Assembly (NCBI GenBank): GCA_029204225.1 | Contig: MU831863.1 | Location: 36,009-100,008 of the forward strand | Length of the DNA: 64,000 bases | Source of the DNA: Diphasiastrum complanatum | Taxonomy: Eukaryota; Streptophyta; Lycopodiopsida; Lycopodiales; Lycopodiaceae | Reading direction: 5' to 3' | Part shown: piece after piece, positions 1 through 64,000 of the stretch | Layout: every line of letters begins with the position of its first letter | Numbering within the stretch: the first letter of the stretch is position 1 | Notes under the pieces: generated by a model | Told to the model about the DNA's origin: nothing | The model's input: the letters and a program-made list of their open reading frames with translations, nothing else | Databases searched by the model: none | Program-made: the position numbers and the translations under genes

Positions 1-920
1 CATCCTAGATATAGTCCACAGTTATCTATGTGAACCTATGCATACTAGATCTATTAGTGGCTACTATCACTTTATTACCTTCATTGATGATTATAGCAGA
101 TGCATTTGAATTAATTCCATAAGAAAGAAATCAGATGCTTTTGCTAAGTTCAGGAAAATTCAAGGCATTAGTTGAAAAGCAAACAGGATCTTGCATCAAG
201 ACTTTGAGATCTGATGGAGGTGGTGAGTATTTTTCGACAAATTTTATTGATTTCTGCAAAGATCAAGGGATCAAGAGGTAGACTACAACACCTTATTCAC
301 CACAACAAAATATAGTTGCAGAACGAAAGAATAGATCTATTGTTGAGATGGCCAGGGCGATGCTCAAAAGCAAGGGTCCGCCAAACACCTTTTAAGCAAA
401 AGCTTGTAGCACAGCTACGCACATCCTGAATTGGTGTCCTACAAAATTTGTGGAAGGTAAGACACCTTATGAAGCTGTTACTGTAAAGAAACCTAATATT
501 TCTCATTTGAGAGTATTTGGTTGTGATGCTTATGCCCATATTCCTGATGAGAAATGAAGAAAATTGGATGCAAAAGCTATCAAGTGTATTTTCTTTGGAT
601 ATGATGAGAAGGCCAAGGCATACAAGATGTATGACACAAATGCACAGAAGCTTGTGATTTCTAAGGATGCTACATTTGATAAGATGGGCCAAGGTGAACA
701 ATCTGAAGTAATCACCGAACCTTTTGATGAGAGAGCGAAAGTACAGTTCAAGAAGAAAGCAGATTTTGATACGGAAAATCCACTAAACAAACGCAAGCCT
801 GATGTTGAAATCCCCAAGAGAGTACCTAAATGGTACTTATCAGTCATAGATGGTGCAAAGAAGGGAGAGACTCCCGAATCTAACGACCAGGGAGAGCTTA
901 AAAGATCAAGCAGAAATTGA
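1..920 (+). pseudogene. Copia integrase fragment
   Basis: The first 550 bases read as an integrase core in mixed frames (TFIDDYSR-like, then a GGEYFS-like block and a QNxxxERKNR-like block), with stops. From 558 the frame is open: KAIKCIFFGYDEKAKAYKMY and VISKDATFDKM are typical of the segment after the catalytic core in copia pol. The preceding TGA (555-557) and following TGA (918-920) are in the same frame. Confidence 0.85.
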
Positions 921-1808
921 AAACCTCCTGCAAGATTAGAGATGAATCTAGCCTTTGTGTTGAAGGCTCAAGAACCAAAAACTTTTCATAAAGCAAAGGA
1001 GCATGAGGAGTGGCATGAAGCTATGAAAACAAAAATGGAAGCTATATCAAAAAATAGGACGTGGAACCTAGTTGAGTTACCTGCTGGTCAGACGCCTATC
1101 ACTTGCAAATGGATATACAAGATCAAACATGGAGCTGATGGGCAACTCAACAAGTACAAAGCACAATTGGTTGCAAGAGGATTTGAGCAACAAGAAGGTA
1201 TTGATTTTGAAGAAACCTTCACACCCGTAGCTAAGATGGTAACTATATGTTCTGTCCCTGTTATTTCTGCTTTCTATGGTTGGAAGATCCAGCAAATGGA
1301 TGTTAAATATGCTTTTCTTAATGGAGTGCTGGATGAAGAGGTGTACTTAGTACAACCTCAAGGATTTGTTGAGCCAGGGAGAGAGCATCTCGTTTGTAAG
1401 CTCAACCAAGCCATTTATGGATTGAAGCAAGCACCACGAGCGTGGTACTTTTGCATTGATAAACACTTCAAGCAAAGGGAAATGGTAAAGAGTGATGTTG
1501 ATCCTAATCTTTGCATTCTAAGGCAAGATTCGGATATAGTGTTCATTGTGTTGTACGTGGATGATTTGATTATCACAAGAAGTGATGAGAGCTTAATTGA
1601 TGAAATCAAATCAGATCTTTCCAATGCCTTTGACATGAGTGATTTAGGATTGATGCACTATTGTCTTGGCATTGAAGTACAACAAAAAGAAGATGTGGTC
1701 TTTCTTATACAAAGCAAATATACGCGCGATTTGCTTTATAAGTTCATATGCAGGATTGTAAGCTTTGAGTACACCTATGGATGTCAACACGAAGCTTACT
1801 GCATATGA
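921..1808 (+). pseudogene. Copia reverse transcriptase (RVT_2) fragment
   Basis: Contains [54 protein letters not shown], the catalytic LYVDDLIIT and LGLMHYCLGIEV. These are the conserved blocks of the copia RT, in order. The last 20 or so codons are out of frame because of a 1-nt deletion near 1746, shown by comparison with the 10841-11149 copy. The RT core itself is uninterrupted from 942. Confidence 0.93.
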
Positions 1809-1969
1809 TGAATCTAAAAAGTGGATGCCTACTTGTATAGATAGTTGGTGGGTAGTTTGATTTATTTGACACACACACGACCTGATATTTCTTATGTTGT
1901 TGGTGTTATTAGTCAATTTATGCAAGATCCTAGTAAAGCACACTAGAAGTCTACTAAACATATTCTCAG

Positions 1970-2365
1970 ATGCATTCGATTGGTTTGAAGTATGATCAGC
2001 CTAAAGCACCAATATTGGTAGGTTATACAGATGCCGATTGGGCAGCTAATATTGATGACAGAAGATCTACCAGTGGTCATACATTCAGTTATGGTACAGT
2101 TGTAGTTTCATGGAGCAACAAAAAGCAACCTACAGTAGTCTTATCCTCAACGGCAGCTGAATATCGAGCACTCAACAATGCTACACAAGAAGCGGTATGG
2201 TTACAAAGATTGCTTGTGGATTTAGATCAACCACTAGTAAATGTGACTACTATATCTTGCAACAATCAAAGCTGCATTCCCCTTGCCAAAAATCCAGTTT
2301 TACATTCTCAAACCAAGCACATTGAAATACATTATCATTTTGTCCGAGAGAAAATTCTTGCATAA
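1970..2365 (+). pseudogene. Copia RNase H fragment
   Basis: Reads GYTDADWAANIDDRRSTSGH, SWSNKKQPTVVLSSTAAEYR, ISCNNQSCIPLAKNPVLHSQ and TKHIEIHYHFVREKI: the catalytic D, E and D context of copia RNase H. SSTAAEY replaces the usual SSTEAEY, but the E before Y is kept. It is separated from the RT by frameshifts at 1808-1970. Confidence 0.9.
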
Positions 2366-2439
2366 GAAATCTAACACATATTTCATCCGGATCGATTATT
2401 TCCTCAGTGGAATAAAGTAATGGAAACACATTTGGGATC

Positions 2440-2923
2440 AGAAGTTACCATCTGTCTTATGGGCATATAGAACTGTTGAAAAGATTACAACTAGGCAGAC
2501 TTCATACTATCTTGTGTATGGAATGCATCCCATACTACCAATAGAATTTTAAGTTCCGACATTTCGCATTAGTAATGAAGAGCAAATGGATGAACACGAT
2601 AGTCTCCGGGAGCGGATGATATCTTTGACGCAACTGGAGGAGGATCGACGTCTTTCATTAATCAAGACTGAACGAGTTTAGAATAAAATAAAAGAAATTT
2701 TCGACCAATTCATTAAGAAAATAAAAATCAAACGAGGGGACTATGTGCTTCTGTATGATAACAGACATATGTTGTTTCCTAGGAAATTACATAGCAGATG
2801 GATGGGACCATATAAAGTCATAGAAATTTTTAACAATGGATCACTTCAGTTAGCCGATCTTCAAGGACATTTACTTGATACTCGAGTAAATGGCTCAAGG
2901 GTGAAGTGCTACTATGACTAATT
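2440..2923 (+). pseudogene. Ty3/gypsy integrase C-terminal fragment
   Basis: Plus-strand reading gives LPSVLWAYRT, TSYYLVYGMHPILPIEF, MDEHDSLRERMISLTQLEED, IKRGDYVLLYDNRHM and RWMGPYKVIEI...SRVKCYYD. This is the end of a gypsy integrase with its GPY-like block, of the non-chromodomain (Tat/Athila-like) type by its ending. Stops occur at about 2551 and 2680. It joins the copia relic at about 2380-2440 without a visible LTR. Confidence 0.8.
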
Positions 2924-3009
2924 TCTGATGCTTTTTACATTTTATAGATAGTCGGTCATTCCAGAAAGATTATAATCAGAAGAATAATTATTTCCTTGCT
3001 ACAAAAAGA

Positions 3010-3105
3010 ATGACCTTAGAGCAAGTTAATGAAGAAAACGAAGCTCGAGCTAAGGCTATTTTTCATAGCAAGCCAGTCAGCAGAAAGCGACAGAGAAGAA
3101 TGTAA
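3010..3105 (+). CDS. Small ORF between gypsy pol and LTR, basic tail
   Basis: ATG at 3010 gives a 31-residue peptide starting MTLEQVNEENEARAKAIF and ending in a SRKRQRRM basic patch, TAA at 3103. It lies between the gypsy pol remnant and the polypurine tract. It may be the end of a longer, broken ORF or chance. No family recognised. Confidence 0.25.
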   Translation: MTLEQVNEENEARAKAIFHSKPVSRKRQRRM

Positions 3106-3147
3106 ATAAATTGTTTGCAAGCCGCTGCACAGCTAAGGAAGGGGATA

Positions 3148-3630
3148 TGTGGAGCCTCATGATCCCACATTATCCAGGTTATTGTTATATATTGTAAAAA
3201 ATTTCAATTCTAATACATGTGAATGTGCTATAGTGCCTAAATTCATGTAAAGGCCTATTTGCACTTTGTAAATTCACATTTAGGTTAGAATTTGCGACGT
3301 TCTATAGAGACGCAGTAGTGGATCTCAACCGACATTTTGATGGTTGATAAATGACATTGAGGCCGGTGATTGTTCCTATAAGGTCGACACTTCATGCCAT
3401 TGTACTTACGCATTTGCACAGATCTGAGTATCAATAGAGAGAGAAGAGCAAGTTTCTATAACTTGAGCATACTTTCCCTTTGTCATCTTTTACAGCATTA
3501 CTTCTTATCATTTGAGCGAATACACTCTATATGATCTGTAATCGTTTGTGATACTACTCTGTTTGCGTCACACATATTTCTCATGTTTTACTGAATTTCA
3601 GCTACTCTAACGCAGATTTTCATGCGTCAC
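3148..3630 (+). repeat. Candidate gypsy 3' LTR
   Basis: A purine-rich stretch AAGGAAGGGGA (about 3136-3146) precedes TGTGGAGCC at 3148. The following 480 bp have no coding potential and end in ...TTTCATGCGTCA. A TG...CA segment after a polypurine tract and downstream of gypsy integrase is the expected place of the 3' LTR. No second copy exists in the window to fix the ends. Confidence 0.45.
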
Positions 3631-4037
3631 CAGCAAGCAACAATTCTGACGAATGTGTGTAGGGAATTAGTCGAAGCTGTTAAGCATAAGCTTTAGCAAA
3701 ACTTCTTTTAATTCTGAATGAGCTATGTGTTCAAATAATGAATTTGTTTGATGCTCTGTTCTGTTTGCTTCTTGCGATAAGAACTGATTCTCTATGTTTG
3801 ATTAAGAGGAATCTTTAGCCAATGCGATTCTGTTTGATGAATCTATTTGCTAGTTGTTGTTTGATCTGATTGTTTAACTAATACCCAAAGAGCTTGAAAG
3901 ATAAAGTAATATTTATAATGTATTCACTGTGAATATTACACATCCCAGTCCGTTTACCATCATACATACATTTATCATACAAAAGATGAGATTATTCTCT
4001 CTCTTGGGGAACGATCAAACCTTTTATACTACTTAAA
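3631..4037. other. No gene seen
   Basis: AT-rich sequence with short TTTGTTTGATG-like repetitions. I see no ORF, RNA gene or element end. Confidence 0.5.
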
Positions 4038-4370
4038 TCATTGATTTTGTGAAAATCTATAATGACTAGGCCACCACAGTTCATAAGAGTAGGCGTTATT
4101 GTTTGAAATGTCCAAAACAACCAGATCAAATGTAAATTTCAACTCGGCGATTTTGACTAATACGCTTGGTATCACACCTTGTGGTCGAACAACACTTTGA
4201 TCGACCATTTGGAGTTGACAATTTGGCCTATTCAAACGATCTTGTAGTTCCCATTCTTTCATTAGTGAAGTGGATATGATAATGACTCCAAATCCCTTAT
4301 CCAGTATAGCAGATACTACTCGTGAGTTTGCGTGGGTGGTTGGAAAATCACGTATGGTGGTTGGCGGCAT
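4038..4370 (-). pseudogene. Ty3/gypsy aspartic protease fragment
   Basis: The 110-residue minus ORF contains AILDKGFGVIIISTSLMKEW, QLQMVDQSVVRPQGVI and FDLVVLDISNNNAYS. This is the retropepsin and flanking region of gypsy pol, where a D(S/G)GS(G/S) active site followed by N-I-I-S is usual. Here the triad reads D-K-G. Only this piece is present. Confidence 0.7.
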
Positions 4371-4424
4371 TCCAGGTATACTTTTTAATTTTCTTTTTAA
4401 GTATCGTTATTAACATTTCATACA

Positions 4425-4890
4425 TTGCATTTTTTATTGACATGTCATGCATTACTTGCTTCTCTACAGGTCTTGAAAGAGGACCATAAAATACTTTCAT
4501 GGATATTTTCACGAATAAAAAATGGCAAGATTATAAAGAGACATTTGGAGGGTGGAAAATTTATTGTCGAAAACCATGGAAGTTTTCAAATTCAATGGCA
4601 CCTTGCAGGGGATTTGAAAACATTAAAATATATGTATAATGTCTCTCATGGAGCAACATCAAAGCATTCATGTCTTTATTGCATGTAGGATTGCTACAAT
4701 ATGAATTTGGGACGATCAACCAACACGAGAAGCAGAAGATCCAAATATGAAAAGTGTTCTGCCCATTCTATTAAAAAATGTTCACATATGCACATTGCAT
4801 GCTGAGGTTCGTATTATTGAGAAACTTAATATTATGTCACTTGGCACCATTCTAGTGGTAGAAAATGCTATATCACATGGGTAGGAGTGG
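4425..4890 (+). pseudogene. Unrecognised conserved fragment with frameshift
   Basis: Frame 1 (4425-4688) gives GSFQIQWHLAGDLKTLKYMY and HGATSKHSCLYC. After a stop and a frameshift near 4700, a second frame gives DDQPTREAEDP, VLPILLKNVHICTLHAEVRI and EKLNIM, to about 4890. A CxxC, acidic spacing and a His-rich helix suggest a metal-binding or nuclease-like enzyme, perhaps a transposase or virus-derived protein. I do not recognise the family and give no function. Confidence 0.45.
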
Positions 4891-6480
4891 CCTCCCACGT
4901 CTGAAATGTCAATGATAAAGTTCAAATTGATTGTATATAGATTTCATTTGAGTCAAATGTCAAATGTCCTAAATTGTATGAGTTATCTCCTAGATTGTAG
5001 GAATCTAGAAGGTCAACACTAGCCACCAATGATGATGTGGCAAATTAGTGGAATCTTAGCCAAAGTGGATATGGATAAGCACTATGAGCTTTCTCACACG
5101 TGCTAGATATGGCTTAGAGAGAGATTATGAAGATTTTGTATATCATCCATGTGAAGGAATCAAAAAAATACCAGCTTTGAGAAGGAGCTGAAGAAACTGA
5201 GAGTTTCTATCTTTCAAAGCCTTAGCATTTTTCCTTAGTTCAAAATTGATAATGGACAAGGCATTCATGGGTTTGAAGCAATGATTTGCAATTTATTAGT
5301 TTGTCTCATAGATCAATGGCCTTCAAGAAGCATGAAAACACCATTCTGACATGAAACAAGACACTCTCAAGACAACAATCTTTGAACAGACAGCAGTCAC
5401 AAGTGATTCACAAACTTCTCAGACTTAAAAAAAACAATTAATTACAAATTGAATCACAAGAAAGTAATTTAAACAGCTGTAAGGCATAGATCTTTCTAAG
5501 TTGGCTAGGCTTTCCGGAATTCCACAATTTGCAACCACAAGACTGAGAGACTGCAAAAGCAAATGGCACCAAATTTGACTCAACAATTTACAACCACATA
5601 TTAGAGATAACAGAAAAAGTAATTCACAGATCCACAAATAGTGGTAACACAATGCTAATGATTCAAATTGTAGATCAATAGCAATGAAGTAAAAGTAGTT
5701 TACAACCAAGACCAAACTTATAAGTTAGAGTGGAAGGCACCAAGCATATCATTCTCTTCTCCTTTCCTCCTCTCTTCCAAAGTGATCGGTGAATAATAAT
5801 GGACAGCAGAATGAGAAAGGCAGAGAGTAGAGTGGGAGACACAAAAATGAGAGGCACCACAAAAGCATCATTCAAAGTACATCCTACTTTGAACACTTCA
5901 CATTCATCTCTCCTTTTTGACTTGAGATCTTCCTCACCAAGTCTCATGATAGAACCTTTTGATCTACTTTCTTTATGAATACATATGACACCACTTGTTG
6001 CACAAATGACTTTCTTGGACTCATCACATAAAGATGCAAAAGAAACTTTTTCTTCAAACATGCTCAAAGCACCATCTTTTTCCAAATGAGTAAATAAGTC
6101 ATTAGCAACAACCAAAGAAGAGTTTTCATCACCTCCATTGATGAAGTTAGCTCTCTTCTTACCTTTTTCATTTTTGCACTTGCCATGTAGTTCCATTGAA
6201 GAGCCACCAAGACTTGGAAATCTATGAGTAGAAGAGCTCAAACATGATACTAATTTAGCACCACATGACTCCATTTGACTAGTAGGTAGCAGTAGTCCAT
6301 CTTCAAGATCCAATGGATCCAAACATTGATCATAGATTCACCAAAAGTTGCCAAGTTAGCACAACAATAACTATCTCCAAGAAGCTCATTAGATCTCAAC
6401 CTAGATCTAGCATAAGGAAGCTCTTTAGACTTTGCATAAGATCTACCAATCTTATTGATGCTAGGAATTGACTTTTGAGA
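4891..6480. other. Decayed repeat DNA, no supported gene
   Basis: Several minus-strand ORFs are open here (5675-6322, 6250-6504), but they show no domain. They lie downstream of the copia gag/protease relic and are probably part of its decayed interior. The 5675-6322 ORF is Ser/Lys-rich (GGDENSSLVVANDLF) and ends in hydrophobic sequence. I would not call it a gene. Confidence 0.4.
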
Positions 6481-6489
6481 GTTGAGAGA

Positions 6490-7166
6490 ACCACCAACAT
6501 CCATTTCATTCCTCTTGTTAGATTAAACCAACACTTAGCAAATTCCTTGAAAGTGAAGGAATGTAAAGAACATCATCAAGCCTTGCATTCCTATTAGTAG
6601 AAAAGCCAAATAGTAATTGAGCCAATACCTTTGATCATACACTCACCACCACTTGGCATGTGAACCACTTTCTTGGTTCCAACATAAGAGATCAAAGACG
6701 TAAAGAACTCCTTGTGACTAGTCATGTGTGAACTAGATCCACTATCTATCCACCATGAATCCTTGTCACTTCTACTTGACATTAGACTTGAAGAACACAT
6801 CATGAGATAATCACAAGAAACTAGATCCTCATTAGAAGTGCAAAAGTTGTTTTGCTGGCTACCTTCATTACTTTGCTTCTTATGACATTCATTTGCAAAA
6901 TGACCTTTTATCCCACATTGAAAAGCACTTGAACTTTGACTTATCTTTCTTTTTAAAAGAAGTAGAAGAGGAGGAGGAAGAGTGATCATCATGATCCAAG
7001 TTACCACCTTTTCGGACCATTTCCCTTTGCCTTTGACTTTGCCTTTTGTGAAGAACAAAGTACACCAAAATTTATGCAAAAGATTGTTGACAATCTTTTC
7101 ATCCAAAAGAGAATCTTTCATCCAAGTGGGAACTTTGCTCAGCCTTTTGGAGAAATACAAAATCAC
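6490..7166 (-). pseudogene. Copia gag zinc knuckle and protease fragment
   Basis: The minus-strand ORF has AFQCGIKGHFANECHKK, a CCHC zinc knuckle that has lost its first Cys, then SWWIDSGSSSHMTSHKEFF, the copia aspartic protease active site (D-S-G). Below 6594, in a shifted frame, an LYIPSLSRNLLSV-like block of the same domain is readable. N-terminal gag is not intact. This belongs with the PBS (7539-7550) and LTR (7551-8202). Confidence 0.8.
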
Positions 7167-7265
7167 TTAAAGAGTATTTGTCATCCACTTAAGGAGAAGG
7201 TTCATCCACTTAAGGAGATTGTTTATCCACAAAAGAGAGTGTTCATCCACAGAAAAGGAGATTGT
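7163..7265 (+). repeat. Degenerate tandem repeat, about 21-24 bp unit
   Basis: Four imperfect units of the type TTCATCCACTTAAGGAGA run head to tail. They lie in the gag region of the minus-strand copia relic. Confidence 0.6.
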
Positions 7266-7538
7266 CAACAATACATTGAACTGAAGATTGTTAGTATTGA
7301 ATATGCACAAGCCTCACAATCAACAAATGATTAGGTGTTATGATCTAATCCAAAGTAGCTTCTTCTCAGCCTCTGATCTTCAATAGACCTGAAATATGCT
7401 TTTGATCCACAAGTTCAACTCACAAAATAAAGGTTAGTAAGATTTGATCAACAGTGCAATGCATAATCGTGCTAGAACTTGATTAAACATCCAAATATTA
7501 TCATAAATGAAAATCTTACTAAAAATAACAGCCAACTA

Positions 7539-7550
7539 GCTCTGATACCA
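7539..7550 (-). other. Copia primer-binding site (tRNA-iMet type)
   Basis: Minus strand reads TGGTATCAGAGC, complementary to the 3' end of plant initiator-Met tRNA, the usual copia primer. It directly follows a TTTTTTCACA LTR end on the minus strand. Confidence 0.8.
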
Positions 7551-8202
7551 TGTGAAAAAAGTGGATCTTGAATGGATCCAAACTCCCAAAATACTTGGCT
7601 AAGATCTTTGCACAACAGGCTACAAAAGCTAGAAATGGCAAAGCATCCTAATGCTACCTTTGATACACATGAACTTGACAAAGCAATCAAGAGACAAAAG
7701 AAACTAATAAAAGGTACTGATGGCAGTCAAAAACAACAGCATACCAGCCCTACAACAGCAGCCTACCACTTTTGAAAACCTCTTAAGATCATACACAAAA
7801 GCTTGAAGACAATACACAAAGCAATGCTCTCAATGGAGGAAGAAACTGTGACAATGATCTATTGATCTCTCTCAACAATACAATAAGTTTCTCCAACCTG
7901 TTCTCCACGAATTTCAGTCTAATATAGGTGAGAGAGATGACTCTCTCTCTCCTCTCTCTAAAACTTAGGACCCAATTTTAGGGCACCAGTAGCCTAAAAT
8001 AGCCAATTTTGGCCTATATGTCCAAATAACATGATTTTGGTGTCATTTCGAAGGTCCTGAAGTTTGAGACTTCTTCAACATGAAATATATACTAAAATAA
8101 AAGTATGTCTCTTTCACACGTGTGAAAGGTTAGATCCAAAACTATGTACAAAAATTGCCAATTTAGGCCTCAAACTAGCAGGAAATGTTGACAATTTTCA
8201 CA
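7551..8202 (-). repeat. Copia 5' LTR (652 bp)
   Basis: On the minus strand this starts TGTGAAAATTG (8202) and ends TTTTTTCACA (7551), abutting the PBS. It contains a CACGTGTG palindrome and a CT-rich run (7936-7966). Its length is nearly the same as the LTR at 35783-36435 (653 bp), whose ends also read TGTGAGAAATT...TTCTTCACA, so the two are probably one family. Confidence 0.6.
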
Positions 8203-9308
8203 CTTGCTAATCTTACCCGATATGGACGAGGAAGATAAGTTTTCTTCACCATCACTTGAGAAAAAACTTCTTTAACTATTCTAAAAAAAGTAGAATAAGC
8301 ATTTTTGCTAATTTCTGTGAAAGTACTGTACTTTAGGACCATAAATGGATCTACAAAAGATTCACAAGAGTGATTGGATGCTTGCTTAACAATCTATCAA
8401 AAAACTAGACACAAAAAAGTTGATCTAGATTGGCAATTTGACAAACAACAAGCATTAACAATCAAAAGCATTGATAAACATTGAAATCCGAGCCCACACG
8501 TGTGTACTACAGGCTGTAGTACGGCCTTCAACCTGAGAAACAAGTAGAAATTGATCTGGTTTCATTCGGATCACAAAAACTCAATGTACATAGTGAACTA
8601 GCTTGAGATTGCCAATGAGCTCCAAAAATTTTCTATCTTCTCACTATGGAGAGAGGGAATACATAGCAAATTCGACTTCCTTCTTGAAGTTAGGTGGATT
8701 TCCAGCATGTAATAAGGAAGTTAACTCACTCTCCTTGACCTAAAATGAAACCCTAGTCTATTTCCTAGAGTTATGCTTGGTAGGTAGCTAGTTGGTCAAA
8801 TTTTCACCTTAAACTTAGGTGTAGGTCCTATAAAGTAGGGATGACCACCAAATAGACATGACCAACTCTCTTGACTTGACCTAACCTACATTAGGATGGG
8901 TTTCCCATGTGGCATCATGGCCTCACATGTGTGGGACCCACTTGTGTACACAATTTACACTATTCTACATGGTTTTTGATCAAGCTAGATTTGCCAATTT
9001 TTGGCAATTCTTCACAATTTCAAAAACATCACATGCACATACTATCACATTTGCATCCAAATAAGTTTGAACCTTATTCAAAACAGTCTCTGCAATTTCA
9101 TTTTTCATTTTTTTAAACCGAGCATTTTTCATCATTGCCTTTGCTTGGTAAAACATGACTTAAAGATGATCCGATGCATGAACAATCTGTTAAATAGTTC
9201 TTTGCCACCAAACATGATCTGCAACAAATATATAAAACTCAAATTATGTTTAATAGATTGATAATGCATATTATCAAATGCAAATCAATCTTAAATGTCA
9301 AATACAAA
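8203..9308. other. No gene seen
   Basis: AT-rich noncoding sequence with short ORFs only. Contains a CACACGTGTG palindrome near 8494. Probably old repeat DNA. Confidence 0.5.
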
Positions 9309-9959
9309 TCAAATAAACAATTTGTAAGAAAACATACTTGAATGTTCAAAAAAAAAATTCTGATTGCTGCTATATGTAGATAAGTCATCAACATTCTTCA
9401 TCGGTACTCTCTTTCTTTTCCTTTTCATCATTGCCTTTTTGATAACTTTTATATCAACAACAGATTTTAAACTCTCGGATCGCAACTTTTCCATGAATTC
9501 TAACATTTCTTGGTTTGATCCCCGAAGAGCAGTGACTGTAGCATTCAACTCTGACATAGCATGCTTGAGTGCATTGTTTTCAGCACTAGTGTGCTGCACA
9601 TAATGAAGCAATTGTTGATTTGCACATTGCAATTGTCTATTAGCAAACTGTAATTGCTTATTAAGACAAGATATGCTATGCATTCCAATATCACGCAACC
9701 TTTGACAATATCCAAGTAATCCGCTATTTCCTTCACATACAAATCTCAGAAGATGAGTTACGGACCTAAAATCTGGACACAAATTGGTAGCTGGATCATT
9801 AGGATAAATTGATCCATCCACCCACAAATCTATATTCTTATGATTATTCATTCTCAATTCTCTAACTATTGCAGCAGCATTCTCTACAACTTTCAAATTT
9901 TTTTTAATGATTGAAGTGCATTCCATAGGAAGTGCAACATGCAAATGGAACATTGCCAT
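9309..9959 (-). CDS. Hypothetical coiled-coil protein, 216 aa
   Basis: ATG at 9959, starting MAMFHLHVALPMECTSIIKK. A central stretch (about residues 95-160) has a Q/N-rich repeated pattern (NKQLQFANRQLQCANQQLLH) and heptad spacing of hydrophobic residues, so a coiled coil is likely. A basic cluster MKRKRKR near residue 180 could be a nuclear localisation signal. It is the longest intact ORF in the 8-19 kb stretch and has no retroelement motif. It may be a lone exon or a transposon accessory protein. I do not recognise the family. Confidence 0.4.
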   Translation of the reverse strand: MAMFHLHVALPMECTSIIKKNLKVVENAAAIVRELRMNNHKNIDLWVDGSIYPNDPATNLCPDFRSVTHLLRFVCEGNSGLLGYCQRLRDIGMHSISCLNKQLQFANRQLQCANQQLLHYVQHTSAENNALKHAMSELNATVTALRGSNQEMLEFMEKLRSESLKSVVDIKVIKKAMMKRKRKRVPMKNVDDLSTYSSNQNFFFEHSSMFSYKLFI

Positions 9960-10153
9960 TGTTGAAAGCTACAATCCATAAATGTTTCAAACTATAATAA
10001 GTCACCATGAATAGATCTAGCATACCTTACTTTTGTAATGTCTATGTCGCATTAAAAATCGTCCAACCTCATATTTCACTATAAGCATACAAAGATTTCA
10101 AAAGTTCTGCTACTCCCGCTTCAATTTTTGCAATGACCCCCCTCAAAGTCCAC

Positions 10154-10317
10154 TGTCCAAAGATTTTCTGGCTCTGAAATCCTCGTCGCTTACTATCATT
10201 TGTCCCGTGTCCAAAGATTTTCTGGCTCTGAGATCCTTGTCACTTAACTAGCATTTGTCCCGTGTCCAAAGATTTTCTGGCTCTGAGATCCTCGTCGCTT
10301 ATTACCACGGATGATGC
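10154..10317 (+). repeat. Three tandem units of about 54-55 bp
   Basis: TGTCCAAAGATTTTCTGGCT starts at 10154, 10208 and 10263. The units differ at few positions. No coding role is seen. Confidence 0.85.
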
Positions 10318-10840
10318 TACGTCCTCACAGCCACTAGTGTGCTTGTTGCATGGCCTCCGTGCCAGGAAGCGACTTAGATGTGGGTGTTGACATTCAAGGA
10401 GACTTCATCCAATCTAATCATAATGACACTTCAACTCATGTTGCTCACCCAGTGGTTTAGGTTTGTTTATGCTCATTTAAGTGTGTTTCCACTATAGAGT
10501 TTGCTTATTGACACATGGACAGAGTAGGGACAACTCTGGTTCCATGGCAATAAAAAGTTAGATACTGGGCACGGGGACACAATACTCAACAAAAATTGGC
10601 AATTTTTCACGATTTCTCCATGCCCCCGTGTGCACTCAATCCTTGAGCACATGGTTTTTTTAAGAGGCCTTCACAACACTTGCACACAAAGGGTGTATTT
10701 TATTTTTAAATATAACCTGTGGGAACGCCAAATTATCACACATGTACACGTTATCAAAAAAGAGAGTTTTGAGGACCATGAATAGATCTACCACGACCTA
10801 CATGCATGAGTGTGTGTCTAATGATCAAACTACCCACCAG
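10318..10840. other. No gene seen
   Basis: Noncoding. It lies between a short tandem repeat and the copia relic, with no ORF or motif recognised. Confidence 0.5.
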
Positions 10841-11593
10841 CTACTTGTATAAATAAGCATCCACTTTCTTAGATTCATCATATGTAGTAAGCTTCGTGTT
10901 GACATCCATCAGTGTGCTCAAAGGCTTACAATCCTGCATATTGAACTTATAAAACAAATCTCGTGCATATTTGCTTTGTGTAAGAAAGACAACGTCTTTC
11001 GTTTGCCCTACTTCAATGCCAAGACAATAGTGCATCAATCCTAGATCGCTCATGTCAAAAGCATTGGAAAGATTTGATTTGATTTCATCAATTACGCTCT
11101 CATTATTTCCTGTAATAATCAAATCATCCACGTACAAAACAATGAACACTATATTTGAATCTTGTATTAGAATGTAAAGATTAGAATCAGCTTACTCTTT
11201 ACCATTCCCCTTCGCTTGAAGTCTCCTTGGCTCAACAAATCCTTGAGGTTGTACTAGTACACCTCTTCATCCAGCACTCCATTAAAGAAAAGCATATTTA
11301 ATGTCCATTTGCTGGATCTTCCAACCATAGAAAGCAGAAATAGCAATGATAGAACGTATAGTTACCATCTTAGCTACGGGTGCGAAGGTTTTCTCAAAAT
11401 CAATACCTTCCTGCTGCTCAAATCCTCTCACAACCAACCATGATTTGTACTTGTTGAGTTGCCCATCCACTCCATATTTGATCTTATAAATCCACTTGCA
11501 AGTGATAGGCGTCTTACCGTCAAGTAGCTCAACCAAGTTCCACGTTCTATTTTCGATATGGCCTCCATTTCTATTTCCATAGCTGCATGCCAC
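10841..11593 (-). pseudogene. Copia RT relic (copy B) with internal deletion
   Basis: Minus strand gives RTWNLVELLDGKTPITCKWI, FAPVAKMVTIRS, QQMDIKYAFL (11282-11593), then [14 protein letters not shown] and LGLMHYCLGIEV (10841-11149). Between them the sequence shifts frame and lacks about 100 nt that copy A (about 1378-1467) has, including the [12 protein letters not shown] block. It is the same family as copy A, clearly dead. Confidence 0.9.
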
Positions 11594-11599
11594 TCCTTT

Positions 11600-12502
<903 letters not shown>

Positions 12503-15500
12503 TACCGTGCTTGATTATGGACTTAGCCAGCTTCTATCACAGGTTAGGGAAGCCTTCGAAGCGACTATACAAGTCTTGAGCACTTACTTCATCAAAGGAT
12601 TCATTATCTCGTATTTGTTATTCTTGAGTGTATGGGCCTTGTGGAGCCAATGGAGTGCGCTAGTACACCTCAAGGTACTCTGCATGATCATAGCATCTAC
12701 ATGGGCGAGCCTAGGAGGGTGCTCTTGTTGATTAGAAATCTCTTTACTAGTCATTCTTTATAACTCTTGGTGAGAGTTTGTGTGTGCTCTTGTTGATTCC
12801 TAGTATAAGTTGGCTTAACTTTTGTTGATACTACTTGAATTATAGTAGTTCAATTTCCATAAGAATTGGCTGGATAGTAGGGCGACCGGGCTTGTGTGTA
12901 AAAACTACAAAACGTTCAAAGTTGGACATGTTTTTATTTGCTCTCTAATTTCTAGCATTGCTCATACAATTGGATTTTTCTAGTATGTTGAATGATTTGC
13001 TCTTAGAATTTGTGGTATTTGCTAAGTGCCGACCAATTTTGTAGCAATTGGTTGTGTAACATGTGAGAATGAATTGTTCTCAAATTTTGGAATTTGTATT
13101 GCTCCAAATTTTTTAAAATAGCTCATGGTTTGGTTTTATGAGCTTACTTCGATGTTCATCTCCAAAATATGGCAGATACTATATGTAGGACAACCTTGCA
13201 TGCCAAGATTTGTTGTCTTCTAACATCTATACATTGATTTCTCATAGTTTCCATTTCCACTCAAAATTTTGCTTCTTTTTGGTTGAAATTGAAGTTAAGT
13301 ACTTCAAACAAAATGAAATCTTCTCCTAAACAAAAGAAAATATCGGCAATGGCAATGCTTAACAAAGATAACTGGACCCTGAGATGATTCATTTAGTTTG
13401 AAAGGCGGAAAATTTTGTACTTAAGGTAACTGATTGTTCAATACGGAGTCTACTCATTATTTTGTAGATTCTTCGTGCAAAAGCTAAAAGTCTCAACTAT
13501 AGCAAGTGACCATCAGTACATAGTTAGACAGGTCTCCGATTGATACTGCAATCTGGAATGTGAAAGTCCAAAATCATGCACTAACTCAACATGAGTTTAC
13601 CAAGAAACTCAGTTTTTATGTTATGAATTTGTACCACAAAGACTATCATTCTTTGTTAAGAATGGTTTTATAGCAAGGTGGATATTTTAAAGTTGATTAC
13701 AAGACTCATCAGTTCAATTTTTTAATGGCAATAAAGTGGTTAATTTAGTGATATGTGTATTGCACTACCTATGGTTTCAAGCATGGAAGTATCAAAAAAC
13801 TTTTCAAATTCTGAGACAAGCATCATCTATCACTGGAAAGAGTTCAACTGCACCTTGTACTTTACATATAATGCAAACCTATGTCAATCATAAGGAAAAA
13901 AAGGTGGTATTCGTGCAAAAATCTACCCAAAGAAACTCAATTTTTCGATAGAAACCTCAAGAAACGAAAATATCCCAATTTTAAGCTTTTGTGTCCCACC
14001 ACTTATTTGAAGGGTGATTATCCTCAAAAGAAGTTAAGCCACATTTTTTATCTTAGGGTTGTCTCTCCAAACTCCCTTGTCAACATTAATGACAAATGTA
14101 GATATTATGCCAAAATAAAAGTTGCATTAATTGGCAAAATTGATAATTTAGACGGTCCACTCTGCCTATGTAATTGACTGTCTATCAATAAACTCTATTC
14201 AAAATAAAATAATGCCACTAACGTTACATTCTATGGTTCACAATCAGCCCCTTCTGTGGAGTTTACCAGGACGAATGGGCCAAGCATGGCCCATTCATTA
14301 TACTTCTCAAACCTCCATTGTTCCAACATCCTTCAAACGACTATAGGAAGCATATGCTCATGCTACTTATCATTGTCAACTATCAGTAGTAAGCTTAAAA
14401 ATATTGCAATGAAATTTGCTCATCACAAGCAGATGAGGGCAAAAATAAATTTTTCTGCTTTTGCTTGTTGCTAGCAAAGAGCTACTGTAGATAATGATAA
14501 GAGCTGTATCAATACTCTTGTAGGTTGTTGGAGCAGCATTGGGGCAAAACACATTTGTCCCAAAGTCGCTCATTGTTGGTGACGAGCATGAGTGGCTTTG
14601 GGAAATTTTTATTTTTGGCCTAGTGCCACTACACTACACTAGTACTTTCTTGATCCAGAGCTGCTCCATTGCCAACAATGAGTAGCGTAGGAGGAAATTG
14701 TTTTTGCACCAACACCCCTCCGTAGTGTTTCCACCAGATTCAAAATCAACTGTTTCAGAATCGGATGCATCGGCATAAATCGTGGTTCAAAACCGGGTCC
14801 ATCCCAAAAGAATTGGCAATAAGACTTTTTGCAAAAAAATTTAGCTCTAATGTTAAATATATCTAATGTAGTTTGTATAATGTCTACAATCTTATTAAAT
14901 CTTATAGATATTAGATTGCTAATGAATACATACACTGCTTGTAGAAATTTGAAATTAGTGTTCACAAAATCAGAAGTGCAAATGGCAATGTTGGACAATT
15001 CAAATTTCACAAACTACATTCCATGTTCCAACTTCCACACAACATTATGATTTATGATTTATCCATGATCCATCATCAAAACATCCACCACAATAAACTT
15101 TCCGCTCCCAAATCAAAGAACAATTATTGATAATTAACACAATCACAGAATCGTTCAAAATCAAAGAAACATTTTTTTCCGGGCCCCATTCAAATTGAGC
15201 CAAAAATTTTATTGACGAATCACGATTCGTTCACCAACAAATTGCGGTTCATGGAAACACTACACTCCAGGGCACCTTGCAGCAGCGTTGGGAGAATATT
15301 TTTGCTCCACAGTAATTCATTGCTAGTGATGAGCAACTATGGGACAGATCGTATTTGCCCCAATTCTACTCCCATGAACCCTACAACGGCAGTGGGCCAA
15401 AAAAGATTTGTATAGCTGCCCATCGTCCAGAGCTCTGAGACAAAAAATCTTGAGCCTTGGCAATGGGCAGCTCTGAGTCAAAGATATTTATGCGCAAGGT

Positions 15501-16819
15501 CGCTCGAATCTTATTTTCAAAAATCTAGCGATCATGTGTACTTGGAGCAATTCCAGAAGTTGGTGGCACAAAGTGAAAAACGTTTCCAATTATACAAGAG
15601 AAGCATCATGATTCTTTGGCCTGATCTCACAGAGGACTGAATGGGGCCAACTCGCAAGAGAGGTTACGCTACTTAAAGTGCATCCTACCAGACTTTCTAA
15701 AGATGCACTTCAGATCGACCTTATCTCTAGGATAATTCTGAATGAATGGATATCAAATTGTCCCTGAGACAATGATTGCAAAGGAATCCCAGCACTGTAG
15801 GAAACTGCACTGTATTATGTAGTCGGAACATAAAACCATCCCAATCATTTAAGTACAGCTTGACTTTATCAAACAACTAGCAAGACAAAGATCATTTTCA
15901 CAAGAGATAAGGATCATGTGCACAAGAGACCAAAACCATAAGAGTGTCCATACTTGATCTCATCCATACAGCAGATTATTTGACTACAAGCTTGCCGTAA
16001 TCCAAGAAGTTCATATTCTTTCTGACACCCCTCCACAGGCATTATTCACAAGTTTAGGAATCTATGCACAGGTACTGTTTGGTAAGCACTTTGTTCACTA
16101 TTTCCGATACTCTGCTAACTTGGTCCCAAAATTTGCTAAGGGCTCGCAGAGTTGCTCCAGAAAATAATTCTGCTCTTTGCAAAGAAATTGCCCAATGACG
16201 CCTGTTTTTGGTTCAGCAGACAGGATATTGGCACCTACCTACAAAAATGTGTCTTTGCTTGATATCCTCTTTTAATACAAATTTTACATCAGACCTTCCG
16301 TGTATTGTGTCGCTATCTTGCAACAAAGGCAGCAAGTTACATCTGATTCACTCATCAGACAGTGCAAATGCTTATAAGAAATATGTGTCAGCTAACAGAA
16401 CATTACCCTAGTTTATAAGGAAGAACTTTCAATATATGATAACCAGGGCAAAAGAAGAATCAGAACAAATATATGGGTTAGCTAACAAAGCATTATCCTC
16501 CTATACAAAAAAAAAAATTCATAACATAAAAATCAGTCCATTGGAAAGCATACCTTAAAAGATGTTGGCCGCAAGTATCATTTTTACATTCTTGTCATAT
16601 TCGCACTAAAAGACAATAACAGAAGTTGCATCAATAACCTCTCAATAAGTCTTCGTCTACTGTTGCTACTAGCAGTACAAACTTCTATCAAAATTTGGCT
16701 GCAGAAAGAAATATTGAGTACTTCCACATGAAATGGCACTATTTGAATAAAAATCAATTATCAATCACTTGAATCCAAACCATGAAGAGATTCCAGAAAC
16801 CTCACCTTTTGAACTTGGA
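12503..16819. other. Noncoding region downstream of the PHD gene
   Basis: No ORF here shows a domain. Between 14270 and 15480 there are diverged blocks with alternating words such as CATTGTTGGTGACGAG and an inverted CCATTGCCAACAATGAG, plus GGGACAGATCG-like words, suggesting old TIR-type repeats. 15500-16819 probably contains the 3' UTR and flank of the minus-strand gene. Confidence 0.45.
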
Positions 16820-16930
16820 TTATTCAAGCTTGCTATTTTCAGGAATCCCCGGCAATGACAAAATTGCTTTTTGCATGACAGACGAACCAGAGAAAACCAT
16901 CATTTGGAACTGTGAAAAGAACTCCTGAAG
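16820..16930 (-). CDS. Exon 20: C-terminus and stop
   Basis: The acceptor is TTTGCCTGCAG|CTTCAGG. It encodes [20 protein letters not shown], then a short tail ending ...ENSKLE and TAA at 16820-16822. The 'F.GxSMLxK' family ending is recognisable as FSGSSVMQK. The 3' UTR should lie below 16820; I did not see a clear poly(A) signal. Confidence 0.9.
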   Translation of the reverse strand, partial: LQEFFSQFQMMVFSGSSVMQKAILSLPGIPENSKLE

Positions 16931-19900
16931 CTGCAGGCAAAGTTTGACAGAAATGACAGAATTCACATTGATCAGATTCTCAGTAATACAAGTTTTCTGC
17001 CGCATTATATACCTTTCAGAAACTCTGGTCAGAATATTTTGTTACCATATAGTAAATACCTTCCAGAAACTCTATTCAGAATATTTTGATACTTTACAAG
17101 TTTACATCATCTAAATTGATCTAGTCAACTACAACAAAAATATGTGAGTCAACCTGCTTGTGAGGCATTTGGCTAAATCCAAACTTTCTTAACCATATGC
17201 CTTCAGCTCCTTCAGCAGCAGGAACTAAAATTTGCCGAATTTGAAGAATGCCTAATAACCTCTCCACACACTGCAACAAGGCTTCACAGCAGCCCTGTAG
17301 AGGCATTCATTGCTTTTATCAATAACAAATCATGTTTTATTCTCCTTGGTAAATATTTTGCAGAACTAGCTGTGTTCTTATGCATGGAGCCAAAAAAAGC
17401 CCCTGAGGAAGTGTTGGTTGGGGTGGGGGTAGCATTTTGTATGCATGCCAAAAAGACAGCTGAATCACTATGTTGATACAAAAGGATATCCTAGTAAAAA
17501 ACCCAATTTAGGGAAATGCTAAAACAAATTTTTTATATCAGAAAAAGAGCTTATTGAAAATATAACTTGATATGAACAATCTCAGCATTGATGTAAAGCT
17601 TTACATAACATAAAGAACTAAAGCATGCTACTGGGTTCTGAATATGCTTCTCAGTGCTCAGAATGAGGACCATGCCTTCTCCATAATGGTAAACTTACCT
17701 GTAGCCGCTTCTGGAGCAACATGTTATCATTCCTTAACTATGATGCTCTCACAATCTACTGTGACCTAATCCCCTCTTGCACTTTATGCCATGTGACACC
17801 TGCTTTGACATTTCATTTGCATACTAGCCATACTCATGCCACATTGCCCTACCTCACCAAGAACACAGATGATTACTTCGCAGTAATGAATGTGCCTTCA
17901 TAGCTGCTCAAAGAGAAAGACTTCTGTATCTGTTCTGCAGAGTTCTTCTGAGTTTCTACTAAGCCAACCCTTGGATGATGTGGTGGAATAATGAATTGAC
18001 CTCCAAGTAAGTGGCTTCTCTAATTCTTGATTGCTTGCAGCCTAATGATCAATGTTATGGACTTTCTCCATAGACATAACTGGAGACCGTTCGATTTGTG
18101 ACAGTTTTTTACTAGTATTCACTGTTTTAGGTTGAAATTCGTCGAATCTACGGTATGTAAATGATCTTAAGGATTGTACTTGCTGTTTTTCAGTCATTAA
18201 GATAGGTTCTAATGATTGCATGCTTGTTCTTTGGTCAAGATCGGGATCGAGACACTACTTCGGTAGCTAGAATTAACTATAAGAATCAATATAGAGCTTA
18301 ATCAAAACCTTCGGCACTTGCATGTAGGTGAATTACAGTAGGTAGGGTTTGATTGCACTTGCATGCAGATCTGATCCATCAGAATTTACAGAAAAAGTCA
18401 AAAATTGGTCAAAAAGCAAAGTTTTTTTTCACTATTTTGGAAGATTTTTTCAATGTCTTTGCATAAAACTTTGCATGCACGTTCTCAGTAGTGTATTGAA
18501 GCTGTCCAGAGGCTGTGACAAAGTTTGGTAGGCAATGGTCACTGTTAGGCGTCTCAAAACATCAAATATTAGTGTATTTTTTATGGTTTTTGAGCATGAA
18601 TAACTTGCTATACTAAACCTGAAACCTTTGAACTTGTTCACAGTATGAAAAATAGGTTGTACTGCCACTGACTCACGCCCTCATGCACCCACCTTGGTGG
18701 TGGGCGGCTTAGGCACCGTCTATCCAAAGATTAGCTTGATGGCACCCTCCATAGAGACAATTTTCAGTGGATCTAAGCCTATGGATGCTTGCTGGACCTG
18801 ATAGAAGCTTCTACTGCTATCTGATGAATCTTAGCAGAGTGCTTGTAACCTTTGATTGATTGCATGTAAGTCTGAGGCATGAGTTTTGAGAAACCATGCT
18901 TGAAAAAGTGCATCCTGAATTCAGTTTGTTACAGCTCGCACGTGTGAAGCCAAGTGACACGGTGACATCGCAGTCATCTTGCTAACCTACTTTCCCTTTG
19001 TACTGTGCTTTACAGCGACCAATTTGATGCTCTCTAGCCAAAGTTTTGATTGTCGGAAGTTTTGGTAGTTTTTAGTTCAAATTTGGCAAAAATTTTGAAA
19101 TGTTCTCATTGCATGTTCTAAATCACGTTGCATGTCTGGGAACATGATACTGTGGTGTTACAGTAGTTTGATTAGTTAAATTTCATGGATGGATACAGTT
19201 TGAGTGCAGCTAAAAAGTGATTTTTGAGTTAATTAGGCAGTTTACGTAAAAAAGTCGATTTTCTCAAATCACTGCATGTTGAATTTGATGCACACCGAAT
19301 GGTTCGAAATCAGTTTGAAATGGAATGGTGATAGTGAAACTGAAATTTCGATAGTCTAATCCAAAAACAGCAAATCAATCGATTTTTTGGGCTGGAACAA
19401 CAACACTAGAGATTCTATAACACCTCAAGAAGCTGTCTCCACCTTTTCTCTCACCAACATCCTCAAGAAACAAGCAAAAATTGAAGATTTCTCCACTTTC
19501 TCTCTCTAGAACAAGGCTCTGATACCAGACTAAGAGCTAGAGCCTATCAAGAGATCATGGACCATGTAAATCCTAAACCCTGCTTTGATGTAATATGTAT
19601 TATCATTCATGTTCTAAATTGAAGTTCCAAGTTTGAAGTGGCAAGGGCCAAGTTCTAACTTCTATGTCTTAACTTTTATGTTTTAAGAATGGGTGGAATA
19701 GTTATATTTATTGACCATTTATGTAAACTATAAATGCAATTGACAATTGCCATCTAAGTCTACTTTTCTTCATCAAATTTGATTCATCACTTAGGTTCTT
19801 AGAAGTTAGTACGTAGCTTACTAGTAACTACTTTCAAGTTTCAAATTTCTTATCCGATGATTGATTTGTTGAAGCATAATAAAATGTGCAATCATAATTT

Positions 19901-22900
19901 GTTCCAGGTTTGCCTTTATTTTCATTGTTCTGCAACGCCTCTTGAAGATGCATGGCAGCTTGAGACATATGGTGGTCTCATACCACTGGCCAGAGTGGAG
20001 GCCCTCACGAGAGCCTAAGGCTCAGCAATTTGAGAGGACTATGCTATCATCTCCTTTTTGGGATGATGCACGAGCCATATCACAGGGTTACAGACTCTTT
20101 ACAGTGTCATGTGCCTTACAAATAAAAAGGGCTGCACTTTGGGCCTTCTCTATGAGTTCATGGGCACGCTAGGAGAGCAGATTCGCACCTGCACTACCTT
20201 AAGTATAGAGAGGTTGGAAATTTTAACTTTCAGAATGACTAGTGTTCATATTCATTGATGAGATCTATTATCTATTATCTCTTATGTATTTAAGTATGGG
20301 ACATGTATGATGTATGATGTTCAGATTTTATAGGGTTGAAGAAATAAGAGAAAAGTGGCAAGCCACATGATGGGAGTAGTTCCATCAGCCTCCACATGCT
20401 ATGGCTTGCAATCTTCACCCTCTATGGAGGAATGAAGATCAGTTCCATGATGCAGAGCTCCAAAAGGAATGGCGCATATACATTGAGACGGTCTATCCTG
20501 ATCTTGTCATACAAGATTCACTCAGGGATGATCTCAATGTCTTTAGGTATGAGTCATGACATTTCTATAACATTTGCTATATTTTCAAGTCCTTAGTCTT
20601 TCTTGAATCCTAATCTTGTGAATGGCCACATTGTCACACTCGATACTACATAAGACCCACTCATGAATTATCATCCAGATGTATTGTCACGTGTGCACTG
20701 TGCAGGCACGAGACTCTTGAGTTTGGGTGTCTATGAGCACGGCTCAAAGCAGGACAATTGCGCCCTGTTTCATGGTGAAAAAAGTATGGGAATGATGTTC
20801 CTAGATTGCAAAAGCTCGCCATACGCATTCTCTCACAGGATTGCACAACAGTTGCATGTGAGAGGAATTGGAGTGTGTTCTCTCTACTTCATACAAAGAG
20901 GAGGAACAGGCTCAATGTTGCACAGTTAGACAAGTTGGTGTATGTGCACGCCAATCTGCAGCTTCTGAAGAAGTTAAAGGAGACGAGGGAGCCCGTACAG
21001 GACAATTGTAATTTGCAAGTCGCAATTGTGTTTGAGCATTGAAATTTGAAGTTTGAACTCCCAACTTTGAGCTATATTTTTATAACTTGATAGAATTAGT
21101 AAATACTTTAGTAAATAAAAAAGTCAAACTCTAATTTGAAGTTTTAGTGACATTCTACACTTGTTATTCTACATACTACATGTAAATCTAGATGAAATTG
21201 ATGTGACAAAAGTTTCAAACCTACTACCAAGGTCACAGGACGAGGAGGACGTGTATGCACTACTCCATAATGCCGCTTGATGTTTGCAAGTGAATTTCAA
21301 GTTCCAACTTTCAGAATTCAAGCTTTGTATTAGCCCTTGAGGCTTGGGGACTTGCAAGTTGGAAGTTTGAACTTTGAGCTTCATCCCATATTCTAAGTTC
21401 TAGCGTTAGAATTGAAACTTGAAATTTTAAACTTGTAATATGTGAATTGTAACCCTTTGCCAATCCCTGCGTGCAGGACCTACCACTCGGGTTGTTGCAC
21501 GACGCAGGACCAGGATGAGAGGGGAATAGGCTTCCAGTACTTGAGCTCTAGAGGACAAGGAGCCACTAGAAGACGAAGATGACACAGAGACCTCGAAAGC
21601 TGAAGTTGATAGCGATGATTCCTCGGAGGATGAGAATGATCCATCTGATGATGATGATCGCATTGATGAGGATCCTGCTCGTAAGCCTGCAAGTGCGAGC
21701 AGGTCACAGCTTCCATGGGTGACTAGGAAGAGGGTATGTTAGGCTTTAGCCTGCCTTGGCCCTGGAGGCTGGCCCATTTGGCATTTACTATTTAGGTATT
21801 TAGTTTATAGAAATTAGGAGTTGACTTTGAAGTTTTGAGATTATAAACTTCAGATTAGTTACTAACATATAGTAATTTGTTATCATGTGTACATTGTTAT
21901 TATCATTTATGGATGCGCTAAAATTACAATTATGATTCAAGACTCAAGTAACAAGTTTATATTTTGGTAATGTTCAGATGTGGAATGTAAACCAGCTTGC
22001 CATTCTCAATTTCAAAGAAGTGTAATTGTCTTTTGAGTCCGAGGATTTCTTGCCGAATAAAGCTGATGTCATAGGCAAAGAGGCCTTCAGTAGGTTTGGA
22101 AGGGGTATAATCAACTGTAGGCAGTTGATTAACCGCAAATGTTTCGGCAGCAGGGTGTCTTGGAAGATGCAGATGCGATGGACGAATCAGATGGAGATGC
22201 AATGGACAGACTTGAAGTAGGTACGATGGCAGCAGGTACCACAAACTCAGATGCGGAGGTGGTTTCCGGGCCGGAGGGCTCGGTTCAGCTTCCGGAACAG
22301 CAGGGTGTGGTAGAGAGTGGGGGGAGTTACCTCCCCCCCATTTGTTACATGGAGCCATGCGGTAGGACAGCGCTGATGGAGCGTGCTAGCAGCAGAGAGC
22401 CAACACCAGTAGCGTGGCCCTCAATACTACCTGGAACCAGTCAGTTCTCCCCAGAATCGCTCTATGTCGGTCCCTCTTGCAGATCTTCGGGCTTCGAATT
22501 TTCTTGATACTTCAATTTATCAGCAGCCTTGCACTCTCCCTTATAGCTTCATGCTTACGGTGATTGCTCAACGAGTTCCTCTATGGACTGTTTTCCTGAC
22601 TGGCTGCCCTCTTGATCTTGCCACCAACCGGACTCAAGTTTCCTTCTAAAATTGCAGACGCGCCCACTTTGATGCTTTCTGCACTCAAACCCTGCGAAAG
22701 CATTTGCTGAGTTCCGGTTGGCATCCAATGGCAGCAACGATCATATGGTAATCCCATTGGCAATCAGAAATCAATGTTTGCTTCCAATGCTCCAACGATG
22801 GCTCTTCCTCTAGCACTCTTAACGTCAAAGTTCAATATGAAGACAATATAGCAAATATCGGCTGAAAATGTGTTTGGCAGCATCATCACTATTCGTAGAT

Positions 22901-23364
22901 ATGTGAGCTTCAACGTAGGCCTTCCAATATTTTGCTGCAGTTGGAAAAGTTGCCAGAAGCTCCTCATACAAAGGTGCCGCCTCAGAAATAGGCCCCGCCT
23001 GAACTGCAGATACGCTTTTTAACCAAAGTTTCATCACCGCTGCTGAGAGTGATGCTCCTCATATAAATGATCATCCTGAGGATGCGAACATTCCAATGAG
23101 ATTACCAGAGAGAGAGAGAGTTCAGAAGGCCATTGCGCTCAGGAGGCCACCGCGCCCTGATACACAAAAAGGGTTTTGTTTATTTTCATTGGTCCACATT
23201 TGCCCTAAAACATATTTGAAGGGCATTTGAAGTGCAATGAAATTGGGTTGTAAAATGACGTGCATTTAGAGATTTCTAGAGAAATAACATGTGGCTTTAG
23301 AAACTCCTAGAAAGAAATTTCTAGAAAGATAGAAGGTATAAAAGAGAGGAGAGAGAGGCGTCAA

Positions 23365-23429
<65 letters not shown>

Positions 23430-26400
23430 ACAAGGGCTCATTTTTTTATGCTTTAGGGTTTTTTTAGGTTTGACATGAAAAATAGTAGAGAGAGAGAGAG
23501 AGAGAGAGAGATTAAACATGTGTGCTTGTTTCTTAATCTTGAAGGCAAGTGATTGGCTTCAAATTTGCAGATCCATACACCAAGAGTGCAACATAATGTG
23601 TATCCTCATAAGCAATCAGGGATCAAAGCATAACAAGCATGTTTTGAAATAGGCAGTGGTATCTCCCACGGACCTCATAATAGAGTGGACATCAGAATAT
23701 GAAGTGATCCTCAACCTCCACCTCACCTAAGGAACATAACCAGCAAATCCTCCCCTCTCTGGACCTATCCATGAAGCGTCCAATTTCAACTACAAGCTGG
23801 TGTGATGAAACTCGAAGCCGTCCCAGTATAAATTTGAGGCTGTGAGATAAATTTGAAGCCAAGTAGCACTGTAGGATCAAGAACCTTGCTGCATCCAACT
23901 CTATAAAATTAGTCCCACGATGACAAGGTTTGACCCCTAACTGGCTCTACCATGCTCGACCAAGATATACTCTATAAATATACCATATGAAGATCTGCAA
24001 TAGAGATGTTAGGTGCATCAAGAGGCCGGGGAATACCATGCCAGCCAACAAGATGTTGAGATGAGGTAAGTGTTGCATGTGTGTATCTTTGCATAGAAGC
24101 TAGAAACATAATGACTCGCTAAATGTATGTGATAATCCAAAATATAGCATCATGTTGTAAAGGTGAAGCTGCAAACTCTGCGAGAATAACCTAATGTGAG
24201 ACAGAGGGCAGCATGTATCATGTGTGATAATGGTAATCTACATTTGCGAGATACTAGACCAATTAGATGAGATGAGACTTCGACGCCATGCCTCTACTGC
24301 ATAGAGGGCTATGGGGGTGATGATGATGCCAAAAAGCTAACACTTACTCGGGGCATCCCGAAAAACCTTTCGAAAGCATAACCTCTAGCTGGACAAGAGA
24401 AGCATGTCCCTTCCCAAGCCTACTAAAAGTTTCTATCTCATACTAAATATGGACCAGTGAAAAGAAATCTAAGTGTAAGATGACACAACCTCCGATCATT
24501 GTCCATAAAAAATAATATCTTGTCCTTGCATAAAGGCCCTAGATGTATGAGGACCATAACCTTGGTCTTTGCAATATTACCCTTCAAACCCCATCTGGTA
24601 CAAAAAGCATGAAGATTGTCCAAGTATCTCTATATACCACTCTAGTCATGGAGACTAGAACCACATCATCTACATAAAGCAGGATGCAATCAAAATATCA
24701 TCAAGTATGCAACCCGCACCACCACACTACTCAATGACTCTCTCAAGCTCATCAATTTACAATCCAAAAAGAGTAGGTGAGAGGGAACAAACCTGCTTCA
24801 CCCCAATGGTGCTCATATCTATTTGAGATACCTCTGCCACAACCCAAAACTCTCTCACAAAGTGCCATCACTACTAGAACAGTGTCGATGGAAAAACCAA
24901 GATCATTGTTGTTTTGTTGATTTCAGGAAAGCCTTTGACTCTGTCCTTCCTCTTGTGTTTGGCCTCCTCAATGAGAGCCCAAAGGGTGAAGACATGGTCT
25001 GTAGTGGCATGTGCACCCGGAAACCTGCCTAGCCCAATGCACGTAGTCTCCTAGTCTCGGCCTCAAAACTTACTGCCAATTGGAGAATAGTGCCATACAA
25101 CTTTGCAATAACATGCGCGATCACAATAGTACGGTAGTTATCTGGATCTTAATATCAAAGGCACATGTTTAACTAGGCACCTTAGTGATCTTAACCCTAT
25201 CTATGTGGACGTTTGTCAAGAGCAAAGCAGGCCATCGTTATCAACCGTAAGACCACCATCACCCTCTCATATACTACCATAATTGCAAGGACCAAGCTTC
25301 ATGAGATTTGTAGGTCTTGTAAATGTCTCATAAGCATTTGGCATGATCACAATATGTACAAAATCCACAAACAAAAGTGAAATCATGATGTATGGGGGTG
25401 CCCTAAGACTTGCACAGCTTGCATGTCTCACAAATCTGGTGTGTCCCTCCCTATCTCTCAGCTTACATGTCACTAATGTACTAGAGTACATTAGTGACAT
25501 GTATGAGAAGCTCCGCTTCCAGGTTAACAATATCTCGAGCTCAATGCCTCTTCAACTTTTCAATGGCCTTGAGTGACACTCACAAAAATAAAGAGTCAAA
25601 ATCGAGATAGCTGAAGGGCTATAATGATGAAGTGCAAAGCAAAGGCACGAGGCAAATCTTCCAAGTAGCTATTATGCCATCAGAAGGATTGTTTAAGAAT
25701 AGACCTCATATGAAAATTAACCTATGAGTGATCATAGGTAGGTTCATGAAGTATAGGATCTTAAAAGTGGAAATTCCATGAGGTAGTCCATAGCACTATG
25801 TTGCCCATTGTGTGGATGGCATCTCAATTTACTTGATGTCAGCCACTATGGTAAGCCATTACAAATAGCACAACTCATGTCTTCAGGAAATAAACAACTT
25901 GAATCTTCACAAAACAGGACATCTCTGGGGCAACATACAATGCTGCGAAAACATTATCACGATCCAAATCCGTACAATGTTCAACAATTTAGGTACAAAT
26001 GTATCGTGCAAGAACATCTCTTTGTATTACAAAGACAAATAAAACCCAATAAGAAGACACCACCATGGCCAACCTCTTCCCCCAATCTATCTTTCTTTTT
26101 CCAGTAAAATTTCTTTCAACATTGATATATCAGAACAAGCTGAAACAATGCTTTGGCATTTGTTACCCTGGGGTCTACACCAGAGCAGGTTTGAATTCTC
26201 TTACCTGTTCCTATGATTTTATTGATTGTCAAGGAGAAAGAAAGTAGCAAAATTATATCACATGCAGTTTCATACAAACCAAGGATCACCAAGAGAAACC
26301 AAACTTTGATTAATTTCTAGCACTGCAAGTATACGAGATTCCATCATGTTTCCACAAGGGCATTCATGAGTTGAGACCGCATAGAGTAGCTTGCACAATT

Positions 26401-29400
26401 CCTTACAAGATCCTGCATCCGATCAAATGAACCTTAGGGAAACGGCATACCAGACTGCGTCTTCTTAAGCGAGTTGCAACAAGTGGCATTTCAGCTAGTT
26501 GCTTTCCCAAAATTCGAACTATGGAAGCTGACAGTACCTCCTCACTGTTGACAACCAATTTTTACTGGATAAAGAACTTTTTTGCAAGACAAGTATACAG
26601 CAGAAAATACGCAAATCAAATTCATTTCACTTGTTAAGGAAGAGATGAACTTAGAAGGTGACAGTGGTCAACAACTCACTTGAATTTCAGGACTATACAG
26701 TGCATCCCTCCAAACTCCTGATCACCCTTGGTATGGCTGCAGTTCCCATGATAAAAGTTAGAACTTAATGATTGCCCCTTTTGCACCCTAACCCACAGTA
26801 CTATTCGATAAGAAAGATGAAAATAACCTGTAAACCATTAGAGGAATCAAGTCTTCTCCAGACACTGCATCCACAATAGGGTCGAAACATTCCTGTAATG
26901 CCAACAACAATTGCGCAAATTATTTCCATGCGAAATTTTGGAAAAAATATATTATAACATTCCAGTGCAGATTAGGAAAGCTAATAACGTACAGAGAAAA
27001 TATCCATCACGTCATCAAGTACTGTGCCCTGCTGAGAACTTTTTCTTTTTCCATGAAGTATCTGCCAGGTAAGGTTGAAGCTTGTAGAGTCAGCTGAACC
27101 ATTCTGGGATTCCTGTTGTAGTTTTGCAATGACCTTACTAGCAATACTTCCCGGGACTGGCTCTGGTCCATTTAGCACTAACAAATGTAATATTTCATGG
27201 ATATGTTGGCAATCTTTGCCACAAAACCATTCCCCTTGAGGCAGCTCCTGTAAAGTGCAGATCGCAGATATTTCAAAAAACTGAAGAGCTTACTAAAAAA
27301 TTCAAAATCGTAGAGACCCTTTAAATGACTTAGAAGACATGCACAACAGAAATAAAATAAAGTAAGGGTGCTCATGTCTATACAAGACCAATGTTCAATC
27401 CGATTGAAAGGTTTCTATGGTAGGAAAGATACTTCAACTCCAACATTAAATATAACAAATGCTTATTAAGTCTTCATTAATAACCGAATATATCAAAAAA
27501 GATTTGCAATCTTTGACTCTATGGAGTACAACTACAAATCCTTAAACCACAACAAGACTAATGCATAGTACAAACTATCTACTATGTATGGCATCCCTAT
27601 TCATATTGTCAGTGCCCTAAGAGTCATGCTCACATGTAGAAACATATGTACAAAATAGCTTGTATACATTCACAAGAGGATAATGAGGTGGAATGCAAAA
27701 TTCAGGTAAAGAGGACTCAATCATGAAAGGCTGGTGCTAAAGAGCAAAAGTCAAATGAAGTCCCTATTCTTCATAGAAATGCAAGCATACATAAATCATC
27801 ACTTCAGCTTGCTCAAAATGAACTACTGAGATTACAAATGATCAGCACAAAGCAGCTGCCCCCGGTCCCCAACTTTTACAAAAAAATTAAATGAGAAGTT
27901 CATATCAGCTAATAAACCAGGAAATTTTGTTGAAGATTACCAGAACATAACAAACAAGACATGCAGTTTTATAATGAGTCCCCAAAAAAGTGGGCTATAC
28001 AATACAAAATTCCTTCTCATACCATCAGCTCGGGGAGCAACTCCCGGTAATATGCATAACAGAACATAACATGCTGAATTTCTATTCACCTCTCTGAAGG
28101 TTAAAAACAGGCTAGGCCATGACAAACACAAGGTAAAAGCAAATCAAATGTTTCTCCACTTCCTCATATAAATTCAAGGCACATACATTCAATCCTTCAG
28201 CTTTCTCAAACAAAACTAAAACCAAAGAATGCCACTGGTGGAAAAGTGCACAATCGGCACAAATTAGTTGGCCACAACTTGGGCAAAACATGATATGTAT
28301 AACTTGTGATCATGTAACATGGAAATATGCAATTCAAAAACATTTAGATCAAAGAAAAATAGAATTAGTCCGATTCAGTCTACCTCATACTTCGAATCTG
28401 ATAGGTGGCAAATAGATTAAGATTGTTCTGTTGAAATGCTACCTATTGACAGCGGAGATAATTATACTGGCAAACACCTTTGCTGCAGAAGATTGAATGA
28501 ACTAGCGGCTGCCCGAGTGAATATACATTTTGGGTACAAGAACTAAATAACTAAGCTGCCCGAGTGAATATCTAAATAACTAAGCTGCCCGAGTGAATAT
28601 ACATTTTGGGTACAAGGAAATTGAACAAGGCTGTTTCTCTGAATAAAGTGCTGAGATTTGCAGTTTAAGATAATCATTGTCTTATTCCAGTCTCACTTGC
28701 TATGATGGACAACAATCCAGACCAGCATTCTACCTTTTGAAAAAGTGAGGTCCTTATAAAAAAATTAGCTTAAATTTTTTACGTATTTATAACCAATAAA
28801 CAGTATATCGTAATTTATATACTGTTTATATATATATAAGATATTTAATAGCATTCTAGACAACGTTCCGGAACAAAATATCCCCCGGAACGTGTTCCAT
28901 GGCATTGTCGGCTTAAACAAATGTGCAAGAATTTGCTTTCTTGCAGAACCTCAAATTTATCAAATATAGCCATGAGCTAAACCTCCCTTGTTTCTGCTTT
29001 TTAAGCTTTCCTTGAACTTGGTTTGTAGTAGTTGCACTGCGTTTCTGAAAACAAGTTTCGAAACGCGGTTCTGAAGAAATCAAAATAAAAAGCTTTTTTT
29101 TTTTTAATTTTTCTTTTGTGGGCAATATGGGTATCAAATTAAAGCATTTATTAAGGGCAGTTCATTTATGTAGGTTGCCGAATGTTTCGGGTACAATGTG
29201 GTCCAGTTTGGGGGCAACAATGCCTGTTGGATTCTATCAAGGTTAAAAGTTTTCTATGGAAATGTGTTCCATTCATAGGTCCTGTGGTACCAGGTTCCGC
29301 GGATCCTGGTACCGCGGTACCATATCGGTCGGCGGTACCAAAAAAAAAAAAAAAAAAATTGCGAAACACGGGAAATTTTTTTTTTTTATATATTATGGTA

Positions 29401-32400
29401 CCGCCCTGGTACCACGGATCCCAGGGTGGTACCGTACCGACGGTACCATACCAGCGGTACCACGGGGTACTATGGTTCCATTTCCTGTCAAATCACTGCA
29501 TCGATAATGAGCAGTTACTATGCCAAGACCACCCTCCCCCCATTTATCCTCCTGCGTTTCTTAAAAAAAAATAAAAATTCTTTCTGCGTTTGTCCCAGAA
29601 ACGCGTTTCTGTGCAACTATGGAACTCTTGATCTTGCCTTTGACATCAATCCTGATTTTGCAAAAATTCTTCCTTGAACTTACTCATGCACCACTTGAGA
29701 AGAATAGACCAAGTATAACCAAATTTAGTTGGGAGAATATTGTGTTTGATTTTGATTTTCCCAACTCAATGTGATTGTCTTCAAATCTTTCTCCAACAAT
29801 GTTTCACAAAATTGTTGTCTTTGAACCACTTGCTACACCATGCAAGTCAATTATCTAAGACTTTTCCACAAATTGTTCCAAGTTCAGTTTAATTAGTTAA
29901 AAAGAAACTACAAATATACAACGGCAAGACAACCAGTATCTTAGTTTTCATCTACAATAGCCCTACTTTTGGTCTCTTGCTTCTCACATTGCTCTGCTCT
30001 GAATTTGATTGAGGCTGAACAAGGATTGGCTGTGTTTATGTCCTTAACCTTAAAAAAACAAGATGGCTCTAGTATATTGTTAAAAGCCTTGTAGATCTAT
30101 ATACAACACAAGAGCAAAGAGATCATACAACCATATAATCATCTATGTAATCAAGAAGATAATTCAAGTAATTACAACTTGGCTCAAAGTTCAAAGCCAA
30201 GGTAAGATACATAAAACTTTCAATAAATTACTATCTTCTCAAAGAATGATCCTACAAACAAAATACTCACAAACTAGTTCCTTGCTTGAATATGCATGAA
30301 TTAATCTCATGTAGACTTCTAGGAGTATTTATTGTTTTAGCATTGTTAACTCAAGTTTACACTCACCTTCACTGCTTATGTCTCATTAGTACCCAAGCAT
30401 AAGTTACTAATTGGGTAATCCGGATTCTCTTGGGTAGACCCAGTGTTGACTAAGAAGTAAATGACAATCAACAAGAAGAAAGAAATAATAATAATAATGA
30501 TAATAATCCAGATAAAATCAAACAAAAAACAAGGACCATTATCTAGACGAGTTATCGAGACTTAGAGAATACAAAATAGTAGAAACAAAGCAGGCTCCTC
30601 AGCTCCCCACTTTTCCGAATTCTCTTATCGATCATCTTAAACATGCCAAAAGCTGAAATACCAAAGATAAATCAAAAATAGTCTAAAATAGTTTGAACTT
30701 TTCTCATGATTTTCTTGAATAAGTAGCCCTTATGGAGTAAAAAAATTATTAGATTGCGTGACTGGTCTACAAAAGCATACGAAGACGAGAAAACGTATAG
30801 AATTGAGAAGTGATCACTCCATACCTAACAGAATCAGAAATAATTGAAGACATATGAGGCATGCGAATTATGTTCAAGTTATTGTATTCTAGTTGCAGCC
30901 TTTTATCACGATTATCAACCGATAAACCTGACCTAGCTTGGCTTATAGAAACGTCTAAAAATTTGCACTTATCATCACTACTTGTACAGTTGGGTTCACA
31001 TGAATAGATTCCTCCACCAAAAACGTTAGGGTCTTTATATAGAAAACTGCCAAAATCAGGAAGATCAGGAACAAATAAGTCATCAATATATCTTCTAACA
31101 TGGGTTAATTTATGCAATAAGATGGGACAAGTACTCCAGGAAACTAAGGTTGTAGAAGTTAGGAAAGCTGCTCCATGACAAACTTCAATGGACCAATTGA
31201 CAAAAATAAGGAAGCTAGACGTTCTCATTTATAATGCCAAAAGAAGTGCCTAATCATAGGTTTGTCTGCAATTCCTATATAAGCTACTCAGTACTAATGG
31301 TCCACTTCATCTCAAACAGCTTTAAACTAGCAGCTTGCATATTTCTGGTAGGCTTGAGCCCATCATGATGAAACAGAACCGATAACCGAAACAAAATTCT
31401 TCATGGCAGATGTCTATAGACTTGGGAATGGAGACCTTTCAAGAAGAAGTTTTTTCTTCCAATCTCTACACATATACTTCAAAGGACGTCATGTGACAAG
31501 GGAACACATTTTAGGCTTGTTTCAAATGTGCCATGCGGTTGGGGTTCTTGGGTCCAAGAAAGGAATGTGTTTCCTTAGATCAGGATCATGTGTTCCCAAG
31601 TTTCCTAACTTAGTCAATATCAGGTTTGAAATAAGTATTTCTTTAAGACTAAACATTTACAATTATAAAATCATGGTCAAGGAAAGGCTGGGATGATAAT
31701 TGCTTATAGAAATTTTGACCAATTTAATTGCATAGGCTGCCAAAAGTGCACAAAGCAAGAGGAACAGGTGGAATGAGAATTGAATTTATAGAAATTTTGA
31801 AAAATTGAATTGTACAGGCTACAAAAAGTGTACAAAACAAAGATGAGGTCAGATTTCTAAATTGACACCAGAGGCCACTGTACTAACAGTCTTATAGTGC
31901 ATAACATAAGACACATTTCTCTAAAAAAAATCACAATACACCCAGACATATTTGCTGACTAAATGTATATTCGTCTTGTAAGTCAGTTATTCCTTCTTAA
32001 TAGTGAGACGGGGGTGTATATCTTTTCAGGCCTGCGCACCACTAGGTCCAAACATCAGTGCATGCAGCCATTGACTAAATGCAGAGGTGCTTGAGTTAAA
32101 CACAATGACAATAAGATCCCACAAAATTTACACCACCTTTAGATCTTCCATGCCATGTACTTTTAGACAGCCAACATGGAACTCCTTCTCACACTGCCAT
32201 AACAAACATTTCAGCTGACGTTAAACTAAAAGTAACATCCTGTAATCCTTACTGTACCTGAATAAAACCTTTTAGTGAAAAATATACAAACTAGACAGGT
32301 GCTTTTGTTTCAACAAATAAATCCTCCAATACAAAGGGCTGATCATTTTGATAGAGATCAAATGATCCAATGTTACCTGGTCACACAATAAAACCGTCCT

Positions 32401-35400
32401 CTCATTGAACCCCAATTTGGTAAAATCTCCACACCTGCATTGAAAAGTGTTGTAAAGCCTCTGAAATCCAAAGTGACTCAAATTACATTATATTCTTGAA
32501 GCATAATCGTTCACATCCTTTGTAACAAACAGCATGGGTAGATAATATCATGAATGTGTTTCAACTATTAGACTGATGCAATTGGTATTACAGAGGGTGT
32601 GTATGATTTAACCACATGTGCCCCTCAAAAAGTGCAACAGCATAACACTCTTAGTTGAATAAGTTTTCAAAAGAAGGGTGGGAAAAGCAATACCAATACC
32701 TAAAAGGAAAATCAATGTTGAACAACAAGCCCAGTTGAGACCCATGCACACACTTGAACAGGTAGCTTAAGTATTGCATATCATAAAGCATGCACACATT
32801 GATGGGCAATGCAATTCAAGAAATGAATTGAGAATTCCATTCATGTTGCAACTAATTGAAATGCCATCAGGTAGTAAACCTTCTTTGGTTGAACTGCCAT
32901 TGTTGAGCGATCGTAAGTGTGCATGACATTTCTCTTTTATTATTTTCGGTCCTCAGGATTTGTTTCAAACCCCAAGCTAAAGTATAAGGCTAAATAGTGT
33001 ACATTTTGATAATGGCTACTCACATAACTTCATGAATTTCTAATTGGTGCAAAAGCTATGGGTCCACAGCGGCCAATAATCATTATTATTTGATGAGGCT
33101 TGCAAGTTGAACAACACCAAAGTTTGGAACCGGATCATTCCCAAACTACATCTCAAGTTGAAAAAGACTAAATCAAACCAATAGGTTTTCATATTACGAA
33201 TCTAGATAGCTTTAATAAAGTGGTGTTTTATAATGATTTCAAAAGAGATGTTTTGATTCTATTTAACATTAGGTCCTCTCATATTGTCATGAACTCAACT
33301 ATGGTGAAGAAGTTGAATATGAGCACACAACCATCCCAACACAGTCTAGATGGTTAATGGAAAAGGTACAAATGTTTCGGAGACGAGGGTTATGAGCATT
33401 CTAGTAACTATTTAGAGTTACACAAAAAATTTGAATTCAAGGTCAACTGTTTAGTGCAAATTGAGGTCGTGTTAAGGATTTGTGTACGTTGTCTAGGAGG
33501 GTACTTTAAAAGAAACTAATCTCCATCAGGTAGCCACACATTGTCAAGTGATGAATGCTCACTTTGTTACAACCACACCAGCCGGAAACTGCCAAGTGCC
33601 GGTCAACACAAGAAACCAAACGCTCACCATCCACCCCGTCGTAGGATCCAATCCAAATCCACCCTCTGTGCCATGAGCCCAATCACTAGACAACAAGCGG
33701 GATCCAACTTCCAACCCTAACAATGTCCCATACCGCCGCCAGTGCTGTACTGCTCTTTCTCACTCACGCCTCTCGTTCCACCTTGAACACATCATACCAT
33801 CTACCCCACATCCTTCTCCCTCTCCCTCTAATCGGGCATCCTTCTCTTCGGCTCTTTTTCTTCGGGGGCTTCTTCACGTGAGGTTATCCCTCGTGCTCCA
33901 CCACCTCTCCCGGATGACCTCCGCATATGGGCCGACTATGCTACCAGCCTATATACCATACCCACTGACGCACCCATCTCTATCTCTCCACACGCATCTA
34001 AATTCACCTTCTTCACCTCTGACATGGTAGTTGCGGTCATCAAGAGAATGAAGTCCCATAAGGCAAGAGACATCGAATCTGAACTCCTAGCCCATGTTGT
34101 CGACCTCCTTGCTCCCACACAAGCCACTCTCCTCAATTCCGCAGTTGTCTCTGGCTTCCCATCATCCTGGCGCACCAACATCATCCACCCTATCCATAAA
34201 AATGGTGATGATTCCTGGTAACTACCGCACTATCATGATTGGGCATGTTCTTGCAAAGCTATATGGTACCATACTCCAGTCTGTAGTCAACTCAGAGGCG
34301 GAACCCAAGAGATTACATGCATTAGGACAGGTAGGTTTTTGATCTCACTATTCTACCGCTAACCATATCTTCACACTTCGAGCTTTGATTGAGGAAGCTC
34401 GGTACAAGAAAGAGAAGATATACTATTGTTTTGTGGACTTCAGGAAAGCCTTTGATTCTGTACCACGCTTCCTTGCTTCCAAAGACTTCGTGACCTTGGC
34501 TTCTCCACTAATATAATCCTGGCAGTGATGTTCTCTTTCACCAGTTCTTTTTGGATTGTACATCGATGAGCTAGAGAGAGTCATCTCACAGTGTGGCGGA
34601 GCTGGTTGCAGACTTGGCAATATTTTGATTGCCATCCTCCTTTATGTGGATGATGTGGTACTAGTATCTCCGACTAGAGAGGGGTTAAAAAGGCAGCTAG
34701 ATTGTTTACAGGGCTTTGTACTATGGTCTTCAACACTTCTCGAGCTTTCATGCAGTGTCAGGAGCTCACTCTCGATGGACAGACCTTAGAGGTAGTTTCT
34801 TCTTACACTTATTTGAAGATACTTTTCTTTGGTCCTACCTTCAACATGCGACAGGCAGCTACCACTCGACTTGGGAAGGGGCATTCCTACCTTGTTCAAC
34901 TAGAGCATTTTGCCTCAAGAAGTCCATTCGAGATGCTCGCAGTAAGTGTAGACTTTTTTATGCTATTGTCACCCCCACAGCCTTGTATGCAGCAGAGACA
35001 TGGTGTATCAGTCTTCCCTCATCACACTAGGCCAGCCTCTCACGATTACAAACCACCATGTTAGCTCATATGAGTTGGGCGAAGCCCTCTGTTCCACGCG
35101 AGATGCTTCTTGCAGAGTTTGTCGTTCCACCCATTCAGATAGATGTAGCTTTCTAGCTTATTGCGTATATTCAGAGAGTTCAGGCTCTTCCAAATGCAAA
35201 TGCGAGATATACACAGATAGCAATTGCTTCCTCACGCTACCTTCATGATCAAGGATACAGGGTGTCGTGGTTCTCTCAAGCATCCCACTTCCTCCTTGAG
35301 TCATTTGGTGTTTCCATTACAAAGCTCCCCTCAAGTACTCTTCAGTATATCAAACGCTTCCTTTATCGGGCATGGCATACCTCATTCTCCTAGATGACGT

Positions 35401-36104
35401 CAGCGACCACCAGCGGTCCTTCATGCTGCAGCTCGTATTACATCCAAGGTTACAAGCCGATTCGAATCGAGCGATTCGAACTGATTCGAACCAGCTAGCT
35501 CGGATCGAATCGGGAAAAGGTTCAAACATATTTTTAAATTGATTCTGGTCTTGTGATGGTTATATAGATAAGTGAACCAACTAGCTACCTATAGAGAGTA
35601 ATGTCCTTGAAGGATCTTTCATTATCTTATAGTTAGCTTTACATTTGACTCCATAGGTGTATCACAAGACTTTGCATCTACCATATGAAATCTTTCTAGA
35701 ATAGAATTAGCATACTTCTCTTGACAAATGAAAGTAGATTGAGAATATGCTTTTGAAGCCTGCAGCACAAGCTCTGATACCATGTGAAGAAATTTATATC
35801 ATTTAAGATCCAACTCCATAATCTAGTCTTTGGTTAGAAATAGATCAACTCTACCAATGTTGCCAATGTAGAAAAATCACCATCTACTCTATGAAAGAGA
35901 TGCAAAATCAGTAAGAACTTGATCAAACATCATGCATAAGATATAATGAAGTTGTTGTCCATACAAAAATAGTAAGCTACTGTATTTCACACGTGGGGAT
36001 CCAAAAATAACATAAAATAAGCATTCTACACACAAGATTGCAAGATATCACAAATATAGTGCACCAATGGATAGATGAACCCAAGAGAACTCATGTATAA
36101 GCAT

Positions 36105-36142
<38 letters not shown>

Positions 36143-36480
36143 TGTGTCCCTTCCTATGAGTGTACACCCATATATAGTAGATCCATGACTCATTAATGAT
36201 TTTCTCTCCATAACAAAAACCCTGGCATTAATAGGCTCAAATGTCTCCACATTCAAATTGAATCTTCTAAAACTCGTGTACTACATTTCTCACACTTTCA
36301 AAAAGTGGTTATTCAAATGCTTTTAGACTGATATAACTTTGAAAAAACAAACTCTAAGTCTAATATGAAAATCGGCCTCAATTGCCAAATATACAAATAT
36401 GACCAAAATAGCAAAACTAGTTGAAATTTCTCACATCTATCACCCTAAATTTGAAATCAATGCAACATACACACACACAC

Positions 36481-36531
<51 letters not shown>

Positions 36532-39500
36532 GTTGTATGTGGAGACGGGGCGTTTCCAGGGCATCCCACATATGAGCAGACTTTGTCAGTTGTGCACTTC
36601 TGGAGAGGTGGAGTCAGAGGATCACTTTCTATTCAGGTGCCCTATCTATTATGAGATCCGAGGACGCTATCACTCTCTTTTCCAAGATTCTCCAGTCACA
36701 CTACGCTCACTCATTTCATATGCAGACCCTCATTGTGTGGCATTGATGTTGCGTGAGATGTTCTTGCTCCATAGAGATACTTGTCAGAGAGATCAGTCTG
36801 GATTACACGGATTTTCTTACTTGTCTCCCAACATCTAATAGTTATGATGCTATTTGAGTAATAGTGGATCACAGAAATGGCAATCTCTATCCCAATAAGA
36901 AGTGATGTAAAAAATGAGTACATTCATGCAATCTGCAAAAAGATCTAATGGATAATACTAGGGATTCTACGATCATGGCATGTGCAAACAAAAGCAGTGA
37001 AAGAGGCTCAAAATGGTAAAGTTGATTGTCTTTGTCTTCGTCCGAACTAGATAGCTTTTGTTTGATAATTCAAGGCATACGAATTATCCACAAGGGATGA
37101 GGATAATAGGTTCATCCAAACAAATCCTACTTTAGGTATCAAAGGACTTTGATCTACAATAAACTATGGGTGGGTGATCAGCCACAAGCTTCTTGATATT
37201 CTATCATTTATGGAACTTAATATTTGAATTCCTACAAGATTTTGTTCTCTTTCTTTGGTCATTAGGACTTCAAAACATTGCATGCAGGATCTCGCATTTC
37301 AGCTCTAGATTGTTACTTGTGGAAAAAGCCTCAAGAAAAGACGAGCAACAAACCATCAAATCTTTAGACCAGACAACATGTGAACTGCACTGCATGGCCT
37401 CAACAAAGGAACTCTACTCCACTCTTGAGTCTTCCACCATTGAGAAGCTCACAATACTTGAAGAAGAAGCTATCGAATAAATGGAGAACCCACCAAAGAC
37501 ATTTTATGCAATACTAGAGTTTCAACGCTCTGTCAAATATTCACATGAATCATAAATGAGCTGGGGTCATTATAGATGGCCAAAATTATAACATACTTAA
37601 GATTTTTTTTCTGGTCCAAACATAATTAATGAGGCCGTAAGGGAATACAACATGATAGGGTTCCATTTGTGAGTAATGTCTACAATCAAAATAACATGCA
37701 TGATGCACTTGACTTCGAGTTACAAGGAGATCTTATTAGACGAGAAGGTCGTTGAGTAACTAGTCGGAATGCCCAGCTTACAAATGACTTCAACTTTACT
37801 AAGCTGAAACGAGTAAACTACAACCAATCAGTAGCTCGATTAGCTCTAATCACCTTTCTGAATGAGCTTATCTAGCAATGCAATACTCTTTGGCCATTGA
37901 ACATGCTTCAAATGCCTAGCAGGCTAGCAGATACAAAGGTCCATATGCACATCTCCAACGTTATAAAATGTAACTTCTCTTAAATAAATGTGATCAAAAA
38001 ATGCATTTTAAATGTAGTTTCAAAACTCACTTGCAAAGCGCACAGCCACTTGCAATGCTTTCCATTGCTTTTACCACCCTTTTACAACGACCTTGTACTC
38101 GATCCTTTGCCATCGATGAGCTGTCTTGAATTTTTGTAAATCGTGTAACCTTCTTGGTAATACAGTGTGCACAGCTCCAATTAGCATCAATAGAATTGTG
38201 CAGCGCCGTACAACCTGTACTAAAAGGAATCATACTTGTACACACTTTATGATATTGAATTGGATTATTAAGTGTGCTAGTAATATGTTTCCTATAGAGA
38301 AAAAGAATATCAGACGGAAATTTTCAAGAAATTAGAATTGCAATTGCACTAGAAGATGTTTATATTCTAACTTAACTTGCTTCAAACTTGGCCATTTGAG
38401 ATACCAATATCCCAAACCTTCCTTCCAGAAGCTCAACCACTTTTTACATTTATTCAATATCCCCAAGTATTTTTCAGACTAAAAGTTTCAAAAAATCAGA
38501 ATTATAATTGCATTAAAATATGTTCAATTTACATGCATGAAACAAGTCATTTGAAAAGCAATTTCAAACCTTACTTCCAGCCTCTCCTTGCTACACCGAA
38601 ACCATCACACAAAACTCAAAGAAATGGAGGACGAGATTGAGAAGCAGAATAACAAAGCTCTTTCTTGGGTGACAATTCTCAAAAAAGGTAGTAAGCCAAG
38701 TGCCCTTATTTCTTCGATTATTTTAGTTACTCTTTCAGAAGAAAACCCTAGGGAGCAGAAAGCACTCAATATTAAAGTAGGACGCATTGCGGATACTCAA
38801 AATACTCTTAAAGAGACAAAAAGTTTCCTTGAAACTACACTTGAGCACCATACTAGAGATCTAGATTCAGCATGGAGAACAAGAAGACATCATGCTACCC
38901 TAATCAACCGTTTTGGATCCCTAGAGAGCCTTCAAGATGCTTTATGTTCTAGAGCCAAGCTATGAGGTTCTCAAATTTATATGAATGATGACCTTATGTA
39001 CATACAGGTTGAGGAGAGGCATAAAGCCTTCCAAGAAGCTAAAGTGACAGGTAGACGTGTTAACTACAAGCATGGTCGAATACGATACATTGACAATACG
39101 TCTAAAGATTCCAAGAAATAGGGAATTGGGGCGCCCTATATTGGGTCCTCATCCACGCCGCCTGTAGATTGGGGTTTGAAATTGTAACAACATACATTTA
39201 TCATCCACTGCTACTGATTTGATTGACTTCATTGGTGAGAGAGATCTAGTACTCTTCATGGAGACTCATGAGAGTCAAGAGAGAGGATTACCTACTTTTC
39301 CAAGTTACAAATGGGACTCAATCTATCAACATGAGATGAGATCCGCCAGTGGTAGAGGTTCGGGTGGGGAGACACTACACCCTATCTTCAAGTTCATCAG
39401 CCATGATGAACATTCACGATATATTTGGTTCCGCATTGATGGACATAGCATTGGTTTAGATAGGAGATCTTTGTTGTAGCTTGTTATGTCCCTCCAGTGT

Positions 39501-39966
39501 CCTCTTCTTTTGTGTAGTGTAGGGCGTTGGTTCACCTTACATTGATCTTTCCACAAATATTATCAAGTATGCAAAACGAGGTTACATCTTTCTCACTGGT
39601 GGCTTTAATGCCAGGATAACTGCACGACAGTCCAATGACTTCTGTTCTAGATGCGGCCTAGGGGTTAACATTGGGAAGACCAAGGTGATGGTCTTCAACA
39701 CTTCCAAGCAATGTTGAGTCGAATCGCGGTTCAATGAAAGAACCGCGATTCAAAAGTCCGGTTGCCCGATTCAAACCGTTTTTTTGAGGTTCGAACCATT
39801 TTCAAAAAAAAACACGTCACCTGCTAGCCCGAACATCCGTCCGCGCGCATTCCCAAAATAAAGATCCGACTCCCGAGAGACCAAATGAGAGAGAGAGAGA
39901 GAGAGTTTGAAAGTTCAAATAGGGAGGGAGGGAGGTGTAGTTATGTGGGTGTGGGTGTGGGTGTGG

Positions 39967-40006
<40 letters not shown>

Positions 40007-43000
40007 AGATTCTTAGAAGAGTGTGTTTGAGAGAGAGGGAGGTAGAGTTAGGTGTGTGTGTGCGTGTGTGCGTGCGTGGAGGGAGAGTAGGCCTTTAGGT
40101 GTGTGTGAGTGAGAAATTAGAATTTAGAAATGTTAAGTTAGAATGTTAGATGTTGATTTGGCGTGTTAGAACTTAGTAATAAGTATTAGTAGCTTAGGTT
40201 AGGTAGTTTCTTGAGATAGAAATTAGAATCTAGATCATACGAGTGAGCACTTGCTGCCGAGTCTTGACTCTTGAGGGGGGGAGAGACTACATACCATGCC
40301 GAGAGAGAAGAATCCCTTGTGGGATCATGTGACAATTGCTTCGAATTATGGCACCTCGGGCACTAAGAGGTGGACTTGTAGGTATTGTGGCAAGGACTAC
40401 ACAAAGTGGCCCCACTACAATAAAGGCAGCACACCTATTGCGCTGCATGTTATGAGATCGCAGGTTGTATGCGTTCACCGGACTCATTGATGATACTTGC
40501 AGCTCCATCTACGACTACCTCAGAGGCTGGTCCTTCGACCACAAGTTAGTGATCGTAATCAATGATTCCTAAGCTGTTATAAATCATGAGTTATTGACAA
40601 TTGTAAGTTGTTGCTAGATGCTAAATAGAAAATATTTGCATTGATGATTGTGTCATAAATTATAATTCATTGCATGTAGTATGTAATTTGACATTACTAC
40701 AATCTACAAACTACTATCACAATTTACCTATCTCCATTGTCGTAGAATCTAGATAGTAACTATTAATTTGTGGCCACTAGCAATTTGCAACAGTTCCAAC
40801 AGACTCTTCCACATCACAAGGTCAGACTCAGAGTCAAACTGATAAAGTGGCATCATTGTCACGAGGCTCTTCTCATGCCCAAAGCCGTACACAACTTAAG
40901 GGCAGGGATGTGTATGTGGCATCCTTCCACAAAAGTAACAAGGAGATAGCCAATGTGTCTATTAGGAGGTGTTTCTACATGTGCAACCTCCCCTTTCACT
41001 TGGCTGCAACCCCTGCATGGAGGGAGACGATGAGACATGTGTCTAGGATTGGTTCAAAGTGGGAGGGACCATCCATGCAGCAGTTGAGAACAACTCAATT
41101 GGTTGCTGAGCGAGACTCCGTGGATAGGGAGCTAGAGCCTATCAGGAGATAATGGGCCATGTAAATCCTGAAAACTACTTTAATGTAATATGTATTGTCA
41201 TTTAAGTTCTAACTTGAAATTCCAAGTTCGAAGTGGCAAGTGCCAAGTTCCAACTTCTATGTCTTACTTTTATATTTTCGGAATGATTGAAATAGTTAAA
41301 TTTATTGACCAATAACGTAAATTGTAAATGCAATTGACAATTGCCATCTGAAATTTGAATTTTGTGGGCAATGGGATCTTTTGAATCTGACTACTTTTTT
41401 TTTTTTCAAATCTTTGGTTGAATAGCAATTTGATTACCAAATAAATACTCGGTATGGGTGCTCTATCATATCAGCTAGTTGGACAGATACCAAGAAGCCA
41501 TACTGTAAATATATTGGTTTCTTCTTGCTTGGGCACGATGCTCCTGAGATCCATCGACACCTCAAAAGCGGGCTTAGTCTTGGATGGCCAGACATTGTTT
41601 AGATATATTGACGAGGCCATTGTTAAGGTCAGGAAAGAAAATGTTGTGCAGATATTGATTCTTGACTTTTAGTTGAGTAGTGAGAAATACAAATGAGTGA
41701 AAACCTTTTACTTAATATTTACTACTTTTCAATGTTGATTCTTGGATCATGGATGATGGATGTCCAATGTTGCATTGTTGTGCTTTGCAGGTTGTCACAG
41801 ACAAGGCAGCAAAATTGTGTTGCCATGGGGAAACTCGTAAATGATTATGGATGAGTTAAAACTACATATATGATTCAAGACTCAAGTAACAAGTTTACAT
41901 TTTGGTAATGTTCAAATTTGGAATGTTTCAATTATCAATGTTGAATGTCGAATGGAATTTGTACTCACGGTAACTCAAGAGTTACTACTTAGAAGCTAGT
42001 ACTTAGTACTTAATATTGTTTACCTGTAAGTTGTCAAAAGTTAGTACTATAATCTATTACCTGTTGATAGTTTAAAGTTAGACAATGCACATTGTATACA
42101 TTGTCATTTTCGTGAAATTCGAATCATTGAACATTTGCTAATTTACTACTAACTAGCCATGTACATGGTACATTGTAAGGAATATGTATGGTGTGACATT
42201 AATGTTTTGAAATAAATAACCCTAAAACCGATTCACAAGCCAATTCATTCCCGATTCAAGCTCTATTCAAACACGGTTCGAAAAGGCGATTCGAAAGTTA
42301 CCATAAAACATTGCTTCCAAGAGCTTTGACAGTCATCCACTGGAGATTATTTCATCCTACACTTAGGCATACTCTTTACTAGTCCTATATTTAGAATCAG
42401 ACGAGCTGCTTCTACTAGGCTTGAAAAGGGTCATGCTTTCCTTACTCAACTAGAGAGATTCTGTTTCCGTACATTTAATTGAGATGTCTCAAACTGATGT
42501 CTCAACTAAGTGTCAGCTCTTTGACATCATTGTTTCCCCTACAGCTCTACATGCAACAATAGCATGGTGCATTGGTCTTACCAGATCGGGGGAAATATTG
42601 ATGCTTATACTTGACCATGGCAATTCATTTGTTGATTACATATGAGGACCCACGCTATGTAGCCTTGATGATACGAGATATGATGTCTCTGGGACGAGAT
42701 TTACCCAAGAGCAACTTTCATTCACTAGCAGATGAGAATCACAAAGTTCTTCACTAGACGCAAGCATAGATCTATAGAGGATACAAAGAAGGATGAGATA
42801 GATATTCCTTTGAGAGAGACGCCAACTTGGAGCAGAGCAAATGATAGACGCAGCAACAACAACAACAACAGAGACACCACAGACCTCCTGCCTAGCCTCG
42901 ACATATAGCTCAACAGCACAAATTCAGAGATGTGGACACCACCATCACATCTATCACATCCCTTTTTAAGAGGGCTGACAAATAACGACGAATAGTGATA

Positions 43001-46000
43001 TATCTAGCATAGTTGCACTACGATTCTGAATCGCGGTCCAGAATCGCGATTTGGATTTTTTCCAGAATCGTTCAAAATCATGTTTTTTTTTTATTATTTT
43101 TGGGCAATATGGGTATCATATGAAAGCTCTAATAAAGAGCATTATTACTGTGTAGTTTGCCGAATGTTTCGGGTACAGGATGGTCCAGTTTAGGTGCATT
43201 AATCCATGTTGGGTTCTGTCAAGGATAAAAAATTCAAAACTAACCTCTAGCCTGTTCGTAACGATCACAGATGATTTCAGTGGGACAAAGACAGAGAACT
43301 GTAGAGAAATTGTACCTCGCATTTTGCTTCAGGGGGCATTGCCCCCCAATCCCCCCTGGACCCCCCCGACGACAGTAGCAAGGGGGGCACTCCCCCCCAC
43401 CTGCACCCCCCCAAGATAAACATGGGGTCCAAATGCACGCCGAGAAGGGCCCAATATTTATGCCCCAAACTGTATGCACATTGCACTCACATCTCCAGTA
43501 AAATGATTGCAAAAGTGATGATCATCCATAGAGTTGATAGTTTGGGCTGTAGAATTAACAATTACTGAGAACCAGAGCAAATAACAACCAAATAGCTACT
43601 GACTTTTATCTGTTTGTGACTTCTGGGAGGCAAAACGTTGGTTTGACCATTGCTCCCCTAAAAAAATTTCAGCCATAAGCTATTTTTCCAATATATATAT
43701 ATATATTAGGAAGCGGACCCTGGACGCGGACGCGTCAGGGGTGCGTCCACATCTGGACGCGTCCGCAATTTTCAAAAAAAAAAAAATTTAAAAAAAAAAT
43801 ACAAGCACTAGCCCACGCTGTCCCACATCCCCAAAGCGAAATAAAAGCAATTTATGACCCCTCCCCCCCCCCTGGAATTAATTATCTGAAGAGTGCGATA
43901 TGCTCTGATACCACTGATGATGATGAGTGAGAAATCAGGATCGCAGTCGCGAAGCTTTCGCGAAGGAACCACGACTCTCTTGCGCTCGGATGGAGTTCAG
44001 ATGCGATCGCTGGACACTGCCAACTGAATCACTCCTACAGTCCTCCAAAGTGTAGTCAAGCACTGCTGATCTACGTTTATAAAATTAATGCAGCATTCAA
44101 CATAGTTTCAACCAAGGGGCGGAATTCAAATGAACAAGAGAAAACTCAGACACACAATTAACAGCAGACGCATTTGCATTTGAGATCAGACACAACGAGA
44201 AAAACATCTATATTGATCATTCTCTGATTTCTTCAAGGACTGCATGCAAATCCACGCAGTGCGTTGGCGTGGGAGGAACGCAGTTCTCTCACGAGCAATC
44301 GTCTCGCTTTACTAGTGGACAGTTGGATCTACAGATCCTAGATAGAATTGTCTTCACATGCAGGCGGACATGTATTCTGTATTTCGTCTTGATTGCTTAC
44401 TTGCATCAGACTACTACATTATACTGTATGTGTACTCTGTTGATCTATATGTCAAGTATCATCCAGTAAGTATAGTTGCTCTATGTAAATCTAAGATTAG
44501 AGTGATTAAGCATATACAACTAATCAGGGAATTACAAGAGTGGCAGATTAGCCACGACCTAAAATGTATCTGCTGACGTCATGCCATCAGATCAGATAAC
44601 TGTACTTCTGGGTACTTGCATGATCTCGCTGGTACTCTTTGGAGCGTGGAGGGCAGGCGAAGGTTTCGTTTCCGTCGTTGGCTTTCGTTTCCATCACAGG
44701 TTCCATTTCCATCGTTGGTTTCGTTTTGGTCGTTTGCCTTCTCTCGTGCTAGACCGCAAAAGATTCTGTTAGAATTACTGGTTAATTGTAGAGGCCAGCC
44801 TGCGTGCTAGAAGGCCTATATCTATTTTTAGTGTAGGTACCTAAGTTAGTACCAATTTTGCTAGAATAGTATAGAAATCTATTTTAACCAAGTTAGCATA
44901 GATTTCTATTGTTAAGACTTCATAATTAGCATTTCAATTGCTATAGTAGTAGAATAGCTTTTGCTTCTCATTGTGGACAGCCTCTATAAGAGTAGATGGG
45001 CGCCCACCTCCATTGTTATCTCAGTTTCCAGCTTATGAAGCATAGCTTCTTGCAGTCTCTCTTCTTCTTCAGCTTGTGGTTGATGTTTTGTGTGAGCACT
45101 AATAAGATTAGTCTACTCCGATTAGAGAATCTCTTTGATTCTAACATGGTATCAGAGCCATCTCGTTAAGATCGGGATCTACGGAAGGAGAAGATCAGCA
45201 CTGCAGGTTTTACTGGTGGAGGTCGCATCTAATGGAGGTGCTATTTGGTGGAGGTTGTATCTGGTGGAGGTCACATCTGGCACAGATAGCTTCTGGAGAG
45301 GCAGATCTGAGGGAGACAACATCCATAGCAGAGGTTTCAGACAGGTCACATCTGGTGAAGGTCACAGCTGGTGCAAGTTTATCTAAGGGCAGTAGTAACT
45401 GAGGGCGGTAGAACCTGAGCAGGCTTTTCCTGAGGGCTATAGAACCTGAGCAGGTTTTTTCTGAGGGCGGTAGAACCTGAGCAGGCTTTTCTTGAGGGCA
45501 GCAGTACCTGGGCAGGTTCTCCTGAGGGCGGCAGATCTGTTGCAGGTCTTGCAGGATACAGCTGGTGCAGGCAGCTTATGAGGGCGGTAGCAACTGGTGA
45601 AGGCAGCATCTGAGCAGAAGAGATCAGACAGGTCTGATCTGAGGCAGCAGCAAACAGGACAGGTCTGATCCGGTGCAACCCGTCAAAAGTTATTGCATTC
45701 TTAGTGGAAAGCTCGTCATTTTTGAACGACAAAAATGGGGAGTCTGAATGAATCCGTTCTTCCTGAGTCAAGCAAGTTAGATGGATCTAACTACAGCTTG
45801 TGAAAGTTCAAACTTCAAATATCCTTCAGGACAAAGATTATTGGGAAATTGTCATGGGACAAAAGGTGATGGCTCATGGTCTCAATGATCAAGATAGAAG
45901 GGCATTTGAGAAACGGGTGCAACGTGCGCATCATATCATCAACTTATCTGTGAAGAATAACGTGATTCCGCTGATTAGGAATGCAATTGGGCCTAAGGAT

Positions 46001-49000
46001 GCATGGGATATCCTTAAGAACACATATGAAACGGTAAGTAAGTCTCGAGCGTTGTTCTTGAACAATAAGCTTCATACCTTGAAAATGGAATCAGAAGAAT
46101 CCATTACGGATTTTATTACCAGGGTGAATGATCTAAGAGATCAGTTGTCTTCTATAGGGGAAATTGTACTTGATAATACTCTAATACAAATTGTTTTGAA
46201 TAGCTTACCATTACAATATCAGAACTTTGTTATGACACTAAGTTTGAGGGAGAGATCGCCGACATTTGATGAGCTCAATGGTTTGCTACTTCAAGAGGAA
46301 TTACGAAGACAAAACCTGATGTCTAGAGAAGATTTCAAGGAATTGGGATTCTTTTCCAAGAATCAAGGTAAGAAGGGCAAGAAGAAAGGAGGCAAGAAGG
46401 ATCAGAAGCAGGAAGGGAAGGACAATACGGAAGAAGGAGATTGTTCCAAATCTAATCCAAAGAGAAATGGCAATTGTAATTTTTGTGGCAAGTATGGTCA
46501 TTTTGCGTTTGAGTGCAGGAAAAAGAAGGCTATCCAGGACAAGAAGAAGCAGTCAGGCAACTTCATTGAAGACGAAGACAAAAGTGAAGCTGTGGGATGC
46601 TATGAGTTATTCTCAGCTTCAACATCAGAAATCTCTGAAGATTGTTGGTATATTGATTCTGGAGCAACGCAACATATGACATCACATCGTGAGTGGTTCA
46701 CACAGTTTGATGACACTGGTGTAAATTCACATGTCAAACTTGGAGACAATTCTTCTTACGATATTAAAGGTAGAGGTACAGTGAGAGTACATTTACCTTC
46801 AGGGAATATAGGAGAAATTAAGAATGTTCTCTATGTTCCAAGCTTAAGAAAGAATTTACTTTCAGTTTCTGCCATAGCTAAACAGAATATGCAGAAGTGT
46901 CTCATCAAAGACAAAAACAAAGGTTACAAAGTTGTGGTCAAAGGACTATTGGAAGGTCGACTTTACAAACTTGATGCAACTACATTGGATCATCAGGTTT
47001 GTGCAGCTTTTGATAGTATGGAGAGCAGGATATGGCATGAAAGCTTTGGACATCTGAACTAAAAAAGCTTACAGGTTCTAAAAGACAATAATATAGTAAT
47101 AGGATAACCTAATATTGTATCTTCAGGAAAAATTTGTGAAGGATGTGTTATGGGCAAGCATCATCGTATGCAGTTTCTCAAGGATGGAGCATATAGAGCC
47201 AAGGAAATCTTGGAGCGTGTTCATACAGACTTATTCGGTCCCATGCAGACTGAGTCTATAGGGGGAGCATCCTACTTCATGATATTTGTGGATGATTTTT
47301 CCAGGAAGGTATGGATATACTTGCGTAAGTATAAGAGTCAAGCTTTTAAGTTCTGTACTCAGTTCAAATCACTTGTTGAGAAGCAGACAGGAAAGCAAAT
47401 CAAGATTCTACGTTCAGATATGGGAGGTGAATTCATATCTACAGAGTTCCAGGAATTCTGCAAAGAACATGGAATCAAGAGACAATTTGCTTCAACTGAT
47501 ACACCACAGCATCATGGAGTAGCCGAGAGAAAGAACAGGTCTATTGTGGAGAGTGCTCGAAGCATGCTACGAGGTAAGAACCTCAAGAATCATTTGTGGG
47601 GCGAAGCAGTTAGTACAGCAAACAGAAGTCCTACAAAAGCTGTTCTAAATCGAGCTCCAGAAGAAGCTTTCATAGGTATAAAACCTAAAGTGGATCATCT
47701 ACGAGTTTTTGGTTGTATAGCATATGCTCATATTCCTAAAGACAATCGTCAAAAACTTGATTCAAAGGCAATCAAGTGTTTATTCCTTGGTTATGATGAG
47801 GAAGAGAAGGCATATTGCCTTTATAATCTTACCGGTAAGAAGGTGATTATGAGCAGGGATGTTGTGTTTGAAGAAAGTGAGTCTTCTATCCTAGAAGATC
47901 ATGAGGAGGACGTATTTTCTCCTTCATCAAAAACTCCTATTATAGATGATGTTCAGGAAGATACAGGTCCATGTGATACAGCTTCTACACAAGTTATACC
48001 AAGGGTGTGTACACAGGTGGATCTTGGTAAACAAAAGGAAAGGTCAAGGGTATTTGAAACATATTCTCCTTCTACATCACCTACGAAGTTGCCAAGATGG
48101 TATTTTGAGACTATAAAAGATAGTCAAATGTTGGATGAGGGAGAATCGAGTCAACAAGGAGCTAAGAGATTGACACAGTCAAGTGGACACTATCATGAAG
48201 ATGGTGAAGAAACGCATTATGCGTTTATGGCTTCAGTGTTGGATTCTGAGGATCCTTTATTTTATGAAGATGGTGCAAAAGAACAAGTTTGGAAAACTGC
48301 TATGGATGAGGAGTTCAGTTCTATCATGAAAAACGAGACATGGGATCTTGTTGAACTTCCAGCAGGTAAGAAACCAATTGGTTGCAAGTGGATTTATAGA
48401 ACCAAGTTTAAGTCTGATGGTTCTATAGATAAGTATAAGGCCAGATTAGTAGCCAAAGGATATGCTCATAGGGAAGGGATTGACTATGAAGATACTTTCG
48501 CACCGGTTGCTAAAATGAATACTTTGAGGAGTGTTTTGGCAATTGCATCTCATTTTGAATGGGATATTCAGCAAATGGATGTCAAGAGTGCTTTCTTGAA
48601 CGGTTACCTTGAAGAAGAGGTTTATCTGGAGCAACCTCAGGGTCATGAGGTTGAAGGCAAAGAGCACTTGGTTTGCAAGTTAAAGAAAGTATTATATGGG
48701 TTGAAACAAGCACCTAGAGCATGGTATACACGTATCAACAATTATTTTTTGAAACAGAATTTTCATAGAAGCATGTCAGAGTCAACGTTTTATATTATGA
48801 AAGATTTGGATGACATAGTCATTATTGTTCTTTATGTAGATGATCTTATTATCACAGGGTCAAATAAGTCACTAATAGAGAAGATAAAGAACAATCTTTC
48901 ACAGGAGTTTGATATGAAAGATTTAGAGAGACTTCAATATTGTTTGGGTATTGAAGTTTGGAGATCAAAGGAAAGTCTTTTCATATCACAAGCAAAGTAT

Positions 49001-52000
49001 GCAAGAGAGTTACTCAAGAAGTTTAACATGCTTGATTGTAAGTCCATTTCTACACCATATGATCCCAAGTGTAAAGCTTACAAAAGAGGAAAATTCTGAA
49101 AGTGTGAATGAAACACTTTATAGGCAGCTTGTAGGTAGTCTTATCTATCTAACGACTACTCGACCAGACATTTCATATGCAGTGAGCATGGTGAGTCAGT
49201 TCATGTCTTTACCAAAAGTTTGTCATTGGAAAGCGACAAAAAGGATTTTGCGTTATGTCAAAGGGACACTCAGATATGGCATTTATTATGATAAAGGAAC
49301 AAAAATAAAACTTGAGGGTTTTGTTGATGCTGACTGGGCAAGAAATGCAGAAGATAGATCGACTACAGGATATGCATTTAATCTTGGAACATGAACTATA
49401 TCTTGGAGCAGTAAAAAGCAACCAATTCTATGGTGTGACAATCAGAGTTGTATACAGCTTGCAAAGAATCCAGTATTTCATAGCAGGTCAAAGCATATTG
49501 AAGTTCAGCAGCATTTTATACGACAAAAGTTACAAAGTGGTGAAGTAGAGTTGATCTACTGTGACACCAATGATCAAGTTGCAGATATCTTCACAAAAGG
49601 ACTTGGTCGTGAAAAATTTGAGAAGTTCAGGACTCTCCTAGGTGTTTATGATAATCAATTATCCATTAAGGGGGAGTGTTAGAATTAATGGTTAATTGTA
49701 GAGGCCAGCCTGCATGCTAGAAGGCCTATTTCTATTTTAATGCACCTGGATCATACAGACATTGTTCTCGAGAGAGATTGGCTCTACAGTTTAGGACCTA
49801 ACCTCCACAGAAACTATCAGGAGAACACCCTCAGCTTTCAGCACAAAGGCCGAGTGATCCAGTTGCATGGGGAGCATGATGTTCCCAACAGTCCTATGGT
49901 CTGCAGTTCAGAGCTCTGTCAGCTAATCGGAGACGACGACCATCAGGTATTCTTATGTGACTTTCAGTTTATTCTGAGGTTTCTATTTCTAGTTCTATAC
50001 AGCAAAAAATCAGTAAATTAGAAACTTTATTGTCTAAATTTAAAGATGTTTTTCCTGAAGATTTGCCACATGGTTTGCCACCTAGCAGAGAGGTAGATCA
50101 TGTAATAAACCTAGTACCAGGTATAGCACCTGTTTCTAAACCTCCGTATTGGGTCAGCTGAACAGAGGATGAAGAAATAACTAGGCAGTTAACAGATTAT
50201 CTTGGGAAAGGCCAAATTCATACCAGTAGTTCACCATGGGCCCCACCAGTCCTTTTGGTGAAAAAGAAAGAGGGGTCTATGCGTCTTTGCGTAGATTACA
50301 GAGCCCTCAATAAAGTCACAATAAGACATAAATACCCTATGCCTCGGGCAGACGAGTTGTTTGCTCAACTCGACGGGGCTAAATTTTTCAGTAAAATAGA
50401 CATCAGATCGGGATATCATCAAGTCCGTATAAAATCAGAAGATGTCTCAAAAACAGCTTATAGGACTCATCACGGTCATTACGAGTTTAAGGTGATGCCA
50501 TTTGGGCTCACAAATGCTCCAGCTACCTTTATGACCTTAATGAACAGTGTCCTCAGACCATACTTGGGTAAATTTGTAGTCGTATTTTTAGATGACATCC
50601 TCGTCTACAGCAAAACGAGGAAGGAGCATCTAAAACACCTCAGAATGGTGTTTCGACTGCTCAGAAAGCATAAGCTTTATGCTAAACAATCCAAGTGTGA
50701 ATTCTTCATTGAAGAAGTAGCATATTTGGGTCACATTATCTCGTCAGATGGGATTAAGATGGACCCGAATAAGGTTAGAGCCATACTCAGTTGGCTAAGA
50801 CCTCAGAATATTTTGGAACTTCAAATCTTTCTTGGTTTGGCGGGATATTACAGACGATTTGTCAAGGAATATGCTCAGATAGCAGTTCCCATGACAAATC
50901 TTCTTAGGGGAAGGGAAAGGAGTTCATTTGGGAGTCCGCACAGCAGGAGAGCTTTGATGCTCTCAAAACAGCCTTAGCTACAGCACCAGTTTTAAAAGTC
51001 GTCGACCCCAATCAGCCATTTGTGGTCGAAACAGATGCTAGCTACTTTGCAGTTGGTGCTGTGCTAACTCATGGTGGACGACCAGTTGCGTTCGAGAGTA
51101 AAAAACTTGAGCCAGCTCAGACTAGGTACAGTGCCTATAAAAAGGAACTCTTTTCTATAGTCCATGCCCTTAAGACTTGGAGGCATTATTTGTATGGTAC
51201 CAACTTTGAGGTCCTAACAGACCATGAAAGTCTCATATACCTTTGCAATCAACCTGAGCTTAGAGGTCGGAAAGCTCGTTGGGCAGAGTTGATGCAAGAG
51301 TTTGATATGTCTATCAGATATAGACGGGGCAAATTCAATACAGTAGCAGATGCCCTTAGTAGAATGCCTATGATAAACGAGCTGAGTTTCACTCATATTC
51401 ATAATGAGCTACTCGAGTCCTTGAGAGGGAAGTGCCAGCATGAGGCATTCTTCTCTACTATCTGGAACTTAGTCCAGAGCAGACAGTTACAAACTCCAGA
51501 ACCAGTTCCCGGGGCTGGTGCCAGTTCATCCAAGAATACGGCAGCTTCCCTTGAGGATGATGATGAGTCCGAGTATACGTCGTCAGATGACGTTGAGGAT
51601 TCTGAGCCTGTATTACCCAAGCAAACGCCAGTGGTTGAGGGTCAGTTGACTCAAGGATTCAAATGGAAACAGTATTCCATTCAGGATGAGTACTTGCTCT
51701 ATAGAGATAGAGTATGTGTCCCCAATTCAGAGGATTATAGGCAACAGGTCCTATATGAATGTCATAACAATCCTAGTGCGAGACACCCAGGCATACAGAA
51801 GACCTATGAGCCGCCCAGTATGAAAAAGGACGTCCAACAGTATGTAACCAGTTGCCAGAAATGTCAAGTAAACAAAGCAGAGCGTTTAAAGGCAGGAGGG
51901 TTGTTGCAGCCCTTAGAAATACCAGCTGGTAAATGGGAGAGTATCTCCATGGATTTTATAGTAGGCCTGCCTAAAACCCGAAAGGGTAATGACGCTATAT

Positions 52001-54507
52001 GGGTCACCGTTGACCGTCTGACCAAAATGTCTCATTTTATTCCGACCAAAACAACCGTTAGAGCTCCAGAGTTAGCAAGGTTGTTTGTAGACGGGCTATT
52101 TAAATTGTACGGTCTACCTTCCGGCATAGTCAACGACCGGGACAGTAAGTTTAATGGAAATTTTTGGAGGGCAGTATTCCATCATCTCCATACTAAACTT
52201 AATATGAGTACCACTGACCATTCACAGACGGACGGTCAAACAGAAAGGGTAAATCAGGTGCTGGAGGATATGCTTCGTGCATACGTCAGCAAGAAGCAGA
52301 CTAATTGGGAGGAGTATCTCTCGATATTAGAGTTTGCTTACAACAGTACCAAACATTCAGCTACGGGATAAAGCCCATTTATGCTGATGTACGGTTTTCA
52401 GCCACGCTCACCCACAGCTGTAGGGTTTAAATAAGACAAAGTTGAAGCAGCCAGGAACTTTTTAGAGGACCTAAACCAAATGATAGAACATGCTAAGCGT
52501 AGCATTAGGCAGTCCCAGGATCGAGCCAGGCATTATGCAGATCCACACAGACGGGATATGCAGTTCTCCACTGGTGAGAAAGTCTACTTGAGAGTCCCAG
52601 TTGACTCTAAAACCCTCAAATCAGGAGTGTGTGCTAAGTTGTCTCCAAGAGAGAGACGCAGACTCGTCATACTCTATATCGAGAATATCTGGTCAAGTGG
52701 AATGATCAGCCTGTTGAGAATGCCACTTGGGAAAGAGGCAGTGTCCTTCGCAAGATTTTTCCAGACTTTGTCTTCGAGGACCAAGACGGTTCTTAAGGGG
52801 GAGGGAGTGTTACGAGCTCGTGACCAGTGCCGAACCCTAGAGAACACAGATAGGTCAGATACCACAGTCAGGGTCGTGTCCAGCGTACACGACCAACAAG
52901 GCAAGACAGTGTGAGTAGTGTGCCCCAGCATGGTCCATAGCTATGGCGAGCCTAACACAGTCTAGAGACCCTGTCAGCAGGACAGGGCCCCAAGTTGATC
53001 GATACGGAGGTGTTTTCTTGCAAGTGTTGACATTGAATTGTAGGCAACCAAATCAAGCGCAGTTTGGCTCTAGACCACCTTTCTTCATGCCCACGGTGAT
53101 TCCTATGGGGTCAGTTCTAACCATTACCGCACAGCTTGCGAGATTTGAACACCACAATCCAAATGCTTGTTTTTTTTTGCCATTTTCAAAAAATGGCTTC
53201 TGGGCAACCGATTCAGGTGGTGTCTGAGCCTAGAATGCATTTCCACATGCCCGCACAGACTCCTGTGACCTCCGTTCTGCCCATCTACGTCCGTAGCACA
53301 AATTTCAATTTTGTTGCCCTAATTCCATGTTTTTTAGGGTTTAAGCTTAGAGCATCGTGCAAGCATCCGCCAATAGCGTGGTTTAGGCCTACACTGGACT
53401 CATAGACGCCTGCAAGGACTCCCATGCTAGCGTCAGTCGCCCGTTTTCGCTCACACTGGAATTATTCTATCCCTCGCCCTGTCTCGTGTGTTTTTTGGCA
53501 GTTGCTATGATCTTGCTAGAATCAACATGACGCGTGCTCGGATGTGTTCAGCTCTGTTTTAGGCTGGTAATGTTTTTCAATGCAATGTGTTTTCTTCTAC
53601 TAAACGGTTGTTTGCTTGTTTTTGTTCGCAGGTTTGATCTCGTGTGGACACGATGCCGTTGCAGGGCCGAGGCCTTTGGGGTGAGGTTGAGCTTACTGAG
53701 GGGGATGTGGCTACACACCATGGCTCGGGAGTCTGTAGATGGAGATGCTTGCATTGTGGTGGTCTCTTCACAGGATCACTTACCAGGGTTAGGGCTCACT
53801 TACTAAGGGTCAGAGGGCCGGGTGGGCGGGCATTGGGCATATCTGATTACCCCAGGATTTTCGATGAGGAGAGACAGAGGTTGTCTATTACGTACGGGCA
53901 TGGTGCTGCATCACAGGTTTCTGGACAGGGACAGGGACAGGGACAGGGACAGAGACAGGGTGTTGCATCACAGGTTTCTGGACAGGGACAGGGACAGAGA
54001 TAGGGACAGGGGGCAGAAGCAACTGCAGGTTCACAGGCAGGGGTCACAGGTATGCAAGCACGGCCTACTACGGGTGTAGAGCCTAGTACAGCACGTTCTT
54101 GGCAGGGTTTAGGTGCAGTGCATGGTCCAGGCAGTGCCACTCCAGTTCCACCCGTAGCAGCAGGGCTTACTTCAGAGGGGAGAGCGTCACATGAGCAGGT
54201 TGGATCAGCAGCAGGCAGGGGGAGGATCCAGAGCCAGAGCACGCAGCAGAGAGACAGAGCACGCGGCAGAGCCAGGGCCACACCACGGCGTATGGCTCCC
54301 TCCAGTTCTGATTCATCTACAGACCCTTGGGATCTGCAGTCAGGCACAGATTCAGATGATGGTTCCTACCATGACTCTGACGAGCCTTAGTTGTGTAGTT
54401 TTCATTATGTTTAGGGAACATCATTGTACTCCATTTTGGTGCTATGTGGCCCGATATTTATATTATGATGATCCTATTCACAGCAGTGTAACGATTCAGT
54501 ACTGTTC

Positions 54508-54552
<45 letters not shown>

Positions 54553-57500
54553 GGTTGAAAAACGATTCCATATGGTTGAAAAATGTTTCAGTACGGTTCA
54601 GGACGATGCAGTATGGTGATTGGTTCAGAACACTTAGCAAGGTTTTTGTTTAGCATGATTCAGCATTTTTGTTTAGTTTGTTGGATCTGAGAGAGATAAC
54701 GAGAGAGAGAGAGAGAGAGAGACAGAGGGAGTTAAATTTTGGGGCATCATGTTTTTTTATTAATGCACCTGGGAGTTAAAGCGTAAACCTAGGAGTTAAT
54801 GCACCTAAACTAGACCATCCTGCACCCGAAACGTTCGGCAAAATACACAGTAATTATGCTCTTAATTAGAGCTTTCACCTGATACCCATATTGCACAAAA
54901 AAAAAACAAAAAAAAAAAAAATTAAAAAAAACGTTTCTGGAAAAAATTTCTATATTTCCGAAATGCGTTTCTGAACGCGTTTCAGAAACGCAGTGCAACT
55001 ATGGTGCAGGTATACATCAATAGCAGTTGATTAAAATAAGGGAATTTAGAAGCAAGAGGTAGAGACAAATTGTACAACCTATTCATCCATATCATAAATG
55101 ACTCATAACTATAATGTAGAAAGGTCAGATGCATCTATATATGATAAAGAAGTCTTTGAAAGACTTATGGGGAAAACATGAAAAACTTGTCGCGCATTTG
55201 CATAATACTATCAAATAAATAGGTCTGCTGTGCTTAAGCATATGAAGGTCAGTTTGCAATTTATGAAAAAATGATAAACACTTGCCACATTAAATGGCAT
55301 TAACAAGCAGATAGGATTCTAAGTCATTAGTTAGTGATGGAGCACATACTGCAGGTATCTTTGTAGCTGAGGAAGGTGGCAGCAACAACATGGTCCTTAC
55401 AATGGGAATAGAGAATGAAGTGAACCAATTTTGCATTTCCCACAAGTCTCATCCATACCCGTTCCAATAGTAATGTAGTTCTTTGAATCTTTGTTTTGTT
55501 TCATGAATGCTTATCAAACTATGAAAGCAAAAAATTTAGGAGATCTTGACCCACGACAAGGTTGAAAGGGAAGCCAGTTGTGTTCAGAGAGAAAGAGAAA
55601 TGGCAAAGAGATTCTATTGGGGGTAGGAAGTCGATGAGCGACATGGGCTAATAGATAGTTGATGCAAGCGAAAAAAGCATCCAAAGAGGAGGAGGGGGTA
55701 ACTAGAGGGAGCAAAGCCAGGAAGATGTGGTACAAAGAAACAGAACCTACCAAAGATCCATGAAATTTGAAAATAGGCCATGGTAAGTAAGACGGAGACG
55801 CCGAAGAGGCGTTGGGTACAAGAGAAAAAAGAAAGACCAATAGCATTTTGATGTTTTGAATGGAATAATTCAATAAATAGTAAATACAGCACACATCGTA
55901 ACATCCCCCAAATGCATAAAAAGTATATGTAAATATGAAAAGGAGCTCTTATTTCCTAAACGTTAAACAATAAGTAACTTTGATTAGGAAGAAGCATGTG
56001 CAAAACATTTGAAAGCGTGTCACAACAAAGAAAACTTTATATCTACGAACCTCACACACACTTTAATTGGTTACGAAACTGGCAAGGTTTGAAGCTAGAA
56101 ATTGGAATTCGCACAACTACAAAAACATGGACAAAAGCAAAACCATGGGAATTTTGAGTAGATATTGAATGATATGCAAAATTTGAAAATCATATGGAGC
56201 AATATTGCACATACTTCAACGACCATGCTTGACAACCACTCACTCATGATTGCTATCAAGCATTGCCACATGATACAACTCTTCCTCATAAAGGGGGAAA
56301 CTTGAAGACAGTAGGCAAACTAGTTACCTAGATGATATGCCCTTGAGCAACTGCCACAATGTACAAGCTCTCCATCAAGACCACACTTTGAGCAATGATC
56401 ATGACCAGTTACAGATGTCAATGGACCATCGTCACATTCTAAGCTTTTCACATTACCCCTCTGGACAGCAACATCATGTAAGGACATTCCATCCAACAAA
56501 TGGATGCAATTGTACCTGATGAAGAAATTTATATTTATTATGCATACTACATTCTTTGCATTTTCTTAACAGAATCAATACTTCCTCAAACAAAGGCATC
56601 AAACCTAGGCATGTATCTTATGAGAATTTCTTGATGCTCATTACTTTGAAAAACTATACTTAACGGATTACGACGAGCACCCCATCCGGCATGGACTTCA
56701 AACTGGGAACAGCTCACCTACAAAATTGCAACGCTTTGGCACAATAAGAAGACAAGCATCGGAGTCAAGAACTATGACATGACATAAAAAAGGTCAAGTT
56801 TTCTCAAAAACTGGCATCATAAAATGTCTGACAATTTTGTATACAAGCATATATATCTTTTTTCAGTTTTTATATGTAAAAGTCTTCAAAAAACTAAGAA
56901 GTTTCATAAAATGAAGGTTTTTTGAGGATAACTCAAAAGAGGTTTCTTTTTATGCTAAGCATTTTTTATGAGTCTCATATATGCATCTTCATGGGTCGTA
57001 GTATTTCTTTTCAAATTTTAGGAGAACTCTTATATCAGTATAAAGTTCTTGTTCTTTTTATGGACTTAAATCTCATAATAAGCCAAAAATTAGGTGATGT
57101 CATTTTCAAGTTTCAAAAAGATCTCATAATAGTGTTGGCCTCAAGCCATAATGGCAAGGGTTAAGTCCCCCCAGGCCTACAAAGGATGTTAAGGTGTATT
57201 CTGCCGCACGCGCAAGGGAGACACGTTGATAACGGAAGATGCGTGGCAGGGATGGCACATGACTTTTTTTAAGTGCCAAGTTTGTTGTAGCGAGTGTGCA
57301 CATGATTTTAATCAAAATGAGTAATCCATTCGATTACTTCCTATAGACCAAGTCCTAGACCTTTAAACTAAAGACGATTTGATTACGAACTTTCTAAGAT
57401 TAGAAAAATAGTTGATGTGTCTCACAATACACTGGGTTCCATGCTTATTCATTCTTGTAGAGGGTCGTAGCATAATGGACCAACTTTTTAGATGCTCGAT

Positions 57501-60500
57501 TTAAGATGGTAGTTAAAATGTATTCTCATCTCCCTCTTTGAGTGACAATATGAACAAAATCCTTCATAGTTATGCTTGCCTCAACAGTTGTGGTTTGTTG
57601 AGCAACTTGTCACCTTTTCTAGCAAATTCTACCATGTAGTGCACAATAGTCAATATCTGTCCTCGAACTTGATATCTAGAAAGTTCCCCACTTGTGTGTT
57701 TTACTTATTCAACGAATTATGTCTAAGCCACCCACGACATTTGTACTTCATAAAGAAATGGTTTACATTCAAAATGTTGGAGTCTCCTTCTGTCAGGGAC
57801 CATGTCAATAGCTTAGAATCACTTTTGGATCCGCTTGTAGTTGTAGGTTTGTCTATTCACAACAATGCAGTCATGACCCTACGATCAAGCCCTCTTGCAT
57901 CCTATGACCACTTGCTCATGCTACTCAATGCACAACCTACATCAACATTGGAAAGTGTCCTATCAATACTTTTTCAAGAAGAATTCAAAAGACAGTCTAA
58001 AGATATTCTCAGAAAAAAAAGCAATATTCCAATAATGCAAAACTTGGCTCTTAAGCTAGAGGCAATATCCAAATTTATGACGTCTAATCATCGTGAATGT
58101 GTTAAAGAACAACATGAAATTTAGTATCAAATGCATGTGAACGTTCTAGAGGGTCATAAAATGTTATATATATATCGATGTTATGGCTAGCATGACACTA
58201 AATATACCAAAAGTGACCTGCAATATGGTGACCACCCACAAAGTCTCAGATCATCAACTTCAATCATGCATCGCATGGACCATATGCTACGACATCCGTA
58301 ATCAATTTGTTAGTGCTCAGGAGTAGGTCAGGTCACATACTCAAATGTATGTCCACATTAGCTTTTATCCGTTTGTACAAAGACTTGCTCCCTTAAGTCT
58401 CTTTGCCCTATTTTGAAGGATGGCTATAGCTTCGGCAAGAGCTGGTGGCAAAGATTCAAATGCACTTTTGAGATTCGGGGTTGTGAACCATTGCTTTACT
58501 GGAAGTAACCTTTTTTTTTTTAAACAACATAGCGTGAGCCATCTTGCACCATTTGAAACTGACTGAACTCTAACAATGCCATAGAGCTGGCATCAAAAAA
58601 TCTCAACTATAAGAGCAAAAGAAAAATCAAGAAACGTCCAGTTTGACCTCATGTTCGTTGTTCAATACATCTAAAAAATCCAACCAACAAAGATATCCGG
58701 GAAAAACCTTCAGCTCTATGCATCCTTGCTAATAATTGTGAGAATCGATTCCTAAGTGCCCTTGGAGCTTCCATTCAAACTATCATAAAGAAAGTGAAGA
58801 ATAGCAACTCACTACTTGATTGCAGCAGCTACAGCAAATCCCAGAACCTGACTTGGTCCCAATTAGCAAACACTGTAGTATTCCAAAAAGTTAAGTCAAA
58901 ACAAACGGGACTGACTAAACACCACCTCTAATAACAGAGCACATGTTTTAATAACAAAAAATACCGTGCAGCACTTCACCTGGCCTTTGTCATAGTACCC
59001 CAATTTTGTACCGTCTGGCAATCCTCCAGGCAGGAAAAGAGCCTTATGCAAGCTTGGATCTCTGCAAAAAAGCATTTCACAAAATTTAAATCCTGCATTT
59101 TTCTTGTACGTCCTCATTTGTACAGCTGACTGGAGTCAAGCTCCAAACCTCCAAGGAAGTTCTCACCACAGATTCAAAAGACATGAACAATATCTTTGGT
59201 TTTAATCCAAATACCTGACAGTCAATACAATCCATGTCGCATGCTACAAAAGTTAAAATAGATTAATATCATTGGTGATCACAAAACAATCTCACTAATA
59301 TGGACGTTCTATTTGCCTCAATATGTTTCATATCTACTTAATTCTTTGTTGCAATCTCGAATAGCACAATGAAGTGCTGAATGCATCACTCTTTTGATTT
59401 TCTGATGACTTCAAAGAAGACTTAGAAACAGCAAAATAATATAACGAATATTACATGGCAAATGCTTTGTCTTCATAAAAAATTCTTAGAAAAGAGAGTT
59501 AAAGGCTAATAACAAGCAATTTATCCATAACAAAAAGAGCTTCATAGAACGAACATTTGATGCAATCTAGGCCAGCACAATCAATAGCTCAATAGATCAC
59601 TCTTTAATTTCCAGTCCTTCAAAGAAACCATGGAAACAGAAAAATACTGAAACAAATCTTACACAGTCAATACTTCTGCCTGCATGAGTGTCTTAGAAAA
59701 GAATATTCAAGCTAAGTCTAATAGCCATAAATGTCTTGTACAACAAACTTTCACCTGGGCTTCAGTTGAAGTCCAAATTCTGGATGATGGATAGACCTAC
59801 ACAAAAGTCATCAGAGGACAATCAAGATTAAGAAAATTTCAACACATAGGACACCTGCCAAAAACACATTTGTATCTCTAAGTTGGTAAGTACAGTGGTG
59901 AATATACTACCTTCTTTGCAAAAAATTTCTCTCCAAAAGCGGTTCACGAATGTCTATTTGCAAGCATTCTGGACAAAGCCATTTACCCTCTGGAAAGGTG
60001 TGCAAGCCCACACATTCTGTAGCACAAGAACATAGTAAACATCTCAATCATCAGCCAAAGAATCGCAGTAAGAAAATTACTTTGCAGGTGGTGATGCAAA
60101 CCTAAAACACCTTCATCAAAGTGCTCCATTTATGAACCTTCTCCCTAGAGCATAGTTGGTCATTCTTCGGTCAATAAGTTGGTTGATTAGGCACAATCCA
60201 ACATTAAATGTTGGGCATAGAATACTCAAAGAACTACCATATGAAACTCTCTTATGTTGAGTAGGACCTTGATGGTAAAACCTCGAGCAACTTTTGCTGA
60301 CACAGTGAAGAATCGCACCACCTTTATGGCATTTAACACAGACTTGTCTATCAGCACCCTCTTCAATGACCTTCTGAATCGTGTCCAGTACATCCCCAGT
60401 CTCTTTAACTTTTATACCTGCTTCTATAATTTCCTTTAGGGATTTTCCATTTCCCAGGAATATATAATCACTAGGATGTCTTGCATTACTACCCGCATGC

Positions 60501-63500
60501 TTTTCAAAACCTGAGACATTGAAGACCTTGGGGCATGAACAGACCCAGCAACCCAAACAAACTAAAAGTCACTTAACTGTCTCTGGCAAAGCCTGTTTTG
60601 ATAAAAATAGAAGACAAAAGAAATTGTATAATAAAGTTAAAGAGGCTAAAATTCATAAGATAATGTGAAAATGCAAAAGATTAAGAAAAACTCAAGAGTT
60701 GTACCCGTTGTCCTTTACAATCACTGCATTGGCAGAGAATACCACTGTCTTTAATCACTCCCAGACGCAATACCTGAAATATATACCGCAATGTAAGACA
60801 ATATTCACTTCGTAGTTCTGAACTAGCTTATCAAAGAAGTGGATTAGATTTAAAACAATCACAGTACACTCTCAAAAAATCACAGATTAAATAGATGAAA
60901 TAGCTAAAAAAACAGCAGGCTTGTCAATTTGAGACTCACCTACAACTTAAGTATCATTTTACCCCCTGCTTTACAACATAACTCTAATATTAAAAGTAAA
61001 CAGCTATGAATTGAAAAACCACTAACTCCTGCCCATAATACAACAAGATTTCACATATAAGTGCACGCACCTCTCCACGAGCCATATAACGAACGTACTT
61101 TCCTTCTAGCAACCCCGTTGCTAGCAAAGCTTTGGCAGATGTTGGAGGACCTTTTTTTTTCAATTTGAGCTAATATCATCAGCCTTTTTCTCTTCTCCTT
61201 GACTGACTCAGGTAGATTTTGACAAATGTCACCCGAAGTATCCTTTAAAGTTCCCAACGTTTTTTTAGTCTCAACTTGTTCTGATGTTCGGAACTCAGGC
61301 GATGAAGAATTTTCCGTCTCTGCAGGCGCCATTTCTTGGCCGTTGTAATTTTTTTCTGATACCAGGCATTTGGTACCTCTATATATGTCTTTGTTACCAT
61401 CAACTTTTTTTGGAAAGGGCCGCAAGTTCTCAGACTGCTGACTATTGTACGATATGTCTGAATCAATGGGTGTATCAGGATCATCAAATGAAGGCATGGC
61501 ATTACTCAAGTTGCAGCCTGAATCAGCATGCTCTTCCTGCAAGAATAATGGATCATCTCTCACATCCCCCTCACTTGTTTTGGATTTCATGTGCTTCTCA
61601 AATGTAAAGTTTGCTTTTCCCGCAGAGAAAGAGCGTAAAAAATTAAAGGATGGATCTGAAGTGCAGCTGAGAAAGATGATCGGTCGTCCTTTAGACTGCA
61701 CAAAGTGCTATTTCTAGGACCATCCTCGGCATCACTTTGACAGTTAGAGTTATCTGTGGGTGCATCCACAACACTGCACGAATCCTCTTGAACTGTCTCA
61801 TTGTTGAATCCCTGTTTCGCACAGTAAAATCTATCCGGCTTTGCATCAGACAAATCATTTTCTCCAGCCGGTGTTTTCTCCCCTGCCTTTGCATCAGATA
61901 AAACGTTTTCTTCAGCTGGTGCCTCATCTACTGACTGACAGTCCAAACCGTCTCCAGGCCTGTAAGAGTCCTCATTTGTGGAATGCAAAGTCACATCCTT
62001 TGGAAAATTCTCTGGTTCTTGCAAAATGACCATCTCAATGATCTCACCTTGCCCAGACAAACTGTCTTTATTGATATCAATCCCCGAGTTTCCAACATCC
62101 CTAACATTTAGCATGTCCTGTGCAGAGAAGAAAATTCAGATTACTATAAAGCAGCAAAACCTAAAACGCTTGAGCAAATGCGACATCTCTATTGCACAGT
62201 TGCATTTAAGAGTATAAAACAAAATATTCTCCAAAATCTGACACTTAACACTTAATCCCACCAGTAATTTACGTCACTGAAAGATAAAGCACTTGAATTG
62301 AAATTTGCATATCGATGGCTTACTTTTGAATCTACTTCAATGACGGTAGATTGCAGCGAGGATTTAGCCATTGTGAAAGGAAGCGGTGACCGTCTAGCCT
62401 GAATCTGCCAGAATTTAACTGGCTTTCAGTTGATATTTGAAAGAAATGTTTTATAAAGAAACTACTCTGGTTTCTGTCCAAGTCAAAAATCAAGAACAAA
62501 AGTTTGACGTTTGAAAGACATGCTTTATAAACAAAACTATTCTTAATTTCTCTCCAATTCTCGGTCAAAAATGAAAAACAAGGGTCTTCGTTTAATTGTA
62601 CGGTTGCAGCACTTAGGTGCATACCATTAACTTTTCCAAATTACAACTTGAATTCATGGATTTAAGTCCTTCACATTCTTCACATAAGGTGCCATTGGTT
62701 AAAGATAACTTCTGTGCAGACATGATACTCTCCAGCTCGCGTGGCTCGTTTGTCACATCTCCCTGAAACAACAGCAATTTTCTTGCTTCTGAAGTCTCAT
62801 CCGCAGATGGAGGTGATGTCATGATTGGCAACAATTTCTCACTTGCGACGTAGGATATTCCATTTGCAGATTGCATTGAGACCTCAGACTTTGGAGGATG
62901 TAATCTCTCAAGCAATTCAGCAGGTAACAATTCCCCTTTCTCAGAAGAGAAGCATGGTACGCCACCATTTGCTGTTATCTCTACCGGTTCGGTTGCAGTC
63001 CCATCAACCTGGCATCCCTTCATAAAACAGGGCTTTACAGATCGAGCTGCTTCATCTGAGTCCCTTGCTAAAGGTGAGTCCAATCTCGAATTTGAATCTA
63101 CGCTCTTGACCAAGGGATGCTGTAAATGCTTCAGCGATCCATTACAACATATTGTTAAGATCTGAGAACATTGGTAAGGATGAACATCGGCATGCAATAC
63201 AGTTTTCAGAAGAAGCATGTGGCAACTTTATAGACATAGACTCTCCCTCTTCTGTAACTACTTGATTCGAACAATCCATCAAATAACTTCCTGAAGCCTT
63301 CCCTTCAGAATTATCAATAGCTTTGATTGATCCAAGGACCGGATGGGGAGATTGTAGCCTAGCATTTTCATCAAATGTCCGTTGGAACTGCAGCAAGTCA
63401 ATCCCAAGCATCCTCTGCTTCTTTGATGAGGATCCTGCAGCAGGTGTTTCGGCTTCAGCATAGGAGGCTCTGTGCTTCCTTGGAACTTCTACACAAAACT

Positions 63501-63658
63501 TCCTTCAATAAATATGGAATGCAGTGGACTTCTTTGAGCCCGCACCCGACGCTTAAACCGGAGCCATATCCACCAGCTGGTTTATTTCCATCCTCAACCT
63601 TTTCTGTTTCATCCACTGTTTGAGAAGGATCCATCCTCAGATCACAGCTACAAGCCAT
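16820..63658 (-). CDS. IDM1/ROS4-like PHD-finger acetyltransferase gene, 20 exons over 46.8 kb
   Basis: Minus-strand gene assembled from exons at 63658-62625, 62398-62324, 62117-61071, 60773-60705, 60526-60268, 60016-59911, 59796-59755, 59061-58980, 58872-58813, 56717-56665, 56515-56328, 38214-38031, 32434-32377, 32193-32137, 27247-26993, 26892-26828, 26736-26680, 26544-26451, 17294-17154 and 16930-16820. Exons 4-20 all have GT...AG borders, their phases match at every junction, and they stay open for 626 codons to a TAA. Domain order: acidic N-terminus, TDBD-like module 1, PHD1, TDBD-like module 2, PHD2, extended PHD3, GNAT acetyltransferase. This order is that of the plant 'acyl-CoA N-acyltransferase with PHD-type zinc finger' family. 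Its member IDM1/ROS4 is a nuclear histone H3 acetyltransferase that promotes active DNA demethylation. The exact substrate here is inference. Frame changes in exons 1 and 3 leave the N-terminus unsettled. Confidence 0.88.
17154..17294 (-). CDS. Exon 19: GNAT C-terminal half
   Basis: The acceptor is GCCTCTACAG|GGCTGC and the donor CACAAGCAG|GTTGAC. Forty-seven codons include [31 protein letters not shown] and KFGFSQM, all family hallmarks ('LxLPAAEEAExxWxxKFGF'). Phase 0 both ends. It lies 9.2 kb from exon 18. Confidence 0.93.
17295..19540. other. Intron 18, proximal part, no gene seen
   Basis: AT-rich intronic sequence. The only motif is a minus-strand TGGTATCAGAGCC at 19515-19527 (copia PBS type) abutting the hAT remnant. 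No LTR can be recognised beside it. Confidence 0.45.
19942..20172 (+). pseudogene. hAT transposase, central fragment
   Basis: Reads [20 protein letters not shown], then [20 protein letters not shown]. This is the segment of hAT transposases in which an FW(x)3(A/R) motif follows the RNase H-like core. It is followed by frameshifted sequence. Confidence 0.65.
20806..21042 (+). pseudogene. hAT C-terminal dimerisation domain
   Basis: Contains [20 protein letters not shown] and [20 protein letters not shown], the hallmark of the hAT dimerisation region (A/SxxCERxWSxF...KRNRL...L..LVYVxxNL). The ORF ends at TGA 21040. The tail exon lies about 435 bp further on. Confidence 0.88.
21478..21742 (+). 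pseudogene. hAT acidic C-terminal tail exon
   Basis: After a CTGCGTGCAG|GACC acceptor the plus frame reads an Asp/Glu/Ser-rich stretch ([20 protein letters not shown]) and ends in [10 protein letters not shown] plus stop. One internal stop is present near 21529. Similar acid tails end other plant hAT proteins, and the ORF at 53644-54390 ends in the same style. Confidence 0.5.
22139..22507 (+). CDS. Hypothetical acidic ORF, 122 aa
   Basis: Starts [20 protein letters not shown]. Rich in Asp, Glu, Ser and Gly. The phrase QQGV recurs at about residue 56 ([10 protein letters not shown]), hinting at internal duplication. It sits between the hAT remnant and the CstF-77-like fragment. It has no domain and may be transposon-carried or chance. 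Confidence 0.25.
   Translation: MFRQQGVLEDADAMDESDGDAMDRLEVGTMAAGTTNSDAEVVSGPEGSVQLPEQQGVVESGGSYLPPICYMEPCGRTALMERASSREPTPVAWPSILPGTSQFSPESLYVGPSCRSSGFEFS
22828..23037 (-). pseudogene. CstF-77-like (HAT-repeat) gene fragment
   Basis: Minus strand reads [40 protein letters not shown] and [14 protein letters not shown] before a stop. This is the N-terminal HAT-repeat region of cleavage stimulation factor subunit 77 (suppressor of forked). A complete protein is several hundred residues long; only about 65 are here, ending abruptly. No other CstF exon is recognisable nearby. It looks like a captured fragment or degraded retrocopy inside intron 18. A second unrecognised minus ORF lies at 22555-22763. 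Confidence 0.75.
23369..23511 (+). repeat. (GT)n/(GA)n microsatellites
   Basis: (GT)n at 23369-23407 passes into (GA)n to 23428, with a second (GA)n at 23487-23511. Confidence 0.95.
23690..25190 (-). mobile_element. LINE relic (minus), RT to 3' zinc-knuckle region
   Basis: Read from high to low: [20 protein letters not shown] (about 25140), an RT palm with SLSPTLFGL and IDELERVIE around 24750, [20 protein letters not shown] (24600), and near the 3' end [20 protein letters not shown] with [18 protein letters not shown] (23690-23830). The last is the Cys/His end domain of plant non-LTR RTs. Many stops and shifts. It matches the plus-strand LINE at 33900-36840. One short piece is inverted (see findings). 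Confidence 0.8.
25191..26450. other. Intron 18, distal part
   Basis: Contains a 40-bp perfect palindrome (25464-25503) and otherwise noncoding sequence up to exon 18. Short ORFs show no domain. Confidence 0.45.
25464..25503. repeat. Perfect palindrome, 19-bp arms, 2-nt loop
   Basis: TACATGTCACTAATGTACT, then AG, then its exact reverse complement. It would form a stable hairpin in single strands. Confidence 0.95.
26451..26544 (-). CDS. Exon 18: GNAT core strand and loop
   Basis: The acceptor is TCAACAG|TGAGG and the donor AGTCTG|GTATGC. It encodes [20 protein letters not shown], then [11 protein letters not shown]. The 'VxSA.(I/L)R(I/V)xGxxxAE(L/M)PLVAT' strand is well kept. The acetyl-CoA loop follows across a 9.2-kb intron. 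Confidence 0.92.
26680..26736 (-). CDS. Exon 17: GNAT domain
   Basis: The acceptor is AACTGCAG|CCATACC and the donor TTCAA|GTGAGT. Encodes [18 protein letters not shown], matching the 'G.E..GMYCxVL' strand of the family. Phases 2 and 2. Confidence 0.9.
26828..26892 (-). CDS. Exon 16: GNAT domain
   Basis: The acceptor is ATTACAG|GAATG and the donor TTTACAG|GTTATT. It encodes [20 protein letters not shown], the conserved 'ECFDPIxDxxSGxDLIPxMVY' block at the start of the acetyltransferase core. Confidence 0.93.
26993..27247 (-). CDS. Exon 15: end of PHD3 and start of GNAT domain
   Basis: The acceptor is TTTACAG|GAGCTG and the donor TTCTCT|GTACGT. It starts [13 protein letters not shown], which closes PHD3. 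Then comes [20 protein letters not shown], the conserved lead-in to the acetyltransferase domain ('L..NGPExxPxS'). 85 codons, phase 0 both ends. Confidence 0.93.
27248..29028. other. Intron 14, proximal part
   Basis: Noncoding. GCTGCCCGAGTGAATAT repeats at 28508, 28555 and 28584. AAACAGTATA and TATACTGTTT face each other at about 28799-28828 (hairpin). No gene seen. Confidence 0.5.
29029..29619. mobile_element. Non-autonomous TIR element with GGTACC arrays, about 590 bp
   Basis: The left end TAGTTGCACTGCGTTTCTG faces a right end whose reverse complement is TAGTTGCACAGAAACGCGTT, followed again by TCTG. Interior: GCGTTTC-type words, poly(T), a conserved GGGCAATATGGGTATCA block (about 29131-29147), TTGCCGAATGTTTCGGGTAC (29174-29193), then a left and a right array of GGTACC words (29286-29340, 29397-29467) around an A/T-rich centre. 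No ORF. hAT-like in style. A target duplication is not certain. Confidence 0.6.
29620..30766. other. Intron 14, middle part
   Basis: Noncoding AT-rich sequence with an (AAT)n stretch near 30485. No gene seen. Confidence 0.5.
30767..31228 (-). pseudogene. Penelope-like reverse transcriptase fragment
   Basis: The 153-residue minus ORF contains [20 protein letters not shown] (a Y-I-D-D catalytic box), then CKFLDVSIS (the FLDV(x)I motif following the palm), [14 protein letters not shown] and [15 protein letters not shown]. The order Y(V/I)DD - FLD - (I)YxKR - YG...SQ..R.SR is that of Penelope-like elements and related algal/plant RTs, not of copia, gypsy or LINE. The N-terminal RT motifs and the GIY-YIG region are not seen, so it is a remnant. 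Confidence 0.6.
31229..32136. other. Intron 14, distal part
   Basis: Noncoding, with a diverged local duplication (ATAGAAATTTTGA...CAAAAAGTGTACAAA at about 31708 and 31788). A plus ORF at 31403-31696 has no domain. Confidence 0.45.
32137..32193 (-). CDS. Exon 14: PHD3, HxxC half
   Basis: The acceptor is TATGGCAG|TGTGAG and the donor CTAAAG|GTGGTG. Encodes [19 protein letters not shown], nearly invariant across the family. Phase 0 both ends. Only 183 nt separate it from exon 13. Confidence 0.93.
32377..32434 (-). CDS. Exon 13: PHD3, middle
   Basis: The acceptor is TTCAATGCAG|GTGTGG and the donor GACCAG|GTAACA. Encodes [19 protein letters not shown], the family motif 'C..HDFxxxxFxxRTVxxCDQ'. 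The position aligned to the usual H of HDF is a glycine (CGDF), a small departure. Confidence 0.92.
32435..33840. other. Intron 12, distal part, no gene seen
   Basis: Noncoding sequence between exon 13 and the LINE. Short ORFs without domains. Confidence 0.5.
33841..35420 (+). mobile_element. LINE relic (plus), reverse transcriptase
   Basis: Plus strand in several frames: [104 protein letters not shown] (catalytic F/Y-x-D-D box) and SSYTYL. This is a non-LTR RT with repeated frameshifts, so inactive. The 3' Cys/His domain of the same family appears at 36533-36840 after an inserted copia remnant. Confidence 0.85.
35440..35530. repeat. GATTCGAA-word cluster
   Basis: CGATTCGAATCGAGCGATTC and several more GATTCGAA/GGATCGAATC words, the same words as in the ends of the hAT element at 39709-42313. 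Probably the remains of one end of a related element. Confidence 0.5.
35610..35755 (-). pseudogene. Copia RT C-terminal fragment next to a PBS
   Basis: Minus strand gives [16 protein letters not shown] then [18 protein letters not shown], the end of copia RT before RNase H. It starts within 20 nt of the PBS at 35771-35782, so everything from leader through most of pol is deleted. Confidence 0.75.
35771..35782 (-). other. Copia primer-binding site (tRNA-iMet type)
   Basis: TGGTATCAGAGC on the minus strand, directly after an LTR ending TTCTTCACA. Confidence 0.8.
35783..36435 (-). repeat. Copia LTR (653 bp)
   Basis: Minus strand TGTGAGAAATTTC ... TTCTTCACA. Includes a (GA)n tract at 36107-36140 and a TGTGTGT run. 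The same family as 7551-8202, judged by ends and length. Confidence 0.6.
36469..36527 (+). repeat. (AC)n(CT)n microsatellite
   Basis: AC tract to 36482 then CT to about 36527, at the junction with the LINE 3' segment. Confidence 0.95.
36528..36840 (+). pseudogene. LINE 3' Cys/His domain
   Basis: Plus strand reads [40 protein letters not shown], a CxxC...HxxxxC zinc-binding end region of plant LINE pol. It matches 23690-23830 (minus) and probably belongs to the LINE interrupted at 35420. Confidence 0.8.
36841..38030. other. Intron 12, proximal part
   Basis: A plus ORF at 37193-37480 has no recognised domain. Otherwise noncoding up to exon 12. Confidence 0.45.
38031..38214 (-). CDS. Exon 12: second half of PHD2 and start of PHD3
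   Basis: The acceptor is TTAGTACAG|GTTGTACGG and the donor TTTGCAA|GTGAGT. In phase with exon 11 it gives [18 protein letters not shown], completing PHD2. A basic linker follows, then [18 protein letters not shown], the opening of the extended third finger. The phase match after an 18.1-kb gap of transposons is strong evidence that both halves belong to one gene. Confidence 0.92.
38588..39120 (+). pseudogene. LINE ORF1-like protein
   Basis: Reads [20 protein letters not shown], a Lys/Glu-rich helical stretch, then past a TGA near 38963 continues [20 protein letters not shown] and [12 protein letters not shown], the usual end of plant LINE ORF1 just before ORF2. Charged and probably coiled. 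Confidence 0.55.
39219..39479 (+). pseudogene. LINE AP-endonuclease fragment
   Basis: Reads [20 protein letters not shown], where the 'xxxxETH/ETW' glutamate is the metal-binding residue of apurinic-type endonucleases, then [13 protein letters not shown]. Ends at a stop, and later endonuclease motifs survive only as traces (GGFNA-like at about 39600). Confidence 0.65.
39941..40003 (+). repeat. (GT)n tract in hAT 5' region
   Basis: GT-rich from 39941, uninterrupted (GT)n from 39968 to 40003. Preceded by (GA)n at 39889-39905. Confidence 0.95.
40296..40490 (+). pseudogene. hAT transposase BED zinc-finger exon
   Basis: ATG at 40296: [20 protein letters not shown], then [16 protein letters not shown] and ALHVM. 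W-x-H, CxxC and His spacing are those of a BED DNA-binding finger. The second catalytic-side exons follow after an intron of about 300 bp. Confidence 0.75.
40793..41152 (+). pseudogene. hAT transposase N-terminal core exon
   Basis: Reads [60 protein letters not shown]: the 'F...GIPFNxxxxxxFxxMxxxxxxxGxxYxxPSxxxLRxxLL' segment of hAT proteins, ahead of the first catalytic Asp. The stop at 41150 is probably intron read-through. Confidence 0.75.
41454..41850 (+). pseudogene. hAT transposase catalytic-region fragment
   Basis: [20 protein letters not shown], then [15 protein letters not shown]. Following a CAG acceptor at about 41790, [14 protein letters not shown] parallels the VVTDNAANCVxAG motif with the second catalytic Asp. 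The Asn after D is replaced by Lys. Downstream exons are deleted, so it is not a working transposase. Confidence 0.75.
43008..43230 (+). repeat. Dispersed TIR-like repeat, copy 2 (left end)
   Basis: Starts CATAGTTGCACTACGATTCT, GATTC/GCGATT words, poly(T), GGGCAATATGGGTATCATAT (about 43101), TTTGCCGAATGTTTCGGGTA (about 43157). It matches copy 1 (29029) and copy 3 (54773-55008, opposite strand). The right end is not recognised. Confidence 0.65.
43331..43412 (-). other. C-rich block, G-quadruplex-capable on minus strand
   Basis: Runs of 5-7 C separated by short spacers, plus one GGGGGG run at 43382-43387. No coding role. Confidence 0.6.
43710..43800. repeat. GGACGCG-word cluster
   Basis: GGACGCGGACGCGTC, then CTGGACGCGTCCGC, followed by a long A tract. 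The layout (GC-rich word cluster, then homopolymer) is that of the other TIR-like ends in this window, with a different word. Confidence 0.5.
43902..43913 (-). other. Copia primer-binding site (tRNA-iMet type)
   Basis: TGGTATCAGAGC on the minus strand. The 5' LTR should be at 43914 to about 44580 (minus start near TGACGTCAGCAGATAC). Its end beside the PBS is CATCAG rather than CA, so the border is uncertain. Confidence 0.55.
44767..45146 (+). repeat. Copia 5' LTR, 380 bp
   Basis: Starts TGTTAGAATTAC and ends GATTCTAACA, with an inverted terminal TGTTAGAAT/ATTCTAACA pair. It is followed at once by the PBS. A CTATAAGAG TATA-like box lies at about 44992. Confidence 0.9.
45147..45159 (+). other. 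Copia primer-binding site
   Basis: TGGTATCAGAGCC, complementary to the 3' end of initiator-Met tRNA. Confidence 0.92.
45195..45620 (+). repeat. Tandem repeats in copia leader
   Basis: Units GGTGGAGGTCGCATCT recur near 45211-45270. Then about five units of the type GAGGGCGGTAGAACCTGAGC (roughly 33-36 bp each) lie at 45390-45600. They are noncoding and between PBS and gag. Confidence 0.85.
45735..47062 (+). pseudogene. Copia gag and protease
   Basis: The element's start is probably ATG 45735 ([20 protein letters not shown]), but a TGA follows at once and the frame shifts to the long ORF open from 45800. That ORF has a gag UBN2-type region (residues 1-165), a Lys-rich linker, zinc knuckle [14 protein letters not shown] (CX2CX4HX4C), protease site [14 protein letters not shown] and [18 protein letters not shown]. 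It ends in the gag-pre-integrase region ([11 protein letters not shown]) at TAA 47060; a second TAA follows near 47105. Confidence 0.9.
47108..49099 (+). pseudogene. Copia integrase and reverse transcriptase
   Basis: Same frame as gag. [10 protein letters not shown] closes the zinc-binding region. Integrase: [18 protein letters not shown] and GVAERKNRS supply the D, D and E. Linker domain [90 protein letters not shown] 1-nt insertion near 49066 ends the frame just before RNase H. About 650 residues are uninterrupted. Confidence 0.93.
49067..49679 (+). pseudogene. Copia RNase H with in-frame deletion
   Basis: [40 protein letters not shown], then TGA (49392-49394), SWSSKKQP fused directly to [16 protein letters not shown], and [20 protein letters not shown]. 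Roughly 35-45 residues between SWSSKKQP and CDNQS, including the SSTEAEY catalytic Glu, are missing without loss of frame. The element cannot have a working RNase H. Confidence 0.88.
49677..49738 (+). repeat. Copia 3' LTR, truncated to 62 bp
   Basis: TGTTAGAATTAATGGTTAAT and onward, 59 of 62 bases identical to the 5' LTR, ending ...TCTATTTT where gypsy coding sequence starts. Confidence 0.92.
49740..50021 (+). pseudogene. Gypsy protease C-terminal fragment
   Basis: [20 protein letters not shown] resembles the 'xDxVLGxDWL' end of the gypsy protease, followed by an HKGR linker. A frameshift near 49950 separates it from the RT lead-in. Confidence 0.7.
50030..50977 (+). pseudogene. Gypsy reverse transcriptase
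   Basis: [20 protein letters not shown] lead-in, TGA at 50159, then [45 protein letters not shown], the catalytic [11 protein letters not shown] and [12 protein letters not shown]. The core is open from 50255. A shift near 50925 breaks the RT-RNase H tether. Confidence 0.93.
51022..52371 (+). pseudogene. Gypsy RNase H and integrase
   Basis: RNase [36 protein letters not shown] (D, E, D). Spacer with an acidic stretch. Integrase: HHCC finger ending [12 protein letters not shown], then [20 protein letters not shown] and [10 protein letters not shown] (D, D, E). The finger's last His region reads [12 protein letters not shown] at 52369 interrupts before SPFMLMYG. Confidence 0.93.
52372..52795 (+). 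pseudogene. Gypsy integrase tail and chromodomain
   Basis: Reads [19 protein letters not shown], a stop, then [20 protein letters not shown] and GEKVYLRV (GPY-type region). After a shift near 52640, [20 protein letters not shown] and [15 protein letters not shown] form the chromodomain ('YLVKWxxxPxxxATWE'). Followed by stop and PPT. Confidence 0.85.
52808..53526 (+). repeat. Gypsy 3' LTR (right border tentative)
   Basis: After GGGGGAGGGAG comes TGTTACGAGCTCGTGACC. About 720 bp of noncoding sequence ends near ...GAATCAACA (53526). The right border is a guess because the 5' LTR is missing. Confidence 0.5.
53644..54390 (+). CDS. BED-type zinc-finger protein, hAT derivative without catalytic core
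   Basis: After a GTTCGCAG acceptor the frame reads [20 protein letters not shown] and VRAHLL (CxxC plus His, BED-finger style), then an array of Gly-Gln repeats encoded by GGGACA hexamers (about residues 99-119), a TAG at 54001 (from CAG by one C-to-T change), further Gln/Arg/Gly sequence and an acidic tail [20 protein letters not shown] ending SDEP. Finger and tail match hAT proteins; the RNase H-like core is absent. It may be a deletion derivative or a processed short isoform. Confidence 0.6.
54511..54722 (+). repeat. (GA)n microsatellites
   Basis: (GA)n at 54511-54549 and 54701-54722. Confidence 0.95.
54773..55008 (-). repeat. Dispersed TIR-like repeat, copy 3
   Basis: Minus strand starts CATAGTTGCACTGCGTTTCT (about 55008), then GCGTTTC words, poly(T), GTGCAATATGGGTATCAGGT, GCCGAACGTTTCGGGTGCAG and TTTAGGTGCATTAA. 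Closely similar to copies 1 and 2. Confidence 0.7.
55009..56327. other. Intron 11, proximal part, no gene seen
   Basis: Noncoding. Minus ORFs at 55514-55904 are hydrophobic and without domain. Confidence 0.5.
56328..56515 (-). CDS. Exon 11: first half of PHD2
   Basis: The acceptor is CATCAG|GTACAATTGC and the donor CATCTAG|GTAACT. It encodes [17 protein letters not shown], a linker, then [20 protein letters not shown]. That gives the first four cysteines and the histidine of PHD2. One nucleotide carries over an 18.1-kb intron to exon 12. Confidence 0.92.
56665..56717 (-). CDS. Exon 10: TDBD module 2, end
   Basis: The acceptor is TTTTGTAG|GTGAGC and the donor AATCC|GTTAAG. Encodes [18 protein letters not shown], the second copy of the conserved SxFExHAG motif. 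Two nucleotides carry into exon 11. Confidence 0.92.
56718..57575. other. Intron 9, part without gene
   Basis: AT-rich, no ORF with a domain. Confidence 0.5.
57576..58124 (+). pseudogene. Copia gag (UBN2-like) fragment
   Basis: From about 57700 the frame reads [60 protein letters not shown], the middle of a copia gag ('L..LKM....SVxEHxNxxxxLxxxLxxxG...LRSLPxSYxxL...LLxEExRR'). No zinc knuckle or pol follows. It lies in intron 9 of the PHD gene on the opposite strand. Confidence 0.75.
58125..58812. other. Intron 9, remaining part
   Basis: Noncoding from the gag fragment to exon 9. Confidence 0.5.
58813..58872 (-). CDS. Exon 9: TDBD module 2, middle
   Basis: The acceptor is TACTACAG|TGTTTG and the donor CAAGTA|GTGAGT (near consensus). 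Its twenty codons are [20 protein letters not shown]. The G-x-G-I-x-C-x-C-C pattern matches the family. Phase 0 at both ends. A 2.1-kb intron with a copia gag relic follows. Confidence 0.9.
58980..59061 (-). CDS. Exon 8: start of TDBD module 2
   Basis: The acceptor is TTTTTTGCAG|AGATCC and the donor GGCCAG|GTGAAG. It encodes [19 protein letters not shown] and then KLGYYDKGQ. The 'xLHKxxF...GLPDGTxxxYY' signature opens the second TDBD-like module in this family. The phase closes to 0 at its end. Confidence 0.9.
59330..59750. repeat. Diverged tandem duplication in intron 7
   Basis: Two units of about 205 bp. TCTTAGAAAAGA occurs at 59486 and 59691 and CACTCTTT...CTTCAAAGAA at about 59388 and 59596. 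Noncoding. Confidence 0.6.
59755..59796 (-). CDS. Exon 7 (42-nt microexon)
   Basis: The acceptor is TTGTGTAG|GTCTATC and the donor CCCAG|GTGAAAG. It encodes [13 protein letters not shown] and preserves the +2 phase between exons 6 and 8. It is short but in register on both sides. It is linker sequence before TDBD module 2. Confidence 0.8.
59911..60016 (-). CDS. Exon 6: second half of PHD1
   Basis: The acceptor is GTGCTACAG|AATGTG and the donor GCAAAGAAG|GTAG. Joined to exon 5 it gives [18 protein letters not shown]. Together the two exons supply the full C4HC3 ligand set of a PHD finger (CxxC, C..C, HxxC, CxxC). PHD fingers of this family read histone H3 tails. Two nucleotides carry into exon 7. 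Confidence 0.9.
60268..60526 (-). CDS. Exon 5: end of TDBD module 1 and first half of PHD1
   Basis: Starts after CCCCAAG with [20 protein letters not shown], then [15 protein letters not shown]. The conserved FExHAG and (I/Y)xLxNGxSL signatures close the first TDBD-like module. A linker leads to [13 protein letters not shown], the first zinc-binding half of PHD1. The donor follows ...FYHQ+G (CATCAAG|GTCC), a weak but legal GT. One nucleotide is carried into exon 6. Reading past the donor would add a long tail ending near 60116, which lacks the second half of the finger. Confidence 0.9.
60705..60773 (-). CDS. Exon 4: TDBD module 1, middle
   Basis: The acceptor is ATTTCAG|GTATTG and the donor CAACGG|GTACAAC. 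These 23 codons include [18 protein letters not shown], with the G-I-x-C-x-C-x2-C pattern typical of the module. Phase 0 on both sides. It joins exon 3 (...YMARGE) and exon 5 ([12 protein letters not shown]...). Confidence 0.9.
61071..62117 (-). CDS. Exon 3: acidic linker and start of TDBD module 1
   Basis: The acceptor is TCTCTGCACAG|GACATG and the donor GGAGAG|GTGCGTGC. The exon starts and ends in the same frame, but its middle (about 61640-61160) is open in a different one: a 1-nt loss near 61640 and a 1-nt gain in an A9 run at 61152-61160 cancel out. The C-terminal end, [20 protein letters not shown], is the conserved opening of the TDBD-like module ('LL.TGLLEG..VRY'). The rest is Ser/Glu/Lys-rich and low in complexity, with no visible fold. 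See the finding on the compensating frame changes. Confidence 0.75.
62324..62398 (-). CDS. Exon 2 (25 codons)
   Basis: The acceptor is ATTCAG|GCTAGACGG and the donor TCAAAA|GTAAGC. The 75-nt exon reads [19 protein letters not shown] and onward, phase 0 at both ends, so it can be included or skipped without a frame change. No domain is visible. It is supported by splice signals and phase only and could be an alternative or false exon. Confidence 0.55.
62625..63658 (-). CDS. Exon 1 (N-terminal region, frame unresolved)
   Basis: The start ATG at 63658 opens [20 protein letters not shown] and runs about 67 codons to a stop near 63455. A second frame (about 63490-63142) then carries a basic SSKKQR patch followed by an ordinary hydrophilic sequence. 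A third frame (63218-62625) continues for about 200 residues to ...CNLEKLM, with a good donor (ATG|GTATGC). So the frame changes twice within 1 kb. Either short introns are present (a TTTTGTGTAG acceptor-like site lies near 63488) or there are indels or assembly errors. The last frame enters exon 2 in phase 0, which supports it. The sequence is Ser/Glu-rich and without recognisable domains, as is usual for the N-terminus of this family. Confidence 0.6.
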
Positions 63659-64000
63659 ATCCTTTCTGTGCTCTCCTGCATAGCATGTGCTTCTGCTTAA
63701 TTAGACCCATAACAACACTTCTTCTTCCTTATACGACCTAACACAACAGTTTCTTCTTCCCTTAAGCCACCTGAAACAACGGTTTCCTCTTTCTTTATCA
63801 ACTAAAAGAATTTAAGGCTTGCCTGCTGATTGATAACAAACCCTAGGTAATCCAATACGGCAGAAAATAGCACTCCTGATAAGTTATAGACCGTCCGCAT
63901 TGACAAGAACAGTTTCTTCTTTCTTATAACACCAAAAAGAATCTGAGGCTTGCCTGCTCATTGATAGCAAACCCTAGGCAATCCAATACGGCAGAAGGCA
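63659..64000 (-). promoter_or_regulatory. Presumed promoter/5' UTR with duplicated telobox-containing block
   Basis: This is the sequence upstream of the exon-1 ATG. A block of roughly 55 bp starting with GGCTTGCCTGCT occurs at about 63816-63875 and again at 63947-64000 (period about 131 bp). Each copy carries AAACCCTAGG (63838 and 63969), a telobox-like motif known from plant promoters. Pyrimidine-rich CTTCTTC stretches lie between the copies. The transcription start cannot be placed. Confidence 0.45.

Follow-up and report, generated by a model that had tools for sequence, protein, structure and literature searches.

The IDM1_C protein family is named after Arabidopsis IDM1/ROS4, which combines PHD and GNAT domains and is further characterized by a methyl-DNA-binding (MBD) domain; its locus is presumably At3g14980. 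The two-TDBD class is, we take it, that of the At2g36720-type proteins of Arabidopsis. Arabidopsis IDM1 is described as recognising chromatin that is CG-methylated and poor in H3K4 and H3R2 methylation, and as acetylating H3K18 and H3K23, upstream of ROS1 (PMC4416881). Among papers naming At2g36720 or At2g27980, one has cryptic splicing in seeds as its topic (PMC13066497). Here we describe a member of this family from the lycophyte Diphasiastrum complanatum.

The window, the whole 64-kb stretch of DNA analysed, is the last 64 kb of the 100,008-bp contig C345 (C345:36009-100008). It carries one gene on the minus strand, running from an ATG at 63658 to a stop codon at 16820 over 46,839 bases, 4,043 of them exonic, with 20 exons and 19 introns, each intron bordered by GT-AG (Table 1). 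A preliminary description had proposed a single gene of 20 exons in which exons 4-20 have GT-AG borders, matching phases and 626 open codons, and this is borne out: the 17 exons (60773..16820, minus strand) have consistent phases and encode 626 codons plus a stop (1,962 nt minus 81 nt that are part of exon 3 gives 627 codons with the stop). The four junctions that it had singled out (56328/38214, 38031/32434, 32137/27247 and 26451/17294) likewise hold, with agreeing lengths for the four long introns named (18,113, 9,156, 5,596 and 4,889 bases). Compared with the window by tblastn, each of eight relatives (two each from mosses, ferns and angiosperms, one conifer, and P0017, whose identifier has the style of an algal one) matches 7-14 pieces, whose order is kept save for a few second matches between repeated domains. 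These ordered matches, together with exact identity to the public protein model O6H91_Y392000, argue that the exon chain is not a product of chance; a protein comparison of the joined exons, proposed beforehand as a check, returned an identical model and family relatives that match the exons in order. Three separate genes are ruled out, the exon clusters being joined by phases, relatives and model alike. The window holds an ordinary plant gene, very likely intact and vertically inherited, with a predicted product of 1,346 residues.

Table 1. Features of the gene and its surroundings, in window positions (C7 and C2, chromosomal sequences of the same assembly).
Feature	Position	Strand	Content
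Exon 1	62625..63658	-	ATG at 63658
Exon 2	62324..62404	-	identical to C7
Exon 3	61071..62117	-	
Exon 4	60705..60773	-	first TDBD
Exon 5	60268..60526	-	first TDBD and start of PHD1
Exon 6	59911..60016	-	remainder of PHD1, complete C4HC3
Exon 7	59755..59796	-	
Exon 8	58980..59061	-	precedes second TDBD
Exon 9	58813..58872	-	second TDBD
Exon 10	56665..56717	-	second TDBD
Exon 11	56328..56515	-	second TDBD (end) and PHD2 (start)
Intron 11	38215..56327	-	18,113 bases; plus-strand Copia and Gypsy inside
Copia (intron 11)	44767-49738	+	gag, integrase and RT domains
Gypsy (intron 11)	50162-52368	+	RT/RNase H/integrase stretch
Exon 12	38031..38214	-	remainder of PHD2 and start of PHD3; on both C7 and C2 contig ends
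Exon 13	32377..32434	-	PHD3
Exon 14	32137..32193	-	PHD3
Exon 15	26993..27247	-	end of PHD3 and linker
Exon 16	26828..26892	-	start of IDM1_C region
Exon 17	26680..26736	-	GNAT
Exon 18	26451..26544	-	GNAT strand with invariant Ala-Glu
Exon 19	17154..17294	-	end of acetyl-CoA loop and GNAT helix
Exon 20	16820..16930	-	stop codon
Overlap common to C7 and C2 contig ends	35096..52959		18 kb, 99.4% identity
Exon 1 indels versus C7	~63495, ~63345, ~63331, ~63203		extra, extra, missing, extra
Exon 3 indels versus C7	~61652, ~61160		missing, extra (A-run)
Exon substitutions, C345 versus C7/C2	63619, 17196, 38138		amino-acid changing, silent, C2 copy only

The introns had been described as mostly transposon. 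This stands in part for intron 11, where recognisable Copia and Gypsy account for about 7.2 of the 18.1 kb (a lower bound) and 62-base repeats, 95% alike, lie near the ends of the Copia copy. In the remaining long introns, small pieces or none were recognised: among the ORFs tested, intron 12 yielded a single reverse-transcriptase piece slightly below the Pfam cut-off and intron 18 one hAT piece, and the one ORF tested in intron 14 had no match. Intron 9 holds a Copia gag piece, ten further ORFs from introns and flanks yielded one hAT match above the cut-off and two matches below it, and introns 11, 12, 14 and 18 have short repeats in common. Downstream of the gene lie inverted Copia reverse-transcriptase copies about 88% alike (1006-1876 and 10810-11597); elsewhere in the window are an open frame of 219 codons with no Pfam match at E <= 0.01 (9312-9968, minus strand), a long simple repeat that appears in the ORF list as Leu-Ser or Arg-Glu runs (12217-12576) and, at the contig end, a direct repeat of about 92 bases, 87% alike (63775-63996).

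Pfam comparison of the protein gives two TDBD stretches (111.9 bits against a cut-off of 23.6), three PHD stretches, all of them complete fingers, and an IDM1_C domain (152.3 bits against a cut-off of 33), in the order TDBD-PHD-TDBD-PHD-PHD-GNAT. The protein is a member of the IDM1_C (TDBD/PHD/GNAT) family; we do not claim identity with IDM1 itself. PHD and GNAT are what it has in common with Arabidopsis IDM1/ROS4, for which orthology is not asserted, and the presence in the same genome of another IDM1_C gene, on C8 and 25% identical over the best local alignment, means that IDM1’s own counterpart may be a different gene. No MBD family was matched in Pfam at E <= 0.01 for the model O6H91_07G059100 or at E <= 1 for the C-terminal 653 residues, and Pfam may not recognise the MBD of IDM1 itself. 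The At2g36720-type proteins and the clubmoss protein probably fall in the same subfamily.

Aligned with 47 relatives chosen from 208 fetched, the C-terminal 653 residues keep 111 of 113 near-invariant residues, and in a ranking of the 48 rows by deviation 26 deviate less than the clubmoss protein and 11 more. The alignment indicates that the C-terminal half is under constraint, and this conservation suggests that the gene is live. A decaying pseudogene is ruled out by the C-terminal constraint and by the copy on C7, which is free of the indels described below. An AlphaFold2 model of O6H91_Y392000 (mean pLDDT 80.6, pTM 0.55) matches GCN5, NatD and PCAF chains in the PDB, placing it in the GNAT fold: Tetrahymena GCN5 ranks first (target TM 0.78), NatD takes ranks 2-7 (~0.6), and mostly GCN5 and PCAF follow (~0.8). 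Ala534, Glu535 and Gly549 of the same protein are invariant in 36 of 36 rows, Glu535 standing at what we take to be the position of the catalytic Glu of Gcn5. The acetyl-CoA loop reads R-S-L-G, with a second place that is Gly in 32 of the 36 rows and Arg in 3, and catalysis may therefore be weakened. By analogy with Arabidopsis IDM1, the PHD fingers would bind histone H3 tails, the TDBDs would bind partner proteins, and the GNAT domain would acetylate a nearby histone and so open chromatin; the product is thus a predicted chromatin reader-writer protein, with a putative IDM1-like anti-silencing role borrowed from Arabidopsis.

Both D. complanatum models of this gene among the matches listed are partial; the window carries all 20 exons on one contig. 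O6H91_Y392000 (P0001, 631 aa), the model on C345, matches residues 23-653 of the joined exons exactly, comprising exons 4-20 and the last 5 residues of exon 3; it starts at a Met in exon 3 and is without exons 1-2 and nearly all of exon 3. Automatic annotation had been expected to split the gene into at least three loci, but this model holds exons 4-20 as one, and further public models over exons 1-3 on C345 are possible. O6H91_07G059100 (P0002), on C7 (75,135,216 bases), covers exons 1-11; it differs from the window by one substitution in exon 1 and, in our reading, by a 5-residue insertion after exon 8, and ends inside exon 12, apparently via another acceptor (also our reading), without PHD3 and GNAT. 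No separate C-terminal fragment model of D. complanatum appeared among 42 matches of 186-593 aa, a range that left out the cluster of 5 to which O6H91_Y392000 itself belongs and within which a model of the C2 half of the gene (see below) may lie.

Relative to O6H91_07G059100, reading through exons 1 and 3 of the window takes six frame changes of one base each, four bases being extra and two missing, against one substitution in 720 codons, and direct DNA comparison with C7 yields the same six indels. The preliminary description, whose count began at exon 4, did not mention these breaks. All six lie within the last 2.9 kb of C345, mostly in homopolymers, and the C7 copy is without them; over C345:88968-100008, eight of nine single-base indels relative to C7 fall in the last 3 kb, within or next to one-base runs. 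C345 and C7 agree in every base of exons 2 and 4-12, and exons 13-20 show a single silent difference from C2; the whole set of 20 exons has 3 substitutions between C345 and C7/C2, besides the six indels. Because the indels crowd at the contig end, sit mostly in homopolymers and are absent from C7, we regard them as probable contig-end consensus errors, a reading that would explain both these indels and the differences in the outer 3 kb of C7 better than decay. If the N-terminal frameshifts were instead real, this allele would make just the shorter 631-aa protein from the exon 3 start, as annotated; O6H91_Y392000 does begin at that Met, but the ratio of indels to substitutions, the crowding at the contig end and the like crowding of differences in C7’s own outermost 3 kb make this unlikely.

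A genome search with O6H91_Y392000 finds pieces on C7, C2 and C345: the chromosomal copy has exons 1-12 on C7 and exons 12-20 on C2, in contigs that start at 32,235,202 and 8,990,853, respectively, each directly after 10,000 N. On C345, positions 16,162-88,967 match C2 (reversed) and 71,104 to the end matches C7. Within the overlap of the two contig ends, the differences private to one copy come to 31 substitutions and 39 indels for C7, 8 and 10 for C2, and 11 and 5 for C345; all those of C7 are in its outermost 3 kb, while those of C2 lie partly at its own end, with others near 35279-38138, including one within exon 12. Private substitutions in the central 12 kb of the overlap number 0 for C7, 1 for C2 and 9 for C345. 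Given this near-agreement, the C7 and C2 ends read as one haplotype, and we infer from the sequence differences that C345 is a second haplotype, spanning the cut; over 73 kb of alignments, 102 substitutions separate C345 from C2, along with 13 indels of one base and 12 longer ones, and C2 carries three stretches of 1.7-2.5 kb missing from C345.

Twenty 61-base samples at 9.9-kb steps, a spacing that could miss gaps shorter than 10 kb, found N on C2 at 9,089,800 and 9,178,900; twenty such samples found none on C7 up to 32,468,060. The N at 9,089,800 implies that the C2 contig with exons 12-20 is about 89-99 kb long, and with the 3' half on so short a contig between gaps, a misplaced contig is the simplest reading. 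The chromosomal split is thus probably an assembly mistake: the small contig with exons 12-20 would have been placed wrongly on C2, dividing the chromosomal copy between C7 and C2, whereas C345, as the other haplotype, would keep the gene in one piece, its frame breaks in exons 1 and 3 arising from contig-end consensus error. Against this reading, the C7 and C2 ends are not the same throughout the overlap, and the 25 kb left of the C7 gap contain no match of at least 500 bases to C345 that would close the gap. As a separate observation, at least nine PHD matches came up twice with equal scores, once on a long and once on a small contig (for example C6/C4470 and C2/C4403), and small contigs may therefore often be second haplotypes.

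The placement on C2 could be correct if there is a real rearrangement, in which a reciprocal C2/C7 translocation broke the gene on one chromosome set, duplicating the overlap at both ends and leaving C345 as the unbroken allele. Two haplotypes do seem to be present, to judge by the substitutions, indels and three extra C2 stretches that separate C345 from C2, and exons 1-12 and 12-20 do lie on two different chromosomes; yet each contig breaks off at an N gap precisely where the overlap ends, with no novel junction seen, the C7 and C2 ends are nearly alike in the central part of the overlap, and the C2 piece is short and flanked by gaps, so that we consider a translocation distinctly improbable. 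Were it true, the plant would be heterozygous, with a breakpoint in exon 12 and the 18-kb intron that carries the retrotransposons. That C345 is itself an assembler chimera, two unlinked loci joined via the intron 11 retrotransposons, is scarcely credible, for although the Copia and Gypsy stretches lie inside the overlap, so does exon 12, the joined product has the relatives’ full domain series with matching phases, and C345 has variants of its own within the overlap and on both sides of it. The preferred account, in which an intact gene with the function predicted above is preserved on a second haplotype that has errors at its contig end, and is divided on the chromosomes by a misplaced contig, is as a whole very likely, and flags a probable, specific join error in a lycophyte assembly.

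The domain order had been called that of IDM1/ROS4-like proteins; the order itself stands, but it is not typical of the family at large. Among 174 proteins with at least two TDBDs by a profile of our own making, drawn from the 208 fetched, a complete finger between the first two TDBDs is present in 13 and missing from 161, fingers being scored by a loose C4HC3 pattern and some of the 161 rows lacking a species name. The carriers are five liverwort, four moss, one Klebsormidium, two Diphasiastrum and one Populus protein; the last (P0163, Populus alba) is a four-TDBD model in which annotation may have merged two adjacent genes, and its finger is probably a different one. Apart from this fused model, no named fern or seed-plant row among the 174 has a complete finger there, and some members from Physcomitrium, Ceratodon and Sphagnum lack it as well. 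Among the closest counterparts are Marchantia MPTK1_2g04330 and other liverwort proteins (P0164-P0168), named ‘hypothetical’ or ‘unnamed’ protein, which show 49-51% identity across 98% of the 653 C-terminal residues and, as in the clubmoss, have a complete PHD1 between two TDBDs. By contrast, in 13 inter-TDBD stretches without a complete finger that we viewed, a CxxC..CxxC remnant stands in place of PHD1 in one conifer and eight named flowering-plant proteins of the At2g36720-type class, and in one unnamed protein; the fern stretch, one unnamed stretch and P0017 have no such remnant. For two relatives from the moss Ceratodon purpureus (P0173, P0174), VG and UG in the locus tags suggest copies on the sex chromosomes V and U. 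Among the best 120 of each protein listing, in which some rows are unnamed, no row is named Selaginella, Isoetes or hornwort, which is no test of absence; in a literature search on IDM1 and mosses, none of the matches listed contained the word IDM1, and we do not claim the loss of PHD1 as unpublished. Among the titles listed in literature searches, none was recognised as a genome paper on D. complanatum.

A tree of 48 rows is species-like and consistent with vertical inheritance, with Diphasiastrum sister to ferns and seed plants (support of 96 for ferns plus seed plants and 93 for vascular plants). Taken with the distribution of the finger, it places a loss on the line of ferns and seed plants, and the simplest history would be that of an old finger lost there, among a line of moss paralogues and in the rows presumed from their identifiers to be Spirogloea. 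A bryophyte-type extra PHD finger is still present in a lycophyte, which indicates the readers that an early land-plant acetyltransferase of the family carried.
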